Source: a virus
Direction: 5' to 3' (one strand)
Length of the DNA: 64,000 nucleotides
IMG/VR virus record: IMGVR_UViG_3300050821_002260
Location: 27,992-91,991 of that record
In this document: positions 1 through 64,000 of the stretch, piece after piece
How the letters are laid out: each line of letters opens with the position of its first letter
Numbering within the stretch: position 1 is the stretch's first letter
Translations under genes and position numbers: made by a program
The notes under the pieces: model-generated
What the model was told of the DNA's origin: nothing
Seen by the model: only the letters and a program-made list of their open reading frames with translations
The model's database searches: none

Positions 1-66
1 ATACTGACGTAAACTTACAGTAGATTGCTCACTGTCGTAATTTGCGTCATGCTGTTCTTTTCCCAT
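1..66 (-). CDS. Partial hypothetical protein, 3' end outside window
   Basis: An ATG at 66 opens a frame of 22 codons that runs off the left edge without a stop (begins MGKEQHDANYDS). A TGAGGA element sits about 12 nt upstream, and the conserved AAAGTAATTCT motif lies at 104-117, within reach of this start. The frame is closed upstream by tandem stops, so ATG 66 is the only likely start. Too little remains to assign a function. Confidence 0.45.
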   Translation of the reverse strand, partial: MGKEQHDANYDSEQSTVSLRQY

Positions 67-103
67 TGCGCTCTGGTCCTCAGTGATGGTTTCTACTAGC
101 ACA

Positions 104-117
104 CTAAGAATTACTTT
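104..117 (-). promoter_or_regulatory. Putative late promoter element (AAAGTAATTCTTAG)
   Basis: One of about eleven copies of an AAAGTAAYTYT element found just upstream of late-region genes. Here it overlaps the end of the glycosyltransferase gene (stop TAG at 104-106) and lies about 40 nt before the start at 66. Its promoter role is inferred from recurrence and position. Confidence 0.4.
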
Positions 118-1306
118 CTAAGAGTTCTGTTATTTTGCTCGCTACTACGTCTGGTGAAAGCTGTGCTAGACATGGAGGAACAGAGCCAGCAGATCGGCAA
201 CTACCAGTGTCTATGAAGCACCCCGTCGTACAAGACTTCTCGCCGTTCTCTAGCAATCCAGTCACATATGGAACACGCATCCCATGCGCTGTAGGGAAGT
301 AATGAAGAAACGGCTCCCACTCATGGGGTCCATACGTCACTAGACATTTCCCGCCTCTAGATGCCTTCGCATACAAGAGGCCCGTATCCGAGCTACAATT
401 TAGGTGTGATTGTATGACCATCGCTGCTGACTCTCTTAGCGAAAATGCTCCTGATAGATTAGCGATATTTGTGCCCATCCACGGCTCGCCTTTTCGCACG
501 TGAGAATCGAGCACTATCCAGAAGTAGTTTCTAGAGCACAGTCTCACAACCTCTTTCCAGTACGGATAATCCTTGTACATCGTGCTGGCGTGGGGCAGGA
601 GAGTTATGACCTTGAAACCCTTGTTCTTGATAGGCGTTAGGAGCCTGTCTGCCAGCGTGAGTTCTTGCTCAGTAGGATAGTAGTAGACCGTGCGCTCTTC
701 TCTGGTCATATCTTCTGGGCCGACATGAGCGTGCTGGCAATACATGTCCAGTGCGATATGCTTGTAACGCTGGATTACTGAATGACTGGCCTGCTTGACG
801 AAATCTTGTTCATCAGCGTTCAGTTCGCTAGGGTTTTTCCTGAGCAGAGAAACCATGAATTCGTTGAGCTGAGGCTTTGTCCTGAGGTGGATTTTGTAGT
901 CTAGACCACCCTTGAGCGGCACATCATAGTTCAGCCAGTACCAGTCCTCTGTCATGGAATCGAACATATCCTCAGTGGCGTCGTAGTCCAGGAAATGCAG
1001 CACTCTGTCGATGTACGGATTCCCTTTCAGGATATCTGGATAGCGACAGATGTAGACTATGGTACATTTTGGGAATTTCTTCTTGAGACCGTACATGGCG
1101 GGTGTAGAATATAGAACGTCTCCAAGTCCCCACGTGTGATTCACGACCACTGTTTTCCCGTTGAGATCGGTGTCCTTTGTGAATTCTTTCCTGAGAGCAA
1201 GCCTCTTCCTGTAATTTCCCCACTCGTAGTGCCTTACTTTTTGGCCGAGAACGTTTGTGATAATTTCTGCTTTAGAGATAGGGATGCTTGGTGGTACTTC
1301 CTGCAT
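104..1306 (-). CDS. GT9-like (heptosyltransferase-type) glycosyltransferase
   Basis: A 400-residue protein resembling the ADP-heptose:LPS heptosyltransferase fold (GT9, GT-B). The N-terminal half has a typical G-LGD-x-(L/I) nucleotide-binding turn (NHTWGLGDVLYSTPAMYGLK, about residues 56-75) followed by a FPKCTIVYICR strand. The C-terminal half has ITLLPHAST and later HLNCSSDTGLLYAKA, the place where GT9 enzymes keep the S/T-x-D-(S/T)-G sugar-nucleotide loop. ATG 1306 has a good Shine-Dalgarno (TTGGAGG). It overlaps the preceding gene by 72 nt. With the next three genes it forms a glycan-modification cluster. The acceptor is unknown: host surface glycan or virion protein are both possible. 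Confidence 0.7.
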   Translation of the reverse strand: MQEVPPSIPISKAEIITNVLGQKVRHYEWGNYRKRLALRKEFTKDTDLNGKTVVVNHTWGLGDVLYSTPAMYGLKKKFPKCTIVYICRYPDILKGNPYIDRVLHFLDYDATEDMFDSMTEDWYWLNYDVPLKGGLDYKIHLRTKPQLNEFMVSLLRKNPSELNADEQDFVKQASHSVIQRYKHIALDMYCQHAHVGPEDMTREERTVYYYPTEQELTLADRLLTPIKNKGFKVITLLPHASTMYKDYPYWKEVVRLCSRNYFWIVLDSHVRKGEPWMGTNIANLSGAFSLRESAAMVIQSHLNCSSDTGLLYAKASRGGKCLVTYGPHEWEPFLHYFPTAHGMRVPYVTGLLENGEKSCTTGCFIDTGSCRSAGSVPPCLAQLSPDVVASKITELLESNS

Positions 1307-2181
1307 GACTTATCCTCCAAGAATTTCAGTTCATTGGCCTTGAACAACTCGAACGCTGTTTCTGGTGTAGAAAACATGGCGTGGCACGTTTGCCCACTCG
1401 CATAGTTTTCTGGGTCGCAGAACGTACCGCGCATAGACTTTAGATTTGGCGGGAACCACATCGTATGCGGCGTATCTACTACATCAGCCAGGAACCCTAG
1501 GCCAGACGGGAACACAAAGAAGTAGTCTAGCTGGCGGATTATCTCAACAGTCGCGCCAATATGGAAAGCGCCGAGAGTGAGATAGGATGGTATATTATTC
1601 GAGAGCATCCACATGTGAAGCAACTCAGCAATTTGCAAATCATACTCCGCTCCTAGGAAGACGAACTGGGAATCTTTAGGAACGACTTTGATGACCAACT
1701 CTAGAAACTTTCGCCACTCCTCATAGGTCCAAAATCCCCAATGACGAGCGTTGCCATACGCTGAACAGTAGACACCGATTACTGGAGAGTCTTGCAGCCA
1801 CACGCTATTTAGAAATTCTTCAGCATGTGAAATATACTTCTTGTTGTCCATCTCGTAATGGTAGCTAGTTTCGCCAGGAATCCAGTCTGCCACAAGATAG
1901 CCATCCTCTAGCCACTGATTGATTGACAGGAAGTAGTCCCCGTCTGGCAGTGAAGCTAAGTCAGTACCTGGAGGCAGCGTCTGTGTTACTGAAATCATGG
2001 CGTTGTGACCGGCGTACCCACCGTTCTTGACTCCAGGCAAGATATCTAGGAATGGGGACATTCTGTTTGGGCTGTCGTTGGCGGGTTTGATGACCATTTC
2101 TCTGTCTATGTTGCACAATTTTTGATACATAGCAGAGAAATCGCCTATGCCTGGAGGGACGTAGAACGTTAGGCTCACCAT
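1234..2181 (-). CDS. GT9-like glycosyltransferase
   Basis: A 315-residue relative of the neighbouring gene. The N-terminus VPPGIGDFSAMYQKL carries the GIGD turn typical of GT9 enzymes. The middle (SPVIGVYCSAYGNARHWGFW; VPKDSQFVFLGAEYDLQIAELL) matches the Rossmann-like C-terminal domain, and IRQLDYFFVFPSGLGFLADVV corresponds to the sugar-nucleotide loop. ATG 2181 lies only 1 nt after an AGGAGGGG, so GTG 2178 is the better start. The start overlaps the stop of the preceding gene. Probably arose by duplication with the next gene. Confidence 0.65.
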   Translation of the reverse strand: MVSLTFYVPPGIGDFSAMYQKLCNIDREMVIKPANDSPNRMSPFLDILPGVKNGGYAGHNAMISVTQTLPPGTDLASLPDGDYFLSINQWLEDGYLVADWIPGETSYHYEMDNKKYISHAEEFLNSVWLQDSPVIGVYCSAYGNARHWGFWTYEEWRKFLELVIKVVPKDSQFVFLGAEYDLQIAELLHMWMLSNNIPSYLTLGAFHIGATVEIIRQLDYFFVFPSGLGFLADVVDTPHTMWFPPNLKSMRGTFCDPENYASGQTCHAMFSTPETAFELFKANELKFLEDKSCRKYHQASLSLKQKLSQTFSAKK

Positions 2182-3122
2182 CCCCTCCTGACTATCTCAT
2201 CACAGATATATTTCACATCATGCCTCCCATAGTAGAGTGCCATGTGCTTTCCAGAAGCTATCATATCTGGAGGGGACCATGCGCCGTTCATTTTCTCGTC
2301 GAATGACCCATAGAATTCATCAGAGATAGAATCCCCTTTCTGTCTCCAGAATATGGCTGTAGGGATTCTTAGATATTCTGCGACTATCCCTATTCCAGAT
2401 TGGTAAGAGACTACAAATCTAGACTTAGAAATAATCGAATAGGTCTCATCGATTCCAGTTCTCCCTATAAGATCAAGCCAAGAATCGGAATCACGATACG
2501 CGTGAATATACTCTTGAAAATAGCTCTTGTCATACTCTGCGCCAACGACAACGATTCCAAGCCTTAACTCTTCTTGTATAAACTTCCCGAGTGCTATCCA
2601 ATCTTCAGGTTTCCAAATAGGTCCTCTATTGTGCCCTGCTTTCGTATTACCAACTAGAGGTCCCATATAGAACACGCAATACTGCCCTAATGAATTTTCG
2701 ATTTCCAATCCACGTCTTGAAGCCAATTGTGTTATTTTGAAATGCTCCATCACGTTCCAGTTTGTCTTGTATTCTGGCAGCCAATCCTCAAGACGAATCC
2801 CGCGTTCCATAGCGGCATTCGGCATCAGGGTCCAATCAATCCCTTTCACAGAATCAGGACCATCGGGTATATATCTGAAATGCCCATCGACGTCTGTAAG
2901 GATTTCTCTGGGCGGCTGTATTATGTCCACCCTCTTCATGCCGAAAGTGTTTACGAAATCGAATCCCAGAATAAAATCCATTGCACGGCATTCTCTTACG
3001 TCGCTACTACCGACGTTTATGACTATGTCGATAGTCTTGTCCCCAAAAGACTCTGCTATAGACTGAACCTTCGTAAGTGCCCATATAGAATCTCCAATGC
3101 CCTGTGGCACCAAAAATTTCAT
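2175..3122 (-). CDS. GT9-like glycosyltransferase
   Basis: A 315-residue paralogue of the 1234-2181 gene with the same opening (FLVPQGIGDSIWALTKVQ) and length. Other family landmarks are GIVVVGAEYDKSYF and FVVSYQSGIGIVAEYLRIPT, equivalent to the donor-binding S/T-x-x-G loop. ATG 3122 has SD GAAGGAAG and overlaps the upstream stop (ATGA), which suggests translational coupling with the methyltransferase. Base composition is AT-richer than in the flanking genes, consistent with a separate origin. Substrate unknown. Confidence 0.65.
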   Translation of the reverse strand: MKFLVPQGIGDSIWALTKVQSIAESFGDKTIDIVINVGSSDVRECRAMDFILGFDFVNTFGMKRVDIIQPPREILTDVDGHFRYIPDGPDSVKGIDWTLMPNAAMERGIRLEDWLPEYKTNWNVMEHFKITQLASRRGLEIENSLGQYCVFYMGPLVGNTKAGHNRGPIWKPEDWIALGKFIQEELRLGIVVVGAEYDKSYFQEYIHAYRDSDSWLDLIGRTGIDETYSIISKSRFVVSYQSGIGIVAEYLRIPTAIFWRQKGDSISDEFYGSFDEKMNGAWSPPDMIASGKHMALYYGRHDVKYICDEIVRRGW

Positions 3123-3763
3123 GCTTCTTCCTTTTCTAAATGCAAGAGTGTGTTACCGCCTTGAGTCTCTGGAAAATCAAATCTCTTTACATGCAGATTC
3201 AGAGCAATGGGAGATATAACAGCATCCCCAACCCCTTGGTCAACCGTATCCGCATTAGAATCGTCTACGAGTATCCAACGAATACCTGAAGTAATCGCCG
3301 TAAGCACATCATGACGAGTACACTCTCTAGAGTGGCAAGCGTCTATATGGATAAAATCTACAGATGGGAACAAATGAATCCTTTGGCTATCTCCGACTAA
3401 GATAGTAGCTTTGAATCCCAGTTCTTCAAACCAATGTTCTGCCGTAGAGATGTAACTGAGCCCGTCTTCAGTCACGCCGTCGCAATCACTGTCTATTCCT
3501 AGATACCTCGTACTAGGACATGCGTGGAGAAATGCCAAAGCAGAGCACCCTCCACGCACACCAATTTCAAGCATCATACTCGGTTTTAGAACGCTGGCGA
3601 CAGCGTATTTGAAACAAGCGTATTTGATTCTGTAATCTTCCGTGGCATCTCTGAGTCTTATGTGCTCATGTCTTTCTTTGTATGTCAAAAATGGACGATG
3701 GTCATAGCTCAGAGTCGGATACAGAGTCCGTATTTCCTTCACTAGCTCTTCTGGGCTACGCAC
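3119..3763 (-). CDS. Class I SAM-dependent methyltransferase
   Basis: A 214-residue protein with the Rossmann methyltransferase pattern of the CmcI / Methyltransf_24 type. Motif I is PSMMLEIGVRGGCSALAFLHA, the acidic loop after strand 2 is YLGIDSDCDG, and the post-motif segment is SVDFIHIDACHSRECTRHDV with a short DD pair (WILVDDSNADT). The start is GTG 3763 after GAGGATATC, overlapping the preceding gene by 22 nt. The context (a second methyltransferase before, glycosyltransferases after) points to sugar O-methylation rather than DNA methylation; no target-recognition domain is present. Confidence 0.65.
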   Translation of the reverse strand: MRSPEELVKEIRTLYPTLSYDHRPFLTYKERHEHIRLRDATEDYRIKYACFKYAVASVLKPSMMLEIGVRGGCSALAFLHACPSTRYLGIDSDCDGVTEDGLSYISTAEHWFEELGFKATILVGDSQRIHLFPSVDFIHIDACHSRECTRHDVLTAITSGIRWILVDDSNADTVDQGVGDAVISPIALNLHVKRFDFPETQGGNTLLHLEKEEA

Positions 3764-4464
3764 GTTATGATATCCTCGTTTGGATTTCCCGGCCTGATGT
3801 AGCTTTCCTCGTACCCTGTGTAGAGGTGCTTGAACTCGGCCCTCCCAAGCAATATTCCTAATGACTGCTCTGTGTAGAGGAATAGATGCTCCTTAGGTTT
3901 ATAGTGCTTCCAAACTCTGTTAGGTGTCATTCCATGCAGACAAGCGTTGGCGTTCGGTGTCGTGATAGCAATTATCCCGCCCGGGAGCAGGATATCCGAG
4001 ACGTGTTTCAGTATCTGGTCTGGCTCTTGGATATGCTCTAGCACGTCGAACATGGTAACACAGTCATATTTCTTGTGACCGTTAAGATTCTCCATGATTG
4101 TAGAACACGTCCGCTTCTGTGCTTCTCTGGCTGCCACTGGATTCGGTTCGAAACCGTCGCAAGTGTAATGGTTTTCTGCGTACCGGATGAACTCTCCGAC
4201 GCAGCAACCGATGTCCAGCAATGTAGCGTCGTCTTTGAGCCAGCGTGCCACAAGTCCCAAGCGAAACAGGTTCAGGCTTTTGTTGACCGGACTCCTAGCA
4301 TACGCTAGATAGTTCATGGCGTATTGTGTGGAGTACTGCATGGAGTCATAGCTATATTTCGTGCGTATGACTCCACACTCTAGGCATCGCAGGTACTCAT
4401 CGTCCTCAGGAGACACGGTCGATTTGCTCGCACAGATAGGACAGGGTTTTCCACTCGATTTCAT
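3742..4464 (-). CDS. Zinc-ribbon SAM-dependent methyltransferase
   Basis: A 240-residue protein with an N-terminal zinc ribbon (CPIC near residues 8-11 and CLEC near residues 28-31) followed by a Methyltransf_23-type SAM domain: motif I DATLLDIGCCVGEFIRYA, motif II region YDCVTMFDVLEHIQEPDQIL, then LLPGGIIAITTPN. This architecture is common among sugar and small-molecule methyltransferases linked to surface-polysaccharide clusters. ATG 4464 has SD AAGGAG. It leads the glycan-modification cluster, with overlapping reading frames downstream. Confidence 0.75.
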   Translation of the reverse strand: MKSSGKPCPICASKSTVSPEDDEYLRCLECGVIRTKYSYDSMQYSTQYAMNYLAYARSPVNKSLNLFRLGLVARWLKDDATLLDIGCCVGEFIRYAENHYTCDGFEPNPVAAREAQKRTCSTIMENLNGHKKYDCVTMFDVLEHIQEPDQILKHVSDILLPGGIIAITTPNANACLHGMTPNRVWKHYKPKEHLFLYTEQSLGILLGRAEFKHLYTGYEESYIRPGNPNEDIITCVAQKS

Positions 4465-4473
4465 AGTGTCTCC

Positions 4474-5184
4474 TTACTCGTTGTATCGCACTGGGAAACG
4501 GCGCTTGCCGCTCTTGCTTATGAACGGATTGCGGAACGGTTTGCCAGACTGGACAGAACGGCGCAATTTCTTGTGCAGGACCGTCTTGAGTTTGACTTCC
4601 TTTTCTTCCTTGGAAGACATTTTCGTGGCTTCCTTGAGTTCTGCTTGCTGTTGCTCAACGTTGCCTACGATTCCACCACCGACCCGGATATCTATTGCTG
4701 ACATGAGCGCCTTGCGTGCCAGCCCCTTGTGGTCGATTACGATGGCTTCTTGGACCGCTGCTGGACGTGGATGGCGCTTCTCGTAGTCGTAGTATTCTTC
4801 GAGCGCCGCCTCGTACAAGACTTTCAATCGCTTGGCATCCTTGGTGAATCCGGTAGGGATGCAGAGATAGCCGAAACCGTGCCTGAACAGTAGCTTCCTC
4901 TTCTTCTTGGAAATAGCGTCTTCCGGGTCCGCTATATCCAGCACAATTCGCTTGTCGAAATAGAATCGCGCACAGATGCCATCTTTGCCTAGTTCTCTCT
5001 GTAGGAAATCAGGGTGGAAATTGGCCGTGTATCCACCGCCGACTACCATAGAAACGGCGTCTCCCGGCACTCCAAATTCAAATTTCTCAGTAGCACCTAC
5101 TCTGTGCTCACCGCCATAAATGGCTTTGTTTTTCGCATCGACCCCGACAACATCTTCAGCGTAACGTTGCCTCTCAACTTCCAT
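4474..5184 (-). CDS. Hypothetical phage protein
   Basis: 236 residues from ATG 5184, chosen because AGGAGGAAG lies 9 nt upstream; an in-frame GTG at 5214 would add ten residues. The protein is charged, with a middle segment (ICARFYFDKRIVLDIADPEDAI) and a basic C-terminus ending in an RRFPVRYNE tail. It lies immediately after the major capsid gene and its terminator, so a head-related role is possible. No family was recognised. Confidence 0.6.
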   Translation of the reverse strand: MEVERQRYAEDVVGVDAKNKAIYGGEHRVGATEKFEFGVPGDAVSMVVGGGYTANFHPDFLQRELGKDGICARFYFDKRIVLDIADPEDAISKKKRKLLFRHGFGYLCIPTGFTKDAKRLKVLYEAALEEYYDYEKRHPRPAAVQEAIVIDHKGLARKALMSAIDIRVGGGIVGNVEQQQAELKEATKMSSKEEKEVKLKTVLHKKLRRSVQSGKPFRNPFISKSGKRRFPVRYNE

Positions 5185-5223
5185 GGTTTCTTCCTCCTCT
5201 TGTTTAGCACTCACAAAGACAAA

Positions 5224-5248
5224 GAGGGAGCCCGGTTAGGACCCCCTC
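5224..5248 (-). terminator. Rho-independent terminator after the capsid gene
   Basis: Read on the minus strand, GAGGGGGTCC pairs with GGGCTCCCTC (10 bp, two G-U pairs) around the loop TAACC, followed by TTTGTCTTTGT. It lies 26 nt past the major capsid stop codon, where a highly expressed gene would benefit from termination. Confidence 0.7.
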
Positions 5249-5273
5249 TCGGGAACGCGACTTGTTTCCGAAA

Positions 5274-7215
5274 CTAAACCGTGCCATCATCTCCGAGAAA
5301 CAGGAAACGGCTATCAATCATGCCGACCTCAAAGCGGGAACGCGACTTGAAACGGTAAACTTCCATCTGGAACGACTGCCCAGATGCCGGATTCTCTTGG
5401 ATGATTTCCAAGGGGTCGCGGCGCTGAAAGACCAAGCACTTCTTCGGGTCGCCAAGAATCCAAACTTTGGAAGTCAGGAACCTGGATACCAGAAGCTTGT
5501 ACAAGCCTTGCAGCGGGTTCACCGTGTTGACGTAACCCGTAGCGTCAGAGGACGCGGACGGAACAGACGGCTGCAACGTAGAATTCAGCAGCTTGGCTCC
5601 CACGAACTTGTCGATTGGCGAAACCAATAGAGTGTTCGGAGAGACCAAGAACTTGTTTCCAAGTGGGTCCGTAATGTTCATCAGCGAAATATCTGCCGAT
5701 TCTAGGTTAGCTTGAGACAGACGCGTGAAAGTGGCAGGGCGATTGCCCTTCGGTAGAGTGTTGTATGTGCCGTTGCCCACTCCGCCAACGCCTACTGTAT
5801 CGTTGTTGAAAGTCACATCTGGGTCGACAGTGACCCCCTGGACCGTGAATCCAGTGCCGATAATCTTCCCGATCACGTAAATTTCTTCCATGATCTTGAA
5901 GTTTTCGCCCATCTGGGATGCACGGTTCTTAATTTGTCCCGTCTGCATTCTGTTACTTGCTAACCCTGCGACAACTAGCAAAACTATCGCAAGGCGGACC
6001 ACCTGTTTCCAGTGGTCTCTACTTGTCACCAAGCAGTTCGGACTATATCTTTTCGGAGTCATGCTGCCCTCCGAGTCTGGCGTGTAGTCTCTACGGATTT
6101 CATGAGTTTCTGAAAATGAGCCTTCCAGTAAGACCTATTTACATTTGTTCTAGTGTGACAAGGCACGCAAAGAGAAATCAAGTTGTACATCCAACAGTTC
6201 TTCTTATCGTAGTTTATGTGATGAACCGACAGACGCTTTGGGTTTTTCTTATCACACTCTCTACAAGTGTGATTGTCACGAACTAGAACTCTTCTCCTAA
6301 GCCTGCGAGTCCACCGTTCGTGATATGGATGCTCTGTAGAACCACCGTTCCATAGCGGATGATTCTTACCGGCCATGACACCGATGTGAGCCAAACTAAG
6401 AGCATCCTTCTGAGCCTCTGTACGTTTCATACCTAGATTGTGAGAACCGTTTTCTCGATTATATCTCTTCAGTGACCTTGAAATTCTAGAGCCAACTTCA
6501 GGTCTCGAAGCTGGATTTCTCTTTCCAAGTTTAGATTGGCTAATTCTCTTTCGGCCTTCTTTCGTCTGACGACACATTTCTGTGCCATTCTTTTTGAAGA
6601 AAGCTATAACGGACTTACTGATTCGGCGACGGACGGAGGCTCTCTTAGCCGGGTTCTTGCTTCCCAGCTTAGAGGCCCTTATCTTGGCCTTTGTTGCTTC
6701 CGTATGATGCCAACCTTTTCCTCTCATGATCTTTCCTCGGTATTGTCTCGTCAGTTGACGAGAGGTTCACCGATATAGCCAGATTTATCGACGACCAGTG
6801 TTAACAAATCGTCGTCAAACAATTCGCGCTCGAACGCCTCAATCATACCGAATTTCTGGTTGGTCAAGTGGCGGTCGAGTCCAACTACTGGATTGTCCTG
6901 GAACTCTTGACCACGATCAACTCTCTTCGGTAGATTGGGACGGAACAGCGGAGCGTAATACTCTTGGAAGCGGCGGGATGCCACTTCTGTGACTAGATCA
7001 GGATATACGACCGGGACCGTGTTGTAACTGTTGATTGCATAAGTTTGGATACCCGCCCTCAACAGTTGGCCGAATGCAGACTCAGCATTAGCTTCCCGCA
7101 ACCTAGTAGCCTGATTGTAGACAGACTCACGGAGGCGTTTGAAGCTGAGCTGAGGGCTGAACCAATCGATCTTGGCTGCGACCTCTTCCCATGGACCTAC
7201 TGGACGTGTGCTCAT
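5274..7215 (-). CDS. Major capsid protein, gene interrupted by a group I intron (two exons)
   Basis: Exon 1 is 6758-7215 and exon 2 is 5274-5964. Joining them gives 1149 nt, a 382-residue protein. Exon 1 alone would end at a TGA only six codons past the inferred splice site (reading ...GYIGEPLVN-stop). Exon 2 continues with LASNRMQTGQIKNRAS in the frame that the splice restores. ATG 7215 is preceded by GGAGGC. The call rests on gene order (protease-scaffold, decoration-type protein, then this gene), length, and a following terminator; no signature motif was used. The N-terminus carries two L-R-E-(S/A) motifs at residues 28-31 and 39-42, candidate prohead protease cleavage sites. The exact splice junction is inferred from the U-before / G-last rule and frame restoration. 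Confidence 0.8.
5965..6757 (-). other. Group I intron in the major capsid gene (about 793 nt)
   Basis: The 3' part holds AAGATATAGTCC (6040-6051), the classic P3/P7 core sequence of group I introns. The upstream GACTA in the end of the HNH frame can form P7 with TAGTC, and CGGAG/CTCCG can form P8. Downstream hairpins include GACCAC...GTGGTC with a GAAA tetraloop and a GCGATAG/CTA..TCGC stem (P9-type). At the 5' end, CTCGTC and GACGAG around AACT form a P1-like stem over the predicted splice site. The last exon base is T (6758) and the last intron base is G (5965), as expected. P1 shows U-A rather than the usual U-G at the splice site, so the boundaries may be off by a few bases. Confidence 0.85.
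6059..6727 (-). CDS. HNH homing endonuclease encoded in the group I intron
   Basis: A 222-residue protein. The N-terminal half carries NUMOD3-type DNA-binding repeats (HHTEATKAKIRASKLGSKNP and a second copy near KRISQSKLGKRNP). The C-terminal half is an HNH nuclease: CRECDKKNPKRLSVHHINYD with KKN and a closing CVPCH zinc pair. ATG 6727 has SD GAGGAAAG and begins 30 nt into the intron. The 3' end of the frame overlaps the intron core (the P7 strand). It is expected to cut intronless capsid alleles and spread the intron. Confidence 0.88.
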   Translation of the reverse strand: MRGKGWHHTEATKAKIRASKLGSKNPAKRASVRRRISKSVIAFFKKNGTEMCRQTKEGRKRISQSKLGKRNPASRPEVGSRISRSLKRYNRENGSHNLGMKRTEAQKDALSLAHIGVMAGKNHPLWNGGSTEHPYHERWTRRLRRRVLVRDNHTCRECDKKNPKRLSVHHINYDKKNCWMYNLISLCVPCHTRTNVNRSYWKAHFQKLMKSVETTRQTRRAA

Positions 7216-7233
7216 TTTCTTCTCATGCCTCCA

Positions 7234-7755
7234 TTAAATCGTCGTCAACTGCGTGTACTGCGGACGCAGGTTAATCAGGATTTGAGTTACGCCTTGAACG
7301 CCGGTGATTCCGATAGATGCAGAAGCAGAAGTTGAAGCGTATGGACCAGACATAGTGAAGAAGTTTTCAGGGGCGACGTAACCAATGACCGCCGAACCTG
7401 AAGCTGCCGTATGCCTGATTTTCTGGGGATCTGCACCAAACGTGACTGCGTCGCCAACGTTATACGTCGCATTGTCATCAACCGTGAACAAGCACATACC
7501 ACGAGTGATGATAGCGATCCTAGGAACCGGGAGTGCTTGGTTCAAGCTAGGGATGTTGTTCGTATCGTTGGAAACACCGATGAACAGAGCGGCTGCGGTA
7601 GCGGAAGCTGCGTCGGCTGCTACGATAGGAGTCGCGACTAGGTTTACTGCGTCCCATTTCATCATATCGCCGGAGTTGAATTGGGTGATAAGATTGACGG
7701 GAACGCCACTGACGCGCTCCTTTTCTATTTTTACTACGTTAAACGGTTGCGACAC
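7234..7755 (-). CDS. Probable capsid decoration / head structural protein
   Basis: 173 residues starting at GTG 7755 behind GGAGGCG. The sequence is beta-rich and Ala/Thr-rich, with GDMMKWDAVNLVATPI, a segment GDAVTFGADPQKI and a C-terminal INLRPQYTQL. It resembles DUF2190-like or gpD-like decoration proteins, which often sit between scaffold and major capsid genes as here. The start FNVVKIEKERVSGVPV is typical of short capsid-associated proteins. The function is inferred mainly from position. Confidence 0.55.
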   Translation of the reverse strand: MSQPFNVVKIEKERVSGVPVNLITQFNSGDMMKWDAVNLVATPIVAADAASATAAALFIGVSNDTNNIPSLNQALPVPRIAIITRGMCLFTVDDNATYNVGDAVTFGADPQKIRHTAASGSAVIGYVAPENFFTMSGPYASTSASASIGITGVQGVTQILINLRPQYTQLTTI

Positions 7756-7770
7756 TTGTTCGCCTCCAGA

Positions 7771-9084
7771 CTACTCGTCGTCTTTCTTCATGGGCACGCC
7801 AAGTTCGGCCAGCCCTTCTTGGAGATCAGAGTTCTGCCCGGATGTTCCCCAGGATGCAAATCCGCCTCTGGCTCCACTGCCTTCAACTGATTCTTGTAGA
7901 CGTGACAAAGCGCCTTCCGTAGCAGACTCTAGGAAGTACGCCGATTCCTTGATTTTCCTGATTTGCTGCTTGACCGTCTTGCCGAACAGTTGAGGTAGCA
8001 AAACGTTCTTGGCGTTCTCAGGAATAATTTCCTTGTTGACCGCTTCACGGAGCAATCTGCGAGCGGTATCTCCAGAATGGATGTAGAACAGTTTCCCGCG
8101 GAACATCTGGATTCTGTCCTCTTTCTTGGCAACGGATTCGCGGAGACGCCTGACCAGACCCGCCAGATGTTCGATGCGGCGATTCGCTTCTCTGACGATC
8201 GGCTTGGCGACTCGTGCTTGACGGCGATTACGCGCGAAGCGGGAAGTCTTCAGCTTATAGGACTTGCCCACACCTGACGTGGATTTGTCCTGTTTGCCAA
8301 AGTCTTCATCGCTATCGTCATAACCGCGAGTGGGATCTGCTCCCTTGGGAAGTGCGCTATGCCCAGAGTGCCCGAGTCCCCCGGCATAAGACGCTTTCTT
8401 GATTGGAGCCCCTTGACCGCTGTCATCCGCTTCTCGTGACAGACGGCGACCGCGACTGGTACGTACTGGACGGCGGCGATTGCTTGCTTCAGCTGCTACG
8501 TTTGGACGCTCGGTATCAAAGCCTTCATCTTCGAACGCTTCATCCATGTCGTCCATGTCATCGTCGTCGTCATCCATATCACCATCATCGTCGCCTTCTG
8601 TGGAAGCCACAGTGCGTGAAGAACCTGGAGCGCCTCCACCGGCTGGCTGACCTCCGCCCCCGCCCATTCCACCTGCTTGCGGAGGCATTCCACCACCCAT
8701 TCCATCCTCGTCTTCGTCCTCCATGCCTTCGTCTTCAAAGCCTTCCATGCCCTCATCCTCAAGACCTTCCATGCCTTCGTCTTCGATCCCCTCTTCAAAA
8801 TCATCGTCTGATTCTGAGGAAGCCACTCGCCGGCGATTGCCAGAAGCCTTGACCGTTTGATATTTGCCGTCACCGCCGTAGTCGTTGTGGTCGCCGATAT
8901 CGCCACGGTCCTCTTCGTCTTCTACATCGGCTTCTTCAAGCTCGTTTTCGGTGTCTTCTGGGTCCGGTTCGTCTACAATTTGATTGTCTTCCCCTGTCCC
9001 GTCTGAGGCTTGCAGTCGCCGCTTACCTTTGCGGAAACCGCGCTTGCCAGATCCGGCAGAGGCCTTCACGTGCTTTTTCGCCAT
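7771..9084 (-). CDS. Putative internally initiated scaffolding protein (nested in the protease-scaffold gene)
   Basis: Residue 415 of the 851-residue fusion is a Met codon (ATG 9084) preceded by GGAGGTAAGG, the strongest ribosome-binding site in the gene, 5 nt before the ATG. Initiation here would give a 437-residue product: a basic start (AKKHVKASAGSGKRGF), long Asp/Glu-rich and Gly/Pro-rich stretches, then a helical C-terminal region (HLAGLVRRLRESVAKK onward). Acidic plus coiled C-terminus is typical of scaffolds. The arrangement parallels lambda C/Nu3, where scaffold is translated from inside the protease gene. Confidence 0.65.
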   Translation of the reverse strand: MAKKHVKASAGSGKRGFRKGKRRLQASDGTGEDNQIVDEPDPEDTENELEEADVEDEEDRGDIGDHNDYGGDGKYQTVKASGNRRRVASSESDDDFEEGIEDEGMEGLEDEGMEGFEDEGMEDEDEDGMGGGMPPQAGGMGGGGGQPAGGGAPGSSRTVASTEGDDDGDMDDDDDDMDDMDEAFEDEGFDTERPNVAAEASNRRRPVRTSRGRRLSREADDSGQGAPIKKASYAGGLGHSGHSALPKGADPTRGYDDSDEDFGKQDKSTSGVGKSYKLKTSRFARNRRQARVAKPIVREANRRIEHLAGLVRRLRESVAKKEDRIQMFRGKLFYIHSGDTARRLLREAVNKEIIPENAKNVLLPQLFGKTVKQQIRKIKESAYFLESATEGALSRLQESVEGSGARGGFASWGTSGQNSDLQEGLAELGVPMKKDDE

Positions 9085-10326
9085 TGATTCCTTACCTCCA
9101 CTAGGATTGATGTTGCTGTACTGCTCTTCGTTGGACTGACCCGGACCCTTGCCTGAAATAGAAGCAGCGGCATGTAATGTTCGTGACGCCGCGAATGCCG
9201 CTTCTTTTACCTCGTCGGGATTGTCCGAGTTGTAAGCCGAAACGAGAGAGTCAGCAACTTCCTTTAGTTTCTCGGGACTAAGGGACCCTGCTTCTCTCGT
9301 TCTCTTGGATTTGCTGCCCATGATTCTATTTACTTTGTTCCTGCGACTTTCTAGCATCTTGATGAAACCGCCTCGTGCTGCCGGTTCTGTAACGACGTCT
9401 GCACTGTCTACACGTTGAAATTCTTCTACATAATTGACTTCCTCACCGCCCATTTGACCTTGCCGAGTCTTGCCCACGGCGTTGATGGAAATGCCGAACA
9501 GGTTGACCGCCGTGGGGTCAGTCAAAATTGTGTCAATCATGCTGGTCAGCCACTTCGCGGAAGGGAAGAAGTGGAGCTTGCCATTGAGCCTAGTTTTGCC
9601 GGTCTTGGGATTCTTGTCTACGAAGCAGTCGCTGTACCATCCCACCAAATCCTTCATGCTGCGTTCTGGCAGCGTTTTCTCTGTGATCGCGTCTGGATGG
9701 TCGGCGTAGGCTTTGGCACCGTTGAAAACCTTGACGCCAGATTGGAGCGCTTCGGCGGAATAAAAGTTGCGATCGCGCGAATTTCCAATTCCCTCCTCTA
9801 TGATGGTTACTAGATAGACTCTGCCTTTGCCGTTTTGTTTCTTACCATCTAGAGGCTTACTAATTTCGTCTCTACCCTTTTCCGTAAAAGGGTGGTTGAA
9901 TGAAGATTCACGTATCTTAGAAGCCTTGAAACGGCGGGATTCATGAGTCCCGGGCTCAGCGTTATCCCAAGGATGTCCGAATTTCGAGCTAAACTCTTTA
10001 TCTTTATCTAACGCTCTTGCTCCGTTTTGTGCCCATGCACCCATCTTATCCCATTCTCTAGACGTCCCATCACTAGAGTACCAATTTCTAATCTGACTAA
10101 CGTCTTTGTCGTTAGCATTTTGCCTTAGTCTACTAAGAGCATCTGCTATGTGGTCTTCAGATGGAATCTTTGGTCTACGATTAGTGGTGTTTCCAGAACC
10201 TTTTTTCCCGCCTCTAGGTCCTGAGCCTGGACCGCCAGCGCGTATTTGTCGTCCACGCTTATCGGAAATCAATCGCTGGACACCCGATCGTTGAAGCTGT
10301 CCCTGCGAACTTGCTGAGGTGGTCAT
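7771..10326 (-). CDS. Prohead maturation protease fused to scaffold
   Basis: 851 residues. Residues 1-30 are basic; residues 31-37 are the GGPGSGP motif, followed by a hydrophilic module to about residue 165. Residues 166-330 look like a herpesvirus-assemblin-type prohead protease: VYLVTIIEEGIGNSRDRNFY, catalytic His candidate in YADHPD (His210), catalytic Ser candidate in GISINAVG (Ser280), and SADVVTEPA at the domain end. The remainder is scaffold-like, acidic, and may also be made alone from ATG 9084. Several L/I-x-E sites (KIRES, KTRREA-like, RLRES, KIKES, RLQES) could be self-cleavage points. ATG 10326 has no strong SD and follows the extended upstream frame by 3 nt. Confidence 0.75.
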   Translation of the reverse strand: MTTSASSQGQLQRSGVQRLISDKRGRQIRAGGPGSGPRGGKKGSGNTTNRRPKIPSEDHIADALSRLRQNANDKDVSQIRNWYSSDGTSREWDKMGAWAQNGARALDKDKEFSSKFGHPWDNAEPGTHESRRFKASKIRESSFNHPFTEKGRDEISKPLDGKKQNGKGRVYLVTIIEEGIGNSRDRNFYSAEALQSGVKVFNGAKAYADHPDAITEKTLPERSMKDLVGWYSDCFVDKNPKTGKTRLNGKLHFFPSAKWLTSMIDTILTDPTAVNLFGISINAVGKTRQGQMGGEEVNYVEEFQRVDSADVVTEPAARGGFIKMLESRRNKVNRIMGSKSKRTREAGSLSPEKLKEVADSLVSAYNSDNPDEVKEAAFAASRTLHAAASISGKGPGQSNEEQYSNINPSGGKESMAKKHVKASAGSGKRGFRKGKRRLQASDGTGEDNQIVDEPDPEDTENELEEADVEDEEDRGDIGDHNDYGGDGKYQTVKASGNRRRVASSESDDDFEEGIEDEGMEGLEDEGMEGFEDEGMEDEDEDGMGGGMPPQAGGMGGGGGQPAGGGAPGSSRTVASTEGDDDGDMDDDDDDMDDMDEAFEDEGFDTERPNVAAEASNRRRPVRTSRGRRLSREADDSGQGAPIKKASYAGGLGHSGHSALPKGADPTRGYDDSDEDFGKQDKSTSGVGKSYKLKTSRFARNRRQARVAKPIVREANRRIEHLAGLVRRLRESVAKKEDRIQMFRGKLFYIHSGDTARRLLREAVNKEIIPENAKNVLLPQLFGKTVKQQIRKIKESAYFLESATEGALSRLQESVEGSGARGGFASWGTSGQNSDLQEGLAELGVPMKKDDE

Positions 10327-10329
10327 AGA

Positions 10330-11251
10330 TTACCAGTTTGGATTCTTCCCTTTTAAGAGGTCGTTTTTCGGTTTCGCCCAAGAACCAAGAAAATTGTCGT
10401 ACTGTTTGTTTCTTCCCCTGTCATTCTTGTCGACTTCCCCTCGCATCGGTGGTTTGAGCTTGAGATCAGGCGGCGGATCCGATATCGCAGCATTGACTCC
10501 AGGGTTCTTAGCAAAGGGGTCACGCGACTCAAAGACCCCTCCGGCGACTAGTACGCAGCGCTCGGTCGAAATTTCTCATCTTGCTTTCCATGGACATATT
10601 TCCAGCGGTGCGCTTGCGTTCATTAGACTGTGCGTCGTCCTGCGGAATAACTGACATGACGCGTGGCTTGACCGCTTTAGACAGCATTCCCACACCATGT
10701 CCATAGCCGCGATTCTTCATGATATCTGGACGATCTTTGCTTTCGCCCTTTTTCGCGGCGTCGATAGCTTTCAGCTTCTTGCCCTGTTTATCCATATGGT
10801 CTTTGATGTGTTCCATGATGGCGACGCGGCGAGTCTCTGAAAGTTTGGGGTCAGACAGGAGCATTCTATGCTTGAAGATATGCTTGTTGTGGTCGTCGCC
10901 TTCCATGGCTTCATTGATTCGGCCTAGCACAGTGAGCGTCTTGTGCTCGCCGTCTATGATATCGTCATTGTCATAGTTGTCGGCAGAGGTCTTGTCGTTG
11001 GTGGGAACGCCACGCGAGAATTGCGCTTGACCGGTCGGTACGGACGCTTCTCGCAATCTACGCTGCCTGATGGTGGGAGTTTCCTGAAATGTGTCGTTGA
11101 AATATGACTCCGTGTCAGGTGGGAGGCGCTTTCTAGACTCTCTGATTCTGGACTGCTTTGTGACCGGGTTGCGACCGCCGAAACTGTCAATTTCAAACGT
11201 TGCGCCCATTTCCTCTTCTTGAGGAAGTGTGAAATCCGCCGTATTGAGCAT
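10330..11251 (-). CDS. Head-region protein with probable programmed +1 frameshift
   Basis: The zero frame (10529-11251) encodes 240 residues, hydrophilic, with candidate cleavage motifs RIRES and RRLREA. It ends CGG AGG GGT CTT TGA G. A +1 slip on CTT (CUU to UUU) continues into GAG TCG CGT and 66 codons (ESRDPFAKNP... to ...GKNPNW) ending with TAA at 10330-10332, only 3 nt before the next gene. That tail has no usable start codon of its own apart from a late ATG 29 codons from its end. The purine-rich AGGGG followed by CUU UGA copies the logic of the bacterial prfB frameshift site, though spacing is 2 nt shorter. Start ATG 11251 has SD AGGGAG. Function unknown; a sequencing error is the alternative. 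Confidence 0.6.
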
Positions 11252-11358
11252 TATTGATTCTCCCTAGAAGCGATTGGCGGGTGAGGAGGAAGATGGCCTG
11301 ACCCGCCTTCTCGCTGTGCGCTGACATAGGCCAATGCGTCGTGGATTGTCTTTGCCAT
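11251..11358 (-). CDS. Small hypothetical protein (35 aa)
   Basis: ATG 11358 to TAA 11251-11253, the stop overlapping the next start as TAATG. It begins MAKTIHDALAYVSAQREGG and ends Pro-rich. A copy of the AAAGTAATTCT motif lies 16 nt upstream, but no clear SD is visible. The tight overlap argues for translation; there is no recognisable family. Confidence 0.4.
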   Translation of the reverse strand: MAKTIHDALAYVSAQREGGSGHLPPHPPIASRENQ

Positions 11359-11373
11359 GTTATGTTCGCTATG

Positions 11374-11385
11374 TAGAATTACTTT
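11374..11385 (-). promoter_or_regulatory. Putative late promoter element (AAAGTAATTCTA)
   Basis: An exact copy of the recurrent motif, lying in the gap between the stop of the two-helix membrane protein and the start at 11358. Confidence 0.5.
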
Positions 11386-11387
11386 CC

Positions 11388-11591
11388 TTAGAATCTAAAT
11401 CCGTTGCCAGTGAGATGGCCGGTCATGTTCAGGAAGAACAGCAGGCAAATCAGGAAAAGGACCAGTCCAAGTATCATTTTCAGAGTTGGGTCTAATGCCC
11501 ATCCCAGTTTTGCCATGCCCCATTGCAGAATCAGAACGATGATGACCACGCAGATTACGAAGACCACGAACTCGACCATGAACCCTATCAT
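11388..11591 (-). CDS. Small membrane protein with two transmembrane helices (holin-like candidate)
   Basis: 67 residues with two hydrophobic segments: about 5-24 (MVEFVVFVICVVIIVLILQ) and about 38-58 (LKMILGLVLFLICLLFFL), a short linker (KLGWALDP) and a small polar tail. ATG 11591 has SD AAGGAGA. Size and topology fit a class II holin, but the gene lies inside the head module and no endolysin is adjacent, so a structural or other membrane role is equally possible. Confidence 0.5.
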   Translation of the reverse strand: MIGFMVEFVVFVICVVIIVLILQWGMAKLGWALDPTLKMILGLVLFLICLLFFLNMTGHLTGNGFRF

Positions 11592-11612
11592 TTCGTCTCC
11601 TTTAGGCTGGTT

Positions 11613-12332
11613 CTAAAATTCCTTGATGACTACGCCAGAGGTTTCTTGCTTTCTTGGTTGCGGCGGCATGTAGACGCCGGGATTCTTCCAGCCATTGATG
11701 CGCTCGACACCCTTGTGTTGATTGTTGATGAAATCTCCCATCATGTTGTATTGCTCGGAGTCGTCGTCGCGATTGGACTCTTGCGTGCGAGATTCGTTAT
11801 TGTGTTGCGACCATGCTATCTTGAACGCGCCAGGAACGCCAACTTTCTTCTTGAGTTTTCTTACTTGGTCTTCACGACCTGGAGGCGCTGACTCTCGTCT
11901 AGATTCCCCACCCTGAGAATACCCTTTGTCGTGCATCTTCTGAGCATACTTTCCACCCTCTACATCGTAAGGCAATTTCACCATCCTATATTTTCCACCT
12001 ATTTTCTTACGAGTGTAGTAGTGAGTCGGATGTCCATCTTTATCTTTACCTACATCACGATGTCGTGGTCCACTCCCCGGTCCGCCTTCAGCGCCCTCGC
12101 GCTTCTTCACGTCAGCATATCGCGGATCTACGTAGCCTTCGTTCGTCTTTGGTGCTTGATCTTTTGGGGAAACGAATGGATTGCCCTCACGCTGTGAGGC
12201 CCGACGCGCTCCGGTCCCGCTCGCTATCGTCCGTCTCCCAGACCGGTCGCCGAAGGGACCTCCGCATACTGGATTCTTTGGTGCGAGGCTGGCGGGTGAC
12301 CAAATCTGGCTCGACTTGGCGGCCTGCTCCAC
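11613..12332 (-). CDS. Head-region protein with GGPGSGP module, start unclear
   Basis: The frame is open from GTG 12332, but its first 48 codons overlap the C-terminus of the upstream gene in another frame and look non-natural. Natural-looking protein begins near the upstream stop (12187) with REGNPFVSPKDQAPKTNEGY, then EGGPGSGPR followed by a basic module (YYTRKKIGGKYRMVKLPYD) and a hydrophilic C-terminus (VYMPPQPRKQETSG). No ATG precedes the module and no SD is visible. It may be reached by a +1 shift from the upstream gene (GCG TGA G) or from a weak GTG. Function unknown; probably virion-associated. Confidence 0.5.
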   Translation of the reverse strand: MEQAAKSSQIWSPASLAPKNPVCGGPFGDRSGRRTIASGTGARRASQREGNPFVSPKDQAPKTNEGYVDPRYADVKKREGAEGGPGSGPRHRDVGKDKDGHPTHYYTRKKIGGKYRMVKLPYDVEGGKYAQKMHDKGYSQGGESRRESAPPGREDQVRKLKKKVGVPGAFKIAWSQHNNESRTQESNRDDDSEQYNMMGDFINNQHKGVERINGWKNPGVYMPPQPRKQETSGVVIKEF

Positions 12333-13425
12333 GTGGGAATTCGTGACCTAGACCGTCGTCGATTCTGCTGCGAGTGTTGGATTCTCGGCCGAAATTGGCG
12401 ATGCGCTTGCGACGTTTCGCACTTGCCATCATCGGCTTATTCGCGTCTTGGGGATTGAGCTTGACCGGGGGAGCGTTCGGGTCCTGGATATCCTGACTCG
12501 GCTGCTCGGATTTCTTCGGGACAGGGACAGGAGATTGCTTGCCACTGATGCCTGGAGTGGCTTCGGCAGAAGCTTTTAACCCTCTGCTGTTAAGATACTG
12601 ATGGAGTTCTCCAGCTTGGCTTCCTTGGCCAATCAGTCTTTGTCCTCCAGATTGCCCGACTTTGAAATGGTCCCATACACCTTTATGCAGCGTATTCTGA
12701 GAACCATTCATAGCGATGATATCCTTACCTTTTTGAAACTGATGGTAAGGTTGGGTTTTTCCATCATCATCCTTGAAACTAGTAGTTTTGACTTGCTTGA
12801 ACCCATGTTTCTGTAGAACCTTCGCCTTTAGCCTATTCCATTTAGGAATTTTGCTTCCACTAGATTTCTCTTTAGGATGTTTCCCACCTTGAGGACCAGA
12901 ACCTGGACCTCCTTCTCCCGCTTCACTCTGCTGCATCGACTGTCCCTGTTCAGGTTGCTGCTTTCCCTGTTTCGCTTGCTGCTTCGCCTTCGTAAAGATG
13001 TCTTGGTGATGTTCCATCGCGGCGACATGAGCGTGGCCGAGGTCAGAGTCCAGACCAGCCTTGTCCGCCTGCTTCTTGTGAAACATCATGGCGGCTTTGT
13101 TCGCTTTCATGATTGCTTTCGGTGGCAATTCGCCCATCTGGTCGCCGCCGTTCTCGAACATTTCCTGCAAGCGATTCCCTTCGCGAGTATACATCTTAGA
13201 AGCGCGGAAGTGCGCCAATCCACGATTGGTATTGATGCCATGTTTCGCAGATTGACGCAGGTGGAATTCCTTGGCTTCCTTGATGACCTGAGCGCCTGCT
13301 CTGTCTTCGCGCAATCGCTTGATTTCTGTTTTCTGCTTCTTCATGAAGTCGCCAAGCGTCGGCGGCGTATAGTTCGCGCCCGGTTCATCTTCGCCAGCAC
13401 AACCAATTCCAAGATAGTGGCTCAT
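12187..13425 (-). CDS. Head-region structural protein with GGPGSGP module
   Basis: 412 residues from ATG 13425 (SD GGAGGAT). Residues 1-160 are helical and rich in His/Lys/Gln (for example FHKKQADKAGLDSDLGHAHV). GGPGSGP is at about residues 172-178, introducing a compact module (KVLQKHGFKQVKTTSFKDDD ... LHQYLNSRGLKAS) that is AT-richer than its surroundings. The C-terminus is basic and disordered with KESSMRRSLRR. Two paired segments, FHLRQSAKHG and FHKKQADKAG, suggest an internal repeat (each followed by G-L and H-A/F). Likely a minor head or internal virion protein. Overlaps the upstream gene by 4 nt (ATGA-type). Confidence 0.55.
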   Translation of the reverse strand: MSHYLGIGCAGEDEPGANYTPPTLGDFMKKQKTEIKRLREDRAGAQVIKEAKEFHLRQSAKHGINTNRGLAHFRASKMYTREGNRLQEMFENGGDQMGELPPKAIMKANKAAMMFHKKQADKAGLDSDLGHAHVAAMEHHQDIFTKAKQQAKQGKQQPEQGQSMQQSEAGEGGPGSGPQGGKHPKEKSSGSKIPKWNRLKAKVLQKHGFKQVKTTSFKDDDGKTQPYHQFQKGKDIIAMNGSQNTLHKGVWDHFKVGQSGGQRLIGQGSQAGELHQYLNSRGLKASAEATPGISGKQSPVPVPKKSEQPSQDIQDPNAPPVKLNPQDANKPMMASAKRRKRIANFGRESNTRSRIDDGLGHEFPRGAGRQVEPDLVTRQPRTKESSMRRSLRRPVWETDDSERDRSASGLTA

Positions 13426-13991
13426 ACTAGGAATCCTCCATTGACCATCGGATGCTCTGCTGCCAATTCTTCGTCGTCAGGAAAGTTTGCTTTTGTTTTG
13501 ACCAATTCTTCCCACTGGACCTTGAGCAAAATATCTGCTGTAAAAATAAGATTCTTCCAGAACATCTGGTCATGCAGCACGACATGACTGAGGCCAAGCT
13601 GTTTTCGGTGCGGCTTTTCAGCAACCCATCGCTCCAGCAATTCTACTACTCGCAACGCTACGTCTCTGATATTAGAGTTACTTTGTAGGAGCGTGACCAA
13701 ATCTAGGTTGCGCTTGATGGGATTCTTGCCTTCCAGCCTGCCGCGAATGGCTGGTTTATCGTCGGCTTCTACGTACTTGATGTCTATTTTCAGGAAGTCC
13801 CCGTTCTGACCGTTCTCGATGCTGCAATGGAAGTACATGTCCTTGGGGTCTTCTGGACGGTCCATTGCCGTATAGAGAGTATGAGCATAGATAAGCATCA
13901 GGAACTTGGATATTTCCTCATTCTTGTCTAGCACATCCGCCACTAGCTTTGGATGCGTAGATTTCAGGACTTCATAAACGCTGTCGGCCAC
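13422..13991 (-). CDS. Hypothetical phage protein
   Basis: 189 residues beginning at GTG 13991 with SD GGAGGAA. The sequence is mixed alpha/beta, with LVADVLDKNEEISKFLMLIYAH near the N-terminus and a helical VRVVELLERWVAEKP region. No signal peptide or membrane segment. It lies between the degenerate phosphatase and the GGPGSGP head protein, so a head or connector role is plausible. No family recognised. Confidence 0.55.
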   Translation of the reverse strand: MADSVYEVLKSTHPKLVADVLDKNEEISKFLMLIYAHTLYTAMDRPEDPKDMYFHCSIENGQNGDFLKIDIKYVEADDKPAIRGRLEGKNPIKRNLDLVTLLQSNSNIRDVALRVVELLERWVAEKPHRKQLGLSHVVLHDQMFWKNLIFTADILLKVQWEELVKTKANFPDDEELAAEHPMVNGGFLV

Positions 13992-13999
13992 TCTTCCTC

Positions 14000-14701
14000 C
14001 TATGATACAATTACGACACTGTCAGCCATCATATCGAACGCCGCGAGTTTCCCAGAAAATCCCGCTCCCAAGTCTATTCCCAGTTTACCAGCTCTGCGAA
14101 ACGGCTGTCTAAATGGGACGTGGGAAAATACCACTGTCTTGTTTGGAATCTGCCTGCCGTCCTGTAACCACCAGTTGTTCTCCCCGAACACGATTTCTTC
14201 CGGTCTACTTAGGTCCCTGCCATACAGAGTTGGATGGCCTCCGTTGTGAGTTAGCACGAAAGGGAACACGCCGTCCTCGTACCAGTGATTGGGCTCTGTC
14301 TCTTGCATGAACCTGATATGTGGCTCTGGAATTTTCAGCGGTATCTCAGCTAAAGCGGTCCCTTTGCCAGACATGTATATCAATTTCTTGTCGTCGGCGT
14401 AGCTTTTGAAAACCCTTCCGCCGTTCATGTCGCCCCAGATTTTCTGGTGGTACAGAGATGGATTCTCGCTGATGCAGTGACCGAATGCCCACTCATAGCA
14501 CCCCATTAGAAATATCGTGTTGGGCAGTTTCTTCCTGAACGCTATCAGGTAGTCTAGAACGCCTTTGCTATCCGAACCCGGACCAAGATAAGAGCCAAGG
14601 AATACGATGCTGTCGTCAATAGTTGGCGCTATCTTGTCCATCAGCTTTTTCAGCAAGTTGAGTTCACCACGTACATCTGCTATTGCGAATCGTCTTTGCA
14701 T
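14000..14701 (-). CDS. Degenerate calcineurin-like (PPP-type) phosphoesterase
   Basis: 233 residues aligning by eye with phage lambda-type Ser/Thr phosphatases, but with metal ligands lost. The DxHG motif reads ADVRGELNLL (His to Arg), GDxVDRGPDS reads GSYLGPGSDS (Asp lost), and GNHE reads GCYEW (Asn and His lost). Later landmarks survive: FVLTHNGGHP, VVFSHVPF and IDLGAGFSGKLAAFDM (compare IDTGA-GGKLTAL). This pattern indicates a fold kept without catalysis, possibly as a binding protein. Start ATG 14701 overlaps the upstream stop as TAATG. Confidence 0.65.
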   Translation of the reverse strand: MQRRFAIADVRGELNLLKKLMDKIAPTIDDSIVFLGSYLGPGSDSKGVLDYLIAFRKKLPNTIFLMGCYEWAFGHCISENPSLYHQKIWGDMNGGRVFKSYADDKKLIYMSGKGTALAEIPLKIPEPHIRFMQETEPNHWYEDGVFPFVLTHNGGHPTLYGRDLSRPEEIVFGENNWWLQDGRQIPNKTVVFSHVPFRQPFRRAGKLGIDLGAGFSGKLAAFDMMADSVVIVS

Positions 14702-15072
14702 TAGAGTGTCGAGTCGTTCTTGATGGTCAATAGCCCATCGTCTGCTGAGATTAGAATCAGGCCAGTATTGAAAGTCACTTGAACGGAATATCGAAACACG
14801 CCGTCTTTTCCCATGCTTGGCGGAGCGGCTAAGTCGCCAGCCACGAATACGTATTGGACAATCCCGCCGGAAGGATTCGTGATTGTCATATTCACTTGTT
14901 TTGATGGAGGCAGTGGTTTGCTCTTGGTGTCACAGATAACAAACGAGAGTTGGACCTGTGTAGCGCCTGACAGATTGAGCGGCGTGGCCGCAGGGGGAGT
15001 TTGGCTCTGGTCTATGTTCACCAGATTCAGCTGGAGAGTGTTGCCGACTTCTCCGATTGTTAGGTCTGCCAT
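14701..15072 (-). CDS. BppU-like N-terminal domain protein (tail/baseplate)
   Basis: 123 residues from ATG 15072 (SD AAAGGCG; an upstream in-frame TTG is less likely). The sequence LTIGEVGNTLQLNLVNIDQ, then LNLSGATQVQLSFVI, IVQYVFVAGDL and VFRYSVQVTFNTG fits the small beta-sandwich found at the N-terminus of lactococcal phage BppU and many tail proteins. It follows an AAAAGTAATTTTG promoter-like element and lies next to the fibre genes. Probably attaches adhesins to the tail. Confidence 0.6.
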   Translation of the reverse strand: MADLTIGEVGNTLQLNLVNIDQSQTPPAATPLNLSGATQVQLSFVICDTKSKPLPPSKQVNMTITNPSGGIVQYVFVAGDLAAPPSMGKDGVFRYSVQVTFNTGLILISADDGLLTIKNDSTL

Positions 15073-15087
15073 AGTTTCGCCTTTGAA

Positions 15088-15100
15088 CAAAATTACTTTT
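15088..15100 (-). promoter_or_regulatory. Putative late promoter element (AAAAGTAATTTTG)
   Basis: Recurrent motif upstream of the BppU-like gene; shares the form AAGTAATTTTGTTC with the copy before the portal gene. Confidence 0.5.
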
Positions 15101-16419
15101 CAGCCTATCAAATTTCCAAATCTCCTGCTCCCGGCCATTCCATAGTTTAGCTTAGGCCCAGATATGTTTGGGTTGAATGGAATGAGAGCTATAGAAAATC
15201 CAGCGGGGAAAGCGTGGCCGCCACTGTTATCGTCTGTCGCTGAGACTGTGTTAGGGCCAGACAGGTTAGCTATGGTATCAAAGAAACAGAACCCGCCTAC
15301 GCCGGGACTATTCTGACTGCCTGCTCTAGGAGTTCCAGAAAGGGCAGACCAGTTCTGACCGAAACCTTGATAGCCGGTCATAGAAATTATCAATTCTTGT
15401 GTCAATGCTAGAGTAAGTATGTAGTTTATCGTATTGGTCCCGTTGTCACCTGACCCACTACTCGTGTCTTCTGGGTTAGATGGGACTACTCCGGAATATT
15501 CAGCTGCCACTGACTGAAACGGAATAGCAGGAGGAGAAGCACTAAGAATTGTCAGCACGTTAGCCGGTCCCAGACCGTTGCTCCCATTGGTCACGTAGGC
15601 TGCCCAGAAAACGTAGAAAGCTGTACCAAAACTGTCTGCTTCGGCAGCCCCGTCTAGTCTGAAATAGTTGTTGACTTCTGTATCCGTGACCCCGGTCACT
15701 AGATCTACAGAAGTCCCACTCTGAAATATCCCGATGACTATGAGATTGCCATTACTATTTCCGAGCGGGAAAATAGCGTTTGCTGCTGCAGAAACCAGAC
15801 CGCCACTGAAATTAGACACGCGGATATCAGAATTCAAAGTCGTCCCTGCTAGGTACAGACCAGCTATCCCGCTCGCAAATGTCGTATCAGTCACAGAACC
15901 AATTAGCACCCCGTTCTGATAAAAACTAAGTTTAGATCCAAGAGCCTCCGCCCTGAAAACGTCACCGATACTGAACGGCAAAGCAGAATTCTCAAAAAGA
16001 GCTGTAGAATTTCCGCCAACAATGACCAAGATAAGTACATCAGCTGTTCCATTCGCTCTGTCTATGAATGCAAAATCATAGCAGTTATCCTGTGTGCTGT
16101 CTGAGCGTAAAATTAAATCAAATTCGCCACTGTTACTTATGTTGGTCGTTTTTGTCAGAACTGTAACTTCTGCGTACTGATCGTTAGGCCAAGTAATCCC
16201 AGTGTAATTTTCAGCCCCTTGCGGTTCCCCAGCTAACAGGACCGTAGGTTCACAGGTGTCGCTTACGATCTGCAAATTCGGAAATGACCCACTCGGCGCT
16301 AGTGGTGACCAACGCGTAGAATCTAGTGGATTCTCATTTGCCCTGTTGAAAGTGTCTAATGCCAACTGAGTATGTGTACTTCCAGAGTTGTAATTAGACT
16401 CTCTTACGAACGCAATCAC
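15100..16419 (-). CDS. Tail adhesin with concanavalin-like and beta-sandwich domains
   Basis: 439 residues from GTG 16419 (SD GAGGT, overlapping the fibre gene stop). The first half begins LALDTFNRANENPLD and runs through YAEVTVLTKT, FDLILRSDS, LSFYQNGVLIGSV and GIAGLYLAG, a laminin-G/concanavalin-type beta sandwich. The second half (NSNGNLIVIGIFQ, EYSGVVPSNPED, FSIALIPF) matches a second sandwich domain also present at the N-terminus of the 16421-19954 protein and in the 20445-21848 protein. Likely receptor-binding or surface-display protein. Confidence 0.6.
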   Translation of the reverse strand: MIAFVRESNYNSGSTHTQLALDTFNRANENPLDSTRWSPLAPSGSFPNLQIVSDTCEPTVLLAGEPQGAENYTGITWPNDQYAEVTVLTKTTNISNSGEFDLILRSDSTQDNCYDFAFIDRANGTADVLILVIVGGNSTALFENSALPFSIGDVFRAEALGSKLSFYQNGVLIGSVTDTTFASGIAGLYLAGTTLNSDIRVSNFSGGLVSAAANAIFPLGNSNGNLIVIGIFQSGTSVDLVTGVTDTEVNNYFRLDGAAEADSFGTAFYVFWAAYVTNGSNGLGPANVLTILSASPPAIPFQSVAAEYSGVVPSNPEDTSSGSGDNGTNTINYILTLALTQELIISMTGYQGFGQNWSALSGTPRAGSQNSPGVGGFCFFDTIANLSGPNTVSATDDNSGGHAFPAGFSIALIPFNPNISGPKLNYGMAGSRRFGNLIG

Positions 16420-16420
16420 T

Positions 16421-19400
16421 TTACCTCACAATCACGATTCGCATGACGATGCCATTCACTATCACAGTCTCTATCAACTCTTCGTTGAATTGCAGAGTTC
16501 CTGCCACTGGATTGTAGAATATGATGTTTCTAATGATTATGCTGCCAGGAGGCGTGGACAGCGCGAACTCCGTTGGTGATGTGAATATATCTCCAAGTGT
16601 GAACGTTGGAGGATTGGCTCTCCTATTCCATACTGTGAAGTCCGTAGCAAGTCCATTCGCTAGAGTCGCCAGTGTAGGATTGATTTGGTTGACGTAGTCA
16701 GTAGTTGCGAATTTTTGTGGCAAAGCGTTTGGAGGCACGAACGCCAGGAACGCCGTGCTGGTTGGTAGCAATGCCAGAGTCGGTCTGTCTTGACTTACGA
16801 AATTAGGTACAGCATATTTCAGAGTGACAGCTTGCTTGCCGTCAGTAGATTGCCAGCCAGAAATAGTGAACTGAGAGAGCAGCTTGGTCAAGCCGAAATC
16901 ATTTTGCTCTGTAGGACCGGAGTAGGTGAGAACTACAGCACTCTGGCCGATTGTCGATGACCAGTCCGCCGGGTTGGGAATGATTGGCGATACCACGGTC
17001 ACACTGACGTCTTCCACAGCGACAGAAAAATATGTCGAGGAGAAGAATTGGTTTTGTAACGGGACAAACGAAATTGGCAGCAATACCCGTGTAGGATTGT
17101 TCTGAGTTACGAAGTCTGATGCAGCATATTTCAAAACTACAGCACTCTTGCCATCTGTAGACTGCCATCCAGGTAGGAATGTTGTGGCTGCTATCGTTAT
17201 GCCAAACTTAGCAGGAGCAGTCCAATCTGTAGCAGCATATCTCTGGGGTTGAGCATTAGGCACAGTCAAGTCATACAAGAAAACTGGCAGCGTGCCCAAG
17301 TCTGCTTTAATCTGACCGTTCCAGTCTGTAGGAGCATATTTCTGAGGTTGAGCTAGGATTGCGTCGTATGGAATGAACCCTAGCGATGTTAGAACAAGCG
17401 TTGGATTAGCTTGGCTTGAGAAATCGCATTGCAGATAGTTCAGCTCTACAGCATTCTGACCAGTAGTTGGAGTCCAGCTCTCGATTGTCGGTGAAACCAC
17501 TACGATCAAGCCTAGTCTAGTTGGGACAACCAGCCCCGCTTCAGCATATCTCAATACGACCGCATTTTGACCTGTCGTAGAAGTCCAGCTATCTACTGTC
17601 GGAGTAGCAGCCTGAATCAACCCAAATCTTGTTGGAGCAGTCCAAACAGGAGCAGCGTATCTCTGTGGCTGAGAATTGACCCCTAATGTCTCTTGAGAAA
17701 GTGCTTCATTGATTGCTACAGCATCTGCTGGACCAGTACTCGTGTCGCCCATTGAGTACCAATCGAATTTAGGAAAATAAACATCTTCTCCACGCCATGA
17801 AATCGGTGATACAGCGCTCGTAGGAGAGACGACTGCTGGATTTATATCTGACCTGGAACGCGCATACCCTCTTAGATTTTGGACAGCGCCTATCGTTGGG
17901 CTCCAACCAGAGATAGTCACAACTATAGGAGTCGTCAAACCAAACTTCGCAGGCGCTGACCAATCCACAAGCGCATAACTCTGAGGCTGCGACTTTATAG
18001 CGTCGTACAATAAGAATCCCAGAGAAGTCAATACATGAGTCGGCAAAAGTTGATTCACGAAATCAGGTTGAGCGTATTTCAATACTACAGCGTTCTGTCC
18101 AGACGTTGGAGTCCACTCAGACACGAATGTGGTCGCTGGAGCTATGAGACCGAATTTAGCAGGAGCACTGAGATTGTCTCCAGGCTGGAACTTGTTAAAT
18201 TCAGACCATGGAATCTCTGCAAGTCCAGACAAGACTGGCAGCGTAGCGAGAGTAGGTTTCACCTGATTTATGAAATCTGTTAGAGCGTATCTCAAAATGA
18301 CGGCGTTCTGACCTATGGTCGAAGTCCAGCTATCTATCGTAGGCGTTGTTGGAGCTATGACACCAAACTTGGCAGGAGCAGAGAATGTGTCTCCCTGTGC
18401 GAACTTAACGAACTCTGACCACGGTATTTCAGCCAGACCAGAAAGCAGAGTCGGAAGAGTAGCAAGAGTCGGCCTAACTTGGTTCACATAGTCTGATTTA
18501 GTGTAGTTTAGAACTATAGATTTCTGTCCATCTATGCCATACCACTGTGATACGAAAGCAGCCGGTAGATTGAACTTGGCGGGTGACGACGAGTAGTCTA
18601 CAAGAGCATATTTCTGAGGTTGAGCTAGGATTGCGTCGTATGGAATGAACCCTAGCGATGTTAGAACAAGCGTTGGATTAGCTTGACTTACAAAGTCCGT
18701 AGTAGCGTATTTTAGAGTTACAGAAACTTGCCCATCCGTAGATGTTCTTCCTGGCAGATATGTCACAGCCGCCTGAGCAGTAGGAATTAGAACAGGTTTG
18801 ATAGCATCTACAGGTGCAGAATACGTGAGTGGTTGAGAATTTTGTCCGTCTGTGCTCTTCCAGCTGTCTGTCGTGAATATCGGCGGCGGAGCAGCTGGAC
18901 CACCAGAAGATATCGATCTAGCGTACCCTGATATTCTTGAAATACTTCCAATAGTTGGAGTCCAGTTACTAAGAGTTATCGGAGCAGACGTAGGTGGGTT
19001 CGATGGACCGATATCTGGAAAGACTCTAGCGTAGCCCCTAATTTTGAATGTGCTTGTCGGCGGATACTGTCTAGGACCGGTCATCATTGGAACTGTGACT
19101 ATGTTCTGTTGTGGTAGTGTCGGTTTAATCCACAAATCTGGTGAAGCGTGCATCTGCGGTTGCGCGTTCTTAGCTGCCTCTGGATAAACTTTCCATCCTA
19201 ACATCGGCACTGTAGGAATTAATTGCTGAGGAAGGGTAGGCTTCACGAAGTCTGATGAAGATGTAGCAAACGGCGCGACTACAGTCCTATCATAGCCACT
19301 ACCAACTCCAATTCTTTCAGTTGTCATCCAACTAGCAGGCATAGAAACAACAAGTTCTATGACACCCATCGCCCATGCGGTATCAGTGTTCGTGTAAGCA

Positions 19401-19954
19401 ACGGTTAAACTTCCAGGAGCAGTTGCAGTATTATACCCTTGAGCTCCACCTATCAGAGTTGTAGCGTCTACGTGCCCAGCATCAGTTCCTGTACTAATAG
19501 TGAAGGTTCCAGTGCCAGAACCTGCAAATCCAGCAACGATATAGCTGCTAGGATTTTTCGTTGTTAGAGATTGCGTTGGATTTGCGGAACTTTGAGTAGA
19601 GCTGGCAGCGTTTCCGACACCAGAAGCTCCTGTGAAACTAGAAGCTTCAGCTACGAATATAGAATTTCCTGAAAGATTAATAGTCACCGTATTAGAAGCA
19701 TTTGCTGTCTTGGCAAAGGAAACCCAAGTCTCCAGCCTGACAACTGAACCATCGTTTATAGTCGCAGTAGGGATATTGAAATATTTATTCCCAGCTAAGT
19801 CCGTGACAGTTGAAACTATAGAACCGACTGTTATAATCATCACTTGAACGACCACGATGTCCCCAGCTTTCGTGTTGAAAGCCGCAGTCGTTCCAGAAGA
19901 GGTAACAGCACTACTCTGGGCTACTCCTCCATTGGCGTTGAATGCTATCGCCAC
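16421..19954 (-). CDS. Large repetitive tail fibre / adhesin
   Basis: 1177 residues from GTG 19954. Residues 1-205 form a beta-sandwich domain (GDIVVVQVMIITVGS; EASSFTGASG; SSYIVAGFAGSG). The remainder is a long array of imperfect repeats built from W-x-S/P-T-x-G-Q-x-A-V-x-L-x-Y, DF-x-x-Q-x-x-PTL, GFIPYDAILAQPQKYA, and APAKFGL blocks. The C-terminus (IIIRNIIFYNPVAG; LIETVIVNGIVMRIVIVR) is a beta tail. An 82-nt exact duplication inside the gene shows recent repeat exchange. Fits a trimeric or elongated host-contact fibre. Confidence 0.65.
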   Translation of the reverse strand: MAIAFNANGGVAQSSAVTSSGTTAAFNTKAGDIVVVQVMIITVGSIVSTVTDLAGNKYFNIPTATINDGSVVRLETWVSFAKTANASNTVTINLSGNSIFVAEASSFTGASGVGNAASSTQSSANPTQSLTTKNPSSYIVAGFAGSGTGTFTISTGTDAGHVDATTLIGGAQGYNTATAPGSLTVAYTNTDTAWAMGVIELVVSMPASWMTTERIGVGSGYDRTVVAPFATSSSDFVKPTLPQQLIPTVPMLGWKVYPEAAKNAQPQMHASPDLWIKPTLPQQNIVTVPMMTGPRQYPPTSTFKIRGYARVFPDIGPSNPPTSAPITLSNWTPTIGSISRISGYARSISSGGPAAPPPIFTTDSWKSTDGQNSQPLTYSAPVDAIKPVLIPTAQAAVTYLPGRTSTDGQVSVTLKYATTDFVSQANPTLVLTSLGFIPYDAILAQPQKYALVDYSSSPAKFNLPAAFVSQWYGIDGQKSIVLNYTKSDYVNQVRPTLATLPTLLSGLAEIPWSEFVKFAQGDTFSAPAKFGVIAPTTPTIDSWTSTIGQNAVILRYALTDFINQVKPTLATLPVLSGLAEIPWSEFNKFQPGDNLSAPAKFGLIAPATTFVSEWTPTSGQNAVVLKYAQPDFVNQLLPTHVLTSLGFLLYDAIKSQPQSYALVDWSAPAKFGLTTPIVVTISGWSPTIGAVQNLRGYARSRSDINPAVVSPTSAVSPISWRGEDVYFPKFDWYSMGDTSTGPADAVAINEALSQETLGVNSQPQRYAAPVWTAPTRFGLIQAATPTVDSWTSTTGQNAVVLRYAEAGLVVPTRLGLIVVVSPTIESWTPTTGQNAVELNYLQCDFSSQANPTLVLTSLGFIPYDAILAQPQKYAPTDWNGQIKADLGTLPVFLYDLTVPNAQPQRYAATDWTAPAKFGITIAATTFLPGWQSTDGKSAVVLKYAASDFVTQNNPTRVLLPISFVPLQNQFFSSTYFSVAVEDVSVTVVSPIIPNPADWSSTIGQSAVVLTYSGPTEQNDFGLTKLLSQFTISGWQSTDGKQAVTLKYAVPNFVSQDRPTLALLPTSTAFLAFVPPNALPQKFATTDYVNQINPTLATLANGLATDFTVWNRRANPPTFTLGDIFTSPTEFALSTPPGSIIIRNIIFYNPVAGTLQFNEELIETVIVNGIVMRIVIVR
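17332..17413 (-). repeat. 82-nt direct repeat, copy A (within fibre gene)
   Basis: Identical over 82 nt to 18604-18685 (spacing 1272 nt, a multiple of three), ending at G/A mismatches on both sides. Encodes the PTLVLTSLGFIPYDAILAQ unit. Confidence 0.9.
18604..18685 (-). repeat. 82-nt direct repeat, copy B (within fibre gene)
   Basis: Exact partner of 17332-17413. Other repeats in this gene are diverged at DNA level, so this pair is a recent duplication or conversion. Confidence 0.9.
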
Positions 19955-19957
19955 TTC

Positions 19958-20341
19958 TTACCCCAGATTCCAAAAATTAGTCATGCCTTCAGAACCTTCA
20001 GTCACTCTGTGGAAGACTCCTGTTATGGTGAATGGACTCGTAGTCAGGTCACCATTAGAGGTCACGCCAACACTCCAAGCAGTCAATCCAGTAGTACTGG
20101 ACATGTTGAAAGCTGTAGGATCACCGGCATTGAAAGTCACGGAAGTCGTAGTTAAAGCACCTAAAGTAGAGACTCCTACCTGCCAAGAGGTGGAAACCAA
20201 CGGGTCATCTAGAATCAAAGTTATCGGGACACCGGAACCAGACGGTACTGATTGTGTTCGCAAAGCACCTAAATCATTCACGGTAACTTTCCAAAGCTGT
20301 CCACTAGAATCTTTCAGTAAAAATGAAGATACGACTGACAT
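19958..20341 (-). CDS. Small repetitive tail-associated protein
   Basis: 127 residues from ATG 20341 (SD GAGGT). Three related units are visible: LWKVTVNDLGALRT, SWQVGVSTLGALTTTSVTF and AWSVGVTSNGDLTTSPFTI. Each gives a W-x-V-x-V-x-x-x-G-x-L hairpin of about 30 residues. Placed 3 nt upstream of the large fibre, it may be a fibre-associated or chaperone-like protein. No known family assigned. Confidence 0.5.
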   Translation of the reverse strand: MSVVSSFLLKDSSGQLWKVTVNDLGALRTQSVPSGSGVPITLILDDPLVSTSWQVGVSTLGALTTTSVTFNAGDPTAFNMSSTTGLTAWSVGVTSNGDLTTSPFTITGVFHRVTEGSEGMTNFWNLG

Positions 20342-20350
20342 ATCAATACC

Positions 20351-20445
20351 TCACAGTGTGACGTTTATCTGCAATATCTTAGTATGTGGCACTAGAATTA
20401 GTACCAATCCTATAGGAGCAGTAACGATAAGAAGATACGTTTCAT
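20351..20445 (-). pseudogene. Possible broken signal-peptide gene
   Basis: ATG 20445 overlaps the preceding stop (TAATG) and starts MKRIFLSLLLL, then hits TAG. Shifting frame by -1 continues as IGLVLILVPHTKILQINVTL to TGA at 20351-20353. The pair looks like one short secreted or membrane peptide with a one-base lesion, in a region where every neighbour carries a signal peptide. Confidence 0.35.
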
Positions 20446-21848
20446 TAGAAAATTATCCCTTTCCCAGTAGCAGAAGCCAAAGCCGCCTTGAACGCAGAAC
20501 TAACAGAAGCGTATACACCCACTCCGGTTGTGCCATTGCTTGTATTCGTATAGGTGAACGATACCGCGCTGGTATTTGGATTATAATAAAGCGCCCTTCC
20601 ATCGTCCTCATTCAACGTAGAAGCCCCACTTCCAGCTGGACAAGCGTTGTTGTTCCCGCTGTTCGTAGCTGCACCTGCATATATCCCGGGAGATGCCCCC
20701 GTGACCGTACAAGAAAACCAAATCGCCGCGTTGAACACTAATCCATTCGACGTAGTTGGAGTGATGGATTGCGTCACCAAGCTACCGACAGTATTTTGCG
20801 TCCCGGTTGTGGTCGAATCCACGTCATGCGCGGAAGTAGCCGCTCCGGTTACGTCTACCATGACCAAGAAATTAAACCCCAGCGTATCCGTTCCACTATA
20901 GGTAGGGCTGAGGGTCAAGGTATTACTGCAAGTCGCGTTCGAGGAATAAAAAATCTGACCTATATCGGGTCCGCCCGCGTTGGTAACGCTCTGCCCGGTA
21001 GACCACGTATTCGAGGGGCTAGAGCTTAAGGCGCTTAGGGTTACGGCGGCGCTGCTCCATACACCGACTAAAAGATTGCCCGCGCACGGAACCTGCATCG
21101 TGTGCGTGGTGGTGCCGAACGCCTCGCCCTGTAAGCCAATGACACGGATTCCCGTCGAGGAAGGAGCCGTACCTGTTGATGCCGGTTTCAATGCGATGGC
21201 CGTTGATTCCCAAGTGTCCGAATCCGAGGTCGTAAAGGAGGTTGTCTGCGAGCCAGAGGAACCAGTTACTTTATACTGAGCGAATGTTCCCGATCTGTTC
21301 GCGCTGAGGACCGTTCCTCCGCTACTGGTTGCCATGCTGGTGATTGTAGGAGTTAAGGTAGTAACATCAACGGCGGCATGATAAAGATAATCTCCCGAAA
21401 CGGTAGTTGTTAACGTAACGCTACGAGTCGCAGAAGTGTTAGAAACATCTGACGTACAATCAGAGTTATAAAGCTCCACACCGCGAAAGGAAACCGTTCC
21501 CGAGCCACCAGAGGTAGTGGCCGTAATAACCTGTGAGCCAGCGGTAGCTATTCCACGGTAAGTGGCAAGAGTTTGAGCGTTGTTTGTAACGGTAGGCCCA
21601 AGGGTAAGCGTGTCACCTTTGTCGGTCTGCATGGCGCTGACCGTCATACCGGAGTCATGCTCCATGCTGATTGCTAGGCAGTTTCCCGACAATGTTTTGT
21701 TTGGAAACCAAGTCTTCGCGTTTGCCCCTGTAACTTGAGTGTTGTCTCGACCGCTGGAAAGGTACTGCACGACGGTCGGCGTCTGTGCCCAAGCGTGAGG
21801 AGCATATAGCAGGCCAACTAACAGAAATAATACAATCCACCGTTTCAT
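20445..21848 (-). CDS. Secreted beta-sandwich protein with Sec signal peptide
   Basis: 467 residues from ATG 21848, which overlaps the upstream stop (ATGA). The signal peptide is MKRWIVLFLLVGLLYAPHAW followed by AQ, predicted cleavage AWA-Q. The mature protein has two beta-sandwich domains: TVVQYLSSGRDNTQ ... STAIALKPA and a second from GIRVIGLQGEAFG to VSSAFKAAL. The domain type recurs in the fibre and adhesin genes downstream. A phage tail protein would not normally carry a Sec signal, so this may be exported to the host periplasm or surface. Confidence 0.6.
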   Translation of the reverse strand: MKRWIVLFLLVGLLYAPHAWAQTPTVVQYLSSGRDNTQVTGANAKTWFPNKTLSGNCLAISMEHDSGMTVSAMQTDKGDTLTLGPTVTNNAQTLATYRGIATAGSQVITATTSGGSGTVSFRGVELYNSDCTSDVSNTSATRSVTLTTTVSGDYLYHAAVDVTTLTPTITSMATSSGGTVLSANRSGTFAQYKVTGSSGSQTTSFTTSDSDTWESTAIALKPASTGTAPSSTGIRVIGLQGEAFGTTTHTMQVPCAGNLLVGVWSSAAVTLSALSSSPSNTWSTGQSVTNAGGPDIGQIFYSSNATCSNTLTLSPTYSGTDTLGFNFLVMVDVTGAATSAHDVDSTTTGTQNTVGSLVTQSITPTTSNGLVFNAAIWFSCTVTGASPGIYAGAATNSGNNNACPAGSGASTLNEDDGRALYYNPNTSAVSFTYTNTSNGTTGVGVYASVSSAFKAALASATGKGIIF

Positions 21849-22690
21849 TGGGCACAATCCAGTTGGAACGTGATTTGCTTAGGACCGGAAATCGTCGTTA
21901 TAAAAAATCCAAGTGTGTCGTTCGCAGAAAGCGTCGTCGATGTGAAGTCTGTTACCGTCGTCGAATCCACTTTCGTACCAGATGCCAACGAAACTCCGCT
22001 CGTAGAAATCGAATTTGAGCCAACTGTCGGAAGCGCAGTTCCACTGTTAATTCTAGCTGTCTTGATGGTCACGGTACCAGAGTCTGCCATGATGTGATAG
22101 CCAATAATAGTACACGGAAATGGAACTGTAATATAACCGACTTCACTCGTCGTCAAAGCTGAGCCGGTTGCTACGTCTCCGAATGCCCATCCGAGTGTTC
22201 TAACAACACCATGTTGGAACGCGAAATAATTGGTTCCGTCTGTATAAATCGTGGCTCCCTGACCTCCAGGGAGAGGCATACTAGCAGCCGCACTCACATA
22301 ACTTGAACCATTAAAATAACTTATGTTAGAAGTCGTTGGGGTTATCGTTTGAAGGCCCGTACTGATATTTGTAATGTTCCAAACGACCCCTGCTCCACAC
22401 GTGGACGCATTTGGCATTGTCGGCGTCTGAGCAGAAGCGTTGCTCAATTGGACCAATTTCAAACTGTCAGCACAGGTTATTGGATAGTTGGAACCAGTCT
22501 GAAGATTGATGCCAGAATTCGCTACAAAGACATTCTGCGCTTCTAGTGGCGAAGCCAGCATCGAAAGACACATCAGCAGAGCAAACAGCTTTCTTTTCAT
22601 AGTGACACTCCTATATTTAGAGTTACCAGTCTCATTTCCAGCGTTTGACCCTGTGTGGACATGATTCTGTGCCCATGTTGGAGTTGCCAT
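21845..22690 (-). CDS. Fibre/secreted protein with two alternative starts
   Basis: 281 residues from ATG 22690 (SD AAGGAGG), or 251 residues from the in-frame ATG 22600 (SD AGGAG, preceded by a promoter-like GTAACTCTAAATATAG). The short form begins with a signal peptide MKRKLFALLMCLSMLASPLE followed by AQ. The long form prefixes 30 polar residues (ATPTWAQNHVHTGSNAG) that would hide the signal. The body has FANSG-type beta strands, GGQGATIYTDGTNYFAFQHG and a C-terminal sandwich (TIIGYHIMADSGTVTIK) as in tail-fibre tip proteins. The gene may make both a virion form and an exported form. Confidence 0.55.
   Translation of the reverse strand: MATPTWAQNHVHTGSNAGNETGNSKYRSVTMKRKLFALLMCLSMLASPLEAQNVFVANSGINLQTGSNYPITCADSLKLVQLSNASAQTPTMPNASTCGAGVVWNITNISTGLQTITPTTSNISYFNGSSYVSAAASMPLPGGQGATIYTDGTNYFAFQHGVVRTLGWAFGDVATGSALTTSEVGYITVPFPCTIIGYHIMADSGTVTIKTARINSGTALPTVGSNSISTSGVSLASGTKVDSTTVTDFTSTTLSANDTLGFFITTISGPKQITFQLDCAQ
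22616..22629 (-). promoter_or_regulatory. Putative late promoter element (CTGGTAACTCTAAA)
   Basis: A variant of the recurrent motif, 16 nt before the internal ATG 22600 and inside the longer reading frame. Supports independent use of the shorter start. Confidence 0.35.
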
Positions 22691-22702
22691 GTCTTATCCT
22701 CC

Positions 22703-24658
22703 TTAATGCGCTGGATAACAATTCGAAGAGTCAAAACTCAGCAGCGTTGCCGCGCCGTTCGTTGGCCCACCCATAACACTCAGGTAGCATACAGCAGCGG
22801 GAATGTGATTGGCGTGACCCCCGACTCCTGAAATGTTCCCACTAGAAATATCCGGACCATCCGCAGGCCACGGGATAGTTGGTTGTCCAGTCACTCCCCA
22901 CCAAGCCGGTTTCACAGTTAAGAAAAATGATGATGGTAGCGTCTGACTAGAGGGAACAGTATTAGCAAAACCATCAGTCAGCACTGTCGGAATTTCAGCA
23001 TTGACAAAACGAACACCTGGACTACTCACCACATCATAGTTTCCCCAACGTAAAAGACTTGTCGTTGTGTAAGCCTCACTAGCAGGCGCATCTCCAGCGT
23101 ATCCTAGAGAATAAATCTGCACGTCATTGTTGCAGCTGGACGGACTCGGATAGGCGCACTGATACGTTGTGTGGTAGCCGGACGTTCCCAACACATTACC
23201 AACTATGTTCCAAAAACGATTATAGGTGTAAAGAAGAATCGGATTCGTGTTTTGGTTCTTTCCGCCGCTGCTCCCGCCATTAATGTCTCGTCCGCTATAG
23301 TAATTTCTGAAAACCGTGAAGAAATTAGATGTGCCATGGACGTCATCACCGATAGCACCGAAACCTTCATTGCCCTCAAATAAATTGTAAGCGTCCCCGC
23401 TACCGTGATGATAACCTGGACCGCTCTGTTGAAATCCAGTGTCACTTCCAGCTGGAGTTCCTGTGTAATAGTTGTCTATATCAAAATTGTAGTCCTGGAC
23501 TCCACCAATACAGCCCTCTTGCATGTAAGAGAACGCCATGTGTTGCGTGATGTTGTTCTCGAAAAGAACGTCTGCTCCTGCCCAACAAGAATAGACATAG
23601 TTATTAGAAGTCGAAGCAGACCCAAAACCATAGCTATCTCTTATCGTAATGTTCTTCGACTGGTAGCCATAGAACTGATATGTCCCAGAACCATTCAGCC
23701 CTTGCCCAATAAAACGAATATTCTTCACCCACACGTTATAGCAATCGATGCAGAAAATATTCGAGAAGGCTGAATTGCTTCTAGCATCTAGTGACATGCT
23801 CTCTATACCATCATTCTGAATAGGTAGGCCACTATTGCTCCACATCTGCGGAGTACGAGCGCCGGAAATATTTGGCATCCTTATTCCAGGAGAAATTCCT
23901 ATTGTCCATGGTCCAGAACCAGAGATAGAAGTGATTATCTGTGGCTCTTCTTGCGTCGAAGGACGCCAGTTACGTCCGTTGCCAGAACCACCACCGCTAC
24001 AATTGGAAGCCTGACAAACAAAAACCCCGGCTGCTGGAATTGTCGTATTGTCCAACTGATCTAAAAATATAAGACTACCGACTTGCAATCCTGCGATACT
24101 TCCTTTAGTGAATGTATTGATGGTGATACTCGTAGTCCCTACAGCGTAACCTCCTGTCCAACTAGCTAGATTGTTATAAGTCTGATCACCACCATCACCA
24201 TTATTTACGGATTGGAGACAGATATTAGCTCCACCAAATCCGGCGCAGCCGTTTGCGCCCACAGCGGAAGTGAACGTTACGAAAGTCGAATTCGCCCCAC
24301 TACCTCTTAAGGTCACGTTGCTCTTATTAGCAAAGTCAATCATCGTAGTGATAGAAAATGATCCCGATCCAAGTAACACGAAATGGTTCGCTGCACAAGA
24401 AGCTATCGCGCTGTTTATCGCTGTGGCTGTTCCAGAATATGCAGAGATTGTAGAACCACATTGCGTTCGAGTTCCAGTAGGATCTATAACTGCTCCAGCT
24501 TTAGACCAATCGATAGCGCGAGTAGAAGCGAGAATTCCAGTCCAAGGTGGTCCAGAACTCGTCACAGTTATAGAAAGATTCGCCGTAGCTGAACCCTGTC
24601 CGTATACAGGAATAAGTGAAAACAGAAATACAATCAAAGCAGACAACCATTTTTTCAT
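22703..24658 (-). CDS. Secreted right-handed beta-helix protein (pectate-lyase-like)
   Basis: 651 residues from ATG 24658 (SD TAGGAG, ATGA overlap with upstream stop). Signal peptide MKKWLSALIVFLFSLIPVYG then Q. The body shows parallel beta-helix features: FVLLGSGSFSITTMIDFANK, SNVTLRGSGANSTFVTF, followed by repeated N-x-x-I/V-x-D turns (IRDSYGFGS; DVLFENNITQH; LFEGNEGFGAIGDDVHG; FTVFRNYYSGRD). This fold is shared by polysaccharide lyases and hydrolases of phage tails. No catalytic residues could be fixed by eye. A role in degrading host surface or matrix polysaccharide is likely. Confidence 0.6.
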   Translation of the reverse strand: MKKWLSALIVFLFSLIPVYGQGSATANLSITVTSSGPPWTGILASTRAIDWSKAGAVIDPTGTRTQCGSTISAYSGTATAINSAIASCAANHFVLLGSGSFSITTMIDFANKSNVTLRGSGANSTFVTFTSAVGANGCAGFGGANICLQSVNNGDGGDQTYNNLASWTGGYAVGTTSITINTFTKGSIAGLQVGSLIFLDQLDNTTIPAAGVFVCQASNCSGGGSGNGRNWRPSTQEEPQIITSISGSGPWTIGISPGIRMPNISGARTPQMWSNSGLPIQNDGIESMSLDARSNSAFSNIFCIDCYNVWVKNIRFIGQGLNGSGTYQFYGYQSKNITIRDSYGFGSASTSNNYVYSCWAGADVLFENNITQHMAFSYMQEGCIGGVQDYNFDIDNYYTGTPAGSDTGFQQSGPGYHHGSGDAYNLFEGNEGFGAIGDDVHGTSNFFTVFRNYYSGRDINGGSSGGKNQNTNPILLYTYNRFWNIVGNVLGTSGYHTTYQCAYPSPSSCNNDVQIYSLGYAGDAPASEAYTTTSLLRWGNYDVVSSPGVRFVNAEIPTVLTDGFANTVPSSQTLPSSFFLTVKPAWWGVTGQPTIPWPADGPDISSGNISGVGGHANHIPAAVCYLSVMGGPTNGAATLLSFDSSNCYPAH

Positions 24659-24996
24659 AGCACGACTCCTACACTGATTGTTCCCACATTCCCAAGTATA
24701 TCTATCACTTGAACTGTGAAATTAAACGTGCCTGTCGCTGACGGTGTCCCAGTGATATTTCCAGAAGTGTCCATGCCCAACCCCGTAGGTAGAGCACCAG
24801 AAATTACAGACCACATGAATGGTCCAGGTCCTCCAGAAACCGACAGCACAGAATTCAGAGAAGCACTGTATGGAGTTCCTACTGTGGCTCCTGGGAGACT
24901 CCCGATCACAGTTATGACAATTGGATAATTTCTAGCAATAGCGACTGGACTATGACTAGAGGTCGGAGGGCCATGTCTTTGGGAAGCAAATCCCAT
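24655..24996 (-). CDS. Single He_PIG (putative Ig) domain protein
   Basis: 113 residues from ATG 24996 (SD AGGAGG). A single domain covers nearly the whole protein: LPGATVGTPYSASL, GPGPFMWSVISGALPTGLGM, ITGTPSATGTFNFTVQV, the typical He_PIG pattern of G-T-P-Y-x2-L ... G-x-LP-x-GL ... GTP-x-x-x-G-x-F. No signal peptide is evident. The stop overlaps the start of the beta-helix gene, so the two are probably co-translated. Confidence 0.65.
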   Translation of the reverse strand: MGFASQRHGPPTSSHSPVAIARNYPIVITVIGSLPGATVGTPYSASLNSVLSVSGGPGPFMWSVISGALPTGLGMDTSGNITGTPSATGTFNFTVQVIDILGNVGTISVGVVL

Positions 24997-26226
24997 CTAG
25001 CCTCCTACGACATGGAGCATCGGCTTTCGGTACTGTGCTTCTAGCTGTTCGATAGCCAAATCTACAGCGTTTTCTAATCCACCGCCTGGACCATTGCGTA
25101 CCAGTTTAGCGTTTGGATAGAACGGAGACTGTCCTGACTCTAGGAATCTCCAGTCTGAATTGCTAGACAATAGAACAGTGAGCGGCTTTCCAAGCGCGTC
25201 TGCTAGACACATCGGTCCTGTCTCTACTGAAACCACGGCGTCTAGGTTGGAAATCAAAGCGGCCAACTCTTCCCAACTATTGAATTTCACGTTCTCTACT
25301 GGCTTGGGCATCACATGGTCGTGTTGCAGATTCACCCAATGAACTAGGTGGTCCGTCTTGCACACTAGACGCATCGCCTGTCCTTCTGTTAGAGAATGGA
25401 CCCTGCGTCCACCGTGCTTAGATTCGTCTCCCCGCCAGCATAAACCAACTACTGGAAGCTTGGTTCTGGCTAGGGAATATTTCGCTTTCAGCTTTGGCAG
25501 AACTGTGAATTTCTCTGGTAGTTCCGGCACGTCGGCAGGAGTCGCATTGAAATTCGCTGGTAGGGAGACTACGGTAGTCCAGTGAGATTGTGTCGCTTGA
25601 CTGCCAACTCCTATCAATCTATCTGGCCCACACCATGAGGCTCTCTCAAAGAATCCTCTCAGCTCTGGGAACGCGAAATATTTCCAAGAGATTCCCTTCT
25701 TGGTGAGTTCCGGCAACCATCGGCAAAATGTGATTCTGTCACCAATGCCGCCTTCGTCAATAACCAGCAATTCGTCTACGAGTTGTCTCCCGTTCCACGG
25801 TTTGACGTTCATGGACAAACCGACAGTTAACGCTGATTGCTCTTTAGAAGCACGGGCAGAATCGTAGATAGGCCACGTATCGTGTCTGCCTCCCCATCTG
25901 CCACTTCTCAATAAAGATTCAGAGTAGGCTAGTCGCACATATTCTTTTTCATCTGCGACCTGATAAGCTACCTTGAAGCAATCGTGTGCTTTGCCATGCT
26001 CTCCTAAATCCTTTAGAATGAATCCTAGGTTCATAGACGTGTTCGGGTCGTTAGGGTCTTTGCTGAATGCGAGTTGAGCTAGAGGCAGAGCGGCTTGCAG
26101 ATCGTTCAGAGTGAAATAGCAGATTACTAGATTGTTGAGATTTTCAACGGTAGGACGTATAGAGCAGATTTTTTCCAATTGGCGAACTGACGACTTCGCC
26201 TGTTCCACGGTCATATACAGAGACAA
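24997..26226 (-). CDS. TPR-domain glycosyltransferase (GT9-like)
   Basis: 409 residues. Residues 1-120 contain TPR helices (NLNNLVICYFTLNDLQAALP; NTSMNLGFILKDLGEHGKAH). Residues 150-400 are GT9/GT41-like: LLVIDEGGIGDRITFCRWLP, VVGLCWRGDESKHGGRRVHS, and LDAVVSVETGPMCLADALGK, the donor-binding S/T-x-x-GP loop. TPR plus a GT-B transferase recalls O-GlcNAc-transferase-like enzymes that modify proteins. Located among fibre genes, it is a candidate for glycosylating fibre or secreted proteins. TTG 26226 follows GGGGTGATG; ATG 26214 is an alternative. Confidence 0.7.
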   Translation of the reverse strand: MSLYMTVEQAKSSVRQLEKICSIRPTVENLNNLVICYFTLNDLQAALPLAQLAFSKDPNDPNTSMNLGFILKDLGEHGKAHDCFKVAYQVADEKEYVRLAYSESLLRSGRWGGRHDTWPIYDSARASKEQSALTVGLSMNVKPWNGRQLVDELLVIDEGGIGDRITFCRWLPELTKKGISWKYFAFPELRGFFERASWCGPDRLIGVGSQATQSHWTTVVSLPANFNATPADVPELPEKFTVLPKLKAKYSLARTKLPVVGLCWRGDESKHGGRRVHSLTEGQAMRLVCKTDHLVHWVNLQHDHVMPKPVENVKFNSWEELAALISNLDAVVSVETGPMCLADALGKPLTVLLSSNSDWRFLESGQSPFYPNAKLVRNGPGGGLENAVDLAIEQLEAQYRKPMLHVVGG

Positions 26227-26229
26227 GCA

Positions 26230-26565
26230 TCACCCCAATCCTACCGACCTTAGAAAACTTTGCTTCGCTTCCATTCTCTCCAATGCTGCCACGTATGGAG
26301 TACATCTCCCGTCTTTGTGACACTCTGGACACACTAGAGTCCAGCACTTGTGGCAGACCGCTGGAGGTTCTCGTTTCACCTTGCTGACCAGTGTGTGTTC
26401 TGTGCCCTTCGGCAATTCTACATCGCTGGTAGCGTCACCAAACGGTGAAACGTGTACGATACGCTGACAGTGTCCACAGGTGACGGTCTTGACTTCGACT
26501 AATCCGCCAAAGGGGTCGCAGAGCAAAGCGACCCCTTCGCTCTTCTTACTATAGGAAACCTCCAT
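26230..26565 (-). CDS. Small cysteine-rich (zinc-ribbon) protein
   Basis: 111 residues from ATG 26565 (SD GAGGAG). Cysteine pairs: CGHC (residues about 29-32), CHKC, then CPECHKDGRC. Such C-x2-C sets usually bind zinc. The protein begins EVSYSKKSEGVALLCDPFGG. No DNA-binding extension is visible. Function unknown; one of nine such small proteins in this window. Confidence 0.6.
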   Translation of the reverse strand: MEVSYSKKSEGVALLCDPFGGLVEVKTVTCGHCQRIVHVSPFGDATSDVELPKGTEHTLVSKVKREPPAVCHKCWTLVCPECHKDGRCTPYVAALERMEAKQSFLRSVGLG

Positions 26566-26567
26566 GA

Positions 26568-27035
26568 TTACTCCTCGTGGTGAATATGTGCGTTCGCTAC
26601 GCCAGTGTACGCCGGAGCCACGGACGACAGAACAGAGATGCCGATGCCGTTGCCGGCGACGGTAGCGACAACGAGTTGAGCACCTTCTGTCCATGCGTTC
26701 CATGTATATGTCGCACGCTGGTTGATGCCTTCGTCAAACAGAGACGAGTTGGCGGTGTAAGTCGGTTCAGTGGTCGCGTTGGAACCGGCGGTCGCCGCGG
26801 CAGAGGACGGGTCGGTAGCATCCAAGTTACGCGGGGTGACAGCAGTCGTGGTTCCAATCACGGTAGAGCGCTGGAGAATCCATTCCAAAACACCGTCAGC
26901 CGCTGCGCCGGTCGTTGATACGACGAAATGGAAAATCTTCGCCCTCACAGTGGTAGAACCGGTTAGAAGCAGAGGTGTCTTGAAAGAGCTGGATACAGCA
27001 GCGATAGATCCAGGTTCCGCAAATCTCCTTGCCAT
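26568..27035 (-). CDS. Probable small virion structural protein
   Basis: 155 residues from ATG 27035 (SD AAGGAG). Ala/Thr/Val-rich beta protein: RAKIFHFVVSTTGAAADGVL, LEWILQRSTVIGTTTAVTPR, YTWNAWTEGAQLVVATVAGN and a C-terminal HIHHEE. Composition and strand pattern resemble small tail or decoration proteins. A weak copy of the promoter-like motif precedes it. No known family. Confidence 0.55.
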   Translation of the reverse strand: MARRFAEPGSIAAVSSSFKTPLLLTGSTTVRAKIFHFVVSTTGAAADGVLEWILQRSTVIGTTTAVTPRNLDATDPSSAAATAGSNATTEPTYTANSSLFDEGINQRATYTWNAWTEGAQLVVATVAGNGIGISVLSSVAPAYTGVANAHIHHEE

Positions 27036-27050
27036 TTATTTCTCCTTAAA

Positions 27051-27061
27051 TGAAATTACAG
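27051..27061 (-). promoter_or_regulatory. Weak copy of the late promoter-like element
   Basis: CTGTAATTTCA, a diverged copy of the AAAGTAATTCT element, 16 nt upstream of ATG 27035. Confidence 0.3.
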
Positions 27062-27062
27062 A

Positions 27063-27407
27063 CTAAACAGCAGCTACGAAAACTCCAGGCTCACTCTTCA
27101 CAGAAACGTTCTCCTCTCCAAGTCCTTGAGCCAAAGCTGGACCTGGAGCAATTTCTTTCTCTTTGTCTAGCGGATGCTTCTCGGCTTCCATGGCCGTGCC
27201 GTCTAGGACAACGATGTATCCACGGTCCAGGTAATGACGCAGATTGTTGCCGGTGATTCCAGCATATCCGAAATTGCTGAGTGAGGCGTTGCGGACCATG
27301 TTTTCACCAGGAATGGATTCTACGACATACTGGACTTCTTCGTCGGACAGTTTGAGCCACCTTCCCAGCTTGCCATCGGTAATTATTTTCTTGACGCTAA
27401 CGTACAT
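27063..27407 (-). CDS. Hypothetical phage protein
   Basis: 114 residues from ATG 27407 (SD GAGAGG). Mixed alpha/beta: MYVSVKKIITDGKLGRWLKL, then YVVESIPGENMVRNASLSNF and NLRHYLDRGYIVVLDGTAME. Acidic linker and a short hydrophobic C-terminus GVFVAAV. Preceded by a promoter-like element at 27429-27442. It resembles head-completion-sized proteins, but no family was recognised. Confidence 0.55.
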   Translation of the reverse strand: MYVSVKKIITDGKLGRWLKLSDEEVQYVVESIPGENMVRNASLSNFGYAGITGNNLRHYLDRGYIVVLDGTAMEAEKHPLDKEKEIAPGPALAQGLGEENVSVKSEPGVFVAAV

Positions 27408-27428
27408 TTCGTTCCTCTCTCATTACAG

Positions 27429-27442
27429 TAAGAATTACTTTA
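27429..27442 (-). promoter_or_regulatory. Putative late promoter element (TAAAGTAATTCTTA)
   Basis: A near-perfect copy of the recurrent motif, in the gap between the 27444-27698 stop and ATG 27407. Confidence 0.5.
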
Positions 27443-27443
27443 A

Positions 27444-27698
27444 TCACAGCTTCTCTGGATACTGTAAAGGTACGAACCTGACATCATCAGATCCAGTCCC
27501 GTGTAGAAGTGGGGTGCCTGATGATGCGTTTGTAACAACGGTGTCCGCAGCAGCATTCACTAGTTTGCAATTTGTGAAATCATTGCCAGACACTTGGACA
27601 GCGATGCCAGATTTGACCATCGCTCTGGTCGTAACAGGATTCAATGTAGAAGAAACTACGGTAACTCCGTCGCTCTTTTTCAATGTGGCAGTTGCCAT
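27444..27698 (-). CDS. Small hypothetical virion-type protein
   Basis: 84 residues from ATG 27698 (SD AAAGGAG, TAATG overlap with the previous gene). Sequence is beta-strand and Thr/Val-rich (VTVVSSTLNPVTTRAMVKSG; CKLVNAAADTVVTNASSG). No motif recognised. Coupled to the pyrophosphatase-like multidomain gene. Confidence 0.5.
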   Translation of the reverse strand: MATATLKKSDGVTVVSSTLNPVTTRAMVKSGIAVQVSGNDFTNCKLVNAAADTVVTNASSGTPLLHGTGSDDVRFVPLQYPEKL

Positions 27699-29263
27699 TA
27701 TGCACTCCTTTTCTTCTTAAAGATAACTCGCCCGAATAGGCCGGATTTGTTTGCGTGTCTAAGTGCTTCCACTTGCTTCACTCTCCTGAGTTTCCCTTTG
27801 CTGAGAGCGTAGACAGGTATTTTCCTTTTCAGAGCATGAACTGTTTCACTGAACACCCCGGCTGTGAGACGCTTCCCTTTCGCTGGCTTGAGCACGAGGC
27901 GTTTAGATTTATCTATCTTCTCATGGAAATATCCCATGCCTAGCTCTGCGTGCTTCTTTGTCGTTGGAACGCTCACGCCTTCATTCGGGAATGCTTCTTG
28001 GATGCGGTCTATGTTCGCCTCTTCAGCGTCTGTATTGTAGTGAGACATTGGACGAGCGAAATATGTTTTCTTCGCTTCTCTGAGGAAGTTGCCCACTCTG
28101 GACTCGAAGGTCCTAGACGTTTTCATCTCTTTAGGCTTTAGAGCAGAGAGTTTATGACTTCCATTGCTATTGCTGCTCACAGCCATCCTATGACCGGCTG
28201 GCGATTGTACAATAGAATGGATAGCTTGGACTGCTCCTTCTGTACCAGTCAATCGAGAGCCAACTTCTAAAACTTTCCAGCCAAGTTCCTTTAGATGCTC
28301 CAGCGCTTCCTCATGACCACCCTTCAACTCTTCCTTTTGTTGCTCAGGAGTCCGTGGAGTAGTTGGTTGATTTTGCTGCATCTGCTGAGCGGCTTGCTTC
28401 GCTGCTCTATCTTTCTGTGCCTGAGCAATCATATTCAATTGAGGCTGAGTGCGGCTGACGACCTGCATCATGTTCATTGTGCGCGGGTCGTTTTGCAGAT
28501 TCTGCTGCATAGACTTTTGCTGATTGGTTTTGGCTGAACCGGCGTCTCTAGGATTTCTTACTCCCCACTTTTGACCCTTGACGCCATGCTCTCGCACTTC
28601 TGGATTTTCCATTATGTCTTGGTGGTGACCCAGAATCGACTTGGTCATGTCCTGGTCTGTGCCACGACCGGCCATTTGTCCAGTGGTAGCGAGATACGAT
28701 TCGTACTCTGGTTTCTCGAAAACATCTTCTGGAAGCTGAAGTGATGCGCCTGCTCGTGACGCCACTAGTTTCTTCGTCGTGTGCTTCTTTACAAAAGCAC
28801 GCTCCCTGAATTTCCACATTGGAATAGCGTCAATCCCACCGAAGAATTTGTCGTCATCATAATGTTGTTTGAAGCACCGTTTAGCAGCATCGGATGAGGC
28901 AAAACCCAACATGACCTTGTCCTCATCAAATTCTGCTCCGTCTGGCGTGTTGCAATGAACGACGTAGGCGAAAGCAGCATCTTCGTTTGGTCCCACAAAT
29001 ACATCAAGTGCGTCACCATCTACTCCTTCTGTGCCGGGGATGTATCCGTATGGCAGACGCATCTTGGTGCGCCACTCTTCGCCGTCGTCATCGACTCCCT
29101 TACGGACACTCCCCTTGCGATTCTCTATGCTGATTGGGATATTCTGGAACGTGGTCTTACCGTGGAGCTTACGATTTTCACGAAGGCGAATCATCTTCAC
29201 CTTGAAATCGTGAATCTCCTTGGGTCCCTGGAGTATCGTCCGGCCACGATCGTCTACGTACAA
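27698..29263 (-). CDS. Multidomain protein: InPase-like, HGVKGQKW motif, deoxyribosyltransferase-like
   Basis: 521 residues from TTG 29263 (SD AAGGGAAAG). Residues 30-170 match the phage inorganic-pyrophosphatase-like domain: MRLPYGYIPGTEGVDGDALD, VFVGPNEDAAFAYVV, EDKVMLGFASSDAAKRCF, FFGGIDAIPMWKFRERAF. Around residue 235 is EHGVKGQKWGVR. A helical Gln-rich linker follows. Residues 400-500 resemble nucleoside 2-deoxyribosyltransferase-like folds: TYFARPMSHYNTDAEEANID, GYFHEKIDKSKRLVL, LTAGVFSETVHALKRKIPVY. Candidate substrates are nucleotides or NAD-type dinucleotides. A RLREN motif is near the N-terminus. Possibly packaged and processed. Confidence 0.65.
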   Translation of the reverse strand: MYVDDRGRTILQGPKEIHDFKVKMIRLRENRKLHGKTTFQNIPISIENRKGSVRKGVDDDGEEWRTKMRLPYGYIPGTEGVDGDALDVFVGPNEDAAFAYVVHCNTPDGAEFDEDKVMLGFASSDAAKRCFKQHYDDDKFFGGIDAIPMWKFRERAFVKKHTTKKLVASRAGASLQLPEDVFEKPEYESYLATTGQMAGRGTDQDMTKSILGHHQDIMENPEVREHGVKGQKWGVRNPRDAGSAKTNQQKSMQQNLQNDPRTMNMMQVVSRTQPQLNMIAQAQKDRAAKQAAQQMQQNQPTTPRTPEQQKEELKGGHEEALEHLKELGWKVLEVGSRLTGTEGAVQAIHSIVQSPAGHRMAVSSNSNGSHKLSALKPKEMKTSRTFESRVGNFLREAKKTYFARPMSHYNTDAEEANIDRIQEAFPNEGVSVPTTKKHAELGMGYFHEKIDKSKRLVLKPAKGKRLTAGVFSETVHALKRKIPVYALSKGKLRRVKQVEALRHANKSGLFGRVIFKKKRSA

Positions 29264-29264
29264 G

Positions 29265-29897
29265 TTAGTTCTTTCCCTTCATCTTGACTTTGATAACGGC
29301 CACGTTGGACGCCGCATCAGTGACGGTTACGGAGAATGTGAATGACCCAGATGCTGTCGGAGTACCAGACAAGACACCCGACACGCTGAGAGTTATCCCG
29401 GTTGGCAGAGCGCCTGAAGTCACAGCCCATTTGTAAGGAGCAAGACCGCCGGTCGCTACCAGAGTGGTCGAGTAGGCGGTTCCTATTGTCGCGCCGGGGA
29501 GACTGTTCGTTGTGATAGCTAGAGCAGCGTAGACGTTCATCGTGTACGCTTGCGTGATGGATACAGCCGGAGTCTCACTATCGGTCGCTTGGACAGTGAA
29601 AGAAAATGCTCCGGTAGCAGTTGGAGTGCCGGAAAAAACGCCAGTGGTGCTATTGAGCGAAATTCCCGCCGGGAGTGCTCCTGCCGAAATGCTGAATGAG
29701 TATGGCGATAATCCACCAGACGCGGCTATTGACGCCGTGTACGCTAGACCAATCATTCCGTTGGGAACGGTCGCTGTAGAAATCACGACGGTCCCGGCGG
29801 TCACATTAAGCGTAAGAGATTTCGAAACTGTATCTTGTGCCAAAGTGGGAATGGCGAACAATGACAACGCGAGAAACAGACCTAGATATTTTTTCAT
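29265..29897 (-). CDS. Secreted protein with two He_PIG domains
   Basis: 210 residues from ATG 29897 (SD AGAGGAA, TAATG overlap). Signal peptide MKKYLGLFLALSLFAIPTLA then Q. Two tandem He_PIG domains: one around GLAYTASIAASGGLSPYSFS to GVFSGTPTATGAFSF, the other around IGTAYSTTLVATGGLAPYKW to GVLSGTPTASGSFTF. Each is about 85 residues. The C-terminus KVKMKGKN is short and basic. Such domains usually act as spacers or carbohydrate-contact units in secreted proteins. Confidence 0.65.
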   Translation of the reverse strand: MKKYLGLFLALSLFAIPTLAQDTVSKSLTLNVTAGTVVISTATVPNGMIGLAYTASIAASGGLSPYSFSISAGALPAGISLNSTTGVFSGTPTATGAFSFTVQATDSETPAVSITQAYTMNVYAALAITTNSLPGATIGTAYSTTLVATGGLAPYKWAVTSGALPTGITLSVSGVLSGTPTASGSFTFSVTVTDAASNVAVIKVKMKGKN

Positions 29898-30745
29898 TAA
29901 TTCCTCTTTGCTTTCACTATTCTCAAATTGACCCCTGACGAATCTGTAATCGTTATAGAGAAAGCCGCAGAACCTGAACCGGTCGGTGTCCCACTAAGAA
30001 GTCCGGAAGGAGATAGCGTCAATCCAGGCTGGATTGTGCCGCTAGTCACGGCGAAAGTGTATGGAGGCGTTCCGCCAGCGACACCCAAAACTGTCAGCAA
30101 ATTTTGGGAATATGGAATTCCAATCGCTCCAGGTGGAAGGACACTAGTCCCGTTCAGTGTGATAACGGGTAACGGAGTCACTGTGATAGCTGCGGAAGCG
30201 GTCGTTGACGGATTGCTCTGCAACGCTGCGGTCACTGTGCAGATTCCGCCAGATGGAACAATTGATGGTGGGGTGTAGTTCCCGTTAGCGTCTACAGTCC
30301 CACAGCTTGCAGACCAGTTGACGCCGCTAGTTCCATTTGTAACCGTAGACGTCAGAGCTATCGTCGGAGATGCTTGTATGGACGCTGTAGACGGACTAAC
30401 AGATATTGATGGAGGTGGTGGAGCGCCGCCGACAGTGAGAGTCACGACGTTGGAAATTGGGACAGCTGAACCGCCAGCGCATCCGTACATCTCTGCCTGT
30501 ACAGTCGTACCATTCTGAGACACTGTGACATTGGGAATCTGGAAACTAATCGTCGAAGCGATAGCGCCATAGACTCCCTTACCATTGACCAGCCAGTAGC
30601 TACGACACGGACCGCCACTGACAGTGACAGTGAACGTGGCAGTCTGGCCGACCTGGACAGTTTGGCTGGTCGGCTGCTGAGTTATAGACTGCGACTTAGC
30701 TAGAGGTGCTAGAGCCAGTAGCAAGAATGACAGGAATCTTTTCAC
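29897..30745 (-). CDS. Secreted Ig-like / He_PIG protein
   Basis: 282 residues from GTG 30745 (SD AAGGGGA). Signal peptide VKRFLSFLLLALAPLAKS then Q. First Ig-like domain: ITQQPTSQTVQVGQTATFTV (residues about 20-105), second: ISVSPSTASIQASPTIALTS with the bacterial-Ig signature NGTSGVNWSASCGTVDANGN, third: He_PIG (PPGAIGIPYSQNL; LSGTPTGSGSAAFSI). The C-terminus IVKAKRN resembles that of the neighbour. The second domain type is characteristic of Acidobacteriota secreted proteins, in my recollection. Confidence 0.65.
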   Translation of the reverse strand: MKRFLSFLLLALAPLAKSQSITQQPTSQTVQVGQTATFTVTVSGGPCRSYWLVNGKGVYGAIASTISFQIPNVTVSQNGTTVQAEMYGCAGGSAVPISNVVTLTVGGAPPPPSISVSPSTASIQASPTIALTSTVTNGTSGVNWSASCGTVDANGNYTPPSIVPSGGICTVTAALQSNPSTTASAAITVTPLPVITLNGTSVLPPGAIGIPYSQNLLTVLGVAGGTPPYTFAVTSGTIQPGLTLSPSGLLSGTPTGSGSAAFSITITDSSGVNLRIVKAKRN

Positions 30746-30749
30746 GCAG

Positions 30750-31187
30750 TTATTTCCCCTTAGGGCGCTCACTAAGACCCTTCTCTGTAAGTATTTCCGC
30801 TACGTCGTCGATATGAAGACAATCAACCATACAAGCGTAATCGTTGGTTTGTTGAATTATCGCAATGTAGCCGTTACAGTAGTCATTTCCCGGAGTCGCA
30901 CTGTGCAAGACACCAAAAGCCGTGACCTTCCCGCCTTCTAGCTTCACAATTTTATCGCCGTTCTTTGCTTCGCGTCCGTTTCGATAATGCATCTTTGTCT
31001 CTCCTCTGATTTTGAATTGTCTAACCAATGAATCTATAAACTTGTCTCGTGCTTTGTCAGCTTCCTCTTGTGAGCGATATGGATAGAACGGCGGAGGGCC
31101 GAGCCTGCGATGGTGAACGCACTCACAGTCCCTATCAACAATCTGACCATCGCCGACCCATTGATTCCTATCATTGAGTACTCTCAT
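30750..31187 (-). CDS. Hypothetical protein with possible internal start
   Basis: 145 residues from ATG 31187, overlapping the upstream stop (ATGA). The N-terminal part has CECVHHRRLGPPPFYPYRSQ and a helix; an in-frame ATG at 30992 with SD AGAGGAGAG could start an 80-residue C-terminal product (HYRNGREAKNGDKIVKLEGG ... CLHIDDVAEIL). The C-terminal part looks like a small SH3/KOW-like barrel often found in phage accessory proteins. Function unknown. Confidence 0.5.
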   Translation of the reverse strand: MRVLNDRNQWVGDGQIVDRDCECVHHRRLGPPPFYPYRSQEEADKARDKFIDSLVRQFKIRGETKMHYRNGREAKNGDKIVKLEGGKVTAFGVLHSATPGNDYCNGYIAIIQQTNDYACMVDCLHIDDVAEILTEKGLSERPKGK

Positions 31188-31966
31188 GCTGCGATATCCA
31201 ACAAGTCTTGCTGAAAGATCGGCTGTGCGAAACCGACCGGGTTCTTAGCACCAATCCAATCCTTCGAGAACAACGTGTGCGATTCGTCACAGTATTTCAG
31301 CCAGAATGCCCACGTCATCTGTTTCAACTGTCCCCACGTGATGCAAATCGGCCCGATGTTATTGTAAGCCGGACAGAATACCGCGTGACCGCCCCACGAA
31401 TTAGGCTCCGTCGGGTCCGACTTCTTCAACATCTTGGCGAACCAGCTTCTATTGTCGAGTTCTACATCCCAGATGTCCTGCGTCTGCGCCGTGAGAGGCA
31501 GAGCTAGACCGATGTATACCCCGCCGAACAGGTAGATAGATTGCTTGACATGGAGAATATCATTTGGATTCGGGTCTGCATAGCCTAGCAATTCGTGACC
31601 GCCGAATCCGTTGTTCCTCCAGCTGTTGAGAACGGTTATCTCGTCGCCTCCTTGGTCAGTGGAGGAATCTGCCGGGTTGTAGCCGCATTCCTTTTCGTAG
31701 GCATCTAACACGACCGCGTCGGGAACAGTGATTTCTGTACCTAGATTCGCGGTCCAGATTTGGACCGCGTGACCCTTGGCTGCTTCTGTGCAGATGCCGA
31801 GAGTGTCGTTGAGCATCATCCCGAAACTTGTGATGCCCTTCGTGTAGTCCACAGTGACTGGCGGAGGAGGGAGCGCTTCGAACGCTATGTATCGCGCCAT
31901 CCTCAGCGTTCTATGGTCTACTCTGGGAGCTAGTTTGCCTAGCTTCATTGCAGCGTGACTAAGCAT
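31184..31966 (-). CDS. Papain-like fold protein (cysteine-peptidase-like)
   Basis: 260 residues from ATG 31966 (SD AAAGGAAA; an upstream in-frame extension to 32035 lacks an SD). Candidate catalytic landmarks: Cys in LNDTLGICTEAAKGHAVQIW, His in NSWGGHAVFCPAYNNIGPIC, followed by ITWGQLKQMTWAFWLKYCDE. The order Cys ... His fits a papain-type arrangement, but the third residue cannot be fixed. Possible roles are cleavage of peptidoglycan peptides (lysis or entry) or virion processing. Confidence 0.5.
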   Translation of the reverse strand: MLSHAAMKLGKLAPRVDHRTLRMARYIAFEALPPPPVTVDYTKGITSFGMMLNDTLGICTEAAKGHAVQIWTANLGTEITVPDAVVLDAYEKECGYNPADSSTDQGGDEITVLNSWRNNGFGGHELLGYADPNPNDILHVKQSIYLFGGVYIGLALPLTAQTQDIWDVELDNRSWFAKMLKKSDPTEPNSWGGHAVFCPAYNNIGPICITWGQLKQMTWAFWLKYCDESHTLFSKDWIGAKNPVGFAQPIFQQDLLDIAA

Positions 31967-32216
31967 TGTTTCCTTTCTTGGCACTCCACCAATCGGAGCA
32001 CATACTATCCGCTGGATAAGGCAGTTTTGGTCCACCGTTGTATAGGATAAAGTTTGGCTCCCGGCATGTTTTCTTGTCCGGATTCAAGTATTCACAGTTG
32101 AGGCACATTGAACCACCGCGAGGGACAGGTAAGACCGGTTTGTGATTATTGGGAAGCTTGAACTGCCCTGCTTCCCTGAAAGTGCTGAACGTGGATTCTC
32201 GGAGGCGTTTCAGCAT
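31959..32216 (-). CDS. Small four-cysteine protein (HiPIP-like or zinc)
   Basis: 85 residues from ATG 32216. Residues 1-20 contain RLREST and FREAG, the L/F-x-E motifs seen in virion proteins. Four cysteines: CLNC, then KKTCREP, then PADSMCSDWW. The spacing C-x2-C-x8-C-x18-C with a terminal C-x-x-W resembles high-potential iron-sulfur proteins, which end in G-W-C-x-x-W. Phage versions of such proteins exist in head modules. A zinc site is the alternative. Confidence 0.5.
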   Translation of the reverse strand: MLKRLRESTFSTFREAGQFKLPNNHKPVLPVPRGGSMCLNCEYLNPDKKTCREPNFILYNGGPKLPYPADSMCSDWWSAKKGNNA

Positions 32217-32217
32217 T

Positions 32218-32559
32218 CTACTTTCCAGCGACTCTCACACCCTTACCAGCATTTCCCTTAGGCTGAGTATATTTCTCTCCGAAGATGCCGAGTTTGCTTT
32301 TCTTTGTCGCTTCCGCTGCTCGCAGATTTTCTGGCTTGGAACCCTTCTTGACTTTCTTTTTGCCCTTGCTAGATTTCCCCATCGCCTCTGTGATGAATTT
32401 CTTCGCGCCGACTTTGGGCTCAGCAGATTTGTTTGGACCTCTTGAGGATTCTCTGAGGATTCTCTCTCCCATCCCGCGACCCGTGTCAGAGTCAAATATC
32501 GGCCCATAGATGTCATCATCTGGACCAGAATTTTGAACGGGAAAAATTGTAGTTGTCAC
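32218..32559 (-). CDS. Basic hypothetical protein
   Basis: 113 residues from GTG 32559 (SD GCGGAGG). Highly basic and Ser/Gly/Lys-rich (ESSRGPNKSAEPKVGAKKF; KSSKGKKKVKKGSKPENLRA), probably disordered. Contains RILRES, a candidate L-x-E maturation site. A nucleic-acid-binding or internal head peptide role is plausible. Preceded by a promoter-like element at 32576-32587. Confidence 0.5.
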   Translation of the reverse strand: MTTTIFPVQNSGPDDDIYGPIFDSDTGRGMGERILRESSRGPNKSAEPKVGAKKFITEAMGKSSKGKKKVKKGSKPENLRAAEATKKSKLGIFGEKYTQPKGNAGKGVRVAGK

Positions 32560-32575
32560 TGAAACCTCCGCATAT

Positions 32576-32587
32576 TAGGAATTACTT
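32576..32587 (-). promoter_or_regulatory. Putative late promoter element (AAGTAATTCCTA)
   Basis: Copy of the recurrent motif between a hairpin terminator and GTG 32559. Confidence 0.5.
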
Positions 32588-32602
32588 CGGGCAGGAAAGG
32601 GT

Positions 32603-32628
32603 GAGGGGAGGTTTTTAGGCCTCCCCTC
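32603..32628 (-). terminator. GC-rich hairpin, probable terminator
   Basis: GAGGGGAGG and CCTCCCCTC form a perfect 9-bp stem with an 8-nt loop. It lies 48 nt after the 32677-33063 stop and just before a promoter-like element. No clear U-tract follows on the minus strand, so it may be a weak or anti-end-processing hairpin. Confidence 0.5.
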
Positions 32629-32676
32629 TAGTGAGTTTGGGAAACTCTGTGAACTACTGTTGTTTAGACTTACTTC

Positions 32677-33063
32677 CTACTGAGGGATTGGAGTCCCGAG
32701 AGTTACCGATGTGGATGCGGCAGCGCCGGCGACCACGTCGATAGCGTCTACTACTGGAGTCCCTGCTGAACTGCCGTCCGCGTTGAGAAGCGAGAAAGTG
32801 ACATTGACTCCCGTCTTCAACGTTGTCCCACCTACCAAGAATCCGGATGCGATGCTCCCGGCTACTGGAGTCGCGTCCGGTACTACACTTAGAGAAGTGG
32901 GTGAATCTGACACCACTGACACGGTTTGTCCGGGAGCGAGAACTGCCGGATTGTTGTCCTTGTCAACAGCGATTACTGAGTATGGTACTTTGAAATTATC
33001 CTGCAATTGAAAGTTTGCCACGGTTGTGATTCTCCTTTTTGGTTGTACTGATTTCTTTTTCAT
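32677..33063 (-). CDS. Small Ig-like structural protein
   Basis: 128 residues from ATG 33063. Basic start (KKKSVQPKRRITTVANFQLQ), then a beta domain: KVPYSVIAVDKDNNPAVLAP, GQTVSVVSDSPTSLSVV, TTLKTGVNVTFSLLNADGS. Resembles bacterial Ig-like or Big-type strands. Its C-terminus SVTLGTPIPQ closely matches that of the next upstream protein (SVKLGTAVPQ), suggesting a shared end-tag or duplication. Overlaps the upstream gene by 4 nt. Confidence 0.5.
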   Translation of the reverse strand: MKKKSVQPKRRITTVANFQLQDNFKVPYSVIAVDKDNNPAVLAPGQTVSVVSDSPTSLSVVPDATPVAGSIASGFLVGGTTLKTGVNVTFSLLNADGSSAGTPVVDAIDVVAGAAASTSVTLGTPIPQ

Positions 33064-33269
33064 TGCGGCACCGCTGTTCCTAATTTCACAGATATGCTTG
33101 CGATAGGTGAGGGCGCGAGTGCGGCTGCTATCTGTGTTAGCAGCGCAGTTTGCTTTATTTGTTCTTCCTTGATTGCTAGAAGAGTTTGAGCAGTCCCTGA
33201 GATTTCATCTCTGATTTGGCTCAGGAGTCTGTTTGATTCTTCTATCAAGTCGTCTAGTGTGTCGGACAT
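33060..33269 (-). CDS. Small helical hypothetical protein
   Basis: 69 residues from ATG 33269 (SD TTGGAGG). A single amphipathic helix or coiled coil (LDDLIEESNRLLSQIRDEIS; LLAIKEEQIKQTALLTQIAA) followed by a C-terminal strand ISVKLGTAVPQ, nearly the same end as the following gene. Preceded by a promoter-like element. Confidence 0.5.
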   Translation of the reverse strand: MSDTLDDLIEESNRLLSQIRDEISGTAQTLLAIKEEQIKQTALLTQIAAALAPSPIASISVKLGTAVPQ

Positions 33270-33282
33270 CTAACCTCCAACA

Positions 33283-33296
33283 CTTAGAGTTACTTT
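33283..33296 (-). promoter_or_regulatory. Putative late promoter element (AAAGTAACTCTAAG)
   Basis: Copy of the recurrent motif, 14 nt before ATG 33269; also overlaps the 3' end of the 33295 gene. Confidence 0.5.
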
Positions 33297-33969
33297 AGCT
33301 GACCACGAATTTTCCGTAACCGTTTTGCATTACGATTTCATTGTAGACAGCTACCAGCACGTCGTGCAGATTTGCGTTCTTGGGATTGGCGACGCGCACA
33401 TTTTGGCTTTGACCGAGTGCGACACGCGCTCTCGGGAATTCAGCAGACGCTGGCACCGGAGGCGGAGCGGCAGGCAGCAGCGACTGAATAGCCAAAAGGA
33501 TAGTCAAGAACACTGTCGCAGAGCCTGTGATTGTCGCTGCCAGTCCCGGATTGTTGATGTGAGCGGCAGCAAGTAATGCTTGGATGTTGCTGACGATAGA
33601 TTGCACGCCAGCGATAACTTTCCCAAGCAGAGTCGTCTTCGTTGATGCTGAAGCAGCATTGTAAGTGTTGATGATAGCTTGCAATGCCGTCAGACCAGCA
33701 CTGATATCGGTACCGATAGCTGAAATCTCTGCTCCTACTGCGGCGCTGAGGAGTCCTCCGCCCAGAGCAGTCGTTATGATGCCTGCGATATTGGCTGCTA
33801 TCTGGATTAGAGTCGGCAGGTCGTTTTCGAGAGTTGTCAGCCATTGCGCTGAAGTGCAACCCTCTTCTAGCAAAGCGACACCACTGATGCCAGAACCGAT
33901 AGCAGCGGTAACGAGCGCTTTCTTCCCGCTACTTAGAAACCATTCTCTGCGGTCCATTACTGCTTCCAT
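33295..33969 (-). CDS. Hydrophobic protein with Tat-like N-terminus
   Basis: 224 residues from ATG 33969 (SD AAGGAGG). The N-terminus MDRREWFLSSGKKALVTAAI resembles a twin-arginine signal (R-R-x-W-F-L) followed by a hydrophobic stretch and a cysteine in LLEEGCTSAQW. The centre is Ala/Ile/Leu/Gly-rich (IAANIAGIITTALGGGLLSA; VFLTILLAIQSLLPAAPPP), suggesting membrane insertion or hydrophobic helices. The C-terminus is polar. Such proteins occur in Acidobacteriota genomes; the phage role is unknown. Confidence 0.5.
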   Translation of the reverse strand: MEAVMDRREWFLSSGKKALVTAAIGSGISGVALLEEGCTSAQWLTTLENDLPTLIQIAANIAGIITTALGGGLLSAAVGAEISAIGTDISAGLTALQAIINTYNAASASTKTTLLGKVIAGVQSIVSNIQALLAAAHINNPGLAATITGSATVFLTILLAIQSLLPAAPPPVPASAEFPRARVALGQSQNVRVANPKNANLHDVLVAVYNEIVMQNGYGKFVVS

Positions 33970-33984
33970 TTCGTTTCCTCCTTT

Positions 33985-34314
33985 TTATAGATCGATCCTT
34001 TTGAGAATTGACTGCAACCGAATTCTGTTTGTCGCTGCCAGAGCATAGGTGCTGCTTAGGTTGGAAGCCAAAGGCACAATCGATTTTGCTAATCCTTCTT
34101 CCCCCGCCGCCCCATCTTCTGGAGGTAGAGCATGAAGAATCGGGCCAAGTTTTCTTTCTAACTCTGTAATTATCTCAGAAGTGTCTGATGCTACAGCGTC
34201 CAAATTGGACACCTGCTGAAATACTTGCCCGACAACACGTTCAGCTGGATCAGTCGAGACTGCTCTTGTTGGCGTATTTCTCAAACCACCAACTCTCCCT
34301 GTTTCTCCACTCAT
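33985..34314 (-). CDS. Hypothetical helical protein
   Basis: 109 residues from ATG 34314 (SD AAAGGAGG, overlapping the upstream stop). Helical: VVGQVFQQVSNLDAVASDTS, EIITELERKLGPILHALPPE, ATNRIRLQSILKRIDL. No recognised motif or membrane segment. Follows the Tat-like protein's reading direction with 15-nt spacing, so the two are likely co-expressed. Confidence 0.5.
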   Translation of the reverse strand: MSGETGRVGGLRNTPTRAVSTDPAERVVGQVFQQVSNLDAVASDTSEIITELERKLGPILHALPPEDGAAGEEGLAKSIVPLASNLSSTYALAATNRIRLQSILKRIDL

Positions 34315-34556
34315 ACTTTCCTCCTTTTAGATTTTCTTTCTACACATTGTTTGGGGTCACGCCATATCCCATCCGTACAAAGCCGGAAATGTTTGAAACG
34401 GTCGTGCATAGCCTCTAACTGTTTATGTCGTCCCTCTTCGGTCGCAGCCGTGTTCACGTCATTTGTGGTAGTTCCAGCGTTCCTAAAATCAGATGGCTCA
34501 TTTATAATTTGAGTGATAAGAATTCCTGTCTCACCGATGTACTGATAGGTTCTCAC
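34311..34556 (-). CDS. Small hypothetical protein
   Basis: 81 residues from GTG 34556 just after the previous stop. Begins RTYQYIGETGILITQIINEP; the end is basic (CVERKSKRRKV). C-terminal C-T-D-G-I-W and P-K-Q-C contain two cysteines, too few for a clear zinc site. Its stop overlaps the next start (ATGA). Function unknown. Confidence 0.45.
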   Translation of the reverse strand: MRTYQYIGETGILITQIINEPSDFRNAGTTTNDVNTAATEEGRHKQLEAMHDRFKHFRLCTDGIWRDPKQCVERKSKRRKV

Positions 34557-34558
34557 GC

Positions 34559-34936
34559 TTATTCCGATTTCACTTCCAGCTTGTCTTTTAGAGAGGGGTC
34601 CGTGGTTTCCCAGTACGTGAGTCCCTTTTCGGCGGCTTCTAGCGTTGGATAATTTCCATGGGAAACTTTGGCTCCAGTCTCTTTGTTGACGACGTAGAAC
34701 TTGCCGACCCCTGTCCCAGTCTTGATAGCGACACTGTGAGTCGCCTTTGTGACTTCACTGGACCCGTTAGCGTCTGGAACGTGAACGTTACAGTAGGCAA
34801 CCTGATCTCCGCCCACAGAGTACAAATTCACATCGTTAGTCGGTGTGGCCTGTACTCCGCAGACGCTGCATTTCAAGGCGTAAGGAAATGGGATATTGCT
34901 TCCCATGACCGCGCTTGTGATTGGCTGTAGTTTCAT
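34559..34936 (-). CDS. Small hypothetical protein with one CxxC
   Basis: 125 residues from ATG 34936 (SD GGGAGG). CSVCGVQATPTND near residue 23 and a later YCNVHVPD could form a small zinc site (C-x2-C ... C-x-x-H), as in treble-clef-like motifs. The C-terminal half (KFYVVNKETGAKVSHGNYPT LEAAEKG) looks like an SPOR- or DUF-like alpha/beta fold. Promoter-like element upstream. Confidence 0.5.
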   Translation of the reverse strand: MKLQPITSAVMGSNIPFPYALKCSVCGVQATPTNDVNLYSVGGDQVAYCNVHVPDANGSSEVTKATHSVAIKTGTGVGKFYVVNKETGAKVSHGNYPTLEAAEKGLTYWETTDPSLKDKLEVKSE

Positions 34937-35151
34937 GCTTGAGTTCCTCCCGTGTACCTAGAGTTACTTTTCATAGCGACTCCTTTTGCGGCTGCATCTA
35001 TAGCTGGATAAATCAGTTCTGCGAATTGCTGCTCTGTCATACCCAACTTGGAGAAATTTCGACAGACTACATCGACCGTGACTGACCCGCCGAATACCGA
35101 AGCGTGGACTGTCACAGTCGCGTCCTGATACTGGATGACTTGTGTTGGCAT
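34933..35151 (-). CDS. Small hypothetical protein
   Basis: 72 residues from ATG 35151 (SD AAGGAG). A beta-hairpin N-terminus (VIQYQDATVTVHASVFGGSV) and a helix (EQQFAELIYPAIDAAAKG). Its 3' end contains the promoter-like motif (encoding MKSNSRYT). No family recognised. Confidence 0.5.
   Translation of the reverse strand: MPTQVIQYQDATVTVHASVFGGSVTVDVVCRNFSKLGMTEQQFAELIYPAIDAAAKGVAMKSNSRYTGGTQA
34957..34971 (-). promoter_or_regulatory. Putative late promoter element (AAAAGTAACTCTAGG)
   Basis: Copy of the recurrent motif, inside the 3' end of the 34933-35151 gene and 21 nt before ATG 34936. Confidence 0.45.
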
Positions 35152-35160
35152 TTGTTCTCC

Positions 35161-36234
35161 TTAGATTAGTTTATCTGTTGTCCAGATTTCTTCTCGAACT
35201 AAAAACCCGTTCAAGTCTAGATAACCCACGTGCAAACTATCTCCACTGAAATTCAACATGACACAGCCGTTGTAGCCTATCTTGAGCCCTTCGCTGTTTG
35301 GATACTCGCGAGCGTCTGTGAAAGAGCAGAAGCATTTTGAGTTGTCAGGCAGCTTCAGAGGAACGGGCATCCCTCCATTGCCTATCAAGCGACCATAGGC
35401 AGTGACGCCGTTGTAGGTGTATCTATTATAGATTCCCATCCGGTGCTCGTGACCCCAGAACCACAGGAACGGCTTCTTGATAAAACTAGACAATTGCTTC
35501 GCTGGTTCGCTGTACCATTTCTCGAATGAGGACCACGGCTGATAGTGGCTGAGTACAACGATTTCGCGCTGGTCGTCTTCCAACTTCAGATTCGCCAGCC
35601 ATTTCATGTTCTCGTCAGGTATCTTACAGCTTGGCTTGAATGGGCCGAGGTCCAGTCCGGTGGAATTATATGCTGTGTCAATACCTATGATTCTCCAATG
35701 GCTATTCTGAATACAGAAGTAGCTTGCTTTCTGGTCCAACTCTGGCAGCAGGACATCGTAGTAGGAATTCCCATTCGTATACATCTCGTGATTGCCGCAC
35801 AGAGCGAAAGTTCCCTTAGAGCCTCTGGGCCACGCGACCGGTTCGTAGTCGCTGACTTTGAAACCAAGAAAGTTTTCGTCGACTTCCTGTTCGCTTCCTG
35901 TGTAGTAGATGTCGCCTAAGTGGATAGTGTAGTCTGGATTGGCAGCTTTGATTTGGAGCGCTACTTTCTCAGCTTCGTTTGTTCCCGTTCCCCAATCTGC
36001 CGCCATGCCTATCTTCGTGTAGTCGGGCATCGTGTAGACGCCGGTTTCTGGCGGAGCGTAGGACAGGAACTTGTGTCTGGGCTTCAGCCAGTAGGCGCCG
36101 ACATGCGTCAGCCACGCGGCGATATTTGATGGACTGTACGCGCCCAGACTGTTGTAAGCCGCAGACGCTGTACGGAAATGAGACTGAACGGCGACGTGGG
36201 ACAGGTTAGACAAGTCTCCGAGAGTTTTTCTCAT
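35161..36234 (-). CDS. Calcineurin-like metallophosphoesterase
   Basis: 357 residues from ATG 36234, sharing one base with the upstream stop. The full metal-binding set is present: AADWG (DxG variant of DxH), HLGDIYYTG (GDxxY), CGNHEMY (GNHE), VVLSHYQPW and FWGHEHRMGIY (GHxH). This arrangement matches purple-acid-phosphatase / PhoD-like hydrolases. Contrast with 14000-14701, which lost these residues. Target unknown; could hydrolyse nucleotides or host phosphoesters. Confidence 0.75.
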   Translation of the reverse strand: MRKTLGDLSNLSHVAVQSHFRTASAAYNSLGAYSPSNIAAWLTHVGAYWLKPRHKFLSYAPPETGVYTMPDYTKIGMAADWGTGTNEAEKVALQIKAANPDYTIHLGDIYYTGSEQEVDENFLGFKVSDYEPVAWPRGSKGTFALCGNHEMYTNGNSYYDVLLPELDQKASYFCIQNSHWRIIGIDTAYNSTGLDLGPFKPSCKIPDENMKWLANLKLEDDQREIVVLSHYQPWSSFEKWYSEPAKQLSSFIKKPFLWFWGHEHRMGIYNRYTYNGVTAYGRLIGNGGMPVPLKLPDNSKCFCSFTDAREYPNSEGLKIGYNGCVMLNFSGDSLHVGYLDLNGFLVREEIWTTDKLI

Positions 36235-36458
36235 CAATGCCTCAAGTCTGAAATTTTGTAGGTTATGTAAAAACAGATGGCACAGAACACCAGAAAATAC
36301 AGCAGCATGACCAGGATTTCTTTGTTGCCAATTGGCTTCAAGCTATCTCCAAAGTTATGCTGGAGACGCGGACTTTTTACACCACACGCCTCCAGCGATG
36401 AGACTACCTGTTTTGAGACCTCAGCGGAACCGATTCCTTTCCGTGAAAGTTGTCGCAC
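36234..36458 (-). CDS. Small membrane-anchored protein (C-terminal helix)
   Basis: 74 residues from GTG 36458 (weak SD). The C-terminal 25 residues are hydrophobic (ILVMLLYFLVFCAICFYITY) with a short charged end, i.e. a tail-anchored single-pass protein. The N-terminus is polar with KQVVSSLEACGVKSP. The start is uncertain. Could be a spanin-like or holin-like component, but nothing proves it. Confidence 0.4.
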   Translation of the reverse strand: MRQLSRKGIGSAEVSKQVVSSLEACGVKSPRLQHNFGDSLKPIGNKEILVMLLYFLVFCAICFYITYKISDLRH

Positions 36459-36494
36459 ACAAGCACAACTCTACTAGTAAGATTTAACTCCATG

Positions 36495-36689
36495 CTACAC
36501 TTTTAGATAAATCCGTTCCAGATGCTCCATCTGGTCGTCTGAGAGTTTTCCTTTTCTCTGGTACTGAGATTTCACGGATGGGTAGAACTGCTCGCGCTCC
36601 CACTCAGTGAAGTTCTCGTTGTCTTCAATTACTTCGTCGATGGCGTCGAACACTTCCTGGAGCCTCTTCGGGTCGAGAGTGTGGCTCAT
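36495..36689 (-). CDS. Small hypothetical protein
   Basis: 64 residues from ATG 36689, whose ATGA overlaps the preceding stop. Helical and acidic: LDPKRLQEVFDAIDEVIEDN, FTEWEREQFYPSVKSQYQRK. No motif recognised. Confidence 0.5.
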   Translation of the reverse strand: MSHTLDPKRLQEVFDAIDEVIEDNENFTEWEREQFYPSVKSQYQRKGKLSDDQMEHLERIYLKV

Positions 36690-36880
36690 GATGGCACCAG
36701 TCTGTAGTATGTCGGTGGGTCCGTGTCTTTGGTTCTGTAAATGTTCCCGCTCATCAGCCCTCCAGTTTGGATAGGACCTACGATTTCTATCACATCGACG
36801 CACTTGTCGCAGCGTTCGAAACTGCTATGGATTCCCATCTCAACGCAGACGTGCCATTCTCTTATTTTACTAGTTTTCAA
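36686..36880 (-). CDS. Small hypothetical protein with CxxC
   Basis: 64 residues from TTG 36880 with SD AAGGAG at a good distance. Contains FERCDKCVDVIEIVGPIQTG and a C-terminal YRTKDTDPPTYYRLVPS. One CxxC pair only. Translationally coupled to the following gene by an ATGA overlap. Confidence 0.5.
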   Translation of the reverse strand: MKTSKIREWHVCVEMGIHSSFERCDKCVDVIEIVGPIQTGGLMSGNIYRTKDTDPPTYYRLVPS

Positions 36881-36907
36881 ATTCTGTCTCCTTACTTATA
36901 TGAAACG

Positions 36908-37291
36908 CTATTTGCGGGAAAACCATTCGTCATCGAGCCCATCAAGTACTGCGACTATGAGCTGTTCTGTGGCTTCTAGATTGATGGAGGCTGGCTCTGG
37001 TTTGTCGGGTGGTATCCCAGCTAGAATGCTGTCCATGAGTCGCTTCTGGTAGATTCGGTAGGCGTTGGGAGTTTCTTGTGCGATCATTCCACGTTCGATA
37101 GGTCGTGGCAAATATTCTGGATTCTCGTTGCCGCCGGACTCTCTGTAGATTAGCTCGACTTCAACAAGTTTCCAACCTTCTAGATGTTTTCTCCCCGGAA
37201 TAAAAACACGCTCTGGGATGCGCTTCTTTTTGCCAGTGAGGAGTTCTCGCGGGTCTATGTCAGGTCCCAATTTGTCGATTTCGTCGTTCAT
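36908..37291 (-). CDS. Hypothetical protein
   Basis: 127 residues from ATG 37291 (SD GGAAGGAG, ATGA overlap with the previous stop). Contains FIPGRKHLEGWKLVEVELIY and a C-terminal helix ATEQLIVAVLDGLDDEWFSR. No recognised domain. Likely part of the early/accessory small-gene block. Confidence 0.5.
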   Translation of the reverse strand: MNDEIDKLGPDIDPRELLTGKKKRIPERVFIPGRKHLEGWKLVEVELIYRESGGNENPEYLPRPIERGMIAQETPNAYRIYQKRLMDSILAGIPPDKPEPASINLEATEQLIVAVLDGLDDEWFSRK

Positions 37292-37587
37292 AGATGCTCC
37301 TTCCATTCCTGTTTTTCAAACGAGTAACTGATTTCGGACGGGACAGATAGTTGCGCTGTGAGATGGATTATGATGTTTCTGGAGCTCAACTCTCCAGTGT
37401 GCAAGTTGTACCACTTGGAAGGCACTTCGCCAATTGATGGGTCTAGGCAGATTTGACACGGTCTGAAGAAGTCGTGCTGTCTGCACAGAACAGCGTCGTG
37501 CGGTCTATAGATGGGATTGTGAGGGCAGATGGTCCAGCAATGTTCGTCATCGTAGCGTTTGAGGCACTTTTCGCACTGGAGAAGCAT
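37288..37587 (-). CDS. Cysteine-rich zinc-binding protein
   Basis: 99 residues from ATG 37587 (SD AAAGGAG). Two ribbons near the N-terminus: CEKCLKRYDDEHCWTICPHN and VLCRQHDFFRPCQICLD. The remainder is a beta domain (NIIIHLTAQLSVPSEISYSF). Probably zinc-binding; function unknown. Confidence 0.55.
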   Translation of the reverse strand: MLLQCEKCLKRYDDEHCWTICPHNPIYRPHDAVLCRQHDFFRPCQICLDPSIGEVPSKWYNLHTGELSSRNIIIHLTAQLSVPSEISYSFEKQEWKEHL

Positions 37588-37778
37588 TTATGACTCCTTT
37601 CATACACAGAACCCTGCCGGGGCTCGTGGATTCGTAATTTCCTATGTGAATATAGGGGGGAACTAAGACCCTCCACTGGGTCCCACGACTCCACGACAAA
37701 CCGGCTCGCACTCGCACCAAGTCTGTCCATGTCTGCAGAAATATAAATCTGTTCTGTTCACGGACGCTCACTCTGTTC
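37588..37778 (-). other. Intergenic region with GAACAGA repeats
   Basis: A gap of 191 nt. A 12-nt repeat (GAACAGAACAGA on the minus strand) occurs at 37748-37759 and again at 37790-37801 just inside the next gene, with a partial copy between. No credible ORF, promoter consensus or hairpin terminator was identified. Confidence 0.4.
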
Positions 37779-38129
37779 CTACTCTGCACTCTGTTCTGTT
37801 CCCTCTGTAAGAGTCTTTGGAAGCTGAATATGACCACGACGTTCGGTCTGTCTGCGCTCTAGGAATCTAGTCGCTTCCTGGGAGATCTTGTCGACCTCCT
37901 CCTGCTGAATATGACTCGACTCTGTCTTCTTATCCTTGAGCGAATCCACTTCTGCCGCGAGTCTGCCCAACTCCTTGAGAATATGAGTACGATCTAACTC
38001 CATAGACTCCAGCCTCCTGCGTAAGTCATTCATTGCAGATATGATACGCAATGACTCTGCAGAATCTGCTCTACGAGTGGCAGATATGACTCTGGTGCGG
38101 ACACGACTAGACTTCTTCACATTGCCCAT
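37779..38129 (-). CDS. Coiled-coil hypothetical protein
   Basis: 116 residues from ATG 38129 (SD GGAGGAG). Basic N-terminus (NVKKSSRVRTRVISATRRAD), then a heptad-rich helix (MNDLRRRLESMELDRTHILK; LGRLAAEVDSLKDKKTES). Similar in style to the 38517-39035 protein and perhaps a relative. Codons are AT-rich with many AGA/TCT. No family recognised. Confidence 0.5.
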   Translation of the reverse strand: MGNVKKSSRVRTRVISATRRADSAESLRIISAMNDLRRRLESMELDRTHILKELGRLAAEVDSLKDKKTESSHIQQEEVDKISQEATRFLERRQTERRGHIQLPKTLTEGTEQSAE

Positions 38130-38329
38130 GACTCCTCCAGTGCTAGATTCAATCTATTGTGCATCACTTACAGAAGCTACAGAACGTGCAGATTAGAGCG
38201 ATACTCCGCAGTGATCGCTAGAGTCTGGTATAGATCTGTACTGACTAGACTCATGGAATTACGCTGGACTTGCTGAGTCTTTACCAAGTTTGGCAGCAGA
38301 ATGAGCCATTCCACGGCAGTTTTGACCCT
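38130..38329 (-). other. Intergenic region without assigned function
   Basis: About 200 nt with no start codon/SD pair supporting a complete gene. It includes the 3' half of an alternate-frame ORF described among the findings. No tRNA-like cloverleaf or clear terminator was seen. Confidence 0.4.
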
Positions 38330-38485
38330 CTAGTTCGTAGCTGCAATTAGAACCTTCGCTAGGGATCTTGCCTGTCGCTTCGTAATAACGACTATCCTAG
38401 GCACTCCCATTGCAGACGCCTGATAATCCCTATACCTGAGTTCTATACCACCTGTTTCCTTATTCTTCTTGACCTGAATGACCAT
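38330..38485 (-). CDS. Small basic hypothetical protein (51 aa)
   Basis: ATG 38485 is preceded by a strong SD (AAGGAGGAG). The 51 residues read MVIQVKKNKETGGIELRYRD at the start and ITKRQARSLAKVL near the end, a plausible strand-then-helix fold. It ends at TAG 38330-38332. The frame is short and so easily missed, but its RBS is among the best in the window. Confidence 0.55.
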   Translation of the reverse strand: MVIQVKKNKETGGIELRYRDYQASAMGVPRIVVITKRQARSLAKVLIAATN

Positions 38486-38516
38486 AGAATTATCTCCTCC
38501 TTAGCTCTGCTAGACA

Positions 38517-39035
38517 TTAGACTCCTGGTCCCATCACAACTGTTCTACTCGCTTCCACAGAGGTTTCTCTTGACGCGAGGAGTCGCTGTGCTTCCTTCTT
38601 GAGATCAACATGCTCTAATGCGTTCCTGAGTCTCCCTTGAGTTTCTTCCTTAGCTTCCTTAGCGAGCCTTCCTGAGAAGAAATCCAGGAGTTCTTTCTTG
38701 AGGTCTTCCACGATACGATCTAGGGTTAACACCAGATACTCTATTCGGTCGTCCTCGATTCGCATCGTATCTCTGAGCCTGCAATCCTCCGAGACTCTGA
38801 GACTATCTTGACCTTCTAGACGCTTCTCCAGGTCTTCTATCAAATCACTCAGTTTGCAGTCTGCTTCATCTCTCACTTTGAGTTCATCTTGCAGCCTATT
38901 TAGAATCGGCTTATCTATTCCCCTGAACTCCTCATAGAGCTTCATTTCCCTTCTCAGCGATTGGATTTCTACCCACAGAATCTTATACTTTCTATCTGCA
39001 CTAGACTGACGCTTCTTAGCTTTCTTGACCTTCAT
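38517..39035 (-). CDS. Long coiled-coil hypothetical protein
   Basis: 172 residues from ATG 39035 (overlapping the upstream stop). Almost entirely charged alpha helix: IQSLRREMKLYEEFRGIDKP, LSDLIEDLEKRLEGQDSLRV, DRIVEDLKKELLDFFSGRLA. Probably forms a coiled-coil dimer. Begins with basic KVKKAKKRQSSADRKYK. Function unknown; could be a scaffold or nucleoid-like factor. Confidence 0.5.
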   Translation of the reverse strand: MKVKKAKKRQSSADRKYKILWVEIQSLRREMKLYEEFRGIDKPILNRLQDELKVRDEADCKLSDLIEDLEKRLEGQDSLRVSEDCRLRDTMRIEDDRIEYLVLTLDRIVEDLKKELLDFFSGRLAKEAKEETQGRLRNALEHVDLKKEAQRLLASRETSVEASRTVVMGPGV

Positions 39036-39241
39036 TTTATCTCCCTTCCGACACAGGGTCGGTTATTCTTCTTCCTTGTCCATGTCTTACAGACGCCGCA
39101 GCGGAATATGACTCCGATTACTGTCTTATCTGCTTTCCACTGATGGAGCCTGACTGGATTGGTCGCTGTTGGATGGCTGTGGGCGCTTCTATTCTTGTCT
39201 TCCCAGCGGTCGATTGCTTGATTAAGATTTGTTGGTCTCAT
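39032..39241 (-). CDS. Small hypothetical protein with CxxC
   Basis: 69 residues from ATG 39241 (SD AAAGGGAT, ATGA overlap). Contains VIGVIFRCGVCKTWTRKKNN, and a single later Cys in RPCVGREIK. May bind zinc in pairs. Function unknown. Confidence 0.5.
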   Translation of the reverse strand: MRPTNLNQAIDRWEDKNRSAHSHPTATNPVRLHQWKADKTVIGVIFRCGVCKTWTRKKNNRPCVGREIK

Positions 39242-39453
39242 AATCCCTTTAGCTTCCGCGCTATCACTTCTTCCCTCTCTGCTTGTGGCAAACTTTGCAG
39301 CCATTTCTCCCTCTTCAGATCCAGCATCGCTAGGAGAAGCTCATTCTGATCTGCTAACTGTGCGGCGATTTCTCTGAGGAACACGTTTCGAATCCCATCC
39401 AAGCTGATATTTCCGGTCGTAGCACTCATATCTCTAATTTGCTTCGGTGTCAT
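39238..39453 (-). CDS. Small helical hypothetical protein
   Basis: 71 residues from ATG 39453 (SD AAGGGAGA); the longer open frame to 39558 lacks an SD and overlaps the upstream gene. Contains LDGIRNVFLREIAAQLADQN and MLDLKREKWLQSLPQAEREE helices. No motif. Confidence 0.5.
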   Translation of the reverse strand: MTPKQIRDMSATTGNISLDGIRNVFLREIAAQLADQNELLLAMLDLKREKWLQSLPQAEREEVIARKLKGL

Positions 39454-39871
39454 TTGTTCTCCCTTCTGGATTCTCCCACATTCTCCAAAGCCTGACAATC
39501 TTGTATGGACCGCAGTTTGAATATCCTCCCGGCAGATTGCGCTCTCGGTGTTCTTCACTGTCGTAGATGGGCGCGATATGACGCATGTCGCCTAGTTGAT
39601 TCTCCAAACTGTTCAAATCTGGATACTGTTGATTTGTGATAGCTCCCAGTATCATGAGCGGCTTGTAGACGACTTCCATGCAATTTGAGCACGCGAGTTC
39701 TGCCAGCGCCGTGTCTACGCTGGAAAAAATGTCCATGATGCCTCTTGTGTGTTCTTGCGCTTCTTCCTTAGACAGTAGCCTAATCCTGTCTGGGTCGTAA
39801 CCGTGCTCTCGCAGGACTTTGTCACTATCTGGCTGGACTTTCCCATTGACTCGTTTTTTCTTATGTTTCAT
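39434..39871 (-). CDS. Hypothetical protein
   Basis: 145 residues from ATG 39871. Basic start KHKKKRVNGKVQPDSDKVLR, then EEAQEHTRGIMDIFSSVDTA and an internal ACSNCMEVVYKPLMILGA segment. The C-terminus contains YKIVRLWRMWENPEG. Two cysteines only. No family recognised. A 122-nt gap without features separates it from the preceding gene. Confidence 0.45.
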   Translation of the reverse strand: MKHKKKRVNGKVQPDSDKVLREHGYDPDRIRLLSKEEAQEHTRGIMDIFSSVDTALAELACSNCMEVVYKPLMILGAITNQQYPDLNSLENQLGDMRHIAPIYDSEEHRERNLPGGYSNCGPYKIVRLWRMWENPEGRTNDTEAN

Positions 39872-39993
39872 AGATGCCTTTCTTGAAGGTTGTAAACTTG
39901 GTTTTTCAATGCGCCATCATGCCATTAGTGAGCATCGCAGCCAATCTGCCGCATCCAAAATCTCAGCATGTGGGGTGGTAGCCAAACGCCTAC

Positions 39994-40419
39994 TCAACGC
40001 GGCAAAACGCGTCTTTCACCAATAGGCCAGACGTACTTCATGTTTTTCGGTACCGACGCTGGAAACCAGATGCGATAGTGTGATTCGTTTCTGTTGAGCA
40101 AATTAGACTGATGCGACCTGTGGAAACTGCTGTCACCGAGCCACGGAGGGAATACCACTGGGAAGCCGATTTGCAGATAGTCCATGGTATTCGGCTTTCC
40201 TCTGTGTTTCCAGGTGCTGACCATGACATTGTGATACCATGCCAGCGCGTTAGTGAATCCGTTCCACATTTTGCACGCTGGCTCGATATTCCAGCCCTTC
40301 TTGTGTTCCTTGAGCATGGTATAGATTGCGAGCGCTTCTTGACGCTGCTTGCCTAGACGCTCGTCATCTAGACAGCATGCAGATAGGCCGAAGTCTGGGA
40401 ACGGCAAAAATGTGATCAT
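39994..40419 (-). CDS. MSMEG_6728-like protein (pyrimidine-dimer glycosylase-type family)
   Basis: 141 residues from ATG 40419 (SD AGGAG). Follows the family pattern well: MITFLPFPDFGLSACCLDDE, RLGKQRQEALAIYTMLKEHK, KMWNGFTNALAWYHNVMVST, PPWLGDSSFHRSHQSNLLNR and YVWPIGE at the C-terminus. This family is annotated as related to pyrimidine dimer DNA glycosylases in actinobacteria and phages. A DNA-damage or base-recognition role fits, but activity is unproven. Confidence 0.65.
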   Translation of the reverse strand: MITFLPFPDFGLSACCLDDERLGKQRQEALAIYTMLKEHKKGWNIEPACKMWNGFTNALAWYHNVMVSTWKHRGKPNTMDYLQIGFPVVFPPWLGDSSFHRSHQSNLLNRNESHYRIWFPASVPKNMKYVWPIGERRVLPR

Positions 40420-40420
40420 G

Positions 40421-40669
40421 TCAGTCTCCTAGGATAGCTTCTTTGTACTCGGGCTGTTGGATTAGGAATCTCATAAGGCGAATTCGGCCTTCCGTCCCGG
40501 TCTTGTTGAAGATGTTGTAGATGTGGTTCTTGACCGTGTTTTCAGTAATAGACAGTTCTTGGGCTATAGCTTTGTTCGTAAAACCTTTGCAAGCTAGAAT
40601 CGCTATCCTCTTCTCAGCTTTAGAAAGCTGTCTATTGTCTGTGCTGCCATTGCTCTTTGGACCAGTCAT
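40421..40669 (-). CDS. LuxR-type helix-turn-helix regulator
   Basis: 82 residues from ATG 40669 (SD AGAGGAG, ATGA overlap). A lone GerE/LuxR HTH domain without receiver or ligand domain: LSKAEKRIAILACKGFTNKA, IAQELSITENTVKNHIYNIF, NKTGTEGRIRLMRFLIQQ. The T-E-N-T-V-K-N-H recognition helix is canonical. A standalone HTH may repress or activate phage or host promoters. Confidence 0.75.
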   Translation of the reverse strand: MTGPKSNGSTDNRQLSKAEKRIAILACKGFTNKAIAQELSITENTVKNHIYNIFNKTGTEGRIRLMRFLIQQPEYKEAILGD

Positions 40670-40902
40670 AGTTCTCCTCTGCGTCTGCCGCGTTCTTCTG
40701 GTCGCTTCTCCAGTATGATTTTGCGAATATTGCCGTCTCGACACCTCACTTGCCAGCGGTCTAGCTTCTCGTTGTAGATAAACTTGTGGTCGCATTTGTA
40801 GCAGCTGCGACATCGCGTGCACTCGTATTCGAATATGTGATTGCAAGGGAGTTCGTGTGACGGAGGCAGACCTGTAGTGACTTGATATTGTTGGTAGAAC
40901 AT
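40666..40902 (-). CDS. Cysteine-rich small protein
   Basis: 78 residues from ATG 40902. Contains CTRCRSCYKCDHKF (three cysteines with C-x2-C-x2-C), preceded by LPCNHIFEYE. The C-terminus is very basic (EKRPEERGRRRGEL). Possible zinc-dependent nucleic-acid contact. Coupled to the LuxR-type gene. Confidence 0.5.
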   Translation of the reverse strand: MFYQQYQVTTGLPPSHELPCNHIFEYECTRCRSCYKCDHKFIYNEKLDRWQVRCRDGNIRKIILEKRPEERGRRRGEL

Positions 40903-40903
40903 T

Positions 40904-41338
40904 TTAGTGTTTTACGATTACGACTTGGGACAAATCTGGCTTGGGGTCTTCCGAAGGTTTGTTAAGTCCGCCGTGCCACTGATAGGCTCCCCATCCAATG
41001 ATACCTAGATTGCTTCCATAGCTGATACTGTTCCCTGTCTTGCCGCTGATTTCATACCCGACGAGCTGGGCTACGCCATCGAGCGCCATCGTTGTTCCGT
41101 ATTCGCCCCAAGCTGCTCCGTAGTGTCCTTGACAGTTTTCGACATTCGGAATGCGACAACGATGCAAGCCTTCCGCATAGACCGCTCCAGCAATAGCTGT
41201 GGCTATGATTCGTGTCCGTATCGGATGGTCGCGGAATTGCCGTTCCAACCAATTCGGTTTAGGTTGTGAGGAAGATTGTGCTGCGAGCAGAACAGGGAAC
41301 GCAAACAAAAGAAACAGGGATGCGATTATTCGACGCAT
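40904..41338 (-). CDS. Secreted small protein with Sec signal peptide
   Basis: 144 residues from ATG 41338 (SD AAGGAG). Signal peptide MRRIIASLFLLFAFPVLLA then AQ. The mature part has LERQFRDHPIRTRIIATAIA, GLHRCRIPNVENCQGHYGAA and GIIGWGAYQWHGGLN. Two Cys in HRCRIPNVENC could form a disulphide in the periplasm. Similar small proteins occur in Acidobacteriota. Function unknown. Confidence 0.55.
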   Translation of the reverse strand: MRRIIASLFLLFAFPVLLAAQSSSQPKPNWLERQFRDHPIRTRIIATAIAGAVYAEGLHRCRIPNVENCQGHYGAAWGEYGTTMALDGVAQLVGYEISGKTGNSISYGSNLGIIGWGAYQWHGGLNKPSEDPKPDLSQVVIVKH

Positions 41339-41350
41339 GATTTCTCCTTA

Positions 41351-41674
41351 CTATCTGTAAGGCACTATTGCGATGCCAGCCGGAGCTAGATATAGACCAG
41401 CCGGGAGAGGATTGTTGCCATTCGAGAGAGGACAATTGCATATCACGGAAACGTTGTCACTAGCTTGCGGCCACAACCCGTTTGGAGCTATGACATTGCA
41501 AGTGTATTGTGTGTACGATGGATAGGTAGACATGACAGCTGAAGAACAGTTGGAATATGTCACAGTTCCAGTGCTCGCTGGCGCTACGGTCAGAGTTAGC
41601 GTTACGGAAACTTGGTTCTGTGCATTAGCTCTGGATGCAAACAGGAGCAGCAATAGCAATGTCAAGTGTCTCAT
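41351..41674 (-). CDS. Secreted small protein with Sec signal peptide
   Basis: 107 residues from ATG 41674 (ATGA overlap). Signal peptide MRHLTLLLLLLFASRANA then Q. The mature part (VSVTLTLTVAPASTGTVTYS; YTCNVIAPNGLWPQAS; ICNCPLSNGNNPLPAGLY) is a small beta domain with four cysteines, probably disulphide-bonded. Paired with the preceding secreted protein. Confidence 0.55.
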   Translation of the reverse strand: MRHLTLLLLLLFASRANAQNQVSVTLTLTVAPASTGTVTYSNCSSAVMSTYPSYTQYTCNVIAPNGLWPQASDNVSVICNCPLSNGNNPLPAGLYLAPAGIAIVPYR

Positions 41675-41880
41675 GATTTTTTCTTTGTCTTAGAGTTGGA
41701 GCCGTGCTCTACGTCGTACTGTCTCAGCTGTTTCTTCTTCTCTTTAGCGCAATGGGAACAGAATGGAGATTTAATGCCGTAGACAATCTTGCGTTCGTCT
41801 CTTAGAATTATCCTGTCTGGACGCGGACAATTTTCGCCTACGCATAGAGGCCATTCAATTTCTTTCTCGTTTCGATGCAC
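41671..41880 (-). CDS. Small zinc-ribbon-like protein
   Basis: 69 residues from GTG 41880 (SD AGAGGGT), overlapping the portal C-terminus by 26 nt. CVGENC and FCSHCAKEKKKQ give a C-x4-C ... C-x2-C set. Begins HRNEKEIEWPL. Basic C-terminus. Resembles phage cysteine-ribbon proteins of unknown role. Confidence 0.5.
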   Translation of the reverse strand: MHRNEKEIEWPLCVGENCPRPDRIILRDERKIVYGIKSPFCSHCAKEKKKQLRQYDVEHGSNSKTKKKS

Positions 41881-44800
41881 CGTACCCTCTTGGAGAATTC
41901 CGCTTGCCAGATGCTACTCCGTGTGCGGATTTCTCAGTGGGGAAATTCTCTGTCCTGGGCCTTTGGAGGCGCTCACCGTCTTGAGGCTTGAAGGGAGACA
42001 TAGATTCTTTCTGTTTGACACCTAGCATCCCAAATGTTTGTTTCAATTTGCTAATACCATGACCTTCGTCCTGTACTTCACCTTTGCTATTCCTGTGTTT
42101 CCAATGACCATCTGACCAGATTGTCAGTGTGCCTTTATTTGGATGCTTGTATGCCTTGACGTTGGAGTTTCCCTTGAGAAACTTAAATCCACTAGCCTTA
42201 GCTAGTTCCGTAACTTTCTTATGAGGGCCACTTCCAGGTCCACCTTCTTGAATTTCGCGTGGGAAGCGGTAGTGGCCGTCGCTGCCCCTGACCGCTTCCT
42301 TGTTCAGGTTGCCATGCTTCGCAGCTTTCTTTGCTTTGGTAATCAGGTCGCCTCTATCGAGCGACTTTTGGTCTCGCACCTTATGCGGAGACTGAATACG
42401 ATCCTGTCTCCTCCCGACCCCATGACGCTCGTACCGTAGATTTGCTGCTTCCCGTTTGATATTGCTTGCCATGTCACGTGGGTCGCGCCCTGCCCAAGGA
42501 TCATGCTTTCCATCTGCCCCCACGCTTGCGTTATGAGTTGTTGCAATTCCTTGTCTGCCGGGGGATGCTGTTCCGGGAGCAACGTCTTCATCTGATTCCT
42601 CCAAAGCGTTCTTGACGATACTTACGACCTGCCTAGCTTCCTTGTCTTCGCCTTCTTCAGCTTCTCCTGTAGACTGTTTGGAAGAGGATGAGCCAGACCC
42701 GCCTGCTCCTGGAATCTTGCCCATCCCCATTCCGCTTGCGCCTTTTCCACTTCCACCAGAAGACGTTCCACCTCCCTGACCCGTTTGAGCAGAGTCGGTA
42801 CCCTTGGTCACCTGCTGATACGCAGTATTGATCAAGAATTCCTTCATTGCATCTTCCTCTGCGATAGATTGCTGTTCCTGGTCGTAGTCGTAGCTGGTCA
42901 TCTGCATTTCCTTGGCGGCAGCAGATGCCGTCCTGCGATGCGACCACCACGACATAGACTCGCCGAACGCGAAGTCCTTCAGCTTCTCGGACCTGTTCTC
43001 TTCTGCGAGCGCTGGATATGTGGTCTCGACAGTGACGCTGAGGTCGCGCGGTATTTCGCCACGATCTTTGGCGCGTTCGAAGACCCGCTGCGCGTCTTGC
43101 AGGAAAAACTCTTCCATTAACTCTTGCTTGTCTTCAAACGTCTTGATGTCAGGCTCTGTGCCTACGAGCGCTTCTGCTTTCCCGCCGCCAGAACCGCTGC
43201 CCATGTATTGCTGTGATAGACCGACGCCCATGCCGATGATGACCAGCAACATTTCCCAGTCGCCTTGCGTCTCTGGAGCGCCGACTTCTGCCTTGACGCC
43301 GTTAAGTTCTGCCGCTTTGTTATGGATAAAGAAGCCGCCGGGAGTCGGGGGATTCATCATCTGCTGTTGGACCTGCTGGACTGTAGCCGCGTCGCCTTCT
43401 ACCGCGACGTCTAGGATGAACAGATTCGCCATCTTGTTGCGGACTACGCGGTCTGTAGCGTACTCCTTGATGCGCTTGAGCCAGCCCAAGACCGCGAATA
43501 GTTCGCTGCGACCGCGGACTTCGCCTTCCACTGTGTTAATTTTCATGTGGAAGTAATGGAGCGCTGGGACTTGTCGAATGATGAACTTGATTGTTGGGAC
43601 TGGTAGATCAACAAACCACATGTAGCGCGTGGGGTACTGCTGATGGATGTAAAATTCGTTGTCAGCGTCGTCTGGGTCCGTAATCACTTCCCAAACTGTT
43701 GACGGGTCCAGTTGGCGCAACTTCAATCCCCACGGCGCATCGTAGTACCGAATAAACTGTTCTCCAAAGACCAGTAGACTGCGGAGAATTTTCTTGCTCG
43801 TGATGTGCAGATTGTTCTTGGTCCAGTGCCTATCAAGGATGGTCTGGCATTGCACTTTCCAGTCTTGTGGCTGCCTGACCTGCCCACGAGAAATGTTTTG
43901 CGCCATCTGTTGCAGGTTGCCAGCGTTAGGAGTTTGCTTCTTCTGTGCCTGCTCTTCAGCACGAGACAGCGCACGCATCACTGTCATCTTGACGCCTTTG
44001 CCGAGTACGAACTGAGTGATGACATTGACTATCCGCTTGGCGATTGGATTATGTGTAAATGCTTGATAGGCTTTACTGTTGTGACTAAACACACCGATAG
44101 ACAAGGCGAAATTCTGATTCCTGTAATCAGATTCAGCGGTTTCAATGTGATAGACTTTTCGTTTACCTATTGGATAGACTGCCACAACTTTGTGATTCCA
44201 ATATTTTCCCCAACGAGCTCCTAACATTGCACGTATTTGCTTCTCTTTCTTCTTAGGATCTTTGTATCTCTTCTTCAGAGAAGCCACAGTTTTTCTTCTG
44301 CGTTCTGGTGTCCACGTCTTTGGATATTTTCCTTCAGCGTGTGCTTTCTTCTGGGCATCAGATAATTTTTTCCTGCCTTCTTCAGACACCTTTACGCCAA
44401 CCCTACCTTTAGAGATTGCTCTGTAAATCTCATTTCGCTCTCCAGAAGCGTGTTGTCTAGCGACCTCTTTAGAGCGTTTGGCATTCACTTCAGGAGTATT
44501 GTGAGCGCGGTGCAATTCCATGTGCTCAGGATAAGTCACAGCTTTCAGGTTCTGCGGTGTATTATTCGCTTTCCTAAAATCACTGTGATGAATCAAGTAG
44601 TGTTCGCCAGTTTCCTTAAATAATTGTGCTGTAGTCTTTCCGTTTTGATATTCGTAAGAAATCTGATGAGTGAATTCCCACTTTTCTGATTCAGGCTGCC
44701 ATAGACTTTCGTATCCAGACAAACCATTTCTTTTTCTGTAGATACGATACAACGGCATCATACTATCTTCTGGTAACAGTTTTCCAGATTCTTTGAAAGT

Positions 44801-45853
44801 GCCATCCCTCATTAACATCAGGTGGTCTTCTGACGCTATAAAAGACCTGCCACTATCTAGAAGCACGCAGACACATTCCTTCTCACCCATCTCGTACACG
44901 TTGGTCAGCTTGACGGGCTCAATTCGTTGTGAGTCTTGATTGAACTTATAACCCCAGACAAATTTCTTATGTTCTAATTTTTTCTTCAAATCTAGAATTG
45001 TCGGGTTCGTTCCATCGAGCAAGGCTATTTCTGTGTCTCCAGAAAAACAATGTTGATCGAGGTAGTCGAACCAGTACAATTGCTTGTTGTACGGTCCGGC
45101 TATCAGCGGCGTGAAGTCCGGCTCTCTTCCAGCTAGATTGAAACTGTTCCCGCCGTCCCAGTTGGGACTAATCTGCCCTACGCCGCCAGAGCTTCCGATG
45201 TCCTCCTGTGAGAAGAAGTCCTCGCGCAATTTCTTGTACTCGTTGACGAAGCCTGACTCCTTCAGCCTGCGACCGATTTGCCTGTCCACCTTGTTATAGA
45301 GGCCGACCAGCTTGGGATTCAGCCTGACGCCAGCCACGGTCGCTTGTCCGGCTTCTCTCAGCTTGGTTCTTTTTGCTAGACCCGACAATAGCTCCGTCTG
45401 AATCTTGGCTTCTCTCAGCTTTCGGTAGTACGGGGATTTCATGTAGTCAATGAGCGTGGGATAGTGCGCTTCTCTGAATATCCCGTTCTTCATTTGTGCT
45501 ACTGAGGAAATGATCAGCTTAGCGTCCACGTCCATGACGACCGCTTCTTTGTGGTAGGTGATTTGCGTCTGACTGGTTTCGTCTGGACGGGAGATAGCGT
45601 CCATTTCTTCACGAGTCGGTGGCGTGATGTACGGATTGGACATCGTGATATACGGCTTGAACGGGGCGACCTTGGACTCGGGGTCGATTGTGGGGAGCGG
45701 CGCTCCTTCGTCTACGTAGTCCTTGCCATTGTTGAACTGGTCCTTCTCGCGTTCCAGTTTGACGGACTGCTTGCCAGACGCGCTACGAATGAAAGGGAGC
45801 GGCGCGTTCTTGTTGGGAGGCGAGTTGGTCGGGTTGACTACTTTGGAAGCCAT
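41855..45853 (-). CDS. Portal protein precursor interrupted by an HNH intein
   Basis: 1332 residues from ATG 45853 (SD CAGGAG). After removal of the 324-residue intein (residues 269-592) the portal is 1008 residues. Portal character: AYQAFTHNPIAKRIVNVITQ, SKKILRSLLVFGEQFIRYYD, ALHYFHMKINTVEGEVRGRS, EYATDRVVRNKMANLFILDV. The C-terminal 300 residues are an accessory extension with a Gly/Ser-rich linker and a GGPGSGP module near residue 1200, followed by VTELAKASGFKFLKG. L-x-E motifs (KLREA twice, RLKES, KLRED) lie in the N-terminal 210. A promoter-like element lies upstream. Confidence 0.88.
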   Translation of the reverse strand: MASKVVNPTNSPPNKNAPLPFIRSASGKQSVKLEREKDQFNNGKDYVDEGAPLPTIDPESKVAPFKPYITMSNPYITPPTREEMDAISRPDETSQTQITYHKEAVVMDVDAKLIISSVAQMKNGIFREAHYPTLIDYMKSPYYRKLREAKIQTELLSGLAKRTKLREAGQATVAGVRLNPKLVGLYNKVDRQIGRRLKESGFVNEYKKLREDFFSQEDIGSSGGVGQISPNWDGGNSFNLAGREPDFTPLIAGPYNKQLYWFDYLDQHCFSGDTEIALLDGTNPTILDLKKKLEHKKFVWGYKFNQDSQRIEPVKLTNVYEMGEKECVCVLLDSGRSFIASEDHLMLMRDGTFKESGKLLPEDSMMPLYRIYRKRNGLSGYESLWQPESEKWEFTHQISYEYQNGKTTAQLFKETGEHYLIHHSDFRKANNTPQNLKAVTYPEHMELHRAHNTPEVNAKRSKEVARQHASGERNEIYRAISKGRVGVKVSEEGRKKLSDAQKKAHAEGKYPKTWTPERRRKTVASLKKRYKDPKKKEKQIRAMLGARWGKYWNHKVVAVYPIGKRKVYHIETAESDYRNQNFALSIGVFSHNSKAYQAFTHNPIAKRIVNVITQFVLGKGVKMTVMRALSRAEEQAQKKQTPNAGNLQQMAQNISRGQVRQPQDWKVQCQTILDRHWTKNNLHITSKKILRSLLVFGEQFIRYYDAPWGLKLRQLDPSTVWEVITDPDDADNEFYIHQQYPTRYMWFVDLPVPTIKFIIRQVPALHYFHMKINTVEGEVRGRSELFAVLGWLKRIKEYATDRVVRNKMANLFILDVAVEGDAATVQQVQQQMMNPPTPGGFFIHNKAAELNGVKAEVGAPETQGDWEMLLVIIGMGVGLSQQYMGSGSGGGKAEALVGTEPDIKTFEDKQELMEEFFLQDAQRVFERAKDRGEIPRDLSVTVETTYPALAEENRSEKLKDFAFGESMSWWSHRRTASAAAKEMQMTSYDYDQEQQSIAEEDAMKEFLINTAYQQVTKGTDSAQTGQGGGTSSGGSGKGASGMGMGKIPGAGGSGSSSSKQSTGEAEEGEDKEARQVVSIVKNALEESDEDVAPGTASPGRQGIATTHNASVGADGKHDPWAGRDPRDMASNIKREAANLRYERHGVGRRQDRIQSPHKVRDQKSLDRGDLITKAKKAAKHGNLNKEAVRGSDGHYRFPREIQEGGPGSGPHKKVTELAKASGFKFLKGNSNVKAYKHPNKGTLTIWSDGHWKHRNSKGEVQDEGHGISKLKQTFGMLGVKQKESMSPFKPQDGERLQRPRTENFPTEKSAHGVASGKRNSPRGYGASKRERN
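44078..45049 (-). other. Intein with HNH homing domain inside the portal
   Basis: Residues 269-592 of the precursor. Cys1 with block A CFSGDTEIALLDGTNPTILD; block B GRSFIASEDHLMLMRDG (the T/S-x-x-H site); block F KVVAVYPIGKRKVYHIETAE; block G ending FSHN with +1 Ser (SKAYQAF). The middle holds an HNH-type nuclease: HYLIHHSDFRKANNTPQNLK, then NUMOD3-like helices (SEEGRKKLSDAQKKAHAEGK). All splicing residues appear intact: Cys1, penultimate His, terminal Asn, Ser+1. Confidence 0.92.
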
Positions 45854-45866
45854 TTGTTCTCCTGAA

Positions 45867-45879
45867 CAAAATTACTTAT
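45867..45879 (-). promoter_or_regulatory. Putative late promoter element (ATAAGTAATTTTG)
   Basis: Recurrent motif in the gap between the terminase nuclease stop and the portal ATG. Confidence 0.5.
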
Positions 45880-46526
45880 CAATACTGACTCCTGAAGACA
45901 TCATAGGGGTCCCCAATGTGGTGTCTCCTTCCGGTCCCTCCCGCTATCACGACCGCGAATCCCTTGCTAGTGCCGCCAGCGTATTCTTGATTTACGAAGT
46001 CGGGCCCTGTCAGCATGTGGACCACGCCGCACGCCGCGTCCACTGTGTCATCGTGGTCACCGAACGGTGCATCCAGCGCTTCCTTGATGAAACGGCGGAA
46101 ACACGGATGCGCTTCCAGATGTCCATGACTGCCTCTGACGGCGCGGATGCGGACTCTGCCTGTTTCGAAGTGTGGCGTGGACAGCTGCCATTTGTAGACC
46201 TTGTCTCCAGGCTGATCGACTGGGACCACTGGCAATCCCTTTTCCCACGCTTGCTGACCGAGTGCCCACTGGTAGCCATTTCGCTCGACGCCGATTTTCA
46301 CAGAATGCCATGCTACGTGCTCCCTGACCATAACTCTTACTTGATCTGGGAAGGGGATTTGCGCTCTGTACATATCTAGCAGATAGACCAGTTCTTTTAT
46401 CCTGACCGCAGTACACAGACAGAACCAGTCAGCTTGGACCGTTCCATCTGGCTTCACCTTGACGCCCGGATCGTTTTCGGACTTCAAAGCCAAATCAATA
46501 TACTGGAGCGGCCTAATCGTTATCAT
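45879..46526 (-). CDS. Terminase large subunit, nuclease part (separate gene)
   Basis: 215 residues from ATG 46526. RNase-H-like nuclease landmarks of TerL: strand with aspartate QYIDLALK, ADWFCLCTAVRIKELVYLLD (usual T-x-I-V-V...D-A/M-Y pattern), PVVPVDQPGDK, and the C-terminal aspartates in APFGDHDDTVDAACGVVHML. No ATPase motifs are present; these are in 48252-49511. The break falls at the usual ATPase-nuclease linker. The start overlaps the upstream zinc protein stop (ATGA). Confidence 0.75.
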   Translation of the reverse strand: MITIRPLQYIDLALKSENDPGVKVKPDGTVQADWFCLCTAVRIKELVYLLDMYRAQIPFPDQVRVMVREHVAWHSVKIGVERNGYQWALGQQAWEKGLPVVPVDQPGDKVYKWQLSTPHFETGRVRIRAVRGSHGHLEAHPCFRRFIKEALDAPFGDHDDTVDAACGVVHMLTGPDFVNQEYAGGTSKGFAVVIAGGTGRRHHIGDPYDVFRSQY

Positions 46527-46672
46527 TTTGTCGCGTGTTCGCTATTGCATTTCGGGCACTCGTCGTGGCGGTCTAGCTTTGTGCCGCAGATTGAACAGTA
46601 CAAATCGAACCTAGTGCCCTTTGGTCTTTCCGACTGCTTTTTCACTTCTGTTAGGCGTCTGCTTGTTGCCAT
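46523..46672 (-). CDS. Small zinc-ribbon protein (49 aa)
   Basis: 49 residues from ATG 46672 (SD AAGGGGAAG). Basic N-terminus (ATSRRLTEVKKQSERPKG), then FDLYCSICGTKLDRHDECPK with two C-x2-C pairs. A double-ribbon zinc knuckle. Overlaps the 46611-46751 gene and couples to the terminase nuclease by ATGA. Confidence 0.55.
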   Translation of the reverse strand: MATSRRLTEVKKQSERPKGTRFDLYCSICGTKLDRHDECPKCNSEHATK

Positions 46673-46751
46673 TTTTCTTCCCCTTCTTGTTGTGCAACCA
46701 GTCTGCATTTTCTGCTGTATCGTCGATGCGTACAGTTTTTATTTTCTTCAT
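46611..46751 (-). CDS. Small basic protein (46 aa)
   Basis: 46 residues from ATG 46751, whose ATGA overlaps the ADP-ribosyltransferase stop. Reads MKKIKTVRIDDTAENADWLH then a Lys/Asn/Gly-rich tail (NKKGKKNGNKQTPNRSEKAV). Overlaps the zinc-ribbon gene in another frame by 62 nt. The coupling suggests it is translated; function unknown. Confidence 0.45.
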   Translation of the reverse strand: MKKIKTVRIDDTAENADWLHNKKGKKNGNKQTPNRSEKAVGKTKGH

Positions 46752-47914
46752 GTCATTTCCACGTCGCCCTTCTTGAACTTTTCGAACGGTTGGTGATGTC
46801 CCACTATGTATTCTTTCTCGCTAGAATGCGACGAGAACAGCCACGGCGTCGCGCTATGGACAGCCCAGATATTGCTAGGGTCCACTTTGAGTTTGAGCAC
46901 GACATCTCCAAAGCCGGAAGCTACAGATTTAGACTGGCTCCAACTGCTCAAACTGTTGACCGCCAGTTTCACCTCACCGTCGTTTTTGATGGCGTCGATT
47001 ATGTCCTTAGCCGCTTTGCCTGCCACGCCGCGATACAGAACTGAGATGCCCTGTTCTTTTGCGTAGGCTCCAGCGTAGGCTTTCATAGCCATGACAGCCG
47101 GTTTCATCTTGTCAGCATCGCCCTTTGTTTCGTCGTACTCGTCCTTGATTTTGTTGCTGTGACCATCGGTGTATTCACCGCTCGGCTTGCGACCGTAATA
47201 CTCCATAGCGACCATGCGCATCGCTTGCGGCTTGTCAGAATTCACAGTACCAGTCCATGCTCTGACAGCGTATTCCATGCTATCTCTAGAGTCTTGAGAA
47301 ACTCCCATCTCTTTGTAGTAATTGCTGAATAGCTCCTTGGAACCCTTGGGATCGTTTGGTCCCATAGACATGTAATCTTTGGCGAGCTTAGTTGCCTTAG
47401 CTTCTGTCTCTTCGGTCCTCTTCTCAGACTCTGGAGTTTGGACAGACGCTCTATTAGCAACGAATAAGCGAATAGAAGCTTCGTCACCTAGCTTGAACAG
47501 CCCACCTTTGCCAGCGCCAGATATTTCCAGAGACCATCGACCAGTTTGCTTGCCTGCTTTGCGAATACCGTTTAGAGAATGCTTCTGGTCCTGGTCTTCG
47601 GAACTCATCTTCGATTTCAGTTCTGAAAACTTAATCCAATCACCATTTAGAGACTCTAGGAAATTGTACGTCTTCCCTTTCAGTGAGCCATGCTTCCAAT
47701 AGCCTCCGGCTTTGGATGGGTCGATGGTCTTGCTGCCATACTTGGATTTCTTAGGAGTATCGTCTTCCTGTTTATGGTGATGCCACTTCTGGCCGAGGAC
47801 GCCGTGCTCAGTGAGACGTGTGGACTCCACGAATTTCTGCACTCTGACTGTGAATGGCAGCGGTCGATGCAGTATTTTGTTATACTGAGCTATCGACTCT
47901 TCCAGAGACCACAT
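46748..47914 (-). CDS. Mono-ADP-ribosyltransferase-like protein with HGVLGQKW motif
   Basis: 388 residues from ATG 47914 (SD GGAGTGGAG). Near residue 36 is EHGVLGQKWHHHKQ. Residues 60-140 hold a basic beta module (GGYWKHGSLKGKTYNFLESL). The C-terminal 180 residues have the R-S-E triad of ADP-ribosyltransferases: Arg in SVLYRGVAGK, S-x-S-type LSSWSQSKSVASGF, and E-x-E in SSEKEYIVGHHQ, with FGDVVLKLKVDPSNIWAVHS between. Fits arginine-type or related ARTs such as T4 Alt/ModB, which modify host proteins and can be injected. Position inside the terminase operon suggests virion packaging. Confidence 0.75.
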   Translation of the reverse strand: MWSLEESIAQYNKILHRPLPFTVRVQKFVESTRLTEHGVLGQKWHHHKQEDDTPKKSKYGSKTIDPSKAGGYWKHGSLKGKTYNFLESLNGDWIKFSELKSKMSSEDQDQKHSLNGIRKAGKQTGRWSLEISGAGKGGLFKLGDEASIRLFVANRASVQTPESEKRTEETEAKATKLAKDYMSMGPNDPKGSKELFSNYYKEMGVSQDSRDSMEYAVRAWTGTVNSDKPQAMRMVAMEYYGRKPSGEYTDGHSNKIKDEYDETKGDADKMKPAVMAMKAYAGAYAKEQGISVLYRGVAGKAAKDIIDAIKNDGEVKLAVNSLSSWSQSKSVASGFGDVVLKLKVDPSNIWAVHSATPWLFSSHSSEKEYIVGHHQPFEKFKKGDVEMT

Positions 47915-48137
47915 TTCGTCTCCACTCCTTCAATATCAAACTCGCCTCTGTGCCCCAGTCCATAGACCTCATCAGCGCCCCGACCTTGTCCTTGTGGTCA
48001 TCATCCATTTCTGCCTGCCTGCAATAGAGCCATAGACCGATTGCTTGGAAGAATTTACGCTGGATAGTGACTGGCATGGAGTGTGCAAGGACAGGTGCAA
48101 CTCTTTTTTGTGCAGTTGTTATGGTTTCCATGAGCAC
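47880..48137 (-). CDS. Hypothetical protein
   Basis: 85 residues if started at the first Met codon region (48137); ATG 48077 (PVTIQRKFFQAIGL) is another possibility, neither with an obvious SD. Helical (LWLYCRQAEMDDDHKDKVGA; LILKEWRRNVVSGRVDSSV). Overlaps the flanking genes on both sides by up to 83 nt, so the true start is uncertain. Confidence 0.4.
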   Translation of the reverse strand: MLMETITTAQKRVAPVLAHSMPVTIQRKFFQAIGLWLYCRQAEMDDDHKDKVGALMRSMDWGTEASLILKEWRRNVVSGRVDSSV

Positions 48138-48255
48138 ATGCGTGACTCACCCCTTGCGTTTTCATTAGATGTCCATGAGTTTTCTTAGCTCTTCTCTTAG
48201 CTCTCAAATCACTCCATGTAGGTGCATTGAAATGTATTGCTTCAGCCAGCCTCAT
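48055..48255 (-). CDS. Small Cys/His-rich protein
   Basis: 66 residues from ATG 48255 (SD GAGGAG, ATGA overlap with the terminase stop). The C-terminus has ACAHGNHNNCTKKSCTCPCT plus HASH, a dense Cys/His cluster likely binding zinc. The N-terminal part is basic (RAKRRAKKTHGHLMK). Function unknown. Confidence 0.5.
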   Translation of the reverse strand: MRLAEAIHFNAPTWSDLRAKRRAKKTHGHLMKTQGVSHACAHGNHNNCTKKSCTCPCTLHASHYPA

Positions 48256-49511
48256 GCTGCTTTCTCCTCTACTTCTGGCAAGAGATAGTGGTAGCCGTCT
48301 TCTTCGTTGAGGTACAATTGCTGAGAATCAAAAAAGTAGAACCAATCTTTCTTGAAAATTGCTCCCTCACCTTCCTGTATCTCATTCTGCTTCTCTCTGG
48401 AAAATGAAGTGATTCCCTGAGTCACACGGTCCATGAGCAATTCTCGGATGCCCCATCCAAACACCATCGGCTTCTTAGTTTCGGTATCTATCAGTGGCTC
48501 CCCAAAATTGTTCACCTTCTCTGTGGCTGGCCAAAGCACTTCATAATCGTCTGTGAGCAGTTCCACGTCCACGATTTGCTCTTCCGCCTTGACGTCCTGT
48601 AGACCGCGCACGTACCTTCCTGTGTCCGTGATATAGACCCATCCCTCGATTTCCTTGTCTGGATTCTTTGGGTCGGGTATCATCGGATACTTGATGATGG
48701 CTTTCTCTACGTTGTGCTTCCACGTCCGTGTTTCAAGCAATGTATTGTATAGATCTCGTCTGTTTTTCCTAGTTCCAGTAACTCGAAACTGAGTTGGCGG
48801 TTCGCGTAGATTCCAGACCGTGCCCCAGAACCAGTTTTCGATGGTTGCCATGCGTTCGATGGTCTTTGTGTTTTCATCGTCGAGTGGGTCATCGGCATTG
48901 ATTGTCTCAAAATGACCGCCAGTAATACCTCCAAGCACTCCGACTTTCTCATAGGTGTGGTCCTTCTCTACGCTGTCGTGGATATTTCTCTTACAACTGA
49001 ATCTGCTCTTGAGCCAATTGTTCGGGTCGCGTATATCCCCAAAATCTTCGTTGAGATAATGGTTCTCTTCTATAGTGACTCGGACCTGTTCGGCGTATTT
49101 TCCAGCCATCTCATCGGTCTTGGAAATTTGCAGGAATCGGTACGTGACCGCTTCTAAATGGTTCTGTATCAGGTTTTCGTAGATGCGGTAGAGCGGCTGT
49201 CCATACGAGAATATCCAAGATTTGCCATGATCGCGTGGTGCCAGTTCTAGCAGGTATTTCACGCTCCAGAGTTGCAGCCAGCGACGCTGATGCTCTGGCA
49301 ACCGAAATCCAAGGTAGTAAGTGAGGAAGAACTCCGGGCTATGCAGGACCAGTTGATGGCGGAATTCTCTAGACGTGTATTGCCTGATGAGAGTCCGCAA
49401 GCCGTTGATGCCTTGACCCTTGGCTTGCGAGAGCAGGTCAGCTAGCTTTTTCTTGGTCGACTTCTTGAACTTCGGAATTGTCGGCATTTGGAGCAGGAGC
49501 AGGCAACGCAT
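48252..49511 (-). CDS. Terminase large subunit, ATPase part (separate gene)
   Basis: 419 residues (411 from ATG 49487). Walker A-type LELAPRDHGKSWIFSYGQ, adenine-side RRWLQLWSVKY, Walker B-type TINADDPLDDENT, coupling motif VTGTRKNRRDLY. The sequence ends soon after FKKDWFYFFDSQQLYLNEED, the region where a full TerL passes into the nuclease domain. That domain is encoded 1.7 kb downstream (45879-46526). It translocates DNA into the capsid in complex with the portal. Overlaps the upstream gene by 74 nt or 50 nt depending on start. Confidence 0.85.
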   Translation of the reverse strand: MRCLLLLQMPTIPKFKKSTKKKLADLLSQAKGQGINGLRTLIRQYTSREFRHQLVLHSPEFFLTYYLGFRLPEHQRRWLQLWSVKYLLELAPRDHGKSWIFSYGQPLYRIYENLIQNHLEAVTYRFLQISKTDEMAGKYAEQVRVTIEENHYLNEDFGDIRDPNNWLKSRFSCKRNIHDSVEKDHTYEKVGVLGGITGGHFETINADDPLDDENTKTIERMATIENWFWGTVWNLREPPTQFRVTGTRKNRRDLYNTLLETRTWKHNVEKAIIKYPMIPDPKNPDKEIEGWVYITDTGRYVRGLQDVKAEEQIVDVELLTDDYEVLWPATEKVNNFGEPLIDTETKKPMVFGWGIRELLMDRVTQGITSFSREKQNEIQEGEGAIFKKDWFYFFDSQQLYLNEEDGYHYLLPEVEEKAA

Positions 49512-50109
49512 TGATTACCTTGCTCACCGTCTTCCCCTTGACAATCTTGGGCTGGACTTCCTTGCCGCCTCCAGCCATGTTCCTGAAAGCTTCCACGAAC
49601 GCTACCATGATTTCCTGGTCCATCGGCTTATGCAAGTGCTTGACTGAACCGTGCATTTTCACAGCGCCAGATATTTGTTGCTTGCTCTCCACATTCTTTT
49701 TGTAGAAGCCACGACCAGCTAGGAACTTTTCAGCGACGTTGTAGCGGAGATAGTCGTCTGGAGAGTCCATGGCTTCTTCTACGATACGAATTGCGCGACC
49801 CGCTTTGGCATCTAGGCGACCGTCGATGTTTTCGGCGTACTTGGCGGCATAGTGCAGATAGTAGTTTTTGAACAGCTTGTGATAGTGCATGTAGCGGTAG
49901 AACGTGTTGGTATCCATGCCCATCGTCTTGCAGGCATCCTTGACAGTCATTCCGTTGACGACCTTGCGAGCTAGCTTCATTTGCCTGCGAGTCAGCTTGT
50001 CGTAGCCTCTCGGGACTATCTTCTCATCGCGCATCCGCTCTCGCATAGAACGTGTGAGAGGAGCGTCTGGATAGTCTTTGAGGAGCCTTGGGAAACGACG
50101 TATTTTCAT
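49438..50109 (-). CDS. Putative small terminase subunit
   Basis: 223 residues from ATG 50109. N-terminus RRFPRLLKDYPDAPLTRSMR, then an HTH: LTRRQMKLARKVVNGMTVKD, ACKTMGMDTNTFYRYMHYHK. The middle is helical (AKAGRAIRIVEEAMDSPDDY LRYN) and the C-terminus is disordered. HTH plus oligomerisation helix directly upstream of TerL fits the DNA-recognition subunit. A promoter-like element lies upstream, so it starts the late region. Confidence 0.7.
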   Translation of the reverse strand: MKIRRFPRLLKDYPDAPLTRSMRERMRDEKIVPRGYDKLTRRQMKLARKVVNGMTVKDACKTMGMDTNTFYRYMHYHKLFKNYYLHYAAKYAENIDGRLDAKAGRAIRIVEEAMDSPDDYLRYNVAEKFLAGRGFYKKNVESKQQISGAVKMHGSVKHLHKPMDQEIMVAFVEAFRNMAGGGKEVQPKIVKGKTVSKVINALPAPAPNADNSEVQEVDQEKAS

Positions 50110-50363
50110 AGTGGCTTTATTTTATCCTTACTGATAGAATTACTTTGGTCTACGTTGGCAAAAATCTTCTTGTAGCCTCGCGTAACGATGATGATTGTAG
50201 CGACAAAGAGCTGTCCTATGAGATGTGAATAGCGGAAAGGGACAGCTACTTCTGTGCCCTTGATAATCATCTCGTATTGCACGTTTAGATTGCCATGCTT
50301 GTCTTCAGTGATGAGCACGCGAGTTTCGGTAGTGTCCTTGTTGACGACTTCTTCCGCCATCAT
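50106..50363 (-). CDS. Small hypothetical protein
   Basis: 85 residues from ATG 50363, overlapping the previous stop (ATGA). Beta-rich N-terminus (ETRVLITEDKHGNLNVQYEM IIKG) and a hydrophobic helix LIGQLFVATIIIVTRGY. The open frame extends upstream but lacks an SD. No family recognised. Confidence 0.5.
   Translation of the reverse strand: MMAEEVVNKDTTETRVLITEDKHGNLNVQYEMIIKGTEVAVPFRYSHLIGQLFVATIIIVTRGYKKIFANVDQSNSISKDKIKPL
50135..50146 (-). promoter_or_regulatory. Putative late promoter element (AAAGTAATTCTA)
   Basis: An exact copy of the core motif, 26 nt before the small terminase ATG and inside the end of the preceding gene. It marks the switch into packaging genes. Confidence 0.5.
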
Positions 50364-50746
50364 TGCACCGTCGTATTTTCTTCTGGCTCTTTCTCCAGAT
50401 CCATGTTGATATTGCGACCGCACTGTTTCTGTGTTATCTTGATTTCCAGCTCCTGCTCCGTGTCAGCCAGTCTCTGCTCTAGCAATGTGACTGTGACGGC
50501 CATGACGTCCCACACTGTGAATTCCCGCTTAGAGCAAATCAGATTGGTCAAAGCAATCTGACTGGCATGGTTCATGGCTGTTTGGATGTACATCTCACGG
50601 ACCAGCGTATCCAGACCCATGCCGGACTCTGGTATCTCTCCCTGCATCAAATACCAGCCAGAGTAGTTTTCGAAACGCTTGATGCACTTGCCCATGCGAT
50701 TGTTGATTGCTTCCTGCTCAGGAGTTAGCTTTATTTCGTCGGGCAT
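50360..50746 (-). CDS. Hypothetical helical protein
   Basis: 128 residues from ATG 50746 (SD AAGGAA). Helical, with LTPEQEAINNRMGKCIKRFE, LDTLVREMYIQTAMNHASQI, VWDVMAVTVTLLEQRLADTE and an acidic tail. No motif recognised. In the middle of the early/late boundary. Confidence 0.5.
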   Translation of the reverse strand: MPDEIKLTPEQEAINNRMGKCIKRFENYSGWYLMQGEIPESGMGLDTLVREMYIQTAMNHASQIALTNLICSKREFTVWDVMAVTVTLLEQRLADTEQELEIKITQKQCGRNINMDLEKEPEENTTVQ

Positions 50747-51197
50747 GTTTTCCTTTCAGACGCGGGAATCGTGGTATGATACGGATTGCATTTTTCAGAA
50801 AATGTTTCCAAGGCACTAGCCCTATCGCGAAACTTTTCTTGCCGAGGACCATTGCATAGATGGGACAGTTGTTGGCACGCATGACCAGCACTGGAGTTGT
50901 TCCAGGTGCTTTCTTAGCGCCGTCGAGCGTCTGCTGGACCCAACGTTTTTCTTCAGATTGGTGCATCAGCAGGAAGTTTTCAAACCGTATCTTCTTTCGG
51001 TGCTTCATCTCCAGACAAAATGGAAATATCTTTGCTAGTCGCTCTGATATTTCCAAATCGCCTGCCGCACGCGGATGACCGCCGGATAATGTAGACCGCC
51101 AGCAATCCTTCTGCGTGATGCCGAACTTGCTATAGGCTTTCACTATTTCCTTGGCTATCTTACGCTCGAACGCGCTGCCCTTGCCATGACCTTTCAT
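50718..51197 (-). CDS. PD-(D/E)XK nuclease, Holliday-junction-resolvase-like
   Basis: 159 residues from ATG 51197. Motifs: an N-terminal Glu in GKGSAFERKIAKEIVKAYSK, RSTLSGGHPRAAGDLEISER (the motif II Asp), CLEMKHRKKIRFENFL (E-x-K), and MHQSEEKRWVQQTLDGAKKA. The arrangement matches small phage endonucleases/resolvases of this superfamily. C-terminus basic with RFPRLKGKHARRNK. Could resolve recombination intermediates before packaging. Confidence 0.7.
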   Translation of the reverse strand: MKGHGKGSAFERKIAKEIVKAYSKFGITQKDCWRSTLSGGHPRAAGDLEISERLAKIFPFCLEMKHRKKIRFENFLLMHQSEEKRWVQQTLDGAKKAPGTTPVLVMRANNCPIYAMVLGKKSFAIGLVPWKHFLKNAIRIIPRFPRLKGKHARRNKANS

Positions 51198-51562
51198 TAT
51201 TTCCGCCTGTGCTCGCTTACGAGTTTGTCTTTCTCGATATGCTTCTTAGCCTCTTTCAACTTGTGCTTGGTTTGTTTGTAGATAGCCCTGATTTCCTTGC
51301 GCTTCAGTTTGTACTGCTCACAAAGAACTTCGCCTAGACGCCTGCTTTCTGCACCAGATTGAGAGCGTTGCAGCGTCTCGTAGATTGCTAGATTTCTCTC
51401 CTCGTTTTCTATGTCCGTTGTTGATGGGACGTGGACCGTCATGCCGGCGAACACCGTCAGGAACTTTTCCGTGTCCTCTATGCCAAATATGCTATGTATC
51501 TGGGATATCAACGACTGTGGATATAACTTTCCCAATTTTTGGATGAGTGATCGTGCTGGCAT
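51197..51562 (-). CDS. Small helical hypothetical protein
   Basis: 121 residues from ATG 51562 (SD GCGAGGTC), overlapping the sigma-like gene by 70 nt. Begins PARSLIQKLGKLYPQSLISQ; charged helix VLCEQYKLKRKEIRAIYKQT KHKLKEAKKH at the C-terminus. No recognised motif. Confidence 0.45.
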   Translation of the reverse strand: MPARSLIQKLGKLYPQSLISQIHSIFGIEDTEKFLTVFAGMTVHVPSTTDIENEERNLAIYETLQRSQSGAESRRLGEVLCEQYKLKRKEIRAIYKQTKHKLKEAKKHIEKDKLVSEHRRK

Positions 51563-52208
51563 TTGACCTCGCCTCCAGTAGCTTATTTCTTACGACCACT
51601 AGCGAATACTGGCAATACTGCTGAATCTCTTTCTTGTCTAAGCCTAGGTCCTTGAGCTGCCGGACCACGCTGCTCTTGTTGAAGAAGAAATCCCCAGCGA
51701 CCATCGTCTTGTGTATCAGCTTGCAGGCTTTGCGATGTAGCTTCTTTTTCGGTGCTACGAAACCGTTCGTATCGAACGCTTCCACAACGGCGTCGCTTAT
51801 CAGGTTCAAGACGTACTGATTTTCCGGCGTTTGGAAGACTTCCTTGCCGTTCGCTTCTGCTTCCTTTTGGGCGGATTCGTCTGTAGAGAGGCTTGAAACA
51901 GGTCGGTGAAACCTTTTGTTGATCGACTTAGACATGTTGCAAATGACAGCCCACATAAACCCAAAAGCATTTCCCCTCTGAGGCTTGAATTTCGGGATAG
52001 CTTGTAGAACTTTGAGAATGCACTCCTGCTCGATATCTGCTTTGTAGCGTTTGTCATACATCCCCTGTTTTGAGAGTGAGGCTTTGACTAGCGGTAATGT
52101 GAGCGTTAGAATCCTATCGCGTAACTTGAAATCTTTCTTGTTGCGAACATAGCGACGCATCAGTATCGTCATTTTCCGATTGTCGAAGATTGGTTTCTTT
52201 TTAGCCAT
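51492..52208 (-). CDS. gp55-like sigma factor (late transcription)
   Basis: 238 residues from ATG 52208 (SD GAGGGTC). Region-2-like sigma-70 sequence: LRDRILTLTLPLVKASLSKQ, KADIEQECILKVLQAIPKFK, PQRGNAFGFMWAVICNMSKS INKRFHRP. The C-terminus includes LRKEIQQY-like DLGLDKKEIQQYCQYSLVVV RNKLLE. T4 gp55 is a reduced sigma factor of similar length. Together with the AAAGTAATTCT elements this suggests phage-specific late promoter recognition. Its target sequence is unproven. Confidence 0.65.
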   Translation of the reverse strand: MAKKKPIFDNRKMTILMRRYVRNKKDFKLRDRILTLTLPLVKASLSKQGMYDKRYKADIEQECILKVLQAIPKFKPQRGNAFGFMWAVICNMSKSINKRFHRPVSSLSTDESAQKEAEANGKEVFQTPENQYVLNLISDAVVEAFDTNGFVAPKKKLHRKACKLIHKTMVAGDFFFNKSSVVRQLKDLGLDKKEIQQYCQYSLVVVRNKLLEARSNASTITHPKIGKVISTVVDIPDT

Positions 52209-53955
52209 CTGGGACCCTCAGTCTGGAAATGCCTTTCCTCTTCGTCACTGTCCATACTGTTCCTAGTCTGGATTTCAATTCTCGACTGTGCGAGATAACG
52301 AATACGCTGCCGCGCTGCTTACTCAGGATTTCCAACACGCGCTCCCTGCCTGAAGAATCTAAACCATCTAACAACTCGTCGACGAATAGGCAATCTGCTG
52401 TACGCGCGAACCATGAAAAAACAAGCAATAGGCATATATCAATCCTTCGTCTACCGCCAGAAGATTCAGCGGTATAATTATCAGCATTCCTTCGAGTACG
52501 ATAATGTACATTGAACAGTTCCCTCTCATCGCCCTTTTTCGTTTCCTTACTTGGACGGAATTCCAGCTCCACGTCACTTTCGAAGATTTCGCTCGCGTAC
52601 TCTTTCAGCTTGGCGTTCATAGCTGGCAACGCTTCCCGGACTATCAAAGCCTTGACACCCTTGTTTCCAAAGCCTTTCTCCCAGAACTCCAAGTCCTGTA
52701 TTCGCTTCTGTAGCTTGTGCTCTTCGTATTTCAGTGCGAGCAGCTTGGACACTTGCCTAGCGTACTGCTTGGAGGCTTTCTCCAGTTCCTCTTGAAACAC
52801 AGAAGAGGAGCGCCGCTGTAATTCTGCCAGACGCTCCTCTAACTGTGCTTTTCGCAGTCTATGTGAGTCATCTAATTGTTTGAGTTTTTGTAGACGGCCT
52901 AGTTCCTTCCGCCCATCTGTTAGCCTCCTTTCGACTTTGTGTAGCGCCTTGACAGCGACCTGCTTTTCAGCTTTCAAACGAATTTTGTCTCGCTTGAAAT
53001 GTTTGAGAATAGAAGTCAGGCTGTGTATTTCTTGTCCGCAAGTGGGACACGGCTTGCCTATCAACTTTTCTCTGTTCAGTCGCTTCTCGGCGAGAAGTCT
53101 TAGCTGCCTAGAGACATGAGATAGTCTATGTCGAATAGCGGCTTTTCGCTCGATATATTTTTCGACACTGGCGCTGCAATGCCTAATTTCTTTATGAGAG
53201 CCTTTTTCAATTTCTGGTAGCGCCTGCATTTTCCTAAGTATGTCTTGTCGCTCTCGTTTCTGCTCTTGTTTGTAATTCCTAAGGCTATCCGTAAGCGACT
53301 CAATCTGTACTTTAGCAGAGGACGATTTTCCTCGCTGACGTTCCACTTCGATTTGAAGTTGTTGTGACTTCTCTCTACTCTTACTAATTTCATGCTTGGC
53401 TCTCCGTAGCGCGATTTCGAACTTCTCGAATTTGAGAAATGAGTCTAGCAGTTGTTTTTGTTGTGCGTCTGTCTGTAACGCGAACTGCTTGCGCGTGCCA
53501 GAATCGAAACCACCGAACACCACCGAATTGACAAAGCTGTCGTAATCACAATCCAGGATATTCTCAAGGCGCGTCTGAGTGTCATCGCTGTGTCTGGAAG
53601 AAATAGGAATATTTCCCCGTGTGAGTACAAGTTTGTTACCGTGCTTCCAGTGCTTCCGATATCGATAATATGAGTAGCGTTTCCCTGAGGCGGTAAAGGT
53701 CGTTCCAACGAAACAATTTTTCCTAGCTTTCCTATTGACCACTTGTCCATGTTTTAATCCTCGTAGAGTTCTTCCGAACAGGCACCAAAGCAGAGCTTCA
53801 ACAATAGTGCTCTTTCCGGCCATGTTGGAATCGGCTGTTTGGTCATCTTCGTTGCTCCCTTCTATCTGCACGATGCCTTGATTCGCAAGCCTGATAACCG
53901 TCTTACCACGATAGCTCATGAAATTGTGCAACACGAGTTTGCGGAAATGGACCAA
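52201..53955 (-). CDS. SbcC/Rad50-like ATPase (T4 gp46-type)
   Basis: 584 residues from TTG 53955. Walker A with insertion (GSNEDDQTADSNMAGKSTIV, ends MAGKST), coiled-coil arms with a CPTCGQ hook half (about residue 306), signature-type SSGGRRRIDICLLLVFSWFA, and Walker B-type CLFVDELLDGLDSSG. The SMC-like pattern with a zinc hook matches Rad50/gp46. Partner of 54549-55601. Resects DNA ends to feed RecA-dependent replication. Confidence 0.88.
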   Translation of the reverse strand: MVHFRKLVLHNFMSYRGKTVIRLANQGIVQIEGSNEDDQTADSNMAGKSTIVEALLWCLFGRTLRGLKHGQVVNRKARKNCFVGTTFTASGKRYSYYRYRKHWKHGNKLVLTRGNIPISSRHSDDTQTRLENILDCDYDSFVNSVVFGGFDSGTRKQFALQTDAQQKQLLDSFLKFEKFEIALRRAKHEISKSREKSQQLQIEVERQRGKSSSAKVQIESLTDSLRNYKQEQKRERQDILRKMQALPEIEKGSHKEIRHCSASVEKYIERKAAIRHRLSHVSRQLRLLAEKRLNREKLIGKPCPTCGQEIHSLTSILKHFKRDKIRLKAEKQVAVKALHKVERRLTDGRKELGRLQKLKQLDDSHRLRKAQLEERLAELQRRSSSVFQEELEKASKQYARQVSKLLALKYEEHKLQKRIQDLEFWEKGFGNKGVKALIVREALPAMNAKLKEYASEIFESDVELEFRPSKETKKGDERELFNVHYRTRRNADNYTAESSGGRRRIDICLLLVFSWFARTADCLFVDELLDGLDSSGRERVLEILSKQRGSVFVISHSRELKSRLGTVWTVTKRKGISRLRVPDG

Positions 53956-54552
53956 TCATCGTCTCCAGAAATTCTTGCCCCATTTCAACATCATTGCTAG
54001 AACGAAGGCGTGACCCATTTTCTTATTCGTGCATGTTAGCACGTCGATTAGACTCATACCAAACTTTCTTCTGTCATAGCCATCGAAATCCCACAGCCAG
54101 ATTTCATCGTGTTCCTTGTACATCCTTCGCAACTCACTGAATGCTTCTGTCTTAGCTACTGCTCTAGCGTAAAGTGGGATGTAGATTTTCGCCCGTGCTT
54201 GGACGTAGTCGTAGCTCTTTCCATCCCACCAACTATATTCCGGAGAAACGCCTTTGCCCATCGGATATCGGATTGCTCTCTGGCAATCCCAGCCTTCCTT
54301 TGCCCACACGAGCCATCGCTTCGTTGGATGTCCAAGTCCTCCATCTTCGAACTCTGAGTACACCTTGGAATACTGCCAGCCATTCTCCATGTTTCTAGAG
54401 ACGTGTCCACCCCAGAGTTTGCATGGCCCTAGAAGGAACGGACTCAGTTGTCGCCAGAAGCTAGATTTAGATTTAGAGACAGTGCTTATCACCTCCACGT
54501 TTTTCGGTATGTCTTTGTCTCTTGGACCGACCACTATCACGTTGGCACTCAC
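53956..54552 (-). CDS. DUF6939-like protein between the SbcC and SbcD genes
   Basis: 198 residues from GTG 54552. Features: SPFLLGPCKLWGGHVSRNME, NGWQYSKVYSEFEDG, then SPEYSWWDGKSYDYVQARAK IYIPLYARAV and LWDFDGYDRRKFGMSLIDVL. This pattern resembles DUF6939 phage proteins, from memory. It is inserted between two genes that are normally adjacent. Function unknown; an accessory to end processing or a nucleotide enzyme are both possible. Confidence 0.5.
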   Translation of the reverse strand: MSANVIVVGPRDKDIPKNVEVISTVSKSKSSFWRQLSPFLLGPCKLWGGHVSRNMENGWQYSKVYSEFEDGGLGHPTKRWLVWAKEGWDCQRAIRYPMGKGVSPEYSWWDGKSYDYVQARAKIYIPLYARAVAKTEAFSELRRMYKEHDEIWLWDFDGYDRRKFGMSLIDVLTCTNKKMGHAFVLAMMLKWGKNFWRR

Positions 54553-55601
54553 ATTTCACCTCGGTATAGTTTGTTTCCCAGCTTCAAGAGTCTTTCTTGC
54601 CTTTCTCGGCCTGCAATTTCTCTGCGAACGTACTGCCTGAAAGTCCTTCTGAGATTATACTCGTCTCCCATTCTAACGGCGCTGGGAACGTTATCTTCTT
54701 TTCCGCTAACAATCTGGACATGAAAGCCAATCTCTCGCGCCGTTCTCTTGATAGCTTGTTCTGGAAGTCCAGCATGTGGTCTAACTCTGACATAGTCTCC
54801 GTGCCAGCCAGCGGTATCTTTGCGAAAACGACTGAGGCTGGCGTCAGAGTCCCAATTTCGAAACTGAGGAAAACTGGTATACACTCGTTCTGTTGTAAAA
54901 ACTTTTTCTCTATCCAGACTGACACTCCAGATGCAGGGTCTGTGAATCTCACCAAATGAATGCTGCAATGGCGAGCCGAGATAGTAGACATTGTCTGCAA
55001 GACGCTGTCTGGTATGATAATCGGATAGGAGGACGAGTCCAAATTTATCGGCTTTGAGGTCCATAACTGTGATAGCGTTTTTAGGGATGTATCCTTTTGG
55101 TCCTGTTTTGGCACCGTAAACGCCGAAGTGTCCCACAAGACTCGTTTCCTTAGTTGCCCTGCAAGACTTGATTGCCTCTTTAATCTTATCCGCAGATGGA
55201 CTCCAAGGCACCACGAAAATATGCTGCCATACCAATGTCGGTTCTTCCACAATTTTGGCGATGGGCCGAAATGCTCCCAGACTGTGCAGTACGTGTCGGC
55301 CAGATTGTCTAGATACGTCGTGGTTGCCCATGTTGATGCAGATTTCCATGCCTGCTTTATGGAGCATTTGAATCTTTCTACAAGTCGCATCGAACACCTC
55401 AATATCTATGTAGCTGTTTTCTTCGAACAGGTCACCATTGATAAGAATCTTGGTGATACCGCGCTTCTGTGCTTCCTTGAGCAGGACGTCGAAAACGTGG
55501 AGGCAGTTCCATAGGCGACTGTTCATCCCGTCCTTGCGCGTGTGACTGAACTGTTTCCACGCATGGATTTGGAGGTCTCCAGAAATGAGCCATCTGAGCA
55601 T
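54549..55601 (-). CDS. SbcD/Mre11-like nuclease (T4 gp47-type)
   Basis: 350 residues from ATG 55601 (SD CTGGAG). Metallophosphoesterase motifs: ISGDLQIH (D-x-H), LINGDLFEEN (GDxx), INMGNHDVSRQ (GNHD), and VGHFGVYG. The last motif reads LLSDYHTRQ, a variant of the usual GHxH. Pairs with the gp46-like ATPase 52201-53955. Expected to be the nuclease subunit of the end-resection complex. Confidence 0.85.
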   Translation of the reverse strand: MLRWLISGDLQIHAWKQFSHTRKDGMNSRLWNCLHVFDVLLKEAQKRGITKILINGDLFEENSYIDIEVFDATCRKIQMLHKAGMEICINMGNHDVSRQSGRHVLHSLGAFRPIAKIVEEPTLVWQHIFVVPWSPSADKIKEAIKSCRATKETSLVGHFGVYGAKTGPKGYIPKNAITVMDLKADKFGLVLLSDYHTRQRLADNVYYLGSPLQHSFGEIHRPCIWSVSLDREKVFTTERVYTSFPQFRNWDSDASLSRFRKDTAGWHGDYVRVRPHAGLPEQAIKRTAREIGFHVQIVSGKEDNVPSAVRMGDEYNLRRTFRQYVRREIAGRERQERLLKLGNKLYRGEM

Positions 55602-56041
55602 TACTCCAGTTCCACCCTCTCGCCTTTGTAGATGCGCTTCGTGTGCTCCAGATTTAGCCCATAGGCTTTCCGCAGGAATTTCCAGTCTTCTAAGTCGTGG
55701 CGCACTGTTTTCCTAAAGCCTCTAGCTCCCCTCACATGCCCGTCAGGTGGAATGTGATGCAATTCGTGGCGAAGCACCCACAGCTTGTACGATTTCTTCT
55801 GCTTATCAAAACGATTGGCATGGAACGCGATGATGTAATCGTACTGTTCGCTAAATGTACTCCACGGCGGTCGGTTGGGGAATATCTTGCCCATCCACCT
55901 GCTATTTCGCGTGACCATGCCCATCAGTGCGATACGCTTGGTTTTCACGTGAGCCAGAACGGTCGGGAATAGCTTCTTGACGCGCTTGAGAAGTGGACGG
56001 TAGTCGTCGCGAATAATCCATTTCTTAGCGTGCCTAGCCAT
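55601..56041 (-). CDS. Phage putative metallopeptidase-domain protein
   Basis: 146 residues from ATG 56041. Contains a zinc-binding HExxH-type signature VLRHELHHIPPDGHVRGARG followed by RHDLEDWKFLRKAYGL. The N-terminal MARHAKKWIIRDDYRPLLKR and the LMGMVTRNSRWMGKIF segment are typical of the PhageMetallopep family (PF18894, from memory). Substrate unknown; a DNA-associated role has been suggested for such domains by gene context. Confidence 0.65.
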   Translation of the reverse strand: MARHAKKWIIRDDYRPLLKRVKKLFPTVLAHVKTKRIALMGMVTRNSRWMGKIFPNRPPWSTFSEQYDYIIAFHANRFDKQKKSYKLWVLRHELHHIPPDGHVRGARGFRKTVRHDLEDWKFLRKAYGLNLEHTKRIYKGERVELE

Positions 56042-56258
56042 CGTGTGTCACCCTTGGAAATCTGAAGTGCCCGTCGAATCTGTCTCGAAGACTTTGCTTC
56101 GCTATTTTCCTAGTCAAATACTCCAGACGCCATCTATACAGATAGTTCGCATCCAGCACTGTGATAGGTTCTCCTTTCGCCACTTTCTCGACCGCTTTCC
56201 ACAACCTGTTCATAGACGCGCTATTGATTTGCATGATGCGCGGGAATCGCCTAATCAT
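56034..56258 (-). CDS. Small hypothetical protein with RRFPR start
   Basis: 74 residues from ATG 56258 (ATGA overlap with the exonuclease stop). Reads MIRRFPRIMQINSASMNRLW at the start and GHFRFPRVTHDG at the end. Helical with LEYLTRKIAKQSLRDRF. RFPR appears at both termini, a motif seen in several proteins of this region. Function unknown. Confidence 0.5.
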   Translation of the reverse strand: MIRRFPRIMQINSASMNRLWKAVEKVAKGEPITVLDANYLYRWRLEYLTRKIAKQSLRDRFDGHFRFPRVTHDG

Positions 56259-57187
56259 TTGTAGTCCAGCCCTTCGAATGCCGTTATCCATCCACCGAAA
56301 TCCGCCAACAACGACACAAATTTCTGTTCTTGGAAATATTGCTTCACTTTGGCCCTGTCCACTTTGTGCCTTCCCTTGACCGCTTCTTGCACGCACTCTA
56401 CAGCGCCTTTGCAATGGATTGACGCCACGCTCAGGTCTATCAAGCATAGATTCCTGAACGCTATTTCCTTGGCTCCCTCGCTGTAGAGCAGCGCGTAACG
56501 ATTTCCCATCTTATAGACTTTCTTCTCTACTGAAGACGTGAACAGCTTGTCTATGCTGCCATACTTTTTCAGTAACTCTGTGGCCGTTACTTCTCCGAAG
56601 CCAGAAGCGACGCCGGGTATGTTGTCGCCCTTGTCCCCTATCAACGCCCTGAGCTGGAGATACTGGTCTGGCGACATACCCACCACCTTCTTGAACGTCT
56701 CGATACGGTAGAGCGCGGATTTGATTGGTGACCAGACCTGGACATCCTCGCTTACGAGCTGGAACATATCCATATCGCTAGACACGACAATTTTCCTGCC
56801 TTGCAATTTCTGGCACGCGACACTTATCAAGTCGTCAGCTTCTGTCTCTGGGAAATCAGCTTGGCTTACATTGAGCCATTTCAAAGTGTTCTTGATTGAT
56901 TCTGCCTGTATTAGAAAACTCCTGAACTCCTTGGCGTGTTCTAGGTCCAATTCGTGGTCTCGGTTGCCTTTGTACGCCGGATAGATTTTCTTGCGATATG
57001 CTGAACGTCCGGAGTCCCAGCAAACGAGCGCTACGTCTGGCTCGAACTGCTCTATGCAACTTCGCAGTAGACGTAGGAAGCCGTAGACCATTTGGACTGG
57101 TTTCCCGTTCGCAGTGAGAGTTGGGACCACCTTGAGAACGCGCCAGCAAGCGTTATTCGCGTCTATGAGTAGAATTTTCTTCAACAA
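56255..57187 (-). CDS. 5'-3' exonuclease (FEN / PolI N-domain family)
   Basis: 310 residues from TTG 57187. Acidic-cluster motifs: LLIDANNACWRVLK, ALVCWDSGRSAYRKKIYPAY, ADFPETEADDLISVACQ, KIVVSSDMDMFQLVSEDVQV, LRALIGDKGDNIPGVASGFG (helix-hairpin-helix). The full set is present, as in T5 exonuclease, T4 RNase H and Pol I. The polymerase gene in this phage lacks this domain, so this gene probably removes RNA primers or flaps. Confidence 0.9.
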   Translation of the reverse strand: MLKKILLIDANNACWRVLKVVPTLTANGKPVQMVYGFLRLLRSCIEQFEPDVALVCWDSGRSAYRKKIYPAYKGNRDHELDLEHAKEFRSFLIQAESIKNTLKWLNVSQADFPETEADDLISVACQKLQGRKIVVSSDMDMFQLVSEDVQVWSPIKSALYRIETFKKVVGMSPDQYLQLRALIGDKGDNIPGVASGFGEVTATELLKKYGSIDKLFTSSVEKKVYKMGNRYALLYSEGAKEIAFRNLCLIDLSVASIHCKGAVECVQEAVKGRHKVDRAKVKQYFQEQKFVSLLADFGGWITAFEGLDYK

Positions 57188-57405
57188 GAGTCACCGTTAA
57201 CTATGATACAATGTTCCCAGTCCAAATCCTTGACATGCTCTTCACCACACGCTGCTCGAACCATATCCTGTGCAAATTCCAGGTCGTTGTTTTCGTTGGG
57301 ATGCAGGAACTCGAATTTACCAACTGACTTCCCATCTATTTCTACATAATGTCCGCAGCATCCTGTTTCGCACCCATAAGAACCATGTAAAACTAGAATT
57401 CTCAT
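57181..57405 (-). CDS. Small hypothetical protein
   Basis: 74 residues from ATG 57405 (SD GAGGGC, ATGA overlap with RecA). Starts MRILVLHGSYGCETGCCGHY, followed by VEIDGKSVGKFEFLHPNENN and HCIIVNGDSC. Four cysteines. Small mixed alpha/beta fold. A metal site is possible; function unknown. Confidence 0.5.
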   Translation of the reverse strand: MRILVLHGSYGCETGCCGHYVEIDGKSVGKFEFLHPNENNDLEFAQDMVRAACGEEHVKDLDWEHCIIVNGDSC

Positions 57406-58454
57406 TTTTCTGCCCTCACGACTGTGCTCTGTCTGCATTCCTTGTCTAACTGTTCTCTGTGCTTCCGGTAGTATTTCGGGAACTGCTTTCTCGTCATCAC
57501 GGACCCACGATATCTATATGAAGCGTGCTGCTTCTTGAAGATATCGTTCTCTACGCAATACTCCCAGATGGATAGTGATTTGTGGATTCCCTTGTCGAAA
57601 TAAATTGGGAGCAGGCAGCTTCTTTCGGGCGGCGCGACTTTGTTCTTTGTACATTCCATTTTAGAGAGATAGCCGACCTTCTCATCCGCTGAGTTCTTGA
57701 TAACTTTGATTCTAGATATCCTTGCGCGAACCAAAGCGTAAAATCGCAACGCCTTCCCGCCATACGTTGTCTCCTTGCTGCCCCACATGACGCCTAGATT
57801 GGTCCTGGTCTGATTGACGCATATCAAACAGACCTTGTTTACGAATAGGAACCGAACCAGCCGGCGAAATAGCTTCGACATCTGGAGAGCCGACCGGCCC
57901 ATGTCACTGCCTTCGAGTCCGGCTTTGTTGGCGAGTTCTGACCTAGTTGGCGTCGCAGCAATAGAATCCCAACCTATTACGATTGGGGTGTTCTGGTCCG
58001 TCTTACGGATTTCGCCAACGATTGATTTGATCTGAGCATATACGTCCTCCACTGTCTCCACTTCGCAAATGAGCAGCTTACTTTCGTCCAGTCCCACGTT
58101 CTTGGCCCTGCGATGCTCTAGAGAATACTCCGTAGGGAAGAGAATCGTGTAGTATTTATGGCGCTGACTTTCAGCAAGTGTTTCCTCCATGATAGCACTT
58201 TTGCCACTGGCTTCATTGCCGTATATCTCAACAATTCCGGGAGGAAATCCGAGTCCGTAGCAGACAATGCAATCAATAGGTAGAATGCCGCTAGACACGT
58301 AACTTCTAGGCTGGCTAAAAACGCTGTCTCCAAGTAGCGACGTAGAATTGCCATTTTTGTCCTTGTTGTACTTTTTTATGATACGCTGCAACACTTTGTC
58401 ACGGACGCCACGAGGCTCCTCACCCTTCTTCAGTCGTGGAAATCTATGTATCAT
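57402..58454 (-). CDS. RecA/UvsX-like recombinase
   Basis: 350 residues from ATG 58454 (SD AGAGGCC). Walker A GIVEIYGNEASGKSAIMEET, YYTILFPTEYSLEHRRAKNV, Walker B-type TPIVIGWDSIAATPTRSEL, and LICVNQTRTNLGVMWGSKET (L2 region), then GGKALRFYALVRARISRI. Begins MIHRFPRLKKG. Matches phage RecA in length. Performs strand exchange with the UvsY-like and SSB proteins. Confidence 0.9.
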   Translation of the reverse strand: MIHRFPRLKKGEEPRGVRDKVLQRIIKKYNKDKNGNSTSLLGDSVFSQPRSYVSSGILPIDCIVCYGLGFPPGIVEIYGNEASGKSAIMEETLAESQRHKYYTILFPTEYSLEHRRAKNVGLDESKLLICEVETVEDVYAQIKSIVGEIRKTDQNTPIVIGWDSIAATPTRSELANKAGLEGSDMGRSALQMSKLFRRLVRFLFVNKVCLICVNQTRTNLGVMWGSKETTYGGKALRFYALVRARISRIKVIKNSADEKVGYLSKMECTKNKVAPPERSCLLPIYFDKGIHKSLSIWEYCVENDIFKKQHASYRYRGSVMTRKQFPKYYRKHREQLDKECRQSTVVRAEK

Positions 58455-58472
58455 CTGGAGGCCTCTTCGGAA

Positions 58473-58497
58473 GAGGGAGAATAACCGATTCTCCCCC
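58473..58497 (-). terminator. Hairpin terminator after the SSB gene
   Basis: GGGGGAGAAT pairs with ATTCTCCCTC (10 bp with one G-U) around CGGTT, beginning right at the SSB stop codon. Followed by TTCC rather than a long U-tract. Probably reduces read-through from the highly expressed SSB gene into recA. Confidence 0.55.
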
Positions 58498-59462
58498 TAT
58501 TCGTCGTCATCATCTTCCTCATCAGACTTCTTGTGCTTCAGCTTTTTCTTCAGCTTCTTGTATTTCTTCTCTAGGTCTGAGTCGTCTTCTTCGTCGTCGC
58601 TTGAATCGTCATCATCCCCTTCTTCATCGCCATCAGAGTCGGAGTCATCTTCATCGTCCTCTGTCTCCTCCTCATCATCTTCCTCTTTATCCTCATCGTC
58701 TTCATCTTCGTCCCCATGCTCCTTTTCTTCTCGTGCTAGACGCTTGGCTTTCTTCTCTGCCTTTTCTAGGAACGCTTCACACTCTTCCTTGCTGCTGCCA
58801 TGCACGAGAGCGTCCAAGTCGTTGAGAGTTTTCTTGATTGCTATCCTTTTCTCTTCATCGGAGAAAATAGGCGTCATGTGGTCAACTGGACGGAACGTGT
58901 AATTCGTGTCGTCTCTGCCCTTGCCTTCACGCGTCGCCTTGATAAGCCTGCCATAGACGCTGTGCGTGACGCCTAGGATATGCTTGCTGCGATAGTCCTC
59001 ATCAGCGAATATGTCCATCATCAAGTCCTGCCACTTGCGAGATAGGCGCATGACCTTGAATCTGTTGTCCACGTAACGCTTGACGACGATGCCCTTGTCG
59101 GTACGCTTGAATTTCTTAGCGACCAGCACGTTCCACAAGCCTTCAGTATTCTGCTTGATTAGGGACCATAGCTTCTTGCCCTTTGGAGAGCGGTCGGATT
59201 TCAGCTCCTTCAAGCGTATGCAGACGGGACACTTGCGCGGCTTGCCTGTCTTCTCGTCGATGTCGTTTTTACGACAATAGACCCTATCTGTGAAATAGCC
59301 GTGGAACGCCACGTCTTTCCAGAATTCCCCGCCCTTCTTCCATGGGGGACCGATGCGGATATATTTCTGTGTGCCTCCTTCTAGTTTGAACCAGTCTACC
59401 TTGCCTTTCTTCCCACGACGCTTCTTTAGTTCTTGGCGTATTTCCTTTGCAGTTTTCGTCAC
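58497..59462 (-). CDS. Single-stranded DNA-binding protein (T4 gp32-like)
   Basis: 321 residues from GTG 59462 (SD AAGGAGGAAG). Basic N-terminus (TAKEIRQELKKRRGKKGKVD), an OB-type core with zinc ligands YCRKNDIDEKTGKPRKCPVC, KYIRIGPPWKKG and HMTPIFSDEEKR. The C-terminal 85 residues are almost continuous Asp/Glu with a basic end (KKYKKLKKKLKHKK). T4 gp32 also has a zinc site and acidic tail, but here the tail is longer. Central to replication and recombination. Confidence 0.8.
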   Translation of the reverse strand: MTKTAKEIRQELKKRRGKKGKVDWFKLEGGTQKYIRIGPPWKKGGEFWKDVAFHGYFTDRVYCRKNDIDEKTGKPRKCPVCIRLKELKSDRSPKGKKLWSLIKQNTEGLWNVLVAKKFKRTDKGIVVKRYVDNRFKVMRLSRKWQDLMMDIFADEDYRSKHILGVTHSVYGRLIKATREGKGRDDTNYTFRPVDHMTPIFSDEEKRIAIKKTLNDLDALVHGSSKEECEAFLEKAEKKAKRLAREEKEHGDEDEDDEDKEEDDEEETEDDEDDSDSDGDEEGDDDDSSDDEEDDSDLEKKYKKLKKKLKHKKSDEEDDDDE

Positions 59463-59463
59463 T

Positions 59464-59925
59464 TTACTCTTCCTCCTTGAACCCTTCTGACTTCTTGTCG
59501 GCCCTGCGATTTGCATTCAGAGCCATCAAAGAACTTTGCTTCATTTCAATGCCTCTCATGGCGCTGTATTTCAGCGTGCGTTCCGAGTTCTGCCAGTTGC
59601 GCAGCCTTCTTTTCAGCTTCATGTATTTCTCGTTGCGAACCACGTAGAATTTCAGGTCAGTCTTGCGCTTCGCTACATTGGCCTTCGCATACTTGATAAA
59701 CAGGTTCGCTTCCAGCACAGCGAGCCTGTCTTCCAAGTCGGAAACCTTTGCTGACACTTCTGAGTAGAGCGCCGCCCAGAAACCGTACCTTCTGGGATTG
59801 CGCTCTAGTTCTCTATCGAGACTATGCTTATCTACCCTCAACTCTCGCATGAGATCTGCTTCATGGATTTGCTGAGGGTAGATTTGGACAACGACTGGGA
59901 TTTCTGCTAGCTTAGTTTTTTTCAC
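59464..59925 (-). CDS. UvsY-like recombination mediator
   Basis: 153 residues from GTG 59925. Helical: ADLMRELRVDKHSLDRELER NPRRYGFWAALYSEVSAKVS, DLEDRLAVLEANLFIKYAKA, then NWQNSERTLKYSAMRGIEMK. Similar N-terminal D-x-x-L-x2-E-L architecture and length to T4 UvsY-type mediators and their phage relatives. It sits directly upstream of SSB in transcription order. Would load the RecA protein onto SSB-coated DNA. Confidence 0.6.
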   Translation of the reverse strand: MKKTKLAEIPVVVQIYPQQIHEADLMRELRVDKHSLDRELERNPRRYGFWAALYSEVSAKVSDLEDRLAVLEANLFIKYAKANVAKRKTDLKFYVVRNEKYMKLKRRLRNWQNSERTLKYSAMRGIEMKQSSLMALNANRRADKKSEGFKEEE

Positions 59926-59954
59926 ATTTGCCTGCTTACTATAATGAAACGCTA

Positions 59955-62621
59955 TTACTGCAAAAACTGTTTTGGAATGATAAACTGGCCGGGTATCTTC
60001 GTGTGTTCAAGTTCCACCATGTCGCCCATGTTCTTGTCGCCTATCGCACAGTCTGTGTCGAGTGGCACGTTCAATTTCCAGCCAATCGTCTTCAATAGGT
60101 ATTTTCTATCGCTCATGTAGAAATGCAGTTTCGGCACCACGAGTCTCAACTCTTTACGATAGGCATCCAAATAGACAGCGTCGTAAACGTAATTGATTAC
60201 CCTAGTTTTCATCTGATTTCTCAGGAGCCAGTGCTGCATTCTGTACGCTGCGATAAGGTTAATATCGGATGCATCCCCTTGTATCGGCGCGTTGATTCCC
60301 TCTCGTATTGCGTGGTTCGCACGACCTATGTCCTCATCCGCCGCTTCTGGTAGTCTTCTGTGACGATTGTAATGTGAAACGGACAGGCAGTCTTTCCTGA
60401 TGCGTTCCTGCTCAGCTTCTAGATATGCTGCGATGCCGTGATATTTCCCAAAGTACCGGCTCTTGAATTCTTCGGCTTTTTGCAATGACCAGCCAAAATC
60501 CGCTGCGAGCGCTTTGGCGTCACGACCGTACACTAGACCGAATGACACAGCGTTCTTACTATAGCTCCGTAGCTCCTTCTGTTTCTCAGCGGGCAATTTG
60601 TTCCATCTCTTTTCAGTGTACTCGAACGCCGCTTGCGCTCCCTTGGCGTGCGGGTCCTCGCCAGCCATGAACTCGGCAATCATCACTTTGTCTTTGGCCC
60701 TGTCAGCCATCAAGCGCAATTCGATTTGCTTAGAGTCTTGCTTGACTATGACATTGCGTTCGCTGCTCGGTACAAACTGGCTCATCAGCTCATCTGTCAA
60801 AGAGCTGCGAGCAGGCAGGTTGTACATATTCGGGTCTTGACATGACGGTCGGCCAGTCCTGGTCCCATGCGGCAAGTGACTACCATGCACTCTGTTGTCT
60901 GTGCCTATCCACTTCGTCGGGAGCGGCAGGATATATTTCGAGTGTGCCGAGGAATACTTGCCACGTTCTATCATCCGTTTAAGGATTGGACTTTTGTGCT
61001 TCTGCTGCAACTCCTCGATTATCCAGCGCTTGACGGAGTCTAGCCCGGAATCAGTTTCATCCAGCGACTCGTACTCCAGCACCTCAAACAGCAATTTTCG
61101 CCGGATGTCTGGAGAGTTCAGGTTGATTGGCTTTTTGTTTTTCTTGTAAATCTCGAAAACTTTCGCCTTGAAATTCGGCGGTTTCTTTTTGTAGCCTTGG
61201 ACATGTTCGTAAGCGTCCGCAAATGATTTCTCGTCGGCTTCTTTTTGAAGCTGTTTGATTTCTGGATAGCTATAGAGTTTTTCGTCCAGTTTGCTGATGC
61301 GGTCCCTGTAGAGCACGTCTAGCTGGCTGTTACGCTTTTCACTGGCTTTGATACCGACCACTTGCATCATCATACAAATCCAACTTATCGGCATCAATGG
61401 AAACATTAGTGGTTTCTCGAACAGCCCTTCCGCTTTCAGCTTCTTTCTCTGATAGAAAAACAGGCGGCGCGTCGCTATGCAATCGTCGCCGTTGTATGGA
61501 TACAGGATGTCCGTAGGGATTAGATTGTAGTTAGCTCTAGCTTCTGGATTGGTCAGCTTGTACTGTTCCAGCATCTGGTCGTATGATGGCATGTCTACGC
61601 GGCCACACCACTTGTCTAATCCATGCAGTCCTCGCAGTTCGTTAAGAGCGTAACTCGCCAGCATCCCATCGAAATATGCGCCGGTCTTGTGGCCTTTGCC
61701 GCCGAGCCAGATATTGTGCTTGACTCCTACATATCCCACGTCGTAGATGCCGTTCCACACGAGCCATTTCAGCCCTGGATACTCCCAGACTTCCTTGACG
61801 CCTTCTAACACTTCTTCTGGACGCAGCTTGCAGCCCTTTAATCCTACTCTAGCGTGGACCGGAAATTCCCACGAGTGTTCGTTTGTGTCAGCTACACCTA
61901 TTACCCCTGTCTCTGCTTTCGCCTTTCTTGAAAATGGTGACAGCGTGCTGGCTTCTATGTCGGTAGCCGGATATTCGCATTTCTTAATTGCATCCACGGC
62001 CTCTTGCAGCATCTTCCTATCTAGAATTGTCGTGTGGACGCGGTCTGACTTTGCGTGTATCGACCTGGAAGTGGCGGCACGTTTAGCGACTCGCAATGCA
62101 TCAAGGAAGGATTTTCGAGTAGCAGGAGTGTTGTTTCGCAGCAAATAGGCGGGATGGAACATGCAGACATATTTCAGCCTGCCTATATCGATGACTTGTC
62201 CATGTAGTTTAAGGATACCGGATCTATTGAGGATTGATTTAATTGCTGAATTTCCAATGAGCACGACAACTTTAGGACCAGTCGCTCTGATTTCCCTGAG
62301 GATATGCGGTCGACAATGTGCGATTGCGTTGGGAAACTTGCTAAGGTTATTTTCTGGAGGTCGACATCTCACCACGTTCGTAAAACGGCATTTGTCAATT
62401 GGGATTCCAGCGTCTTCAATACTTTGTCTAAGTTCACTACCGCTCTCTCCAGCAAAAGGGTATCCTTCATCATCTTCCTCCCGACCCGGAGCCTCTCCAA
62501 CGAAGAGCCATGTTGGATTCTTGCTGCCTTCACCATTCATCACGGGATGCTGACACAATTTGAATAGACCGCATGGTTCGCAGAACGAGTCTGGTTGCCG
62601 GATTACGTTAAGACTTAGCAT
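59955..62621 (-). CDS. Uracil-DNA glycosylase fused to family A DNA polymerase
   Basis: 888 residues from ATG 62621. Residues 1-190: type 4 UDG with FCEPCGLFKLC, FVGEAPGREEDDEGYPFAGE, NVVRCRPPENNLSKFPNAIA HCRP (the four FeS cysteines) and FHPAYLLRN. Residues 215-330: DnaQ-like 3'-5' exonuclease (ATDIEASTL; WNGIYDVGYVG). The rest is the Pol A palm and fingers: RTGRPSCQDPNMYNLPARSS, KQDSKQIELRLMADRA, NAVSFGLVYGRDAKALAADF, INAPIQGDASDINLIAAYRM, and NYVYDAVYLD. Replicative polymerase with built-in uracil sensing. Confidence 0.9.
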   Translation of the reverse strand: MLSLNVIRQPDSFCEPCGLFKLCQHPVMNGEGSKNPTWLFVGEAPGREEDDEGYPFAGESGSELRQSIEDAGIPIDKCRFTNVVRCRPPENNLSKFPNAIAHCRPHILREIRATGPKVVVLIGNSAIKSILNRSGILKLHGQVIDIGRLKYVCMFHPAYLLRNNTPATRKSFLDALRVAKRAATSRSIHAKSDRVHTTILDRKMLQEAVDAIKKCEYPATDIEASTLSPFSRKAKAETGVIGVADTNEHSWEFPVHARVGLKGCKLRPEEVLEGVKEVWEYPGLKWLVWNGIYDVGYVGVKHNIWLGGKGHKTGAYFDGMLASYALNELRGLHGLDKWCGRVDMPSYDQMLEQYKLTNPEARANYNLIPTDILYPYNGDDCIATRRLFFYQRKKLKAEGLFEKPLMFPLMPISWICMMMQVVGIKASEKRNSQLDVLYRDRISKLDEKLYSYPEIKQLQKEADEKSFADAYEHVQGYKKKPPNFKAKVFEIYKKNKKPINLNSPDIRRKLLFEVLEYESLDETDSGLDSVKRWIIEELQQKHKSPILKRMIERGKYSSAHSKYILPLPTKWIGTDNRVHGSHLPHGTRTGRPSCQDPNMYNLPARSSLTDELMSQFVPSSERNVIVKQDSKQIELRLMADRAKDKVMIAEFMAGEDPHAKGAQAAFEYTEKRWNKLPAEKQKELRSYSKNAVSFGLVYGRDAKALAADFGWSLQKAEEFKSRYFGKYHGIAAYLEAEQERIRKDCLSVSHYNRHRRLPEAADEDIGRANHAIREGINAPIQGDASDINLIAAYRMQHWLLRNQMKTRVINYVYDAVYLDAYRKELRLVVPKLHFYMSDRKYLLKTIGWKLNVPLDTDCAIGDKNMGDMVELEHTKIPGQFIIPKQFLQ

Positions 62622-62833
62622 TGCTCTTTTCTGAAATCGATACTTTCACAGTGCTGCGACACAAACGATAAGTCGCTTAGGTATTGCTCTCGTTCGCCCT
62701 TCAGTCTCCATTGTCTATGTGGTGGGCAGTCTGAATTTCGGCAATTGTGCATTCCTGTTGTCGCGCTATGATACATCGTTCTGCCACAGTGCTCGCACTT
62801 AGGGCATGGACCACGTGGACATTCGCCAATCAT
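62615..62833 (-). CDS. Small zinc-ribbon protein
   Basis: 72 residues from ATG 62833 (SD GGAGGGGG). Contains CPRGPCPKCEHCGRTMYHSA and MHNCRNSDCPPHRQ, six to seven Cys forming a ribbon plus a second knuckle. The start resembles DNA-binding ribbons. Overlaps the polymerase start by 7 nt. Function unknown. Confidence 0.55.
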   Translation of the reverse strand: MIGECPRGPCPKCEHCGRTMYHSATTGMHNCRNSDCPPHRQWRLKGEREQYLSDLSFVSQHCESIDFRKEQC

Positions 62834-62883
62834 TTCTCCCCCTCCGACTGTTTGCCCGTGCCTACTGGCTCACTCGTTAGCTG

Positions 62884-63165
62884 CTAGGCCGCTCGGCTGC
62901 ACAAAGCCTTACCTACTTCCTCTATCCATTTGTCACGGCAAAGCATCGCGTTCTTTGCGTCTCCCACACCTCGCTCATACTCCTCACGTAGCTGCTGTTC
63001 ATGTCGCAAGCCAAAGCCGTCAATCTCGTGATGCTTGCGCACGATGTATCCACCGAGATGCCGCAACCACGCTCCGTGCCAGAACCTAAACTGGAAACGT
63101 TCCAGCCGAAGCTCCTCGTTCAAGCGAATAATCTCGCGCTCCAATTCATTGACTAACCCGTTCAT
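62884..63165 (-). CDS. Small hypothetical protein
   Basis: 93 residues from ATG 63165 (SD GAGAGGGAG). Charged helical start: NGLVNELEREIIRLNEELRL. Then FQFRFWHGAWLRHLGGYIVR and a C-terminal CRDKWIEEVGKALCSRAA. GC content and codon use are higher than in the replication genes nearby. No family recognised. Confidence 0.45.
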   Translation of the reverse strand: MNGLVNELEREIIRLNEELRLERFQFRFWHGAWLRHLGGYIVRKHHEIDGFGLRHEQQLREEYERGVGDAKNAMLCRDKWIEEVGKALCSRAA

Positions 63166-63191
63166 CAAGTTGCTCCCTCTCCGGCCCGCGC

Positions 63192-63497
63192 TCAGGACTG
63201 CTTGGGCGGGCGCTCTGATTCTCTCCAATTCGGCAATGCACAGAACATATCGAACCGCCTCACGATTGGACAAATCGCTGGACTCGTCTTAGTTTGAGTG
63301 TTAGGAATCGGTGCGCAGATAACATCTGGATGAACACGCATGAAAAGGGGCGGCTCTATTCGATGCTCGGCTTGAGCCATGACCACTTGCAGCCATTCAA
63401 GACATTGTTTATCAGATGGTTTCAACTCATCGTTAGTAACACCCATCTTGGTGTAAAGAAAACAACGATACATCGCCAACAGGTCACTGTCTGTCAT
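63192..63497 (-). CDS. Small hypothetical protein
   Basis: 101 residues from ATG 63497 (SD AGAAGGT); an upstream TTG at 63578 is an alternative. Reads TDSDLLAMYRCFLYTKMGVT, then QCLEWLQVVMAQAEHRIEPP and a C-terminal ICPIVRRFDMFCALP. Function unknown. Confidence 0.4.
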   Translation of the reverse strand: MTDSDLLAMYRCFLYTKMGVTNDELKPSDKQCLEWLQVVMAQAEHRIEPPLFMRVHPDVICAPIPNTQTKTSPAICPIVRRFDMFCALPNWRESERPPKQS

Positions 63498-63531
63498 CTC
63501 AACCTTCTTGCTACGCTTAGTTTTTTGTCGC

Positions 63532-63765
63532 TCATCCGGCTTTCGCCTCCTTGTCTGGCTCCTGGCTGGCTTGCTCAACCCATTTACCTTCCAAGAACCG
63601 CTTAAGGTCTTTCTCTAGCGCAGCGCAAACGCTGTCATCTTGAATTAGGAGTTGCGCATAGCTGTGCGGAATCGTTGTAGTTATCTCAACGGACTCCACC
63701 CACGCATCGGGGGCATTATCATTTATGGTCAACGTTACTTCGCTGCGCTTCGCGTTAGCTCTCAT
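63532..63765 (-). CDS. Small hypothetical protein
   Basis: 77 residues from ATG 63765 (SD CAGGAG), overlapping the end of the preceding frame. Reads RANAKRSEVTLTINDNAPDA, WVESVEITTTIPHSYAQLLI and a helical C-terminus. Frames upstream of 63765 in this frame look like a shadow of the 63755-64000 gene, so they are excluded. Confidence 0.45.
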   Translation of the reverse strand: MRANAKRSEVTLTINDNAPDAWVESVEITTTIPHSYAQLLIQDDSVCAALEKDLKRFLEGKWVEQASQEPDKEAKAG

Positions 63766-64000
63766 GTGTCTCTGCTCCTGAATTGCTTGGTGCTGGCTCC
63801 TGGCTGGCGAGGGCACGCAGCACCAGTGCGATTTGTTGGGGGTGGAAAATACCGTATACCTTGCTCTCGAAATGGCGAGCGGCTCCTTGTAGCCCTTCCG
63901 AACGACCTCTTTCAACAGCTGCATTGACCGCTTCATAAGGGCTGCAAATTGGGCAGTTTGTTACTTGCTCTGCGTCGTCGTGTTTGTGCTCGCTCGGCTG
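63755..64000 (-). CDS. Partial hypothetical protein, 5' end outside window
   Basis: An open frame from the right edge to TAA 63755-63757, 81 residues. Contains CPICSPYEAVNAAVERGRSE, GAARHFESKVYGIFHPQQIA and LVLRALASQEPAPSNSG. The composition is natural for a helical protein with one C-x2-C, more so than the overlapping frame. Start codon not in the window. Confidence 0.55.
   Translation of the reverse strand, partial: QPSEHKHDDAEQVTNCPICSPYEAVNAAVERGRSEGLQGAARHFESKVYGIFHPQQIALVLRALASQEPAPSNSGAETHES

Follow-up and report, generated by a model that had tools for sequence, protein, structure and literature searches.

A probable late promoter of T4-like design with its own consensus in an uncharacterized phage group

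A short element, in full AAAGTAAYTYT-N3-T-R, recurs ahead of genes outside the replication block in the 64,000-nucleotide stretch analyzed here (the window), which covers bases 27,992-91,991 of a 91,991-bp viral contig (G000). Its function as a DNA promoter is well supported, and it is most likely a phage late promoter that combines a T4-like design with a consensus of its own. We put the probability at roughly 0.73 that it serves this phage group as its late promoter and is read by host RNA polymerase together with the phage sigma factor encoded at 51492-52208; the assignment to the late phase follows from the genes that the element precedes. The initial annotation had proposed a phage-specific promoter before late genes, and this proposal is now well supported by the strand bias, the synteny in relatives, the fixed T-R, and the lack of a -35 element.

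Genome organization and relatives

Throughout the 91,991-bp contig, the minus strand is the coding strand and carries nearly all genes. Transcription runs from high to low coordinates, through a replication/recombination block, then the terminase and portal genes, and then the protease, capsid, and tail genes. The block encodes DNA polymerase I-type, UvsY-like, SSB-like, UvsX-like, exonuclease, SbcD-/SbcC-like, sigma-like, Mor-like, and RusA-like proteins; the primase and helicases are found elsewhere on the contig, further along. For the stretch searched, no DNA-level relative of the group was found in the phage collection, and a search for a relative in bacterial genomes found none. The terminase has two relatives only, both remote, and the proteins tested have remote relatives at most. 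Searches with the capsid, TerL, and a sigma alignment yielded seven related contigs (G001 to G005, G007, and G008) plus the shorter G006, and no relatives were found with the portal or sigma protein as a single query.

TerL is encoded in two parts (48252-49511 and 45879-46526) that are separated by an ORF with a weak DRAT-like C terminus (46748-47914). This split arrangement is also found in G001, and the interruption (window 45879-49511) is possibly an intein or intron. The major capsid gene (window 5274-7215) is broken by an HNH endonuclease ORF (6059-6727); in the relatives, the capsid gene is a single intact ORF of ~355 codons. The portal ORF (41855-45853, 1332 aa) contains an HNH stretch at residues 413-475 before the portal domain and has intein-like ends.

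The element and its sites

Eleven copies on the coding strand had been listed in the initial annotation, and all of them are present, on the minus strand. Equal frequency on both strands, which would have spoken against a promoter, is not observed: over the whole contig, the coding strand carries 8 exact AAAGTAAYTYT copies and the opposite strand none, versus 0.074 copies expected under a third-order Markov model. With one mismatch allowed, 9 matches were observed versus 3.6 expected, and 1 of 100 shuffles was as high, so that this count alone is less impressive than the exact-match count. The core followed by T-R is found 32 times on the coding strand versus 7 times on the other strand. A de novo motif search over the gene upstream regions of G000, the kind of check that had been suggested, recovered AGTAATTYT without the motif being supplied, and the upstream regions of G004 gave the related GTAAAYTTAG; nothing clear emerged in the site-poor genomes G001, G002, G003, and G005. 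This search gave weak patterns with a free site fraction, and the site fraction was then limited. No matching consensus was found in the literature.

Exact matches make up 7 of the 11 listed sites, site 45868 has one mismatch, and sites 22616, 27051, and 32576 have mainly the GTAAYTYY core in common with the consensus. The eighth exact copy, which was unlisted, lies at 13674-13684 within gene 13422-13991, lacks a T-R start, and probably does not act as a promoter. One extra good site outside the window, picked up by a matrix of the listed sites, is at a gene end ~15.1 kb before window base 1 and is retained in G002 only.

The candidate late promoters, all on the minus strand, are described here in the direction of transcription. 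The first after the replication block (AAAGTAATTCTATCAG, 50131..50146, an exact match) precedes the small-terminase-like gene 49438-50109, and the second (TAAGTAATTTTGTTCA, 45863..45878) is located 3 nt past TerL part 2 and 22 nt before the portal gene 41855-45853. Exact copies with T-R are found before gene 34559-34936 (AAAGTAACTCTAGGTA, 34955..34970), before gene 33060-33269 (AAAGTAACTCTAAGTG, 33281..33296, overlapping the stop codon of gene 33295-33969), and before gene 27063-27407 (AAAGTAATTCTTACTG, 27426..27441, with no Shine-Dalgarno sequence at +9..+17). The copy before gene 32218-32559 (GAAGTAATTCCTAATA, 32573..32588) directly follows a hairpin, and its G004 orthologue, GTAAATTAGGTTAG, is at the same place. 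Two weaker elements, each with the core and T-R, precede gene 26568-27035 (TCTGTAATTTCATTTA, 27047..27062) and the signal-peptide-like gene 21845-22600 (CTGGTAACTCTAAATA, 22614..22629); the latter gene had been called as 21845-22690, but its start codon should be 22600, which places the site upstream of the gene. An exact match (AAAGTAATTTTGTTCA, 15084..15099) precedes gene 14701-15072, with the ATG 24 nt on, and an exact copy with T-R (AAAGTAATTCTACATA, 11370..11385) precedes gene 10529-11251, itself followed by the protease and capsid genes. The last, also exact with T-R (AAAGTAATTCTTAGTG, 102..117), is at the end of gene 104-1306, and the next gene starts at 66, 48 nt on.

The distance from guanine to start codon is 22 to 48 nt, which corrects the earlier figure of about 10 to 40 nt; the exception is site 11382, with 131 nt to gene 10529-11251, or 24 nt if a 35-codon ORF is taken as the downstream gene. 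Between this element and gene 10529-11251 lies a GC-rich hairpin whose loop contains CCTCC (window 11252-11330), and similar GC-rich hairpins are found at the counterpart of this position in G001, G002, and G004.

Conservation at gene junctions

The element is present at the small-terminase junction in six genomes (G000, G001, G004, G005, G007, and G008). It is also present at the TerL/portal junction in six genomes, located 2 to 4 nt downstream of TerL in G001, G005, G007, and G008 (as the variant GTAACTAT, 4 nt after TerL, in G007) and before the portal gene in G004. The junction after gene 104-1306 carries the element in G000, G001, G002, and G003, and the counterpart of gene 10529-11251 has it at -127 in G001 and at -103 in G004, with a variant at -88 in G002. 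In a combined matrix test, 8 of 29 windows orthologous to G000 sites scored at least 10, versus 10 of 394 controls (orthologous windows where G000 has no site), giving a p value of 5e-6 that is to be read as coming from the third form of this test, since two cruder forms, one with loose core matching (p=0.10) and one restricted to narrow 3' ends (p=0.06), were not significant. Three of the 10 control matches fall at a single junction downstream of the gene at -2881 to -2372, where G002, G003, and G004 have the element and G000 appears to have lost it. The site before gene 14701-15072 is not clearly retained in G001 or G004, and no core-plus-T-R site was found in G005 and G007.

As had been noted earlier for the window, replication genes lack the element. 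None of the 13 upstream core-plus-T-R sites in G000, G001, and G004 falls within the replication blocks, which occupy 17 to 23% of these three contigs; this absence is supportive, not strong, because 0/13 has a chance probability of ~0.06.

Promoter geometry

When sites in the relatives were selected by the core only, T-R at +11/+12 from the guanine was found in 12 of 21 upstream sites versus 12 of 98 elsewhere (p=3e-5), and the core-selected upstream sites of G004 have it in 6 of 6 cases. The constant spacing suggests that T-R marks the transcription start, with T at -1 and R at +1. With R as +1, the guanine would be -12 and the box GTAAYTYT would span -12 to -5. No -35 sequence is conserved, and no conserved column was found between -60 and -4 relative to the box in either G000 or the relatives. 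A search for a second conserved motif upstream of the box barely exceeded shuffles and is not convincing.

The position of the element close to translation signals would also fit an RNA-level role linked to the Shine-Dalgarno sequence, either in enhancing translation or in processing of the mRNA. At most sites, the guanine is followed by the beginning of the Shine-Dalgarno sequence at 12-16 nt and by the start codon at 21-31 nt, a spacing that partly confounds the +12 purine with the Shine-Dalgarno sequence. However, sites without a nearby Shine-Dalgarno sequence (for example 114, 11382, and 27438) still have T-R at the same spacing, some of these having been chosen with a matrix that contained T-R columns, and conserved sites whose next conserved gene is 88-131 nt away retain it as well. 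The lack of the element at replication genes and the lack of any Rfam match in the window also argue against an mRNA element, which we consider very unlikely.

An ordinary promoter of the host primary sigma factor, for example with the Bacteroidota -7 box TAnnTTTG, is suggested by TAAYTTTG at some sites; however, TAAYTCTA or TAAATTTA is found at most sites. The coding strand shows no enrichment of TAnnTTTG, TTG near -33 is mostly absent, and the sites do not show the combination of the two that defines a Bacteroidota-type promoter. In addition, Shine-Dalgarno sequences are found on 64-88% of genes here, a share unlike that of Bacteroidota genes, replication genes are again without the element, and there is no excess of sigma-70-like promoters. 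A host-type promoter is, in our estimate, extremely improbable.

A phage-specific promoter is the preferred reading, and its design is T4-like, with an 8-bp -10-type box without a -35 element ahead of late genes and a phage-encoded sigma region-2 protein. T4 late promoters carry the letters TATAAATA, to which the sites do not conform, the consensus here being AAAGTAAYTYT with T-R. If T-R is taken as -1/+1, T-11, A-10, A-9, and T-7 of GTAAYTYT are in register with the T4 box, and only these positions are common to the two. In T4, the late promoter box occupies -13 to -6, roughly a helical turn away from the start, and the -35 region is not conserved; variants elsewhere in the T4 family, such as the late promoters of Aeh1 with a/gC at -13/-12, show that the box can drift within an unchanged design (PMC2988020). 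Within the present group, the -6 base is T in G004 and G008 and mostly C in G000, G001, G005, and G007; covariation of this base with the sigma clade is not claimed, as only one tree split lies behind it.

Candidate recognition factors

The proposed late-promoter recognition factor is a sigma region-2 protein of 238 aa (51492..52208, minus strand), which is identified by Sigma70_r2, by AlphaFold and Foldseek, and by conservation. Its gene lies where the replication block ends, shortly before the first candidate late promoter. All five orthologues scanned matched Sigma70_r2 (best 7.6e-7), and the window protein alone matched at 0.0012, under the Pfam cut-off. Five relatives share the protein at 41-48% conservation, and a sigma factor is present in each relative whose matching region was recovered. 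The AlphaFold model has a pLDDT of 76 and a pTM of 0.42, and its best Foldseek matches are sigma region-2 structures (TMt ~0.7), with no PDB E-value <0.001. Comparison with viral models matched mostly phage sigma factors, some of them full-length, and the C-terminal half could therefore be a degenerate region 4.

The initial annotation had described a gp55-like sigma factor, of which the sigma part is borne out by the Sigma70_r2 matches. The gp55 family model phrog_234, to which T4 gp55 belongs, had no match in 8 contigs, and the T4 control matched at 2.5e-70. In hhalign, the profile of the 51492-52208 protein matched gp55 weakly (E=0.014, probability 3%), in register from an N-terminal NNRK/NNKE segment through region 2, and unrelated controls gave E = 0.63-0.76. 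Since phrog_234 is absent, the profile match is weak, and the gp45 clamp was not found, "gp55-like" is best taken as resemblance only. A protein at 40421-40846 was first taken for the sigma factor and then rejected as a LuxR/GerE-type HTH protein; it is another regulator candidate in the window. G001 has a second sigma-like stretch (59176-59532; phrog_1740, E=4e-4), which is separate from its late-sigma candidate.

Directly after the sigma gene, and adjoining it, is the gene of a Mor/C-like putative late transcription activator of 121 aa (51197..51562, minus strand). The protein matched phrog_836 at 6.9e-8 and Pfam Mor at 1.2e-4, under the cut-off, and is conserved at 39-53% in 5 relatives. 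The late genes of phage Mu are transcribed by host sigma-bearing RNA polymerase with a Mor/C-type activator. A Mu-like system here would combine the host sigma-RNA polymerase with the 51197-51562 protein as activator, leaving the sigma-like protein to serve another gene class, in keeping with the adjacency of the two genes in the window, with the conservation of the Mor/C-like protein in five relatives, and with the PHROGs family name, "late transcriptional activator." However, a C-type activator requires a site immediately before the box, where, unlike in Mu, no column is conserved and the motif search did little better than shuffles; the lack of such a site weakens this alternative. The box also differs from TATAAT, a phage sigma is present, which is not the case in Mu, and no known structure matches the Mor-like model convincingly, so that a purely Mu-like switch appears unlikely.

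Recognition by the phage sigma remains the preferred reading, and the surrounding gene set both resembles and departs from that of T4. The sigma gene adjoins 46/47-like genes, and in T4 genes 46/47 lie near gene 55. In contrast to T4, with its gp55, its short and divergent gp33, and its gp45, the gp55 family model is absent and neither a gp45 nor a beta clamp was found; the DNA polymerase is polA-type, and a Mor/C-like gene adjoins the sigma gene. Aeh1-type T4 relatives differ likewise, as they encode recognized gp55 and gp45. The gp45 clamp model PF09116 found nothing in 4 contigs, which may be incomplete, and matched its T4 control; the beta clamp model PF00712 had no match in contigs that may be incomplete, and PF02916 had none either, but its control was silent too. 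It is conceivable, although doubtful, that a divergent region-2 sigma and a Mor/C-type activator replace the gp33/sliding-clamp pair, which would remove the clamp-based coupling of late transcription to replication.

Discussion

In the mechanism that we propose, host RNA polymerase carrying the sigma region-2 protein 51492-52208 would read an 8-bp -10-type box, GTAAYTYT (-12 to -5), usually with AAA before it and T(-1)R(+1) after it, and without a -35 element. Binding of the box by this sigma is the most economical reading and the most likely one. Transcripts would start at the element, mostly with short leaders, before the packaging, portal, capsid-cluster, and tail genes, and the Mor/C-like protein may assist the sigma.

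The analysis provides a specific late-promoter consensus, a predicted start, and a named candidate recognition factor for an uncharacterized phage group, and it suggests that a T4-style late box can swap most of its letters yet retain its geometry. Because no clamp was found and a Mor/C-like gene lies beside the sigma gene, the need for a sliding clamp in late transcription becomes testable. A clamp-free late switch made of a sigma factor and a Mor/C-type protein would, if true, operate in a phage group without sequenced isolates.

Follow-up and report, generated by a model that had tools for sequence, protein, structure and literature searches.

Most [LI]xE[AS] motifs in the head proteins of an uncultured phage are very probably cleavage sites of the phage's own prohead protease, which would also free cargo domains carried within these proteins. 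The window analysed here is a stretch of 64,000 nucleotides (bases 27992-91991 of an IMG/VR record of 91,991 bases in all). Relatives for comparison were taken from IMG/VR (L007, L008, L009 and L013, n = 4), complemented by a further, distant one (L071), while a scan of the genome collection for relatives returned none. The phage family of the window is small.

Motif enrichment in head proteins

The initial annotation had interpreted L/I-x-E-(A/S) motifs across the head proteins as maturation cleavage sites, and every motif it quoted is present in the translated sequence. Its locations required correction, as the portal, the InPase-domain protein and the 31959 and 32218 proteins fall outside its range of 5274-13425, and its "10330 protein" is encoded at 10529-11251 (240 aa). 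Across the seven head ORFs (3,490 aa), [LI]xE[AS] occurs 16 times versus 3.4 expected from residue shuffling with composition kept (4.8-fold), and inclusion of a preceding basic residue ([RK][LI]xE[AS]) raised the enrichment to 22-fold (12 versus 0.5 expected). The other 102 ORFs of the 92-kb contig contain 35 motifs versus 25.6 expected (1.4-fold).

The window head set was picked after the finding had been seen, and the four relatives together with T4 provide less biased tests. Head proteins of the relatives carry 47 motifs versus 9.4 expected (5.0-fold) and their non-head proteins 21 versus 16.4, giving an overall value elsewhere of about 1.3-1.4-fold. The T4 positive control behaved comparably, with 14 motifs versus 3.8 expected (3.6-fold) in gp21-processed head proteins and 2 versus 1.5 (1.3-fold) in neighbouring unprocessed proteins including the portal gp20. 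In the head proteins of the relatives, [VM]xE[AS] (3.6-fold) and [LI]E[AS] (2.2-fold) are raised as well, and the first motif position is therefore looser than L/I. The form proposed at annotation is better written as (R/K)-(L/I, loosely M/V/F)-x-E↓(A/S).

Head genes and predicted cleavage sites

The sites lie at the N-termini of capsid and portal, on both flanks of the protease domain, and within the scaffold and several small head proteins (Table 1). The minus-strand head cluster encodes the capsid, a 173-aa gene product, an 851-aa protease-scaffold and three smaller proteins. The capsid is Mu gpT-like (PF10124, E 1.8e-5, 24.7 bits versus a cut-off of 20.1) and occupies two ORFs (7215-6751 and 6062-5274). 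A group I intron that carries an HNH gene separates them; an Rfam search at the gathering cut-off missed this intron. ANAESAFGQ, which follows RLRE41, is the candidate mature capsid N-terminus. As the structure model of the capsid was useless (pLDDT 29), the predicted cleavage sites could not be placed on a fold. The portal is of the lambda type (Phage_portal_2; PF05136, 36.3 bits versus a cut-off of 32.9), and its sites were compared among three portals, those of two relatives and the window.

Table 1. Predicted genes, cleavage sites, inserts and tags in the window (↓, predicted cleavage position).
Feature	Position	Strand	Support or comparison
ORF with major capsid exon 2, exon start QTGQIKNR	5274..6062	-	PF10124 and alignment
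Major capsid exon 1, N-terminal part	6751..7215	-	Alignment with intact capsids of L007, L008, L009
Capsid site 2, RLRE41↓A	7090..7101	-	LREANAE invariant, 5 genomes
Capsid site 1, RLRE30↓S	7123..7134	-	E invariant, 5 genomes
173-aa gene	7234-7755	-	Head cluster
Fused prohead protease-scaffold, 851 aa	7771..10326	-	phrog_15531 "head maturation protease" match
Scaffold site RLQE812↓S	7888..7899	-	E in 5/5 genomes
Scaffold site KIKE794↓S	7942..7953	-	At its column, window genome only
Scaffold site LLRE761↓A	8041..8052	-	Present in 3/5 genomes
Scaffold site RLRE730↓S	8134..8145	-	Invariant, 5 genomes
Protease domain, aa 165-327	9346..9834	-	Alignments; ends at MLE326↓S
Swappable insert GGPGSGP ... 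SKIRE140↓S before protease domain	9904..10236	-	Comparison with relatives
RLRE68↓A, protein 10529-11251	11045..11056	-	RLREA invariant amid variable region, 5 genomes
RIRE38↓S, 240-aa head-cluster protein 10529-11251	11135..11146	-	In 3/5 genomes
Insert GAE↓GGPGSGP ... SRRE↓S, 239-aa protein	11889..12086	-	Compare fused protein of L013
Insert AGE↓GGPGSGP ... SAE↓A, 412-aa protein	12559..12912	-	Absent in L007, L009; different in L008
Tag EVRE↓HGVKGQKW, InPase-domain protein 27698-29263	28568..28588	-	PF18823, E 1e-38
RLRE7↓S, N-terminus of 85-aa protein (31959)	32193..32204	-	Conserved in relative G004
ILRE37↓S, 113-aa basic protein (32218)	32446..32457	-	L273 has RQLREAG near N-terminus
Portal with intein (aa 269-592)	41855..45853	-	PF05136, E 5e-9
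Portal C-terminal insert IQE↓GGPGSGP ... KQKE↓S	42002..42244	-	Absent in L269; different insert in L265
Portal site RLKE199↓S	45254..45265	-	Relatives: KRLQES, KRFRES nearby, other column
Portal N-terminal site KLRE167↓A	45350..45361	-	Conserved in all three portals
Portal N-terminal site KLRE148↓A	45407..45418	-	Conserved in all three portals
Tag RLTE↓HGVLGQKW before ADP-ribosyltransferase-like domain (46748-47914)	47786..47806	-	DRAT, E 1.4e-7

A protease fused to the scaffold

The phrog_15531 profile matches residues 164-343 of the 851-aa protein (E 5.3e-9), and tblastn of the protease retrieved proteins from Arthrobacter phages that are annotated as capsid maturation proteases. Candidate catalytic residues are H210 (in ADHPD) and S280 (in GISINAVG). 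Both motifs and SADVVTEPA are conserved in the protease alignments, their likeness to the gp21 motif series HP ... GxSxxxxG ... D-V--P being apparent by eye only; the protease of Mae-JY22 is without the HP of ADHPD. Comparison with gp21 by hhalign gave a probability of 0.6% (E 0.098), and neither PF03420 nor any other Pfam family matched. By this profile comparison, the enzyme is not detectably of the T4 gp21 type (S77). The structure model of the protease was of moderate quality (pLDDT 65) and matched no PDB structure, and a PDB sequence search was likewise empty. One correction to the annotation concerns the enzyme, which is not demonstrably T4 gp21 (profile probability <1%, no Pfam match). 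The undetected gp21 homology and the lack of a PDB match for the model speak against our main reading, as does the incomplete conservation of scaffold sites 761 and 794 among the relatives.

(K/R)(I/L)RE stands ahead of the protease domain and MLES at its end, where Amigo and Mae-JY22, both distantly related, have LLES and LVES, and L071 has FIERK. In the Microcystis phage Mae-JY22, protease and capsid form one protein, with LAE↓A directly before the capsid domain. The 111-aa insert running from GGPGSGP to KIRES in the window protein is missing from L007, L008 and L013. At the same place, L009 has a different insert with GVKGMKWGV at its start and RLRE at its end, and the distant L071 shows the same layout as the window (VKE↓GGPGSGP ... 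KMRE↓S).

Swappable inserts and their tags

Swappable inserts of this kind recur in the head proteins; they open with a GGPGSG or HGVxGxKW tag, and their other end is frequently an LxE-like site. The C-terminus of the L265 (G002) portal carries another insert in another frame (FTE↓HGIKGQRW ... TQE↓S), and that of G004 carries neither, while a 440-aa protein of G004 combines SRLRE↓S, EVRE↓GGPGSGP, DMLE↓HGVKGMKWG, FLRE↓S and TIRE↓A. The InPase-domain protein contains RLREN at about residue 27. In the ADP-ribosyltransferase protein, which is predicted to be packaged, SLEES lies near the start and TRLTE↓HGVLGQKW at residues 33-44. Of the 11 GGPGSG tags in the window family, 9 have Glu immediately in front. 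At position -2 before GVxGxKW, Glu was found in all six window-family sites and His in 175 of 177 generic GVKGMKWG sites, and we take this Glu as supportive, though not as proof. HGVxGxKW is not phage-variable in general.

A post hoc analysis of GGPGSG was then extended to other phages and covered 126 tags in 17 groups among the matches listed, with near-duplicates removed and related contigs merged. Within-group concordance of the residue before the tag was 0.79 versus 0.32 under label permutation (z 6.8), and neither position -2 nor position -3 reached significance in these groups. Among the matches listed, each genome keeps to one residue at this place, but not all genomes to the same one (K 33/33, K 25/25, F 6/6, F 5/5, A 4/4). 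The codons are diverse, with AAG 25 times and AAA 8 times for K 33/33 and Ser encoded by six codons, so that selection is the more likely reason for the constancy than recent copying. L316 has K before every tag and, with the tags masked, contains 15 [LIV]xK[AS] versus 3.0 expected and 4 [LIV]xE[AS] versus 3.1, the opposite of the window family; in the K-type phages G005 and G012 the [LIV]xK[AS] enrichment is weak or mixed. In phages related to T4-like cyanophages, the tag follows Glu, as gp21 specificity predicts, in two independent contexts only. In L294, four small proteins begin with M-GGPGSG, which would suit an end product with its tag exposed. Tagged proteins include some with zeta-toxin or ADP-ribosyltransferase domains. 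Pfam searches of tag-bearing contigs for capsid and S78 gave no match, and by-eye capsids of G014, G018 and L316 apparently have no propeptides.

From the genome-specific residue and the [LIV]xK[AS] enrichment in one K-type phage, the tags resemble sites of cargo release that are fitted, in each phage, to its own protease. We found no paper on the GGPGSG tag or on GVKGMKWG in a literature search. On balance, we favour the view that the widespread and apparently unexplained GGPGSG tags are junctions at which the phage's maturation protease frees cargo, the preceding residue being P1 (Glu here; Lys, Phe, Ala or Leu elsewhere) and GGPGSG the new N-terminus. It is possible, though rather unlikely, that the residue before GGPGSG is constant per genome because duplication carried it along, no cleavage being involved, for which the tandem arrangement of related tags in some genomes and the somewhat concordant positions +10 and +12 (matches listed) would speak. 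However, this account of the tags has to be set against the codon diversity, the immediate drop of concordance at -2, the prior removal of near-duplicates, the untagged enrichment in the K-type phage and the M-GGPGSG starts of L294.

Alternative origins of the motifs

Charged helices are abundant in head proteins, and the motifs might arise by chance where scaffold-like proteins form amphipathic helices rich in Arg, Glu and Leu. GRINEAM in the 10529 protein and the NUMOD3 repeats (KLSEA) of the HNH genes look structural and may represent ordinary helices. However, the shuffles preserve composition, and reversed and sister motifs in the window head set remained mostly at about 1-fold, none being significant except the overlapping [RK]x[RK]E[AS]. 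Neither the reversed motif nor [LI]E.[AS], [LI].E[KR] or [LI].E[LIV] showed enrichment, and the relatives are depleted in [LI].D[AS]. Moreover, RLREA is invariant inside otherwise variable stretches, and we thus regard a helical origin as improbable. Across eight alignments, motif Glu residues are conserved in 15 of 21 cases versus 83 of 222 other Glu residues (p 0.003), a moderately strong test only, as it pools sets of 2 to 5 genomes. Slightly less probable still is a role of the motifs in docking or targeting during prohead assembly, in which they would be recognised without being cut. Short signals of this sort have a precedent in the T4 capsid targeting sequence (PMC9026906) and would suit the several N-terminal sites. 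In T4, however, gp21 takes off the targeting propeptides at this very type of motif, and mere docking would not account for the sites bracketing the protease domain and the swappable inserts.

Maturation cleavage, as proposed at annotation, is supported by the head-only enrichment, the four relatives, the T4 control, the propeptide-like positions and the linked predicted protease.

Proposed mechanism and implications

Motif enrichment, positional conservation, insert anatomy and protease similarity were computed; from these we infer actual cleavage, the order and timing of events, and the packaging and ejection of cargo. The protease, which forms the N-terminal portion of the 851-aa protein, would cut after Glu during head maturation and release itself at KIRE140↓S ahead of its domain and at MLE326↓S behind it. 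It would break the scaffold into peptides and remove N-terminal residues from the portal and, up to about residue 42, from the capsid, and several small head proteins would also be processed. The same enzyme may cut at distal LxE-like sites and after the Glu that precedes a GGPGSG or HGVxGxKW tag, and these cuts would release small accessory domains carried inside head proteins. ADP-ribosyltransferase and pyrophosphatase domains sit behind or beside such putative sites, and their fate could resemble that of Alt and the internal proteins, which T4 packages.

Sequence alone could therewith yield the maturation-protease specificity and the processed, packaged protein set of uncultured phages. If the tag reading is true, genomes of uncultured phages could be read for the specificity of the protease and for effectors that are packaged and probably injected. 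Head structural proteins are also suggested to carry swappable effector domains, including ADP-ribosyltransferase and zeta-toxin-like ones. For GGPGSG, the tag reading provides a first explanation open to testing.

Comparison with known systems

The substrates of T4 gp21 comprise gp22, gp23, gp24, gp67, gp68, Alt and internal proteins. The window phage resembles this system in the similar enrichment of L/I-x-E in head proteins and, by prediction, in a capsid N-terminal propeptide, a many-site scaffold and a packaged ADP-ribosyltransferase. In contrast to T4, its protease is fused to the scaffold and has no detectable gp21 profile match, its capsid is Mu gpT-like, its portal N-terminus is predicted to be cut whereas gp20 is uncut, and its accessory domains are embedded in head proteins and are not confined to separate genes.

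Phage proteases cutting after Glu recognise L/I-x-E (T4), S/A-x-E (phiKZ) or A-x-E (SPN3US), and several sites per propeptide, protease self-cleavage and, in SPN3US, a processed portal N-terminus have precedent (PMC5694885, PMC9026906). With phiKZ gp175 and SPN3US gp245 (S80), the window phage would share cleavage after Glu, a portal N-terminal propeptide, C-terminal self-cleavage of the protease and redundant sites, although its motif is L/I-x-E instead of S/A-x-E or A-x-E and the genomes are unrelated.

Direct sequence similarity connects the window protease to the phrog_15531 proteases of Arthrobacter Amigo-like phages. Amigo too has LxES both where its protease domain ends and close to the N-terminus of its capsid; however, its protease is short and without a large acidic scaffold, tags or inserts. 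The tagged proteins are also reminiscent of polyvalent proteins, multi-domain phage proteins that are supposedly packaged and delivered (Iyer et al. 2017, PMC5512222), although, in the part of that paper considered here, their processing is tied to an internal metallopeptidase and not to protease-matched tags.

Intervening elements and inserts in the capsid and portal genes

The major capsid gene is split by a group I intron that carries an ORF for a NUMOD3-HNH endonuclease. The intron's match to RF00028 (28.9 bits, E 3e-5) falls short of the gathering score. Inteins with HNH-like parts were observed in the portal genes of both the window phage and its relative G004, at insertion points that differ between the two portals. 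The C-terminal portal segment of a second relative, G002, continues in another frame and bears its own tag, the frame change reflecting either a frameshift or a split gene. By eye, the portal insert of the window phage resembles that of the 412-aa protein; Pfam returned nothing significant for either insert.

Coordinates of the features
Feature	Location	Strand
Capsid group I intron	window 5900-6830	-
NUMOD3-HNH endonuclease ORF	window 6059-6727	-
Portal intein, window phage	window 44078-45049	-
Portal with intein, G004	L269 8821-12606	
Portal C-terminal segment, G002	L265 13393-13833	
Portal insert	window 42002-42244	
412-aa protein insert	window 12559-12912	
521-aa InPase protein	window 27698-29263	-
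905-aa protein	L278 10164-12881	-

Tags in other proteins

In the 521-aa protein, an HGVKGQKWG tag and LREA/IQEA sites accompany an InPase domain (PF18823, E 1e-38). A 905-aa protein of another phage combines an intein, an F|GGPGSGP tag (vertical bar, predicted cleavage point) and a zeta-toxin-like domain. Several proteins of <100 aa on contigs L294 and L314 start with M-GGPGSG. Two short proteins of G014 (L320/L321) share a 20-residue leader ending in FKLKQF|GGPGSGP, which resembles a targeting leader.

Follow-up and report, generated by a model that had tools for sequence, protein, structure and literature searches.

Signal peptides in the window

We found canonical Sec signal peptides (SPs) at the start of seven genes of a soil phage whose host is probably a member of the Acidobacteriota. 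All seven are present, on the minus strand, within the 64,000-nucleotide stretch analyzed here (the window). One encodes a putative secreted polysaccharide depolymerase or lyase. Read from sequence, the set is best explained, with somewhat better than even confidence, as secreted, late-expressed, and matrix-acting. This reading is preferred because of the SPs together with a beta-helix family that has relatives in Acidobacteriota exopolysaccharide (EPS) clusters. Genes are named here by their lower coordinate, and the relevant features are as follows.

16421 to 19954, minus strand: 1177-aa tail protein in the same operon, without SP and with one Cys (phrog_553 minor tail protein, 1.8e-8); the contrast case
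20410 to 20445, minus strand: 12-codon mini-ORF (MKRIFLSLLLL-stop) directly after gene 20445
20445 to 21848, minus strand: SP and 445-aa all-beta protein; its ATG at 21848 overlaps the preceding stop as ATGA
21845 to 22600, minus strand: SP and 230-aa mature protein
22601 to 22690, minus strand: 30-codon in-frame 5' extension of 21845 (MATPTWAQNHVHTGSNAGNETGN...) with its own strong SD
22703 to 24658, minus strand: SP and right-handed beta-helix, 651 aa; putative secreted polysaccharide depolymerase/lyase (from SP, model, and family)
24655 to 24996, minus strand: He_PIG Ig-like protein without SP, translationally coupled to 22703 (Pfam E 2.4e-11)
29265 to 29897, minus strand: SP and two He_PIG domains (E 2.5e-29); TAATG overlap with the preceding stop
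29897 to 30772, minus strand: SP and Ig-like/He_PIG-like protein; GTG start at 30772 or 30745
33295 to 33969, minus strand (start about 33957-33969): possible eighth exported protein with a twin-Arg (Tat)/lipoprotein-like N-terminus
40904 to 41338, minus strand: SP and small phage-specific protein with two conserved Cys
41351 to 41674, minus strand: SP and 89-aa mature protein with four Cys

A sequence-only reading of this DNA had proposed seven Sec-secreted proteins with A-x-AQ-type cleavage, and both points hold. In each protein, a basic n-region and an uncharged h-region lead to an A-x-A-like site, and a predicted cut directly before glutamine is possible (HAWA/Q, LEA/Q, VYG/Q, TLA/Q, AKS/Q, LAA/Q, and ANA/Q, for the start codons at 21848, 22600, 24658, 29897, 30745 or 30772, 41338, and 41674, respectively). 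These calls come from a rule-based heuristic scorer, not SignalP; for 22703 the scorer chose a later site, SATA/N, and VYG/Q is a manual reading. The 21845 ORF can start in frame at 22690 or at 22600, and only the shorter form opens with the SP.

Under a strict rule, 8 of the 67 window genes of at least 100 aa were called, namely, the seven and one false call (5274-6062) inside an interrupted capsid gene. The same rule called 5 of 274 genes in control phages, including lambda Lom, Rz, and RexB; the comparison of 7/67 with 5/274 (Fisher p 0.003) draws on six control phages only, none of them of Acidobacteriota. Internal 60-residue segments of the window ORFs scored as SPs in 80 of 15,400 cases. 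No SP gene was found on the coding strand of the remaining 28 kb of the record. Exported phage proteins with Sec-type SPs are known, for example, lambda Lom and the T4 antiholin RI (PMC8385771). However, those are single small envelope or lysis proteins, whereas in the window a group of large, beta-rich products is encoded next to the tail genes.

A depolymerase-like beta-helix protein

The start of gene 22703 overlaps the stop of the He_PIG gene (ATGA), and its product was modeled as a right-handed beta-helix (pLDDT 89.8) from a structure alignment of 43 of the 64 listed loci plus the window protein. The model resembles capsule depolymerases and polysaccharide lyases, including the Klebsiella K1 capsule lyase 7w1c (Foldseek 8e-11; VIA Z 22.8, rmsd 4.6 over 381 residues), the alginate epimerase/lyase 8jaz (VIA Z 23.1), the LKA1 tailspike (VIA Z 21.3), and the Vibrio cholerae matrix lyase RbmB (VIA Z 20.0). 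These matches span lyases, epimerases, and hydrolases, and the absence of a family from the VIA list does not exclude it. A beta-helix fold in common does not establish an activity, and that of 22703 is putative. In sequence searches, Pfam gave no match of note for 22703 or its relatives, tblastn of 22703 against the phages collection gave none, and the matches to polygalacturonase and pectinesterase were weak (E 0.004 or worse).

Tailspike capsule depolymerases, such as the Klebsiella K1 lyase and Pseudomonas LKA1 gp49, are also phage-encoded right-handed beta-helices, and 22703, like them, probably has a polysaccharide target. They are attached to the virion, whereas 22703 has an SP where the attachment domain stands (alignments at approximately 11-13% identity). 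In the alignment, no virion-attachment domain was present at its N-terminus; the helix domain, with its conserved W-S/T-G start, begins no more than about 20 residues beyond the SP. The rbmB gene is located in an EPS cluster. RbmB (9ozl) is likewise a secreted-type beta-helix, at 12% identity; the chromosomal relatives of 22703 lie in EPS clusters, while the phage copies lie among tail genes.

The family comprised 40 viral (IMG/VR) and 38 genome loci, with SPs in 36 and 32 of them, respectively. For three of the four viral loci without an SP call, the N-terminus was not readable (L089 at a contig end, L093 frame-broken, and L106 partial); in the fourth, L082, the N-terminus is hydrophobic but lacks basic residues. 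Comparison with the G010 protein gave 51% identity (E 1.3e-170), with homology covering the helix domain. A collinear phage (G001) keeps the order glycosyltransferase/TPR, He_PIG, SP beta-helix, and tail genes. Its beta-helix is an SP-bearing syntenic homologue only 34% identical to 22703, and the He_PIG/beta-helix pair is kept, with a He_PIG protein (1221-1547) at 48% identity.

Chromosomal relatives were mostly from Acidobacteriota, and the EPS markers Wzx, Wzy, or asparagine-synthase were found at 19 of the 38 genome loci and at none of the 40 viral loci. In a tree of 63 rows, selected by length and frame checks and with two duplicates taken out, the bacterial rows nearest the window clade were EPS-cluster Acidobacteriota (support 99). 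The earlier proposal is thus partly supported: the depolymerase- or lyase-like fold of the model, the widely kept SP, and the relatives in EPS clusters favor an exported set with a polysaccharide-acting member, 22703.

Other members of the set

A well-modeled catalytic-type fold is present in only one of the seven members, 22703. As for the earlier fold labels, He_PIG in 29265 and the beta-helix were confirmed, and the Ig label of 29897 is weak (5.8e-6, under the Pfam cut-off; it also matches phrog_3995 tail protein at 1.7e-9). For 20445, 21845, 40904, and 41351, no fold label emerged from the Pfam scan or models. The model of 20445, built from three sequences, was of low confidence (pLDDT 50). 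Its family gave no pairwise BLAST match to a tail N-terminal domain, and the profile comparison (28% probability, E 6e-4) is a lead only.

Homologous sets were looked for, and found, in other phages. The G005 homologue of 29265 bears an SP (56%), and that of 20445 has a no-SP N-terminus in place of the SP. The 22601 to 22690 extension resembles the N-terminus of a no-SP protein of the same phage and would be a remnant or an alternative start. The mini-ORF at 20410 to 20445 looks, by its sequence, like a remnant of a further SP gene. Homologues of the possible eighth protein, 33295, in L085 and L077 have lipobox-like N-termini. Around beta-helix loci, at least one SP-gene neighbor was found in 28 of 37 (mean 1.49) compared with 13 of 29 control windows (mean 0.66), a weak count made with a loose rule and without L079, L081, and L095 (duplicates or near-duplicates).

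The mature window proteins contain 6, 4, 14, 0, 4, 2, and 4 Cys; in the per-protein listing from which these counts come, some "no-SP" proteins are really SP proteins below the threshold. Mean Cys was 2.07% in 77 SP proteins vs. 0.98% in 41 no-SP proteins (p 1e-8), a difference that could reflect family make-up. This comparison left out proteins of <200 aa, with <36% T+S+G+N, or with SP scores of 11-14, as well as loci L079, L081, and L095 (duplicates or near-duplicates). Even Cys counts made up over half in both groups (65/77 vs. 29/41, Fisher p 0.095).

Signal peptides on tail-type proteins of relatives

The export of virion parts is the alternative that survives best, although we consider it fairly unlikely for the window set. 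SP-bearing fibres, spikes, or decorations would be disulfide-bonded and SP-cleaved in the periplasm and would dock onto virions only at or after lysis. In a podovirus record (G408), a protein in the tail-fibre position (6766-8922) carries an SP, and a podovirus tail-fibre N-terminal adaptor begins right where the SP ends. In tblastn, five of six matches start with the first residue of the mature protein (query residue 30), which aligns to residue 2 of the matched gene in the four records inspected of the six. Burkholderia phage BcepC6B gp18, whose adaptor domain is homologous to the SP proteins of this relative (not of the window), is aligned from residue 2; it has no SP and no Cys in its adaptor. 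The adaptor region contains three Cys in SP versions and none in four cytoplasmic homologues, and no fibre without an SP was recognized, partly by eye, in this phage or in G410. Taken singly, the tblastn matches are weak (E 0.004 to 0.06), and a direct Pfam scan of the adaptor fragment gave no match, but the profile match reached 98.7% over residues 2-119. As tblastn of two other mature N-termini gave no adaptor match, the adaptor evidence comes from one phage.

In the cultured phage Tunturi_1, SPs were found on gp12, gp13, gp14, gp16, and gp17, and the Tunturi_2 counterparts bear them too; the annotations among these genes include tail spike (gp14), virion structural protein (gp17), and tail fiber. 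Pfam and PHROGs gave essentially no matches for the large SP proteins of relatives. The main text of the Tunturi phage paper (PMC11924767) contains no occurrence of "signal peptide," and in open-licence PMC literature we recognized no paper that deals with tail fibres bearing SPs or with sets of secreted depolymerases from phages. Given the SPs on tail-fibre-type proteins of relatives, export is compatible with a later place in the virion, and the earlier premise that export is not normal for tail proteins fails as a contrast, while the exported set with a polysaccharide-acting member stands. Against virion parts in the window, no SP was found on the phage's large tail proteins, and in its beta-helix protein the SP leads to the helix without an intervening adaptor. 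In addition, L088 and L075 pair SP proteins with an SP-less fibre-like protein, and the tail genes of Tunturi_3 (first 50 kb) and Tunturi_4 have no SPs.

A broader reading is tentative: in some Acidobacteriota phages, fibres and spikes may be secretory, made with an SP set just ahead of the usual fibre N-terminus, disulfide-bonded in the periplasm, and joined at lysis to virions assembled in the cytoplasm, with free depolymerases also released by the same machinery. The window set would then be the free-acting arm of this exported-fibre habit.

Other explanations

Improbable, in our assessment, is receptor masking or superinfection exclusion, in which tip-like proteins, once exported, would cover free polysaccharide or the surface of the host and block the adsorption of later phages or progeny. 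The set does contain Ig-like binding domains, and the C-terminal domain of 21845 is common to SP proteins of other phages and to a no-SP tail-fibre-like protein of L077 (E 1.3e-4). Homologues of 40904, for which no match was found in 396 Acidobacteriota genomes or by tblastn in the phages collection, occur in two other phage types within the head and packaging region, with terminase and portal-like genes upstream of them. However, the late-operon position implies late action, and the beta-helix looks enzymatic.

A very unlikely explanation is that the phage took accessory or metabolic genes from its host and keeps them to nourish or shield the cell during infection or lysogeny. The beta-helix family is shared with host chromosomes, and in its tree the rows must switch between the phage and bacterial labels at least 9 times, but the genes lie in a late structural neighborhood and the terminase matched none of the 396 Acidobacteriota genomes, a result that also counts against the main reading, with its probable Acidobacteriota host. 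No Phage_integrase match was found anywhere in the record, which makes a lysogenic benefit less likely. Non-functional SPs, whether chance hydrophobic leaders or fusion relics, are scarcely credible: the long form of 21845 and the mini-ORF show recombination around SPs, but SPs are conserved across divergent families (three of three distinct types for 40904), 27 of the 36 viral beta-helix loci with an SP have Q at +1, and the Cys pattern also argues against it.

Proposed mechanism and significance

The secreted, matrix-acting reading can be put as a mechanism, which we favor by a slight margin over its being wrong: the phage would make a Sec-exported carbohydrate-acting and carbohydrate-binding set among late structural genes, with the beta-helix acting on host EPS. 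The host Sec machinery would export the proteins, which may form disulfides in the periplasm and then reach the envelope or the outside; lysis may release them across the outer membrane. There, 22703 would cut or modify the host's own EPS, and the Ig/He_PIG and fibre-tip-like members may bind polysaccharide or the cell surface. The loosened matrix could let progeny disperse and escape trapping on slime and debris. Timing before lysis is read from operon position only.

Phage depolymerases are usually studied as virion parts. The phages described here appear to export a depolymerase-like protein via Sec, one that seems to have been exchanged again and again with the EPS clusters of hosts. Because Acidobacteriota are abundant in soil, such export could matter for the turnover of soil matrix. 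Should fibres also be exported, the view of where tailed virions are assembled changes, tailed-phage assembly would be split over two cell compartments, and disulfides in fibres would gain a use. The cultured phage Tunturi_1, with its five SP genes, opens both ideas to direct test.

Export signals and cysteine content

The sequence-only reading had named seven genes (20445, 21845, 22703, 29265, 29897, 40904 and 41351, by left coordinate) as encoding Sec-secreted proteins, and this held: all seven are present, each starts with a canonical Sec leader, and in each cleavage is possible directly before a glutamine. The source record, an IMG/VR virus, has 91,991 bases, of which the window covers 27992-91991, with genes almost all on the minus strand. 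Signal peptides were scored by a rule set rather than SignalP, applied in its strict form to genes of at least 100 aa. This called 8/67 window genes (the seven and one false call) versus 5/274 control genes (lambda, B40-8, Mx8, and parts of N4, crAss001 and DAC16); for 7/67 against the controls, Fisher's test gave 0.003. The same scorer found no signal-peptide gene on the coding strand of the record's remaining 28 kb. A possible Tat or lipoprotein-type exported protein, absent from the earlier list, is encoded at 33295-33969 (-), and its homologues in two phages (L085 and L077) have lipobox-like N-termini.

After removal of the signal peptide, 77 proteins with a high T, S, G and N content averaged 2.07% cysteine, versus 0.98% in 41 comparable proteins without one (p 1e-8), an excess that would be an independent mark of export. 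Cysteine counts were even in 65/77 and 29/41, respectively (Fisher p 0.095), and even counts by themselves do not tell the two sets apart.

The beta-helix family

The model of 22703, the beta-helix protein, is confident (pLDDT 89.8, pTM 0.92) and matches Klebsiella K1 capsule lyase, alginate epimerase/lyase, polygalacturonase, tailspikes and RbmB. A polysaccharide-acting role is putative; the fold by itself is no proof of activity. Searching with an alignment of four phage members recovered 38 loci in genome contigs (mostly Acidobacteriota) and 40 in viral contigs, with signal peptides at 32 and 36 of these, respectively. The four viral loci without one comprise a cut, a frame-broken and a partial gene, and L082, whose start is hydrophobic and has no basic residues. 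Exopolysaccharide (EPS) genes of Wzx, Wzy or asparagine-synthase type lie at 19/38 chromosomal loci and 0/40 viral loci; a Pfam check of ten neighbours at three loci gave matches for nine, confirming the assignment. Placing the phage rows in the family tree takes 11 label changes, of which supported branches force at least nine, which points to repeated gene movement between phages and cells. The nearest non-phage rows to the window clade are EPS-cluster Acidobacteriota, and the family occurs in 10/297 sampled Acidobacteriota genomes.

Gene order and shuffling

The main group is transcribed in the order 24997-26226, 24655-24996, 22703, 21845, 20445, 19958, 16421, and includes:

24997-26226 (-): TPR/glycosyltransferase-like gene, first in the order
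24655-24996 (-): He_PIG gene without a signal peptide, between the preceding gene and the beta-helix gene
16421 (-): 1177-aa tail protein without a signal peptide, at the end

The starts of 22703, 20445 and 29265 each overlap the stop of the upstream neighbour. The same order (TPR/glycosyltransferase, He_PIG, signal-peptide beta-helix, two beta-rich genes without leaders, tail protein) is kept in G001, a relative by terminase (63% identical), whose beta-helix is 34% identical and has its own leader. The first 30 codons of the 21845 ORF resemble the N-terminus of a leaderless protein that phage G005 encodes as its homologue of 20445; among related genes, the signal peptide therefore stands in place of, or after, a different N-terminus. 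Together with a leader-like mini-ORF of 12 codons directly after 20445, these differences would be marks of shuffling around leaders.

Two other phage types, G004 and G007, encode homologues of the 40904 protein at 58-69% identity; these have signal peptides and lie downstream of terminase and portal-like genes in each type, and the G004 stretch recurs identically in L011. For 40904 there was no match in 396 Acidobacteriota genomes, in a search run with no positive control. The G005 homologue of 29265 (56% identical) also has a signal peptide, as does a close homologue of the mature part of 21845 in L078; the last domain of 21845 is common to a leaderless tail-fibre-like protein in L077 (E 1.3e-4). 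In G004, an 802-aa signal-peptide protein (L008 10438-12846) has no Pfam match and carries HPRIYWTSSRLTAAQ soon after its leader, a start that by eye we take to be like heparinase or lyase N-termini.

Other features of the window

The Mu gpT-like major capsid gene, 5274-7215 (-), is split into ORFs 6751-7215 and 5274-6062 around a NUMOD3/HNH ORF (6059-6727); Rfam also matches a group I intron there, at 6019-6276, with E 3.9e-5 and 28.9 bits, short of its gathering score of 50. The G001 counterpart is one 359-aa ORF. The portal protein, 41855-45853 (-), has 1332 aa versus 883 in G001; residues 414-471, inside an insert, match an HNH endonuclease, and this insert resembles an intein that encodes a homing endonuclease. 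An inorganic-pyrophosphatase-like domain (PF18823, E 1.2e-38) at 27698-29263 (-) is also found by PHROGs in minor head and DarB-like proteins. Two glycosyltransferase family 9-like genes, at 24997-26226 and 104-1306 (-), lie amid structural genes and are conserved in G001; the match of the second falls short of the Pfam cut-off.

Comparison with G004 gave no terminase or portal match. The metallophosphoesterase at 35161-36237 (-) is 63% and the phrog_19005 protein at 31184-32035 (-) 32% identical to G004 proteins, and accessory genes appear to travel between this phage and G004-type phages. In 63532-63936 (-), 76 residues are 100% identical to ORF 70871-71104 of the otherwise different G004; since each lies close to the end of its record, this may be an assembly artefact or a shared mobile piece.

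Possible destination of the putatively exported proteins

We lean towards a reading in which the seven proteins would leave through Sec late in infection and act on the host's EPS, with activity residing in the beta-helix and the remaining members serving as binders. The main rival, which we consider rather unlikely, would make them, or the corresponding proteins of relatives, components of the virion that are completed outside the cytoplasm. Both readings build on the export signals and part over the destination. Bearing on the rival, large signal-peptide proteins surround the beta-helix gene in other phages, and G408, a podovirus-like record carrying terminase, head-tail adaptor, major head, tail and endolysin families, has two:

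6766-8922: fibre-position gene; signal peptide, then at once a domain homologous to the podovirus tail-fibre N-terminus (hhalign 98.7%)
11593-17352: second protein with the same arrangement

Five of six tblastn matches to the 6766-8922 domain begin at query residue 30, which aligns with gene residue 2 in the four records inspected of the six. The first 130 residues hold three cysteines in the signal-peptide versions versus none in four cytoplasmic homologues. In the cultured phage Tunturi_1, signal peptides precede gp12, gp13 (the lowest score, 14.2), gp14 (tail spike protein), and gp16 and gp17 (virion structural protein); the Tunturi_2 counterparts, with gp13 annotated as tail fiber and gp14 as pectin lyase, also have them. 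None was found on tail genes of Tunturi_4 or on those in the first 50 kb of Tunturi_3, so the trait is patchy.

We infer an Acidobacteriota host from the beta-helix relatives and the cultured Tunturi phages with the same habit, rather than from a direct link; terminase relatives were absent from the 396 genomes searched, and Phage_integrase had no match in the whole record.

Phages are already known to export single proteins and to carry depolymerases on their virions. In searches of open-licence papers, we found no account of large beta-rich proteins exported as a conserved set next to tail genes, or of signal peptides placed exactly before fibre adaptors. If fibres are indeed exported, this would be more than a variation on known systems.
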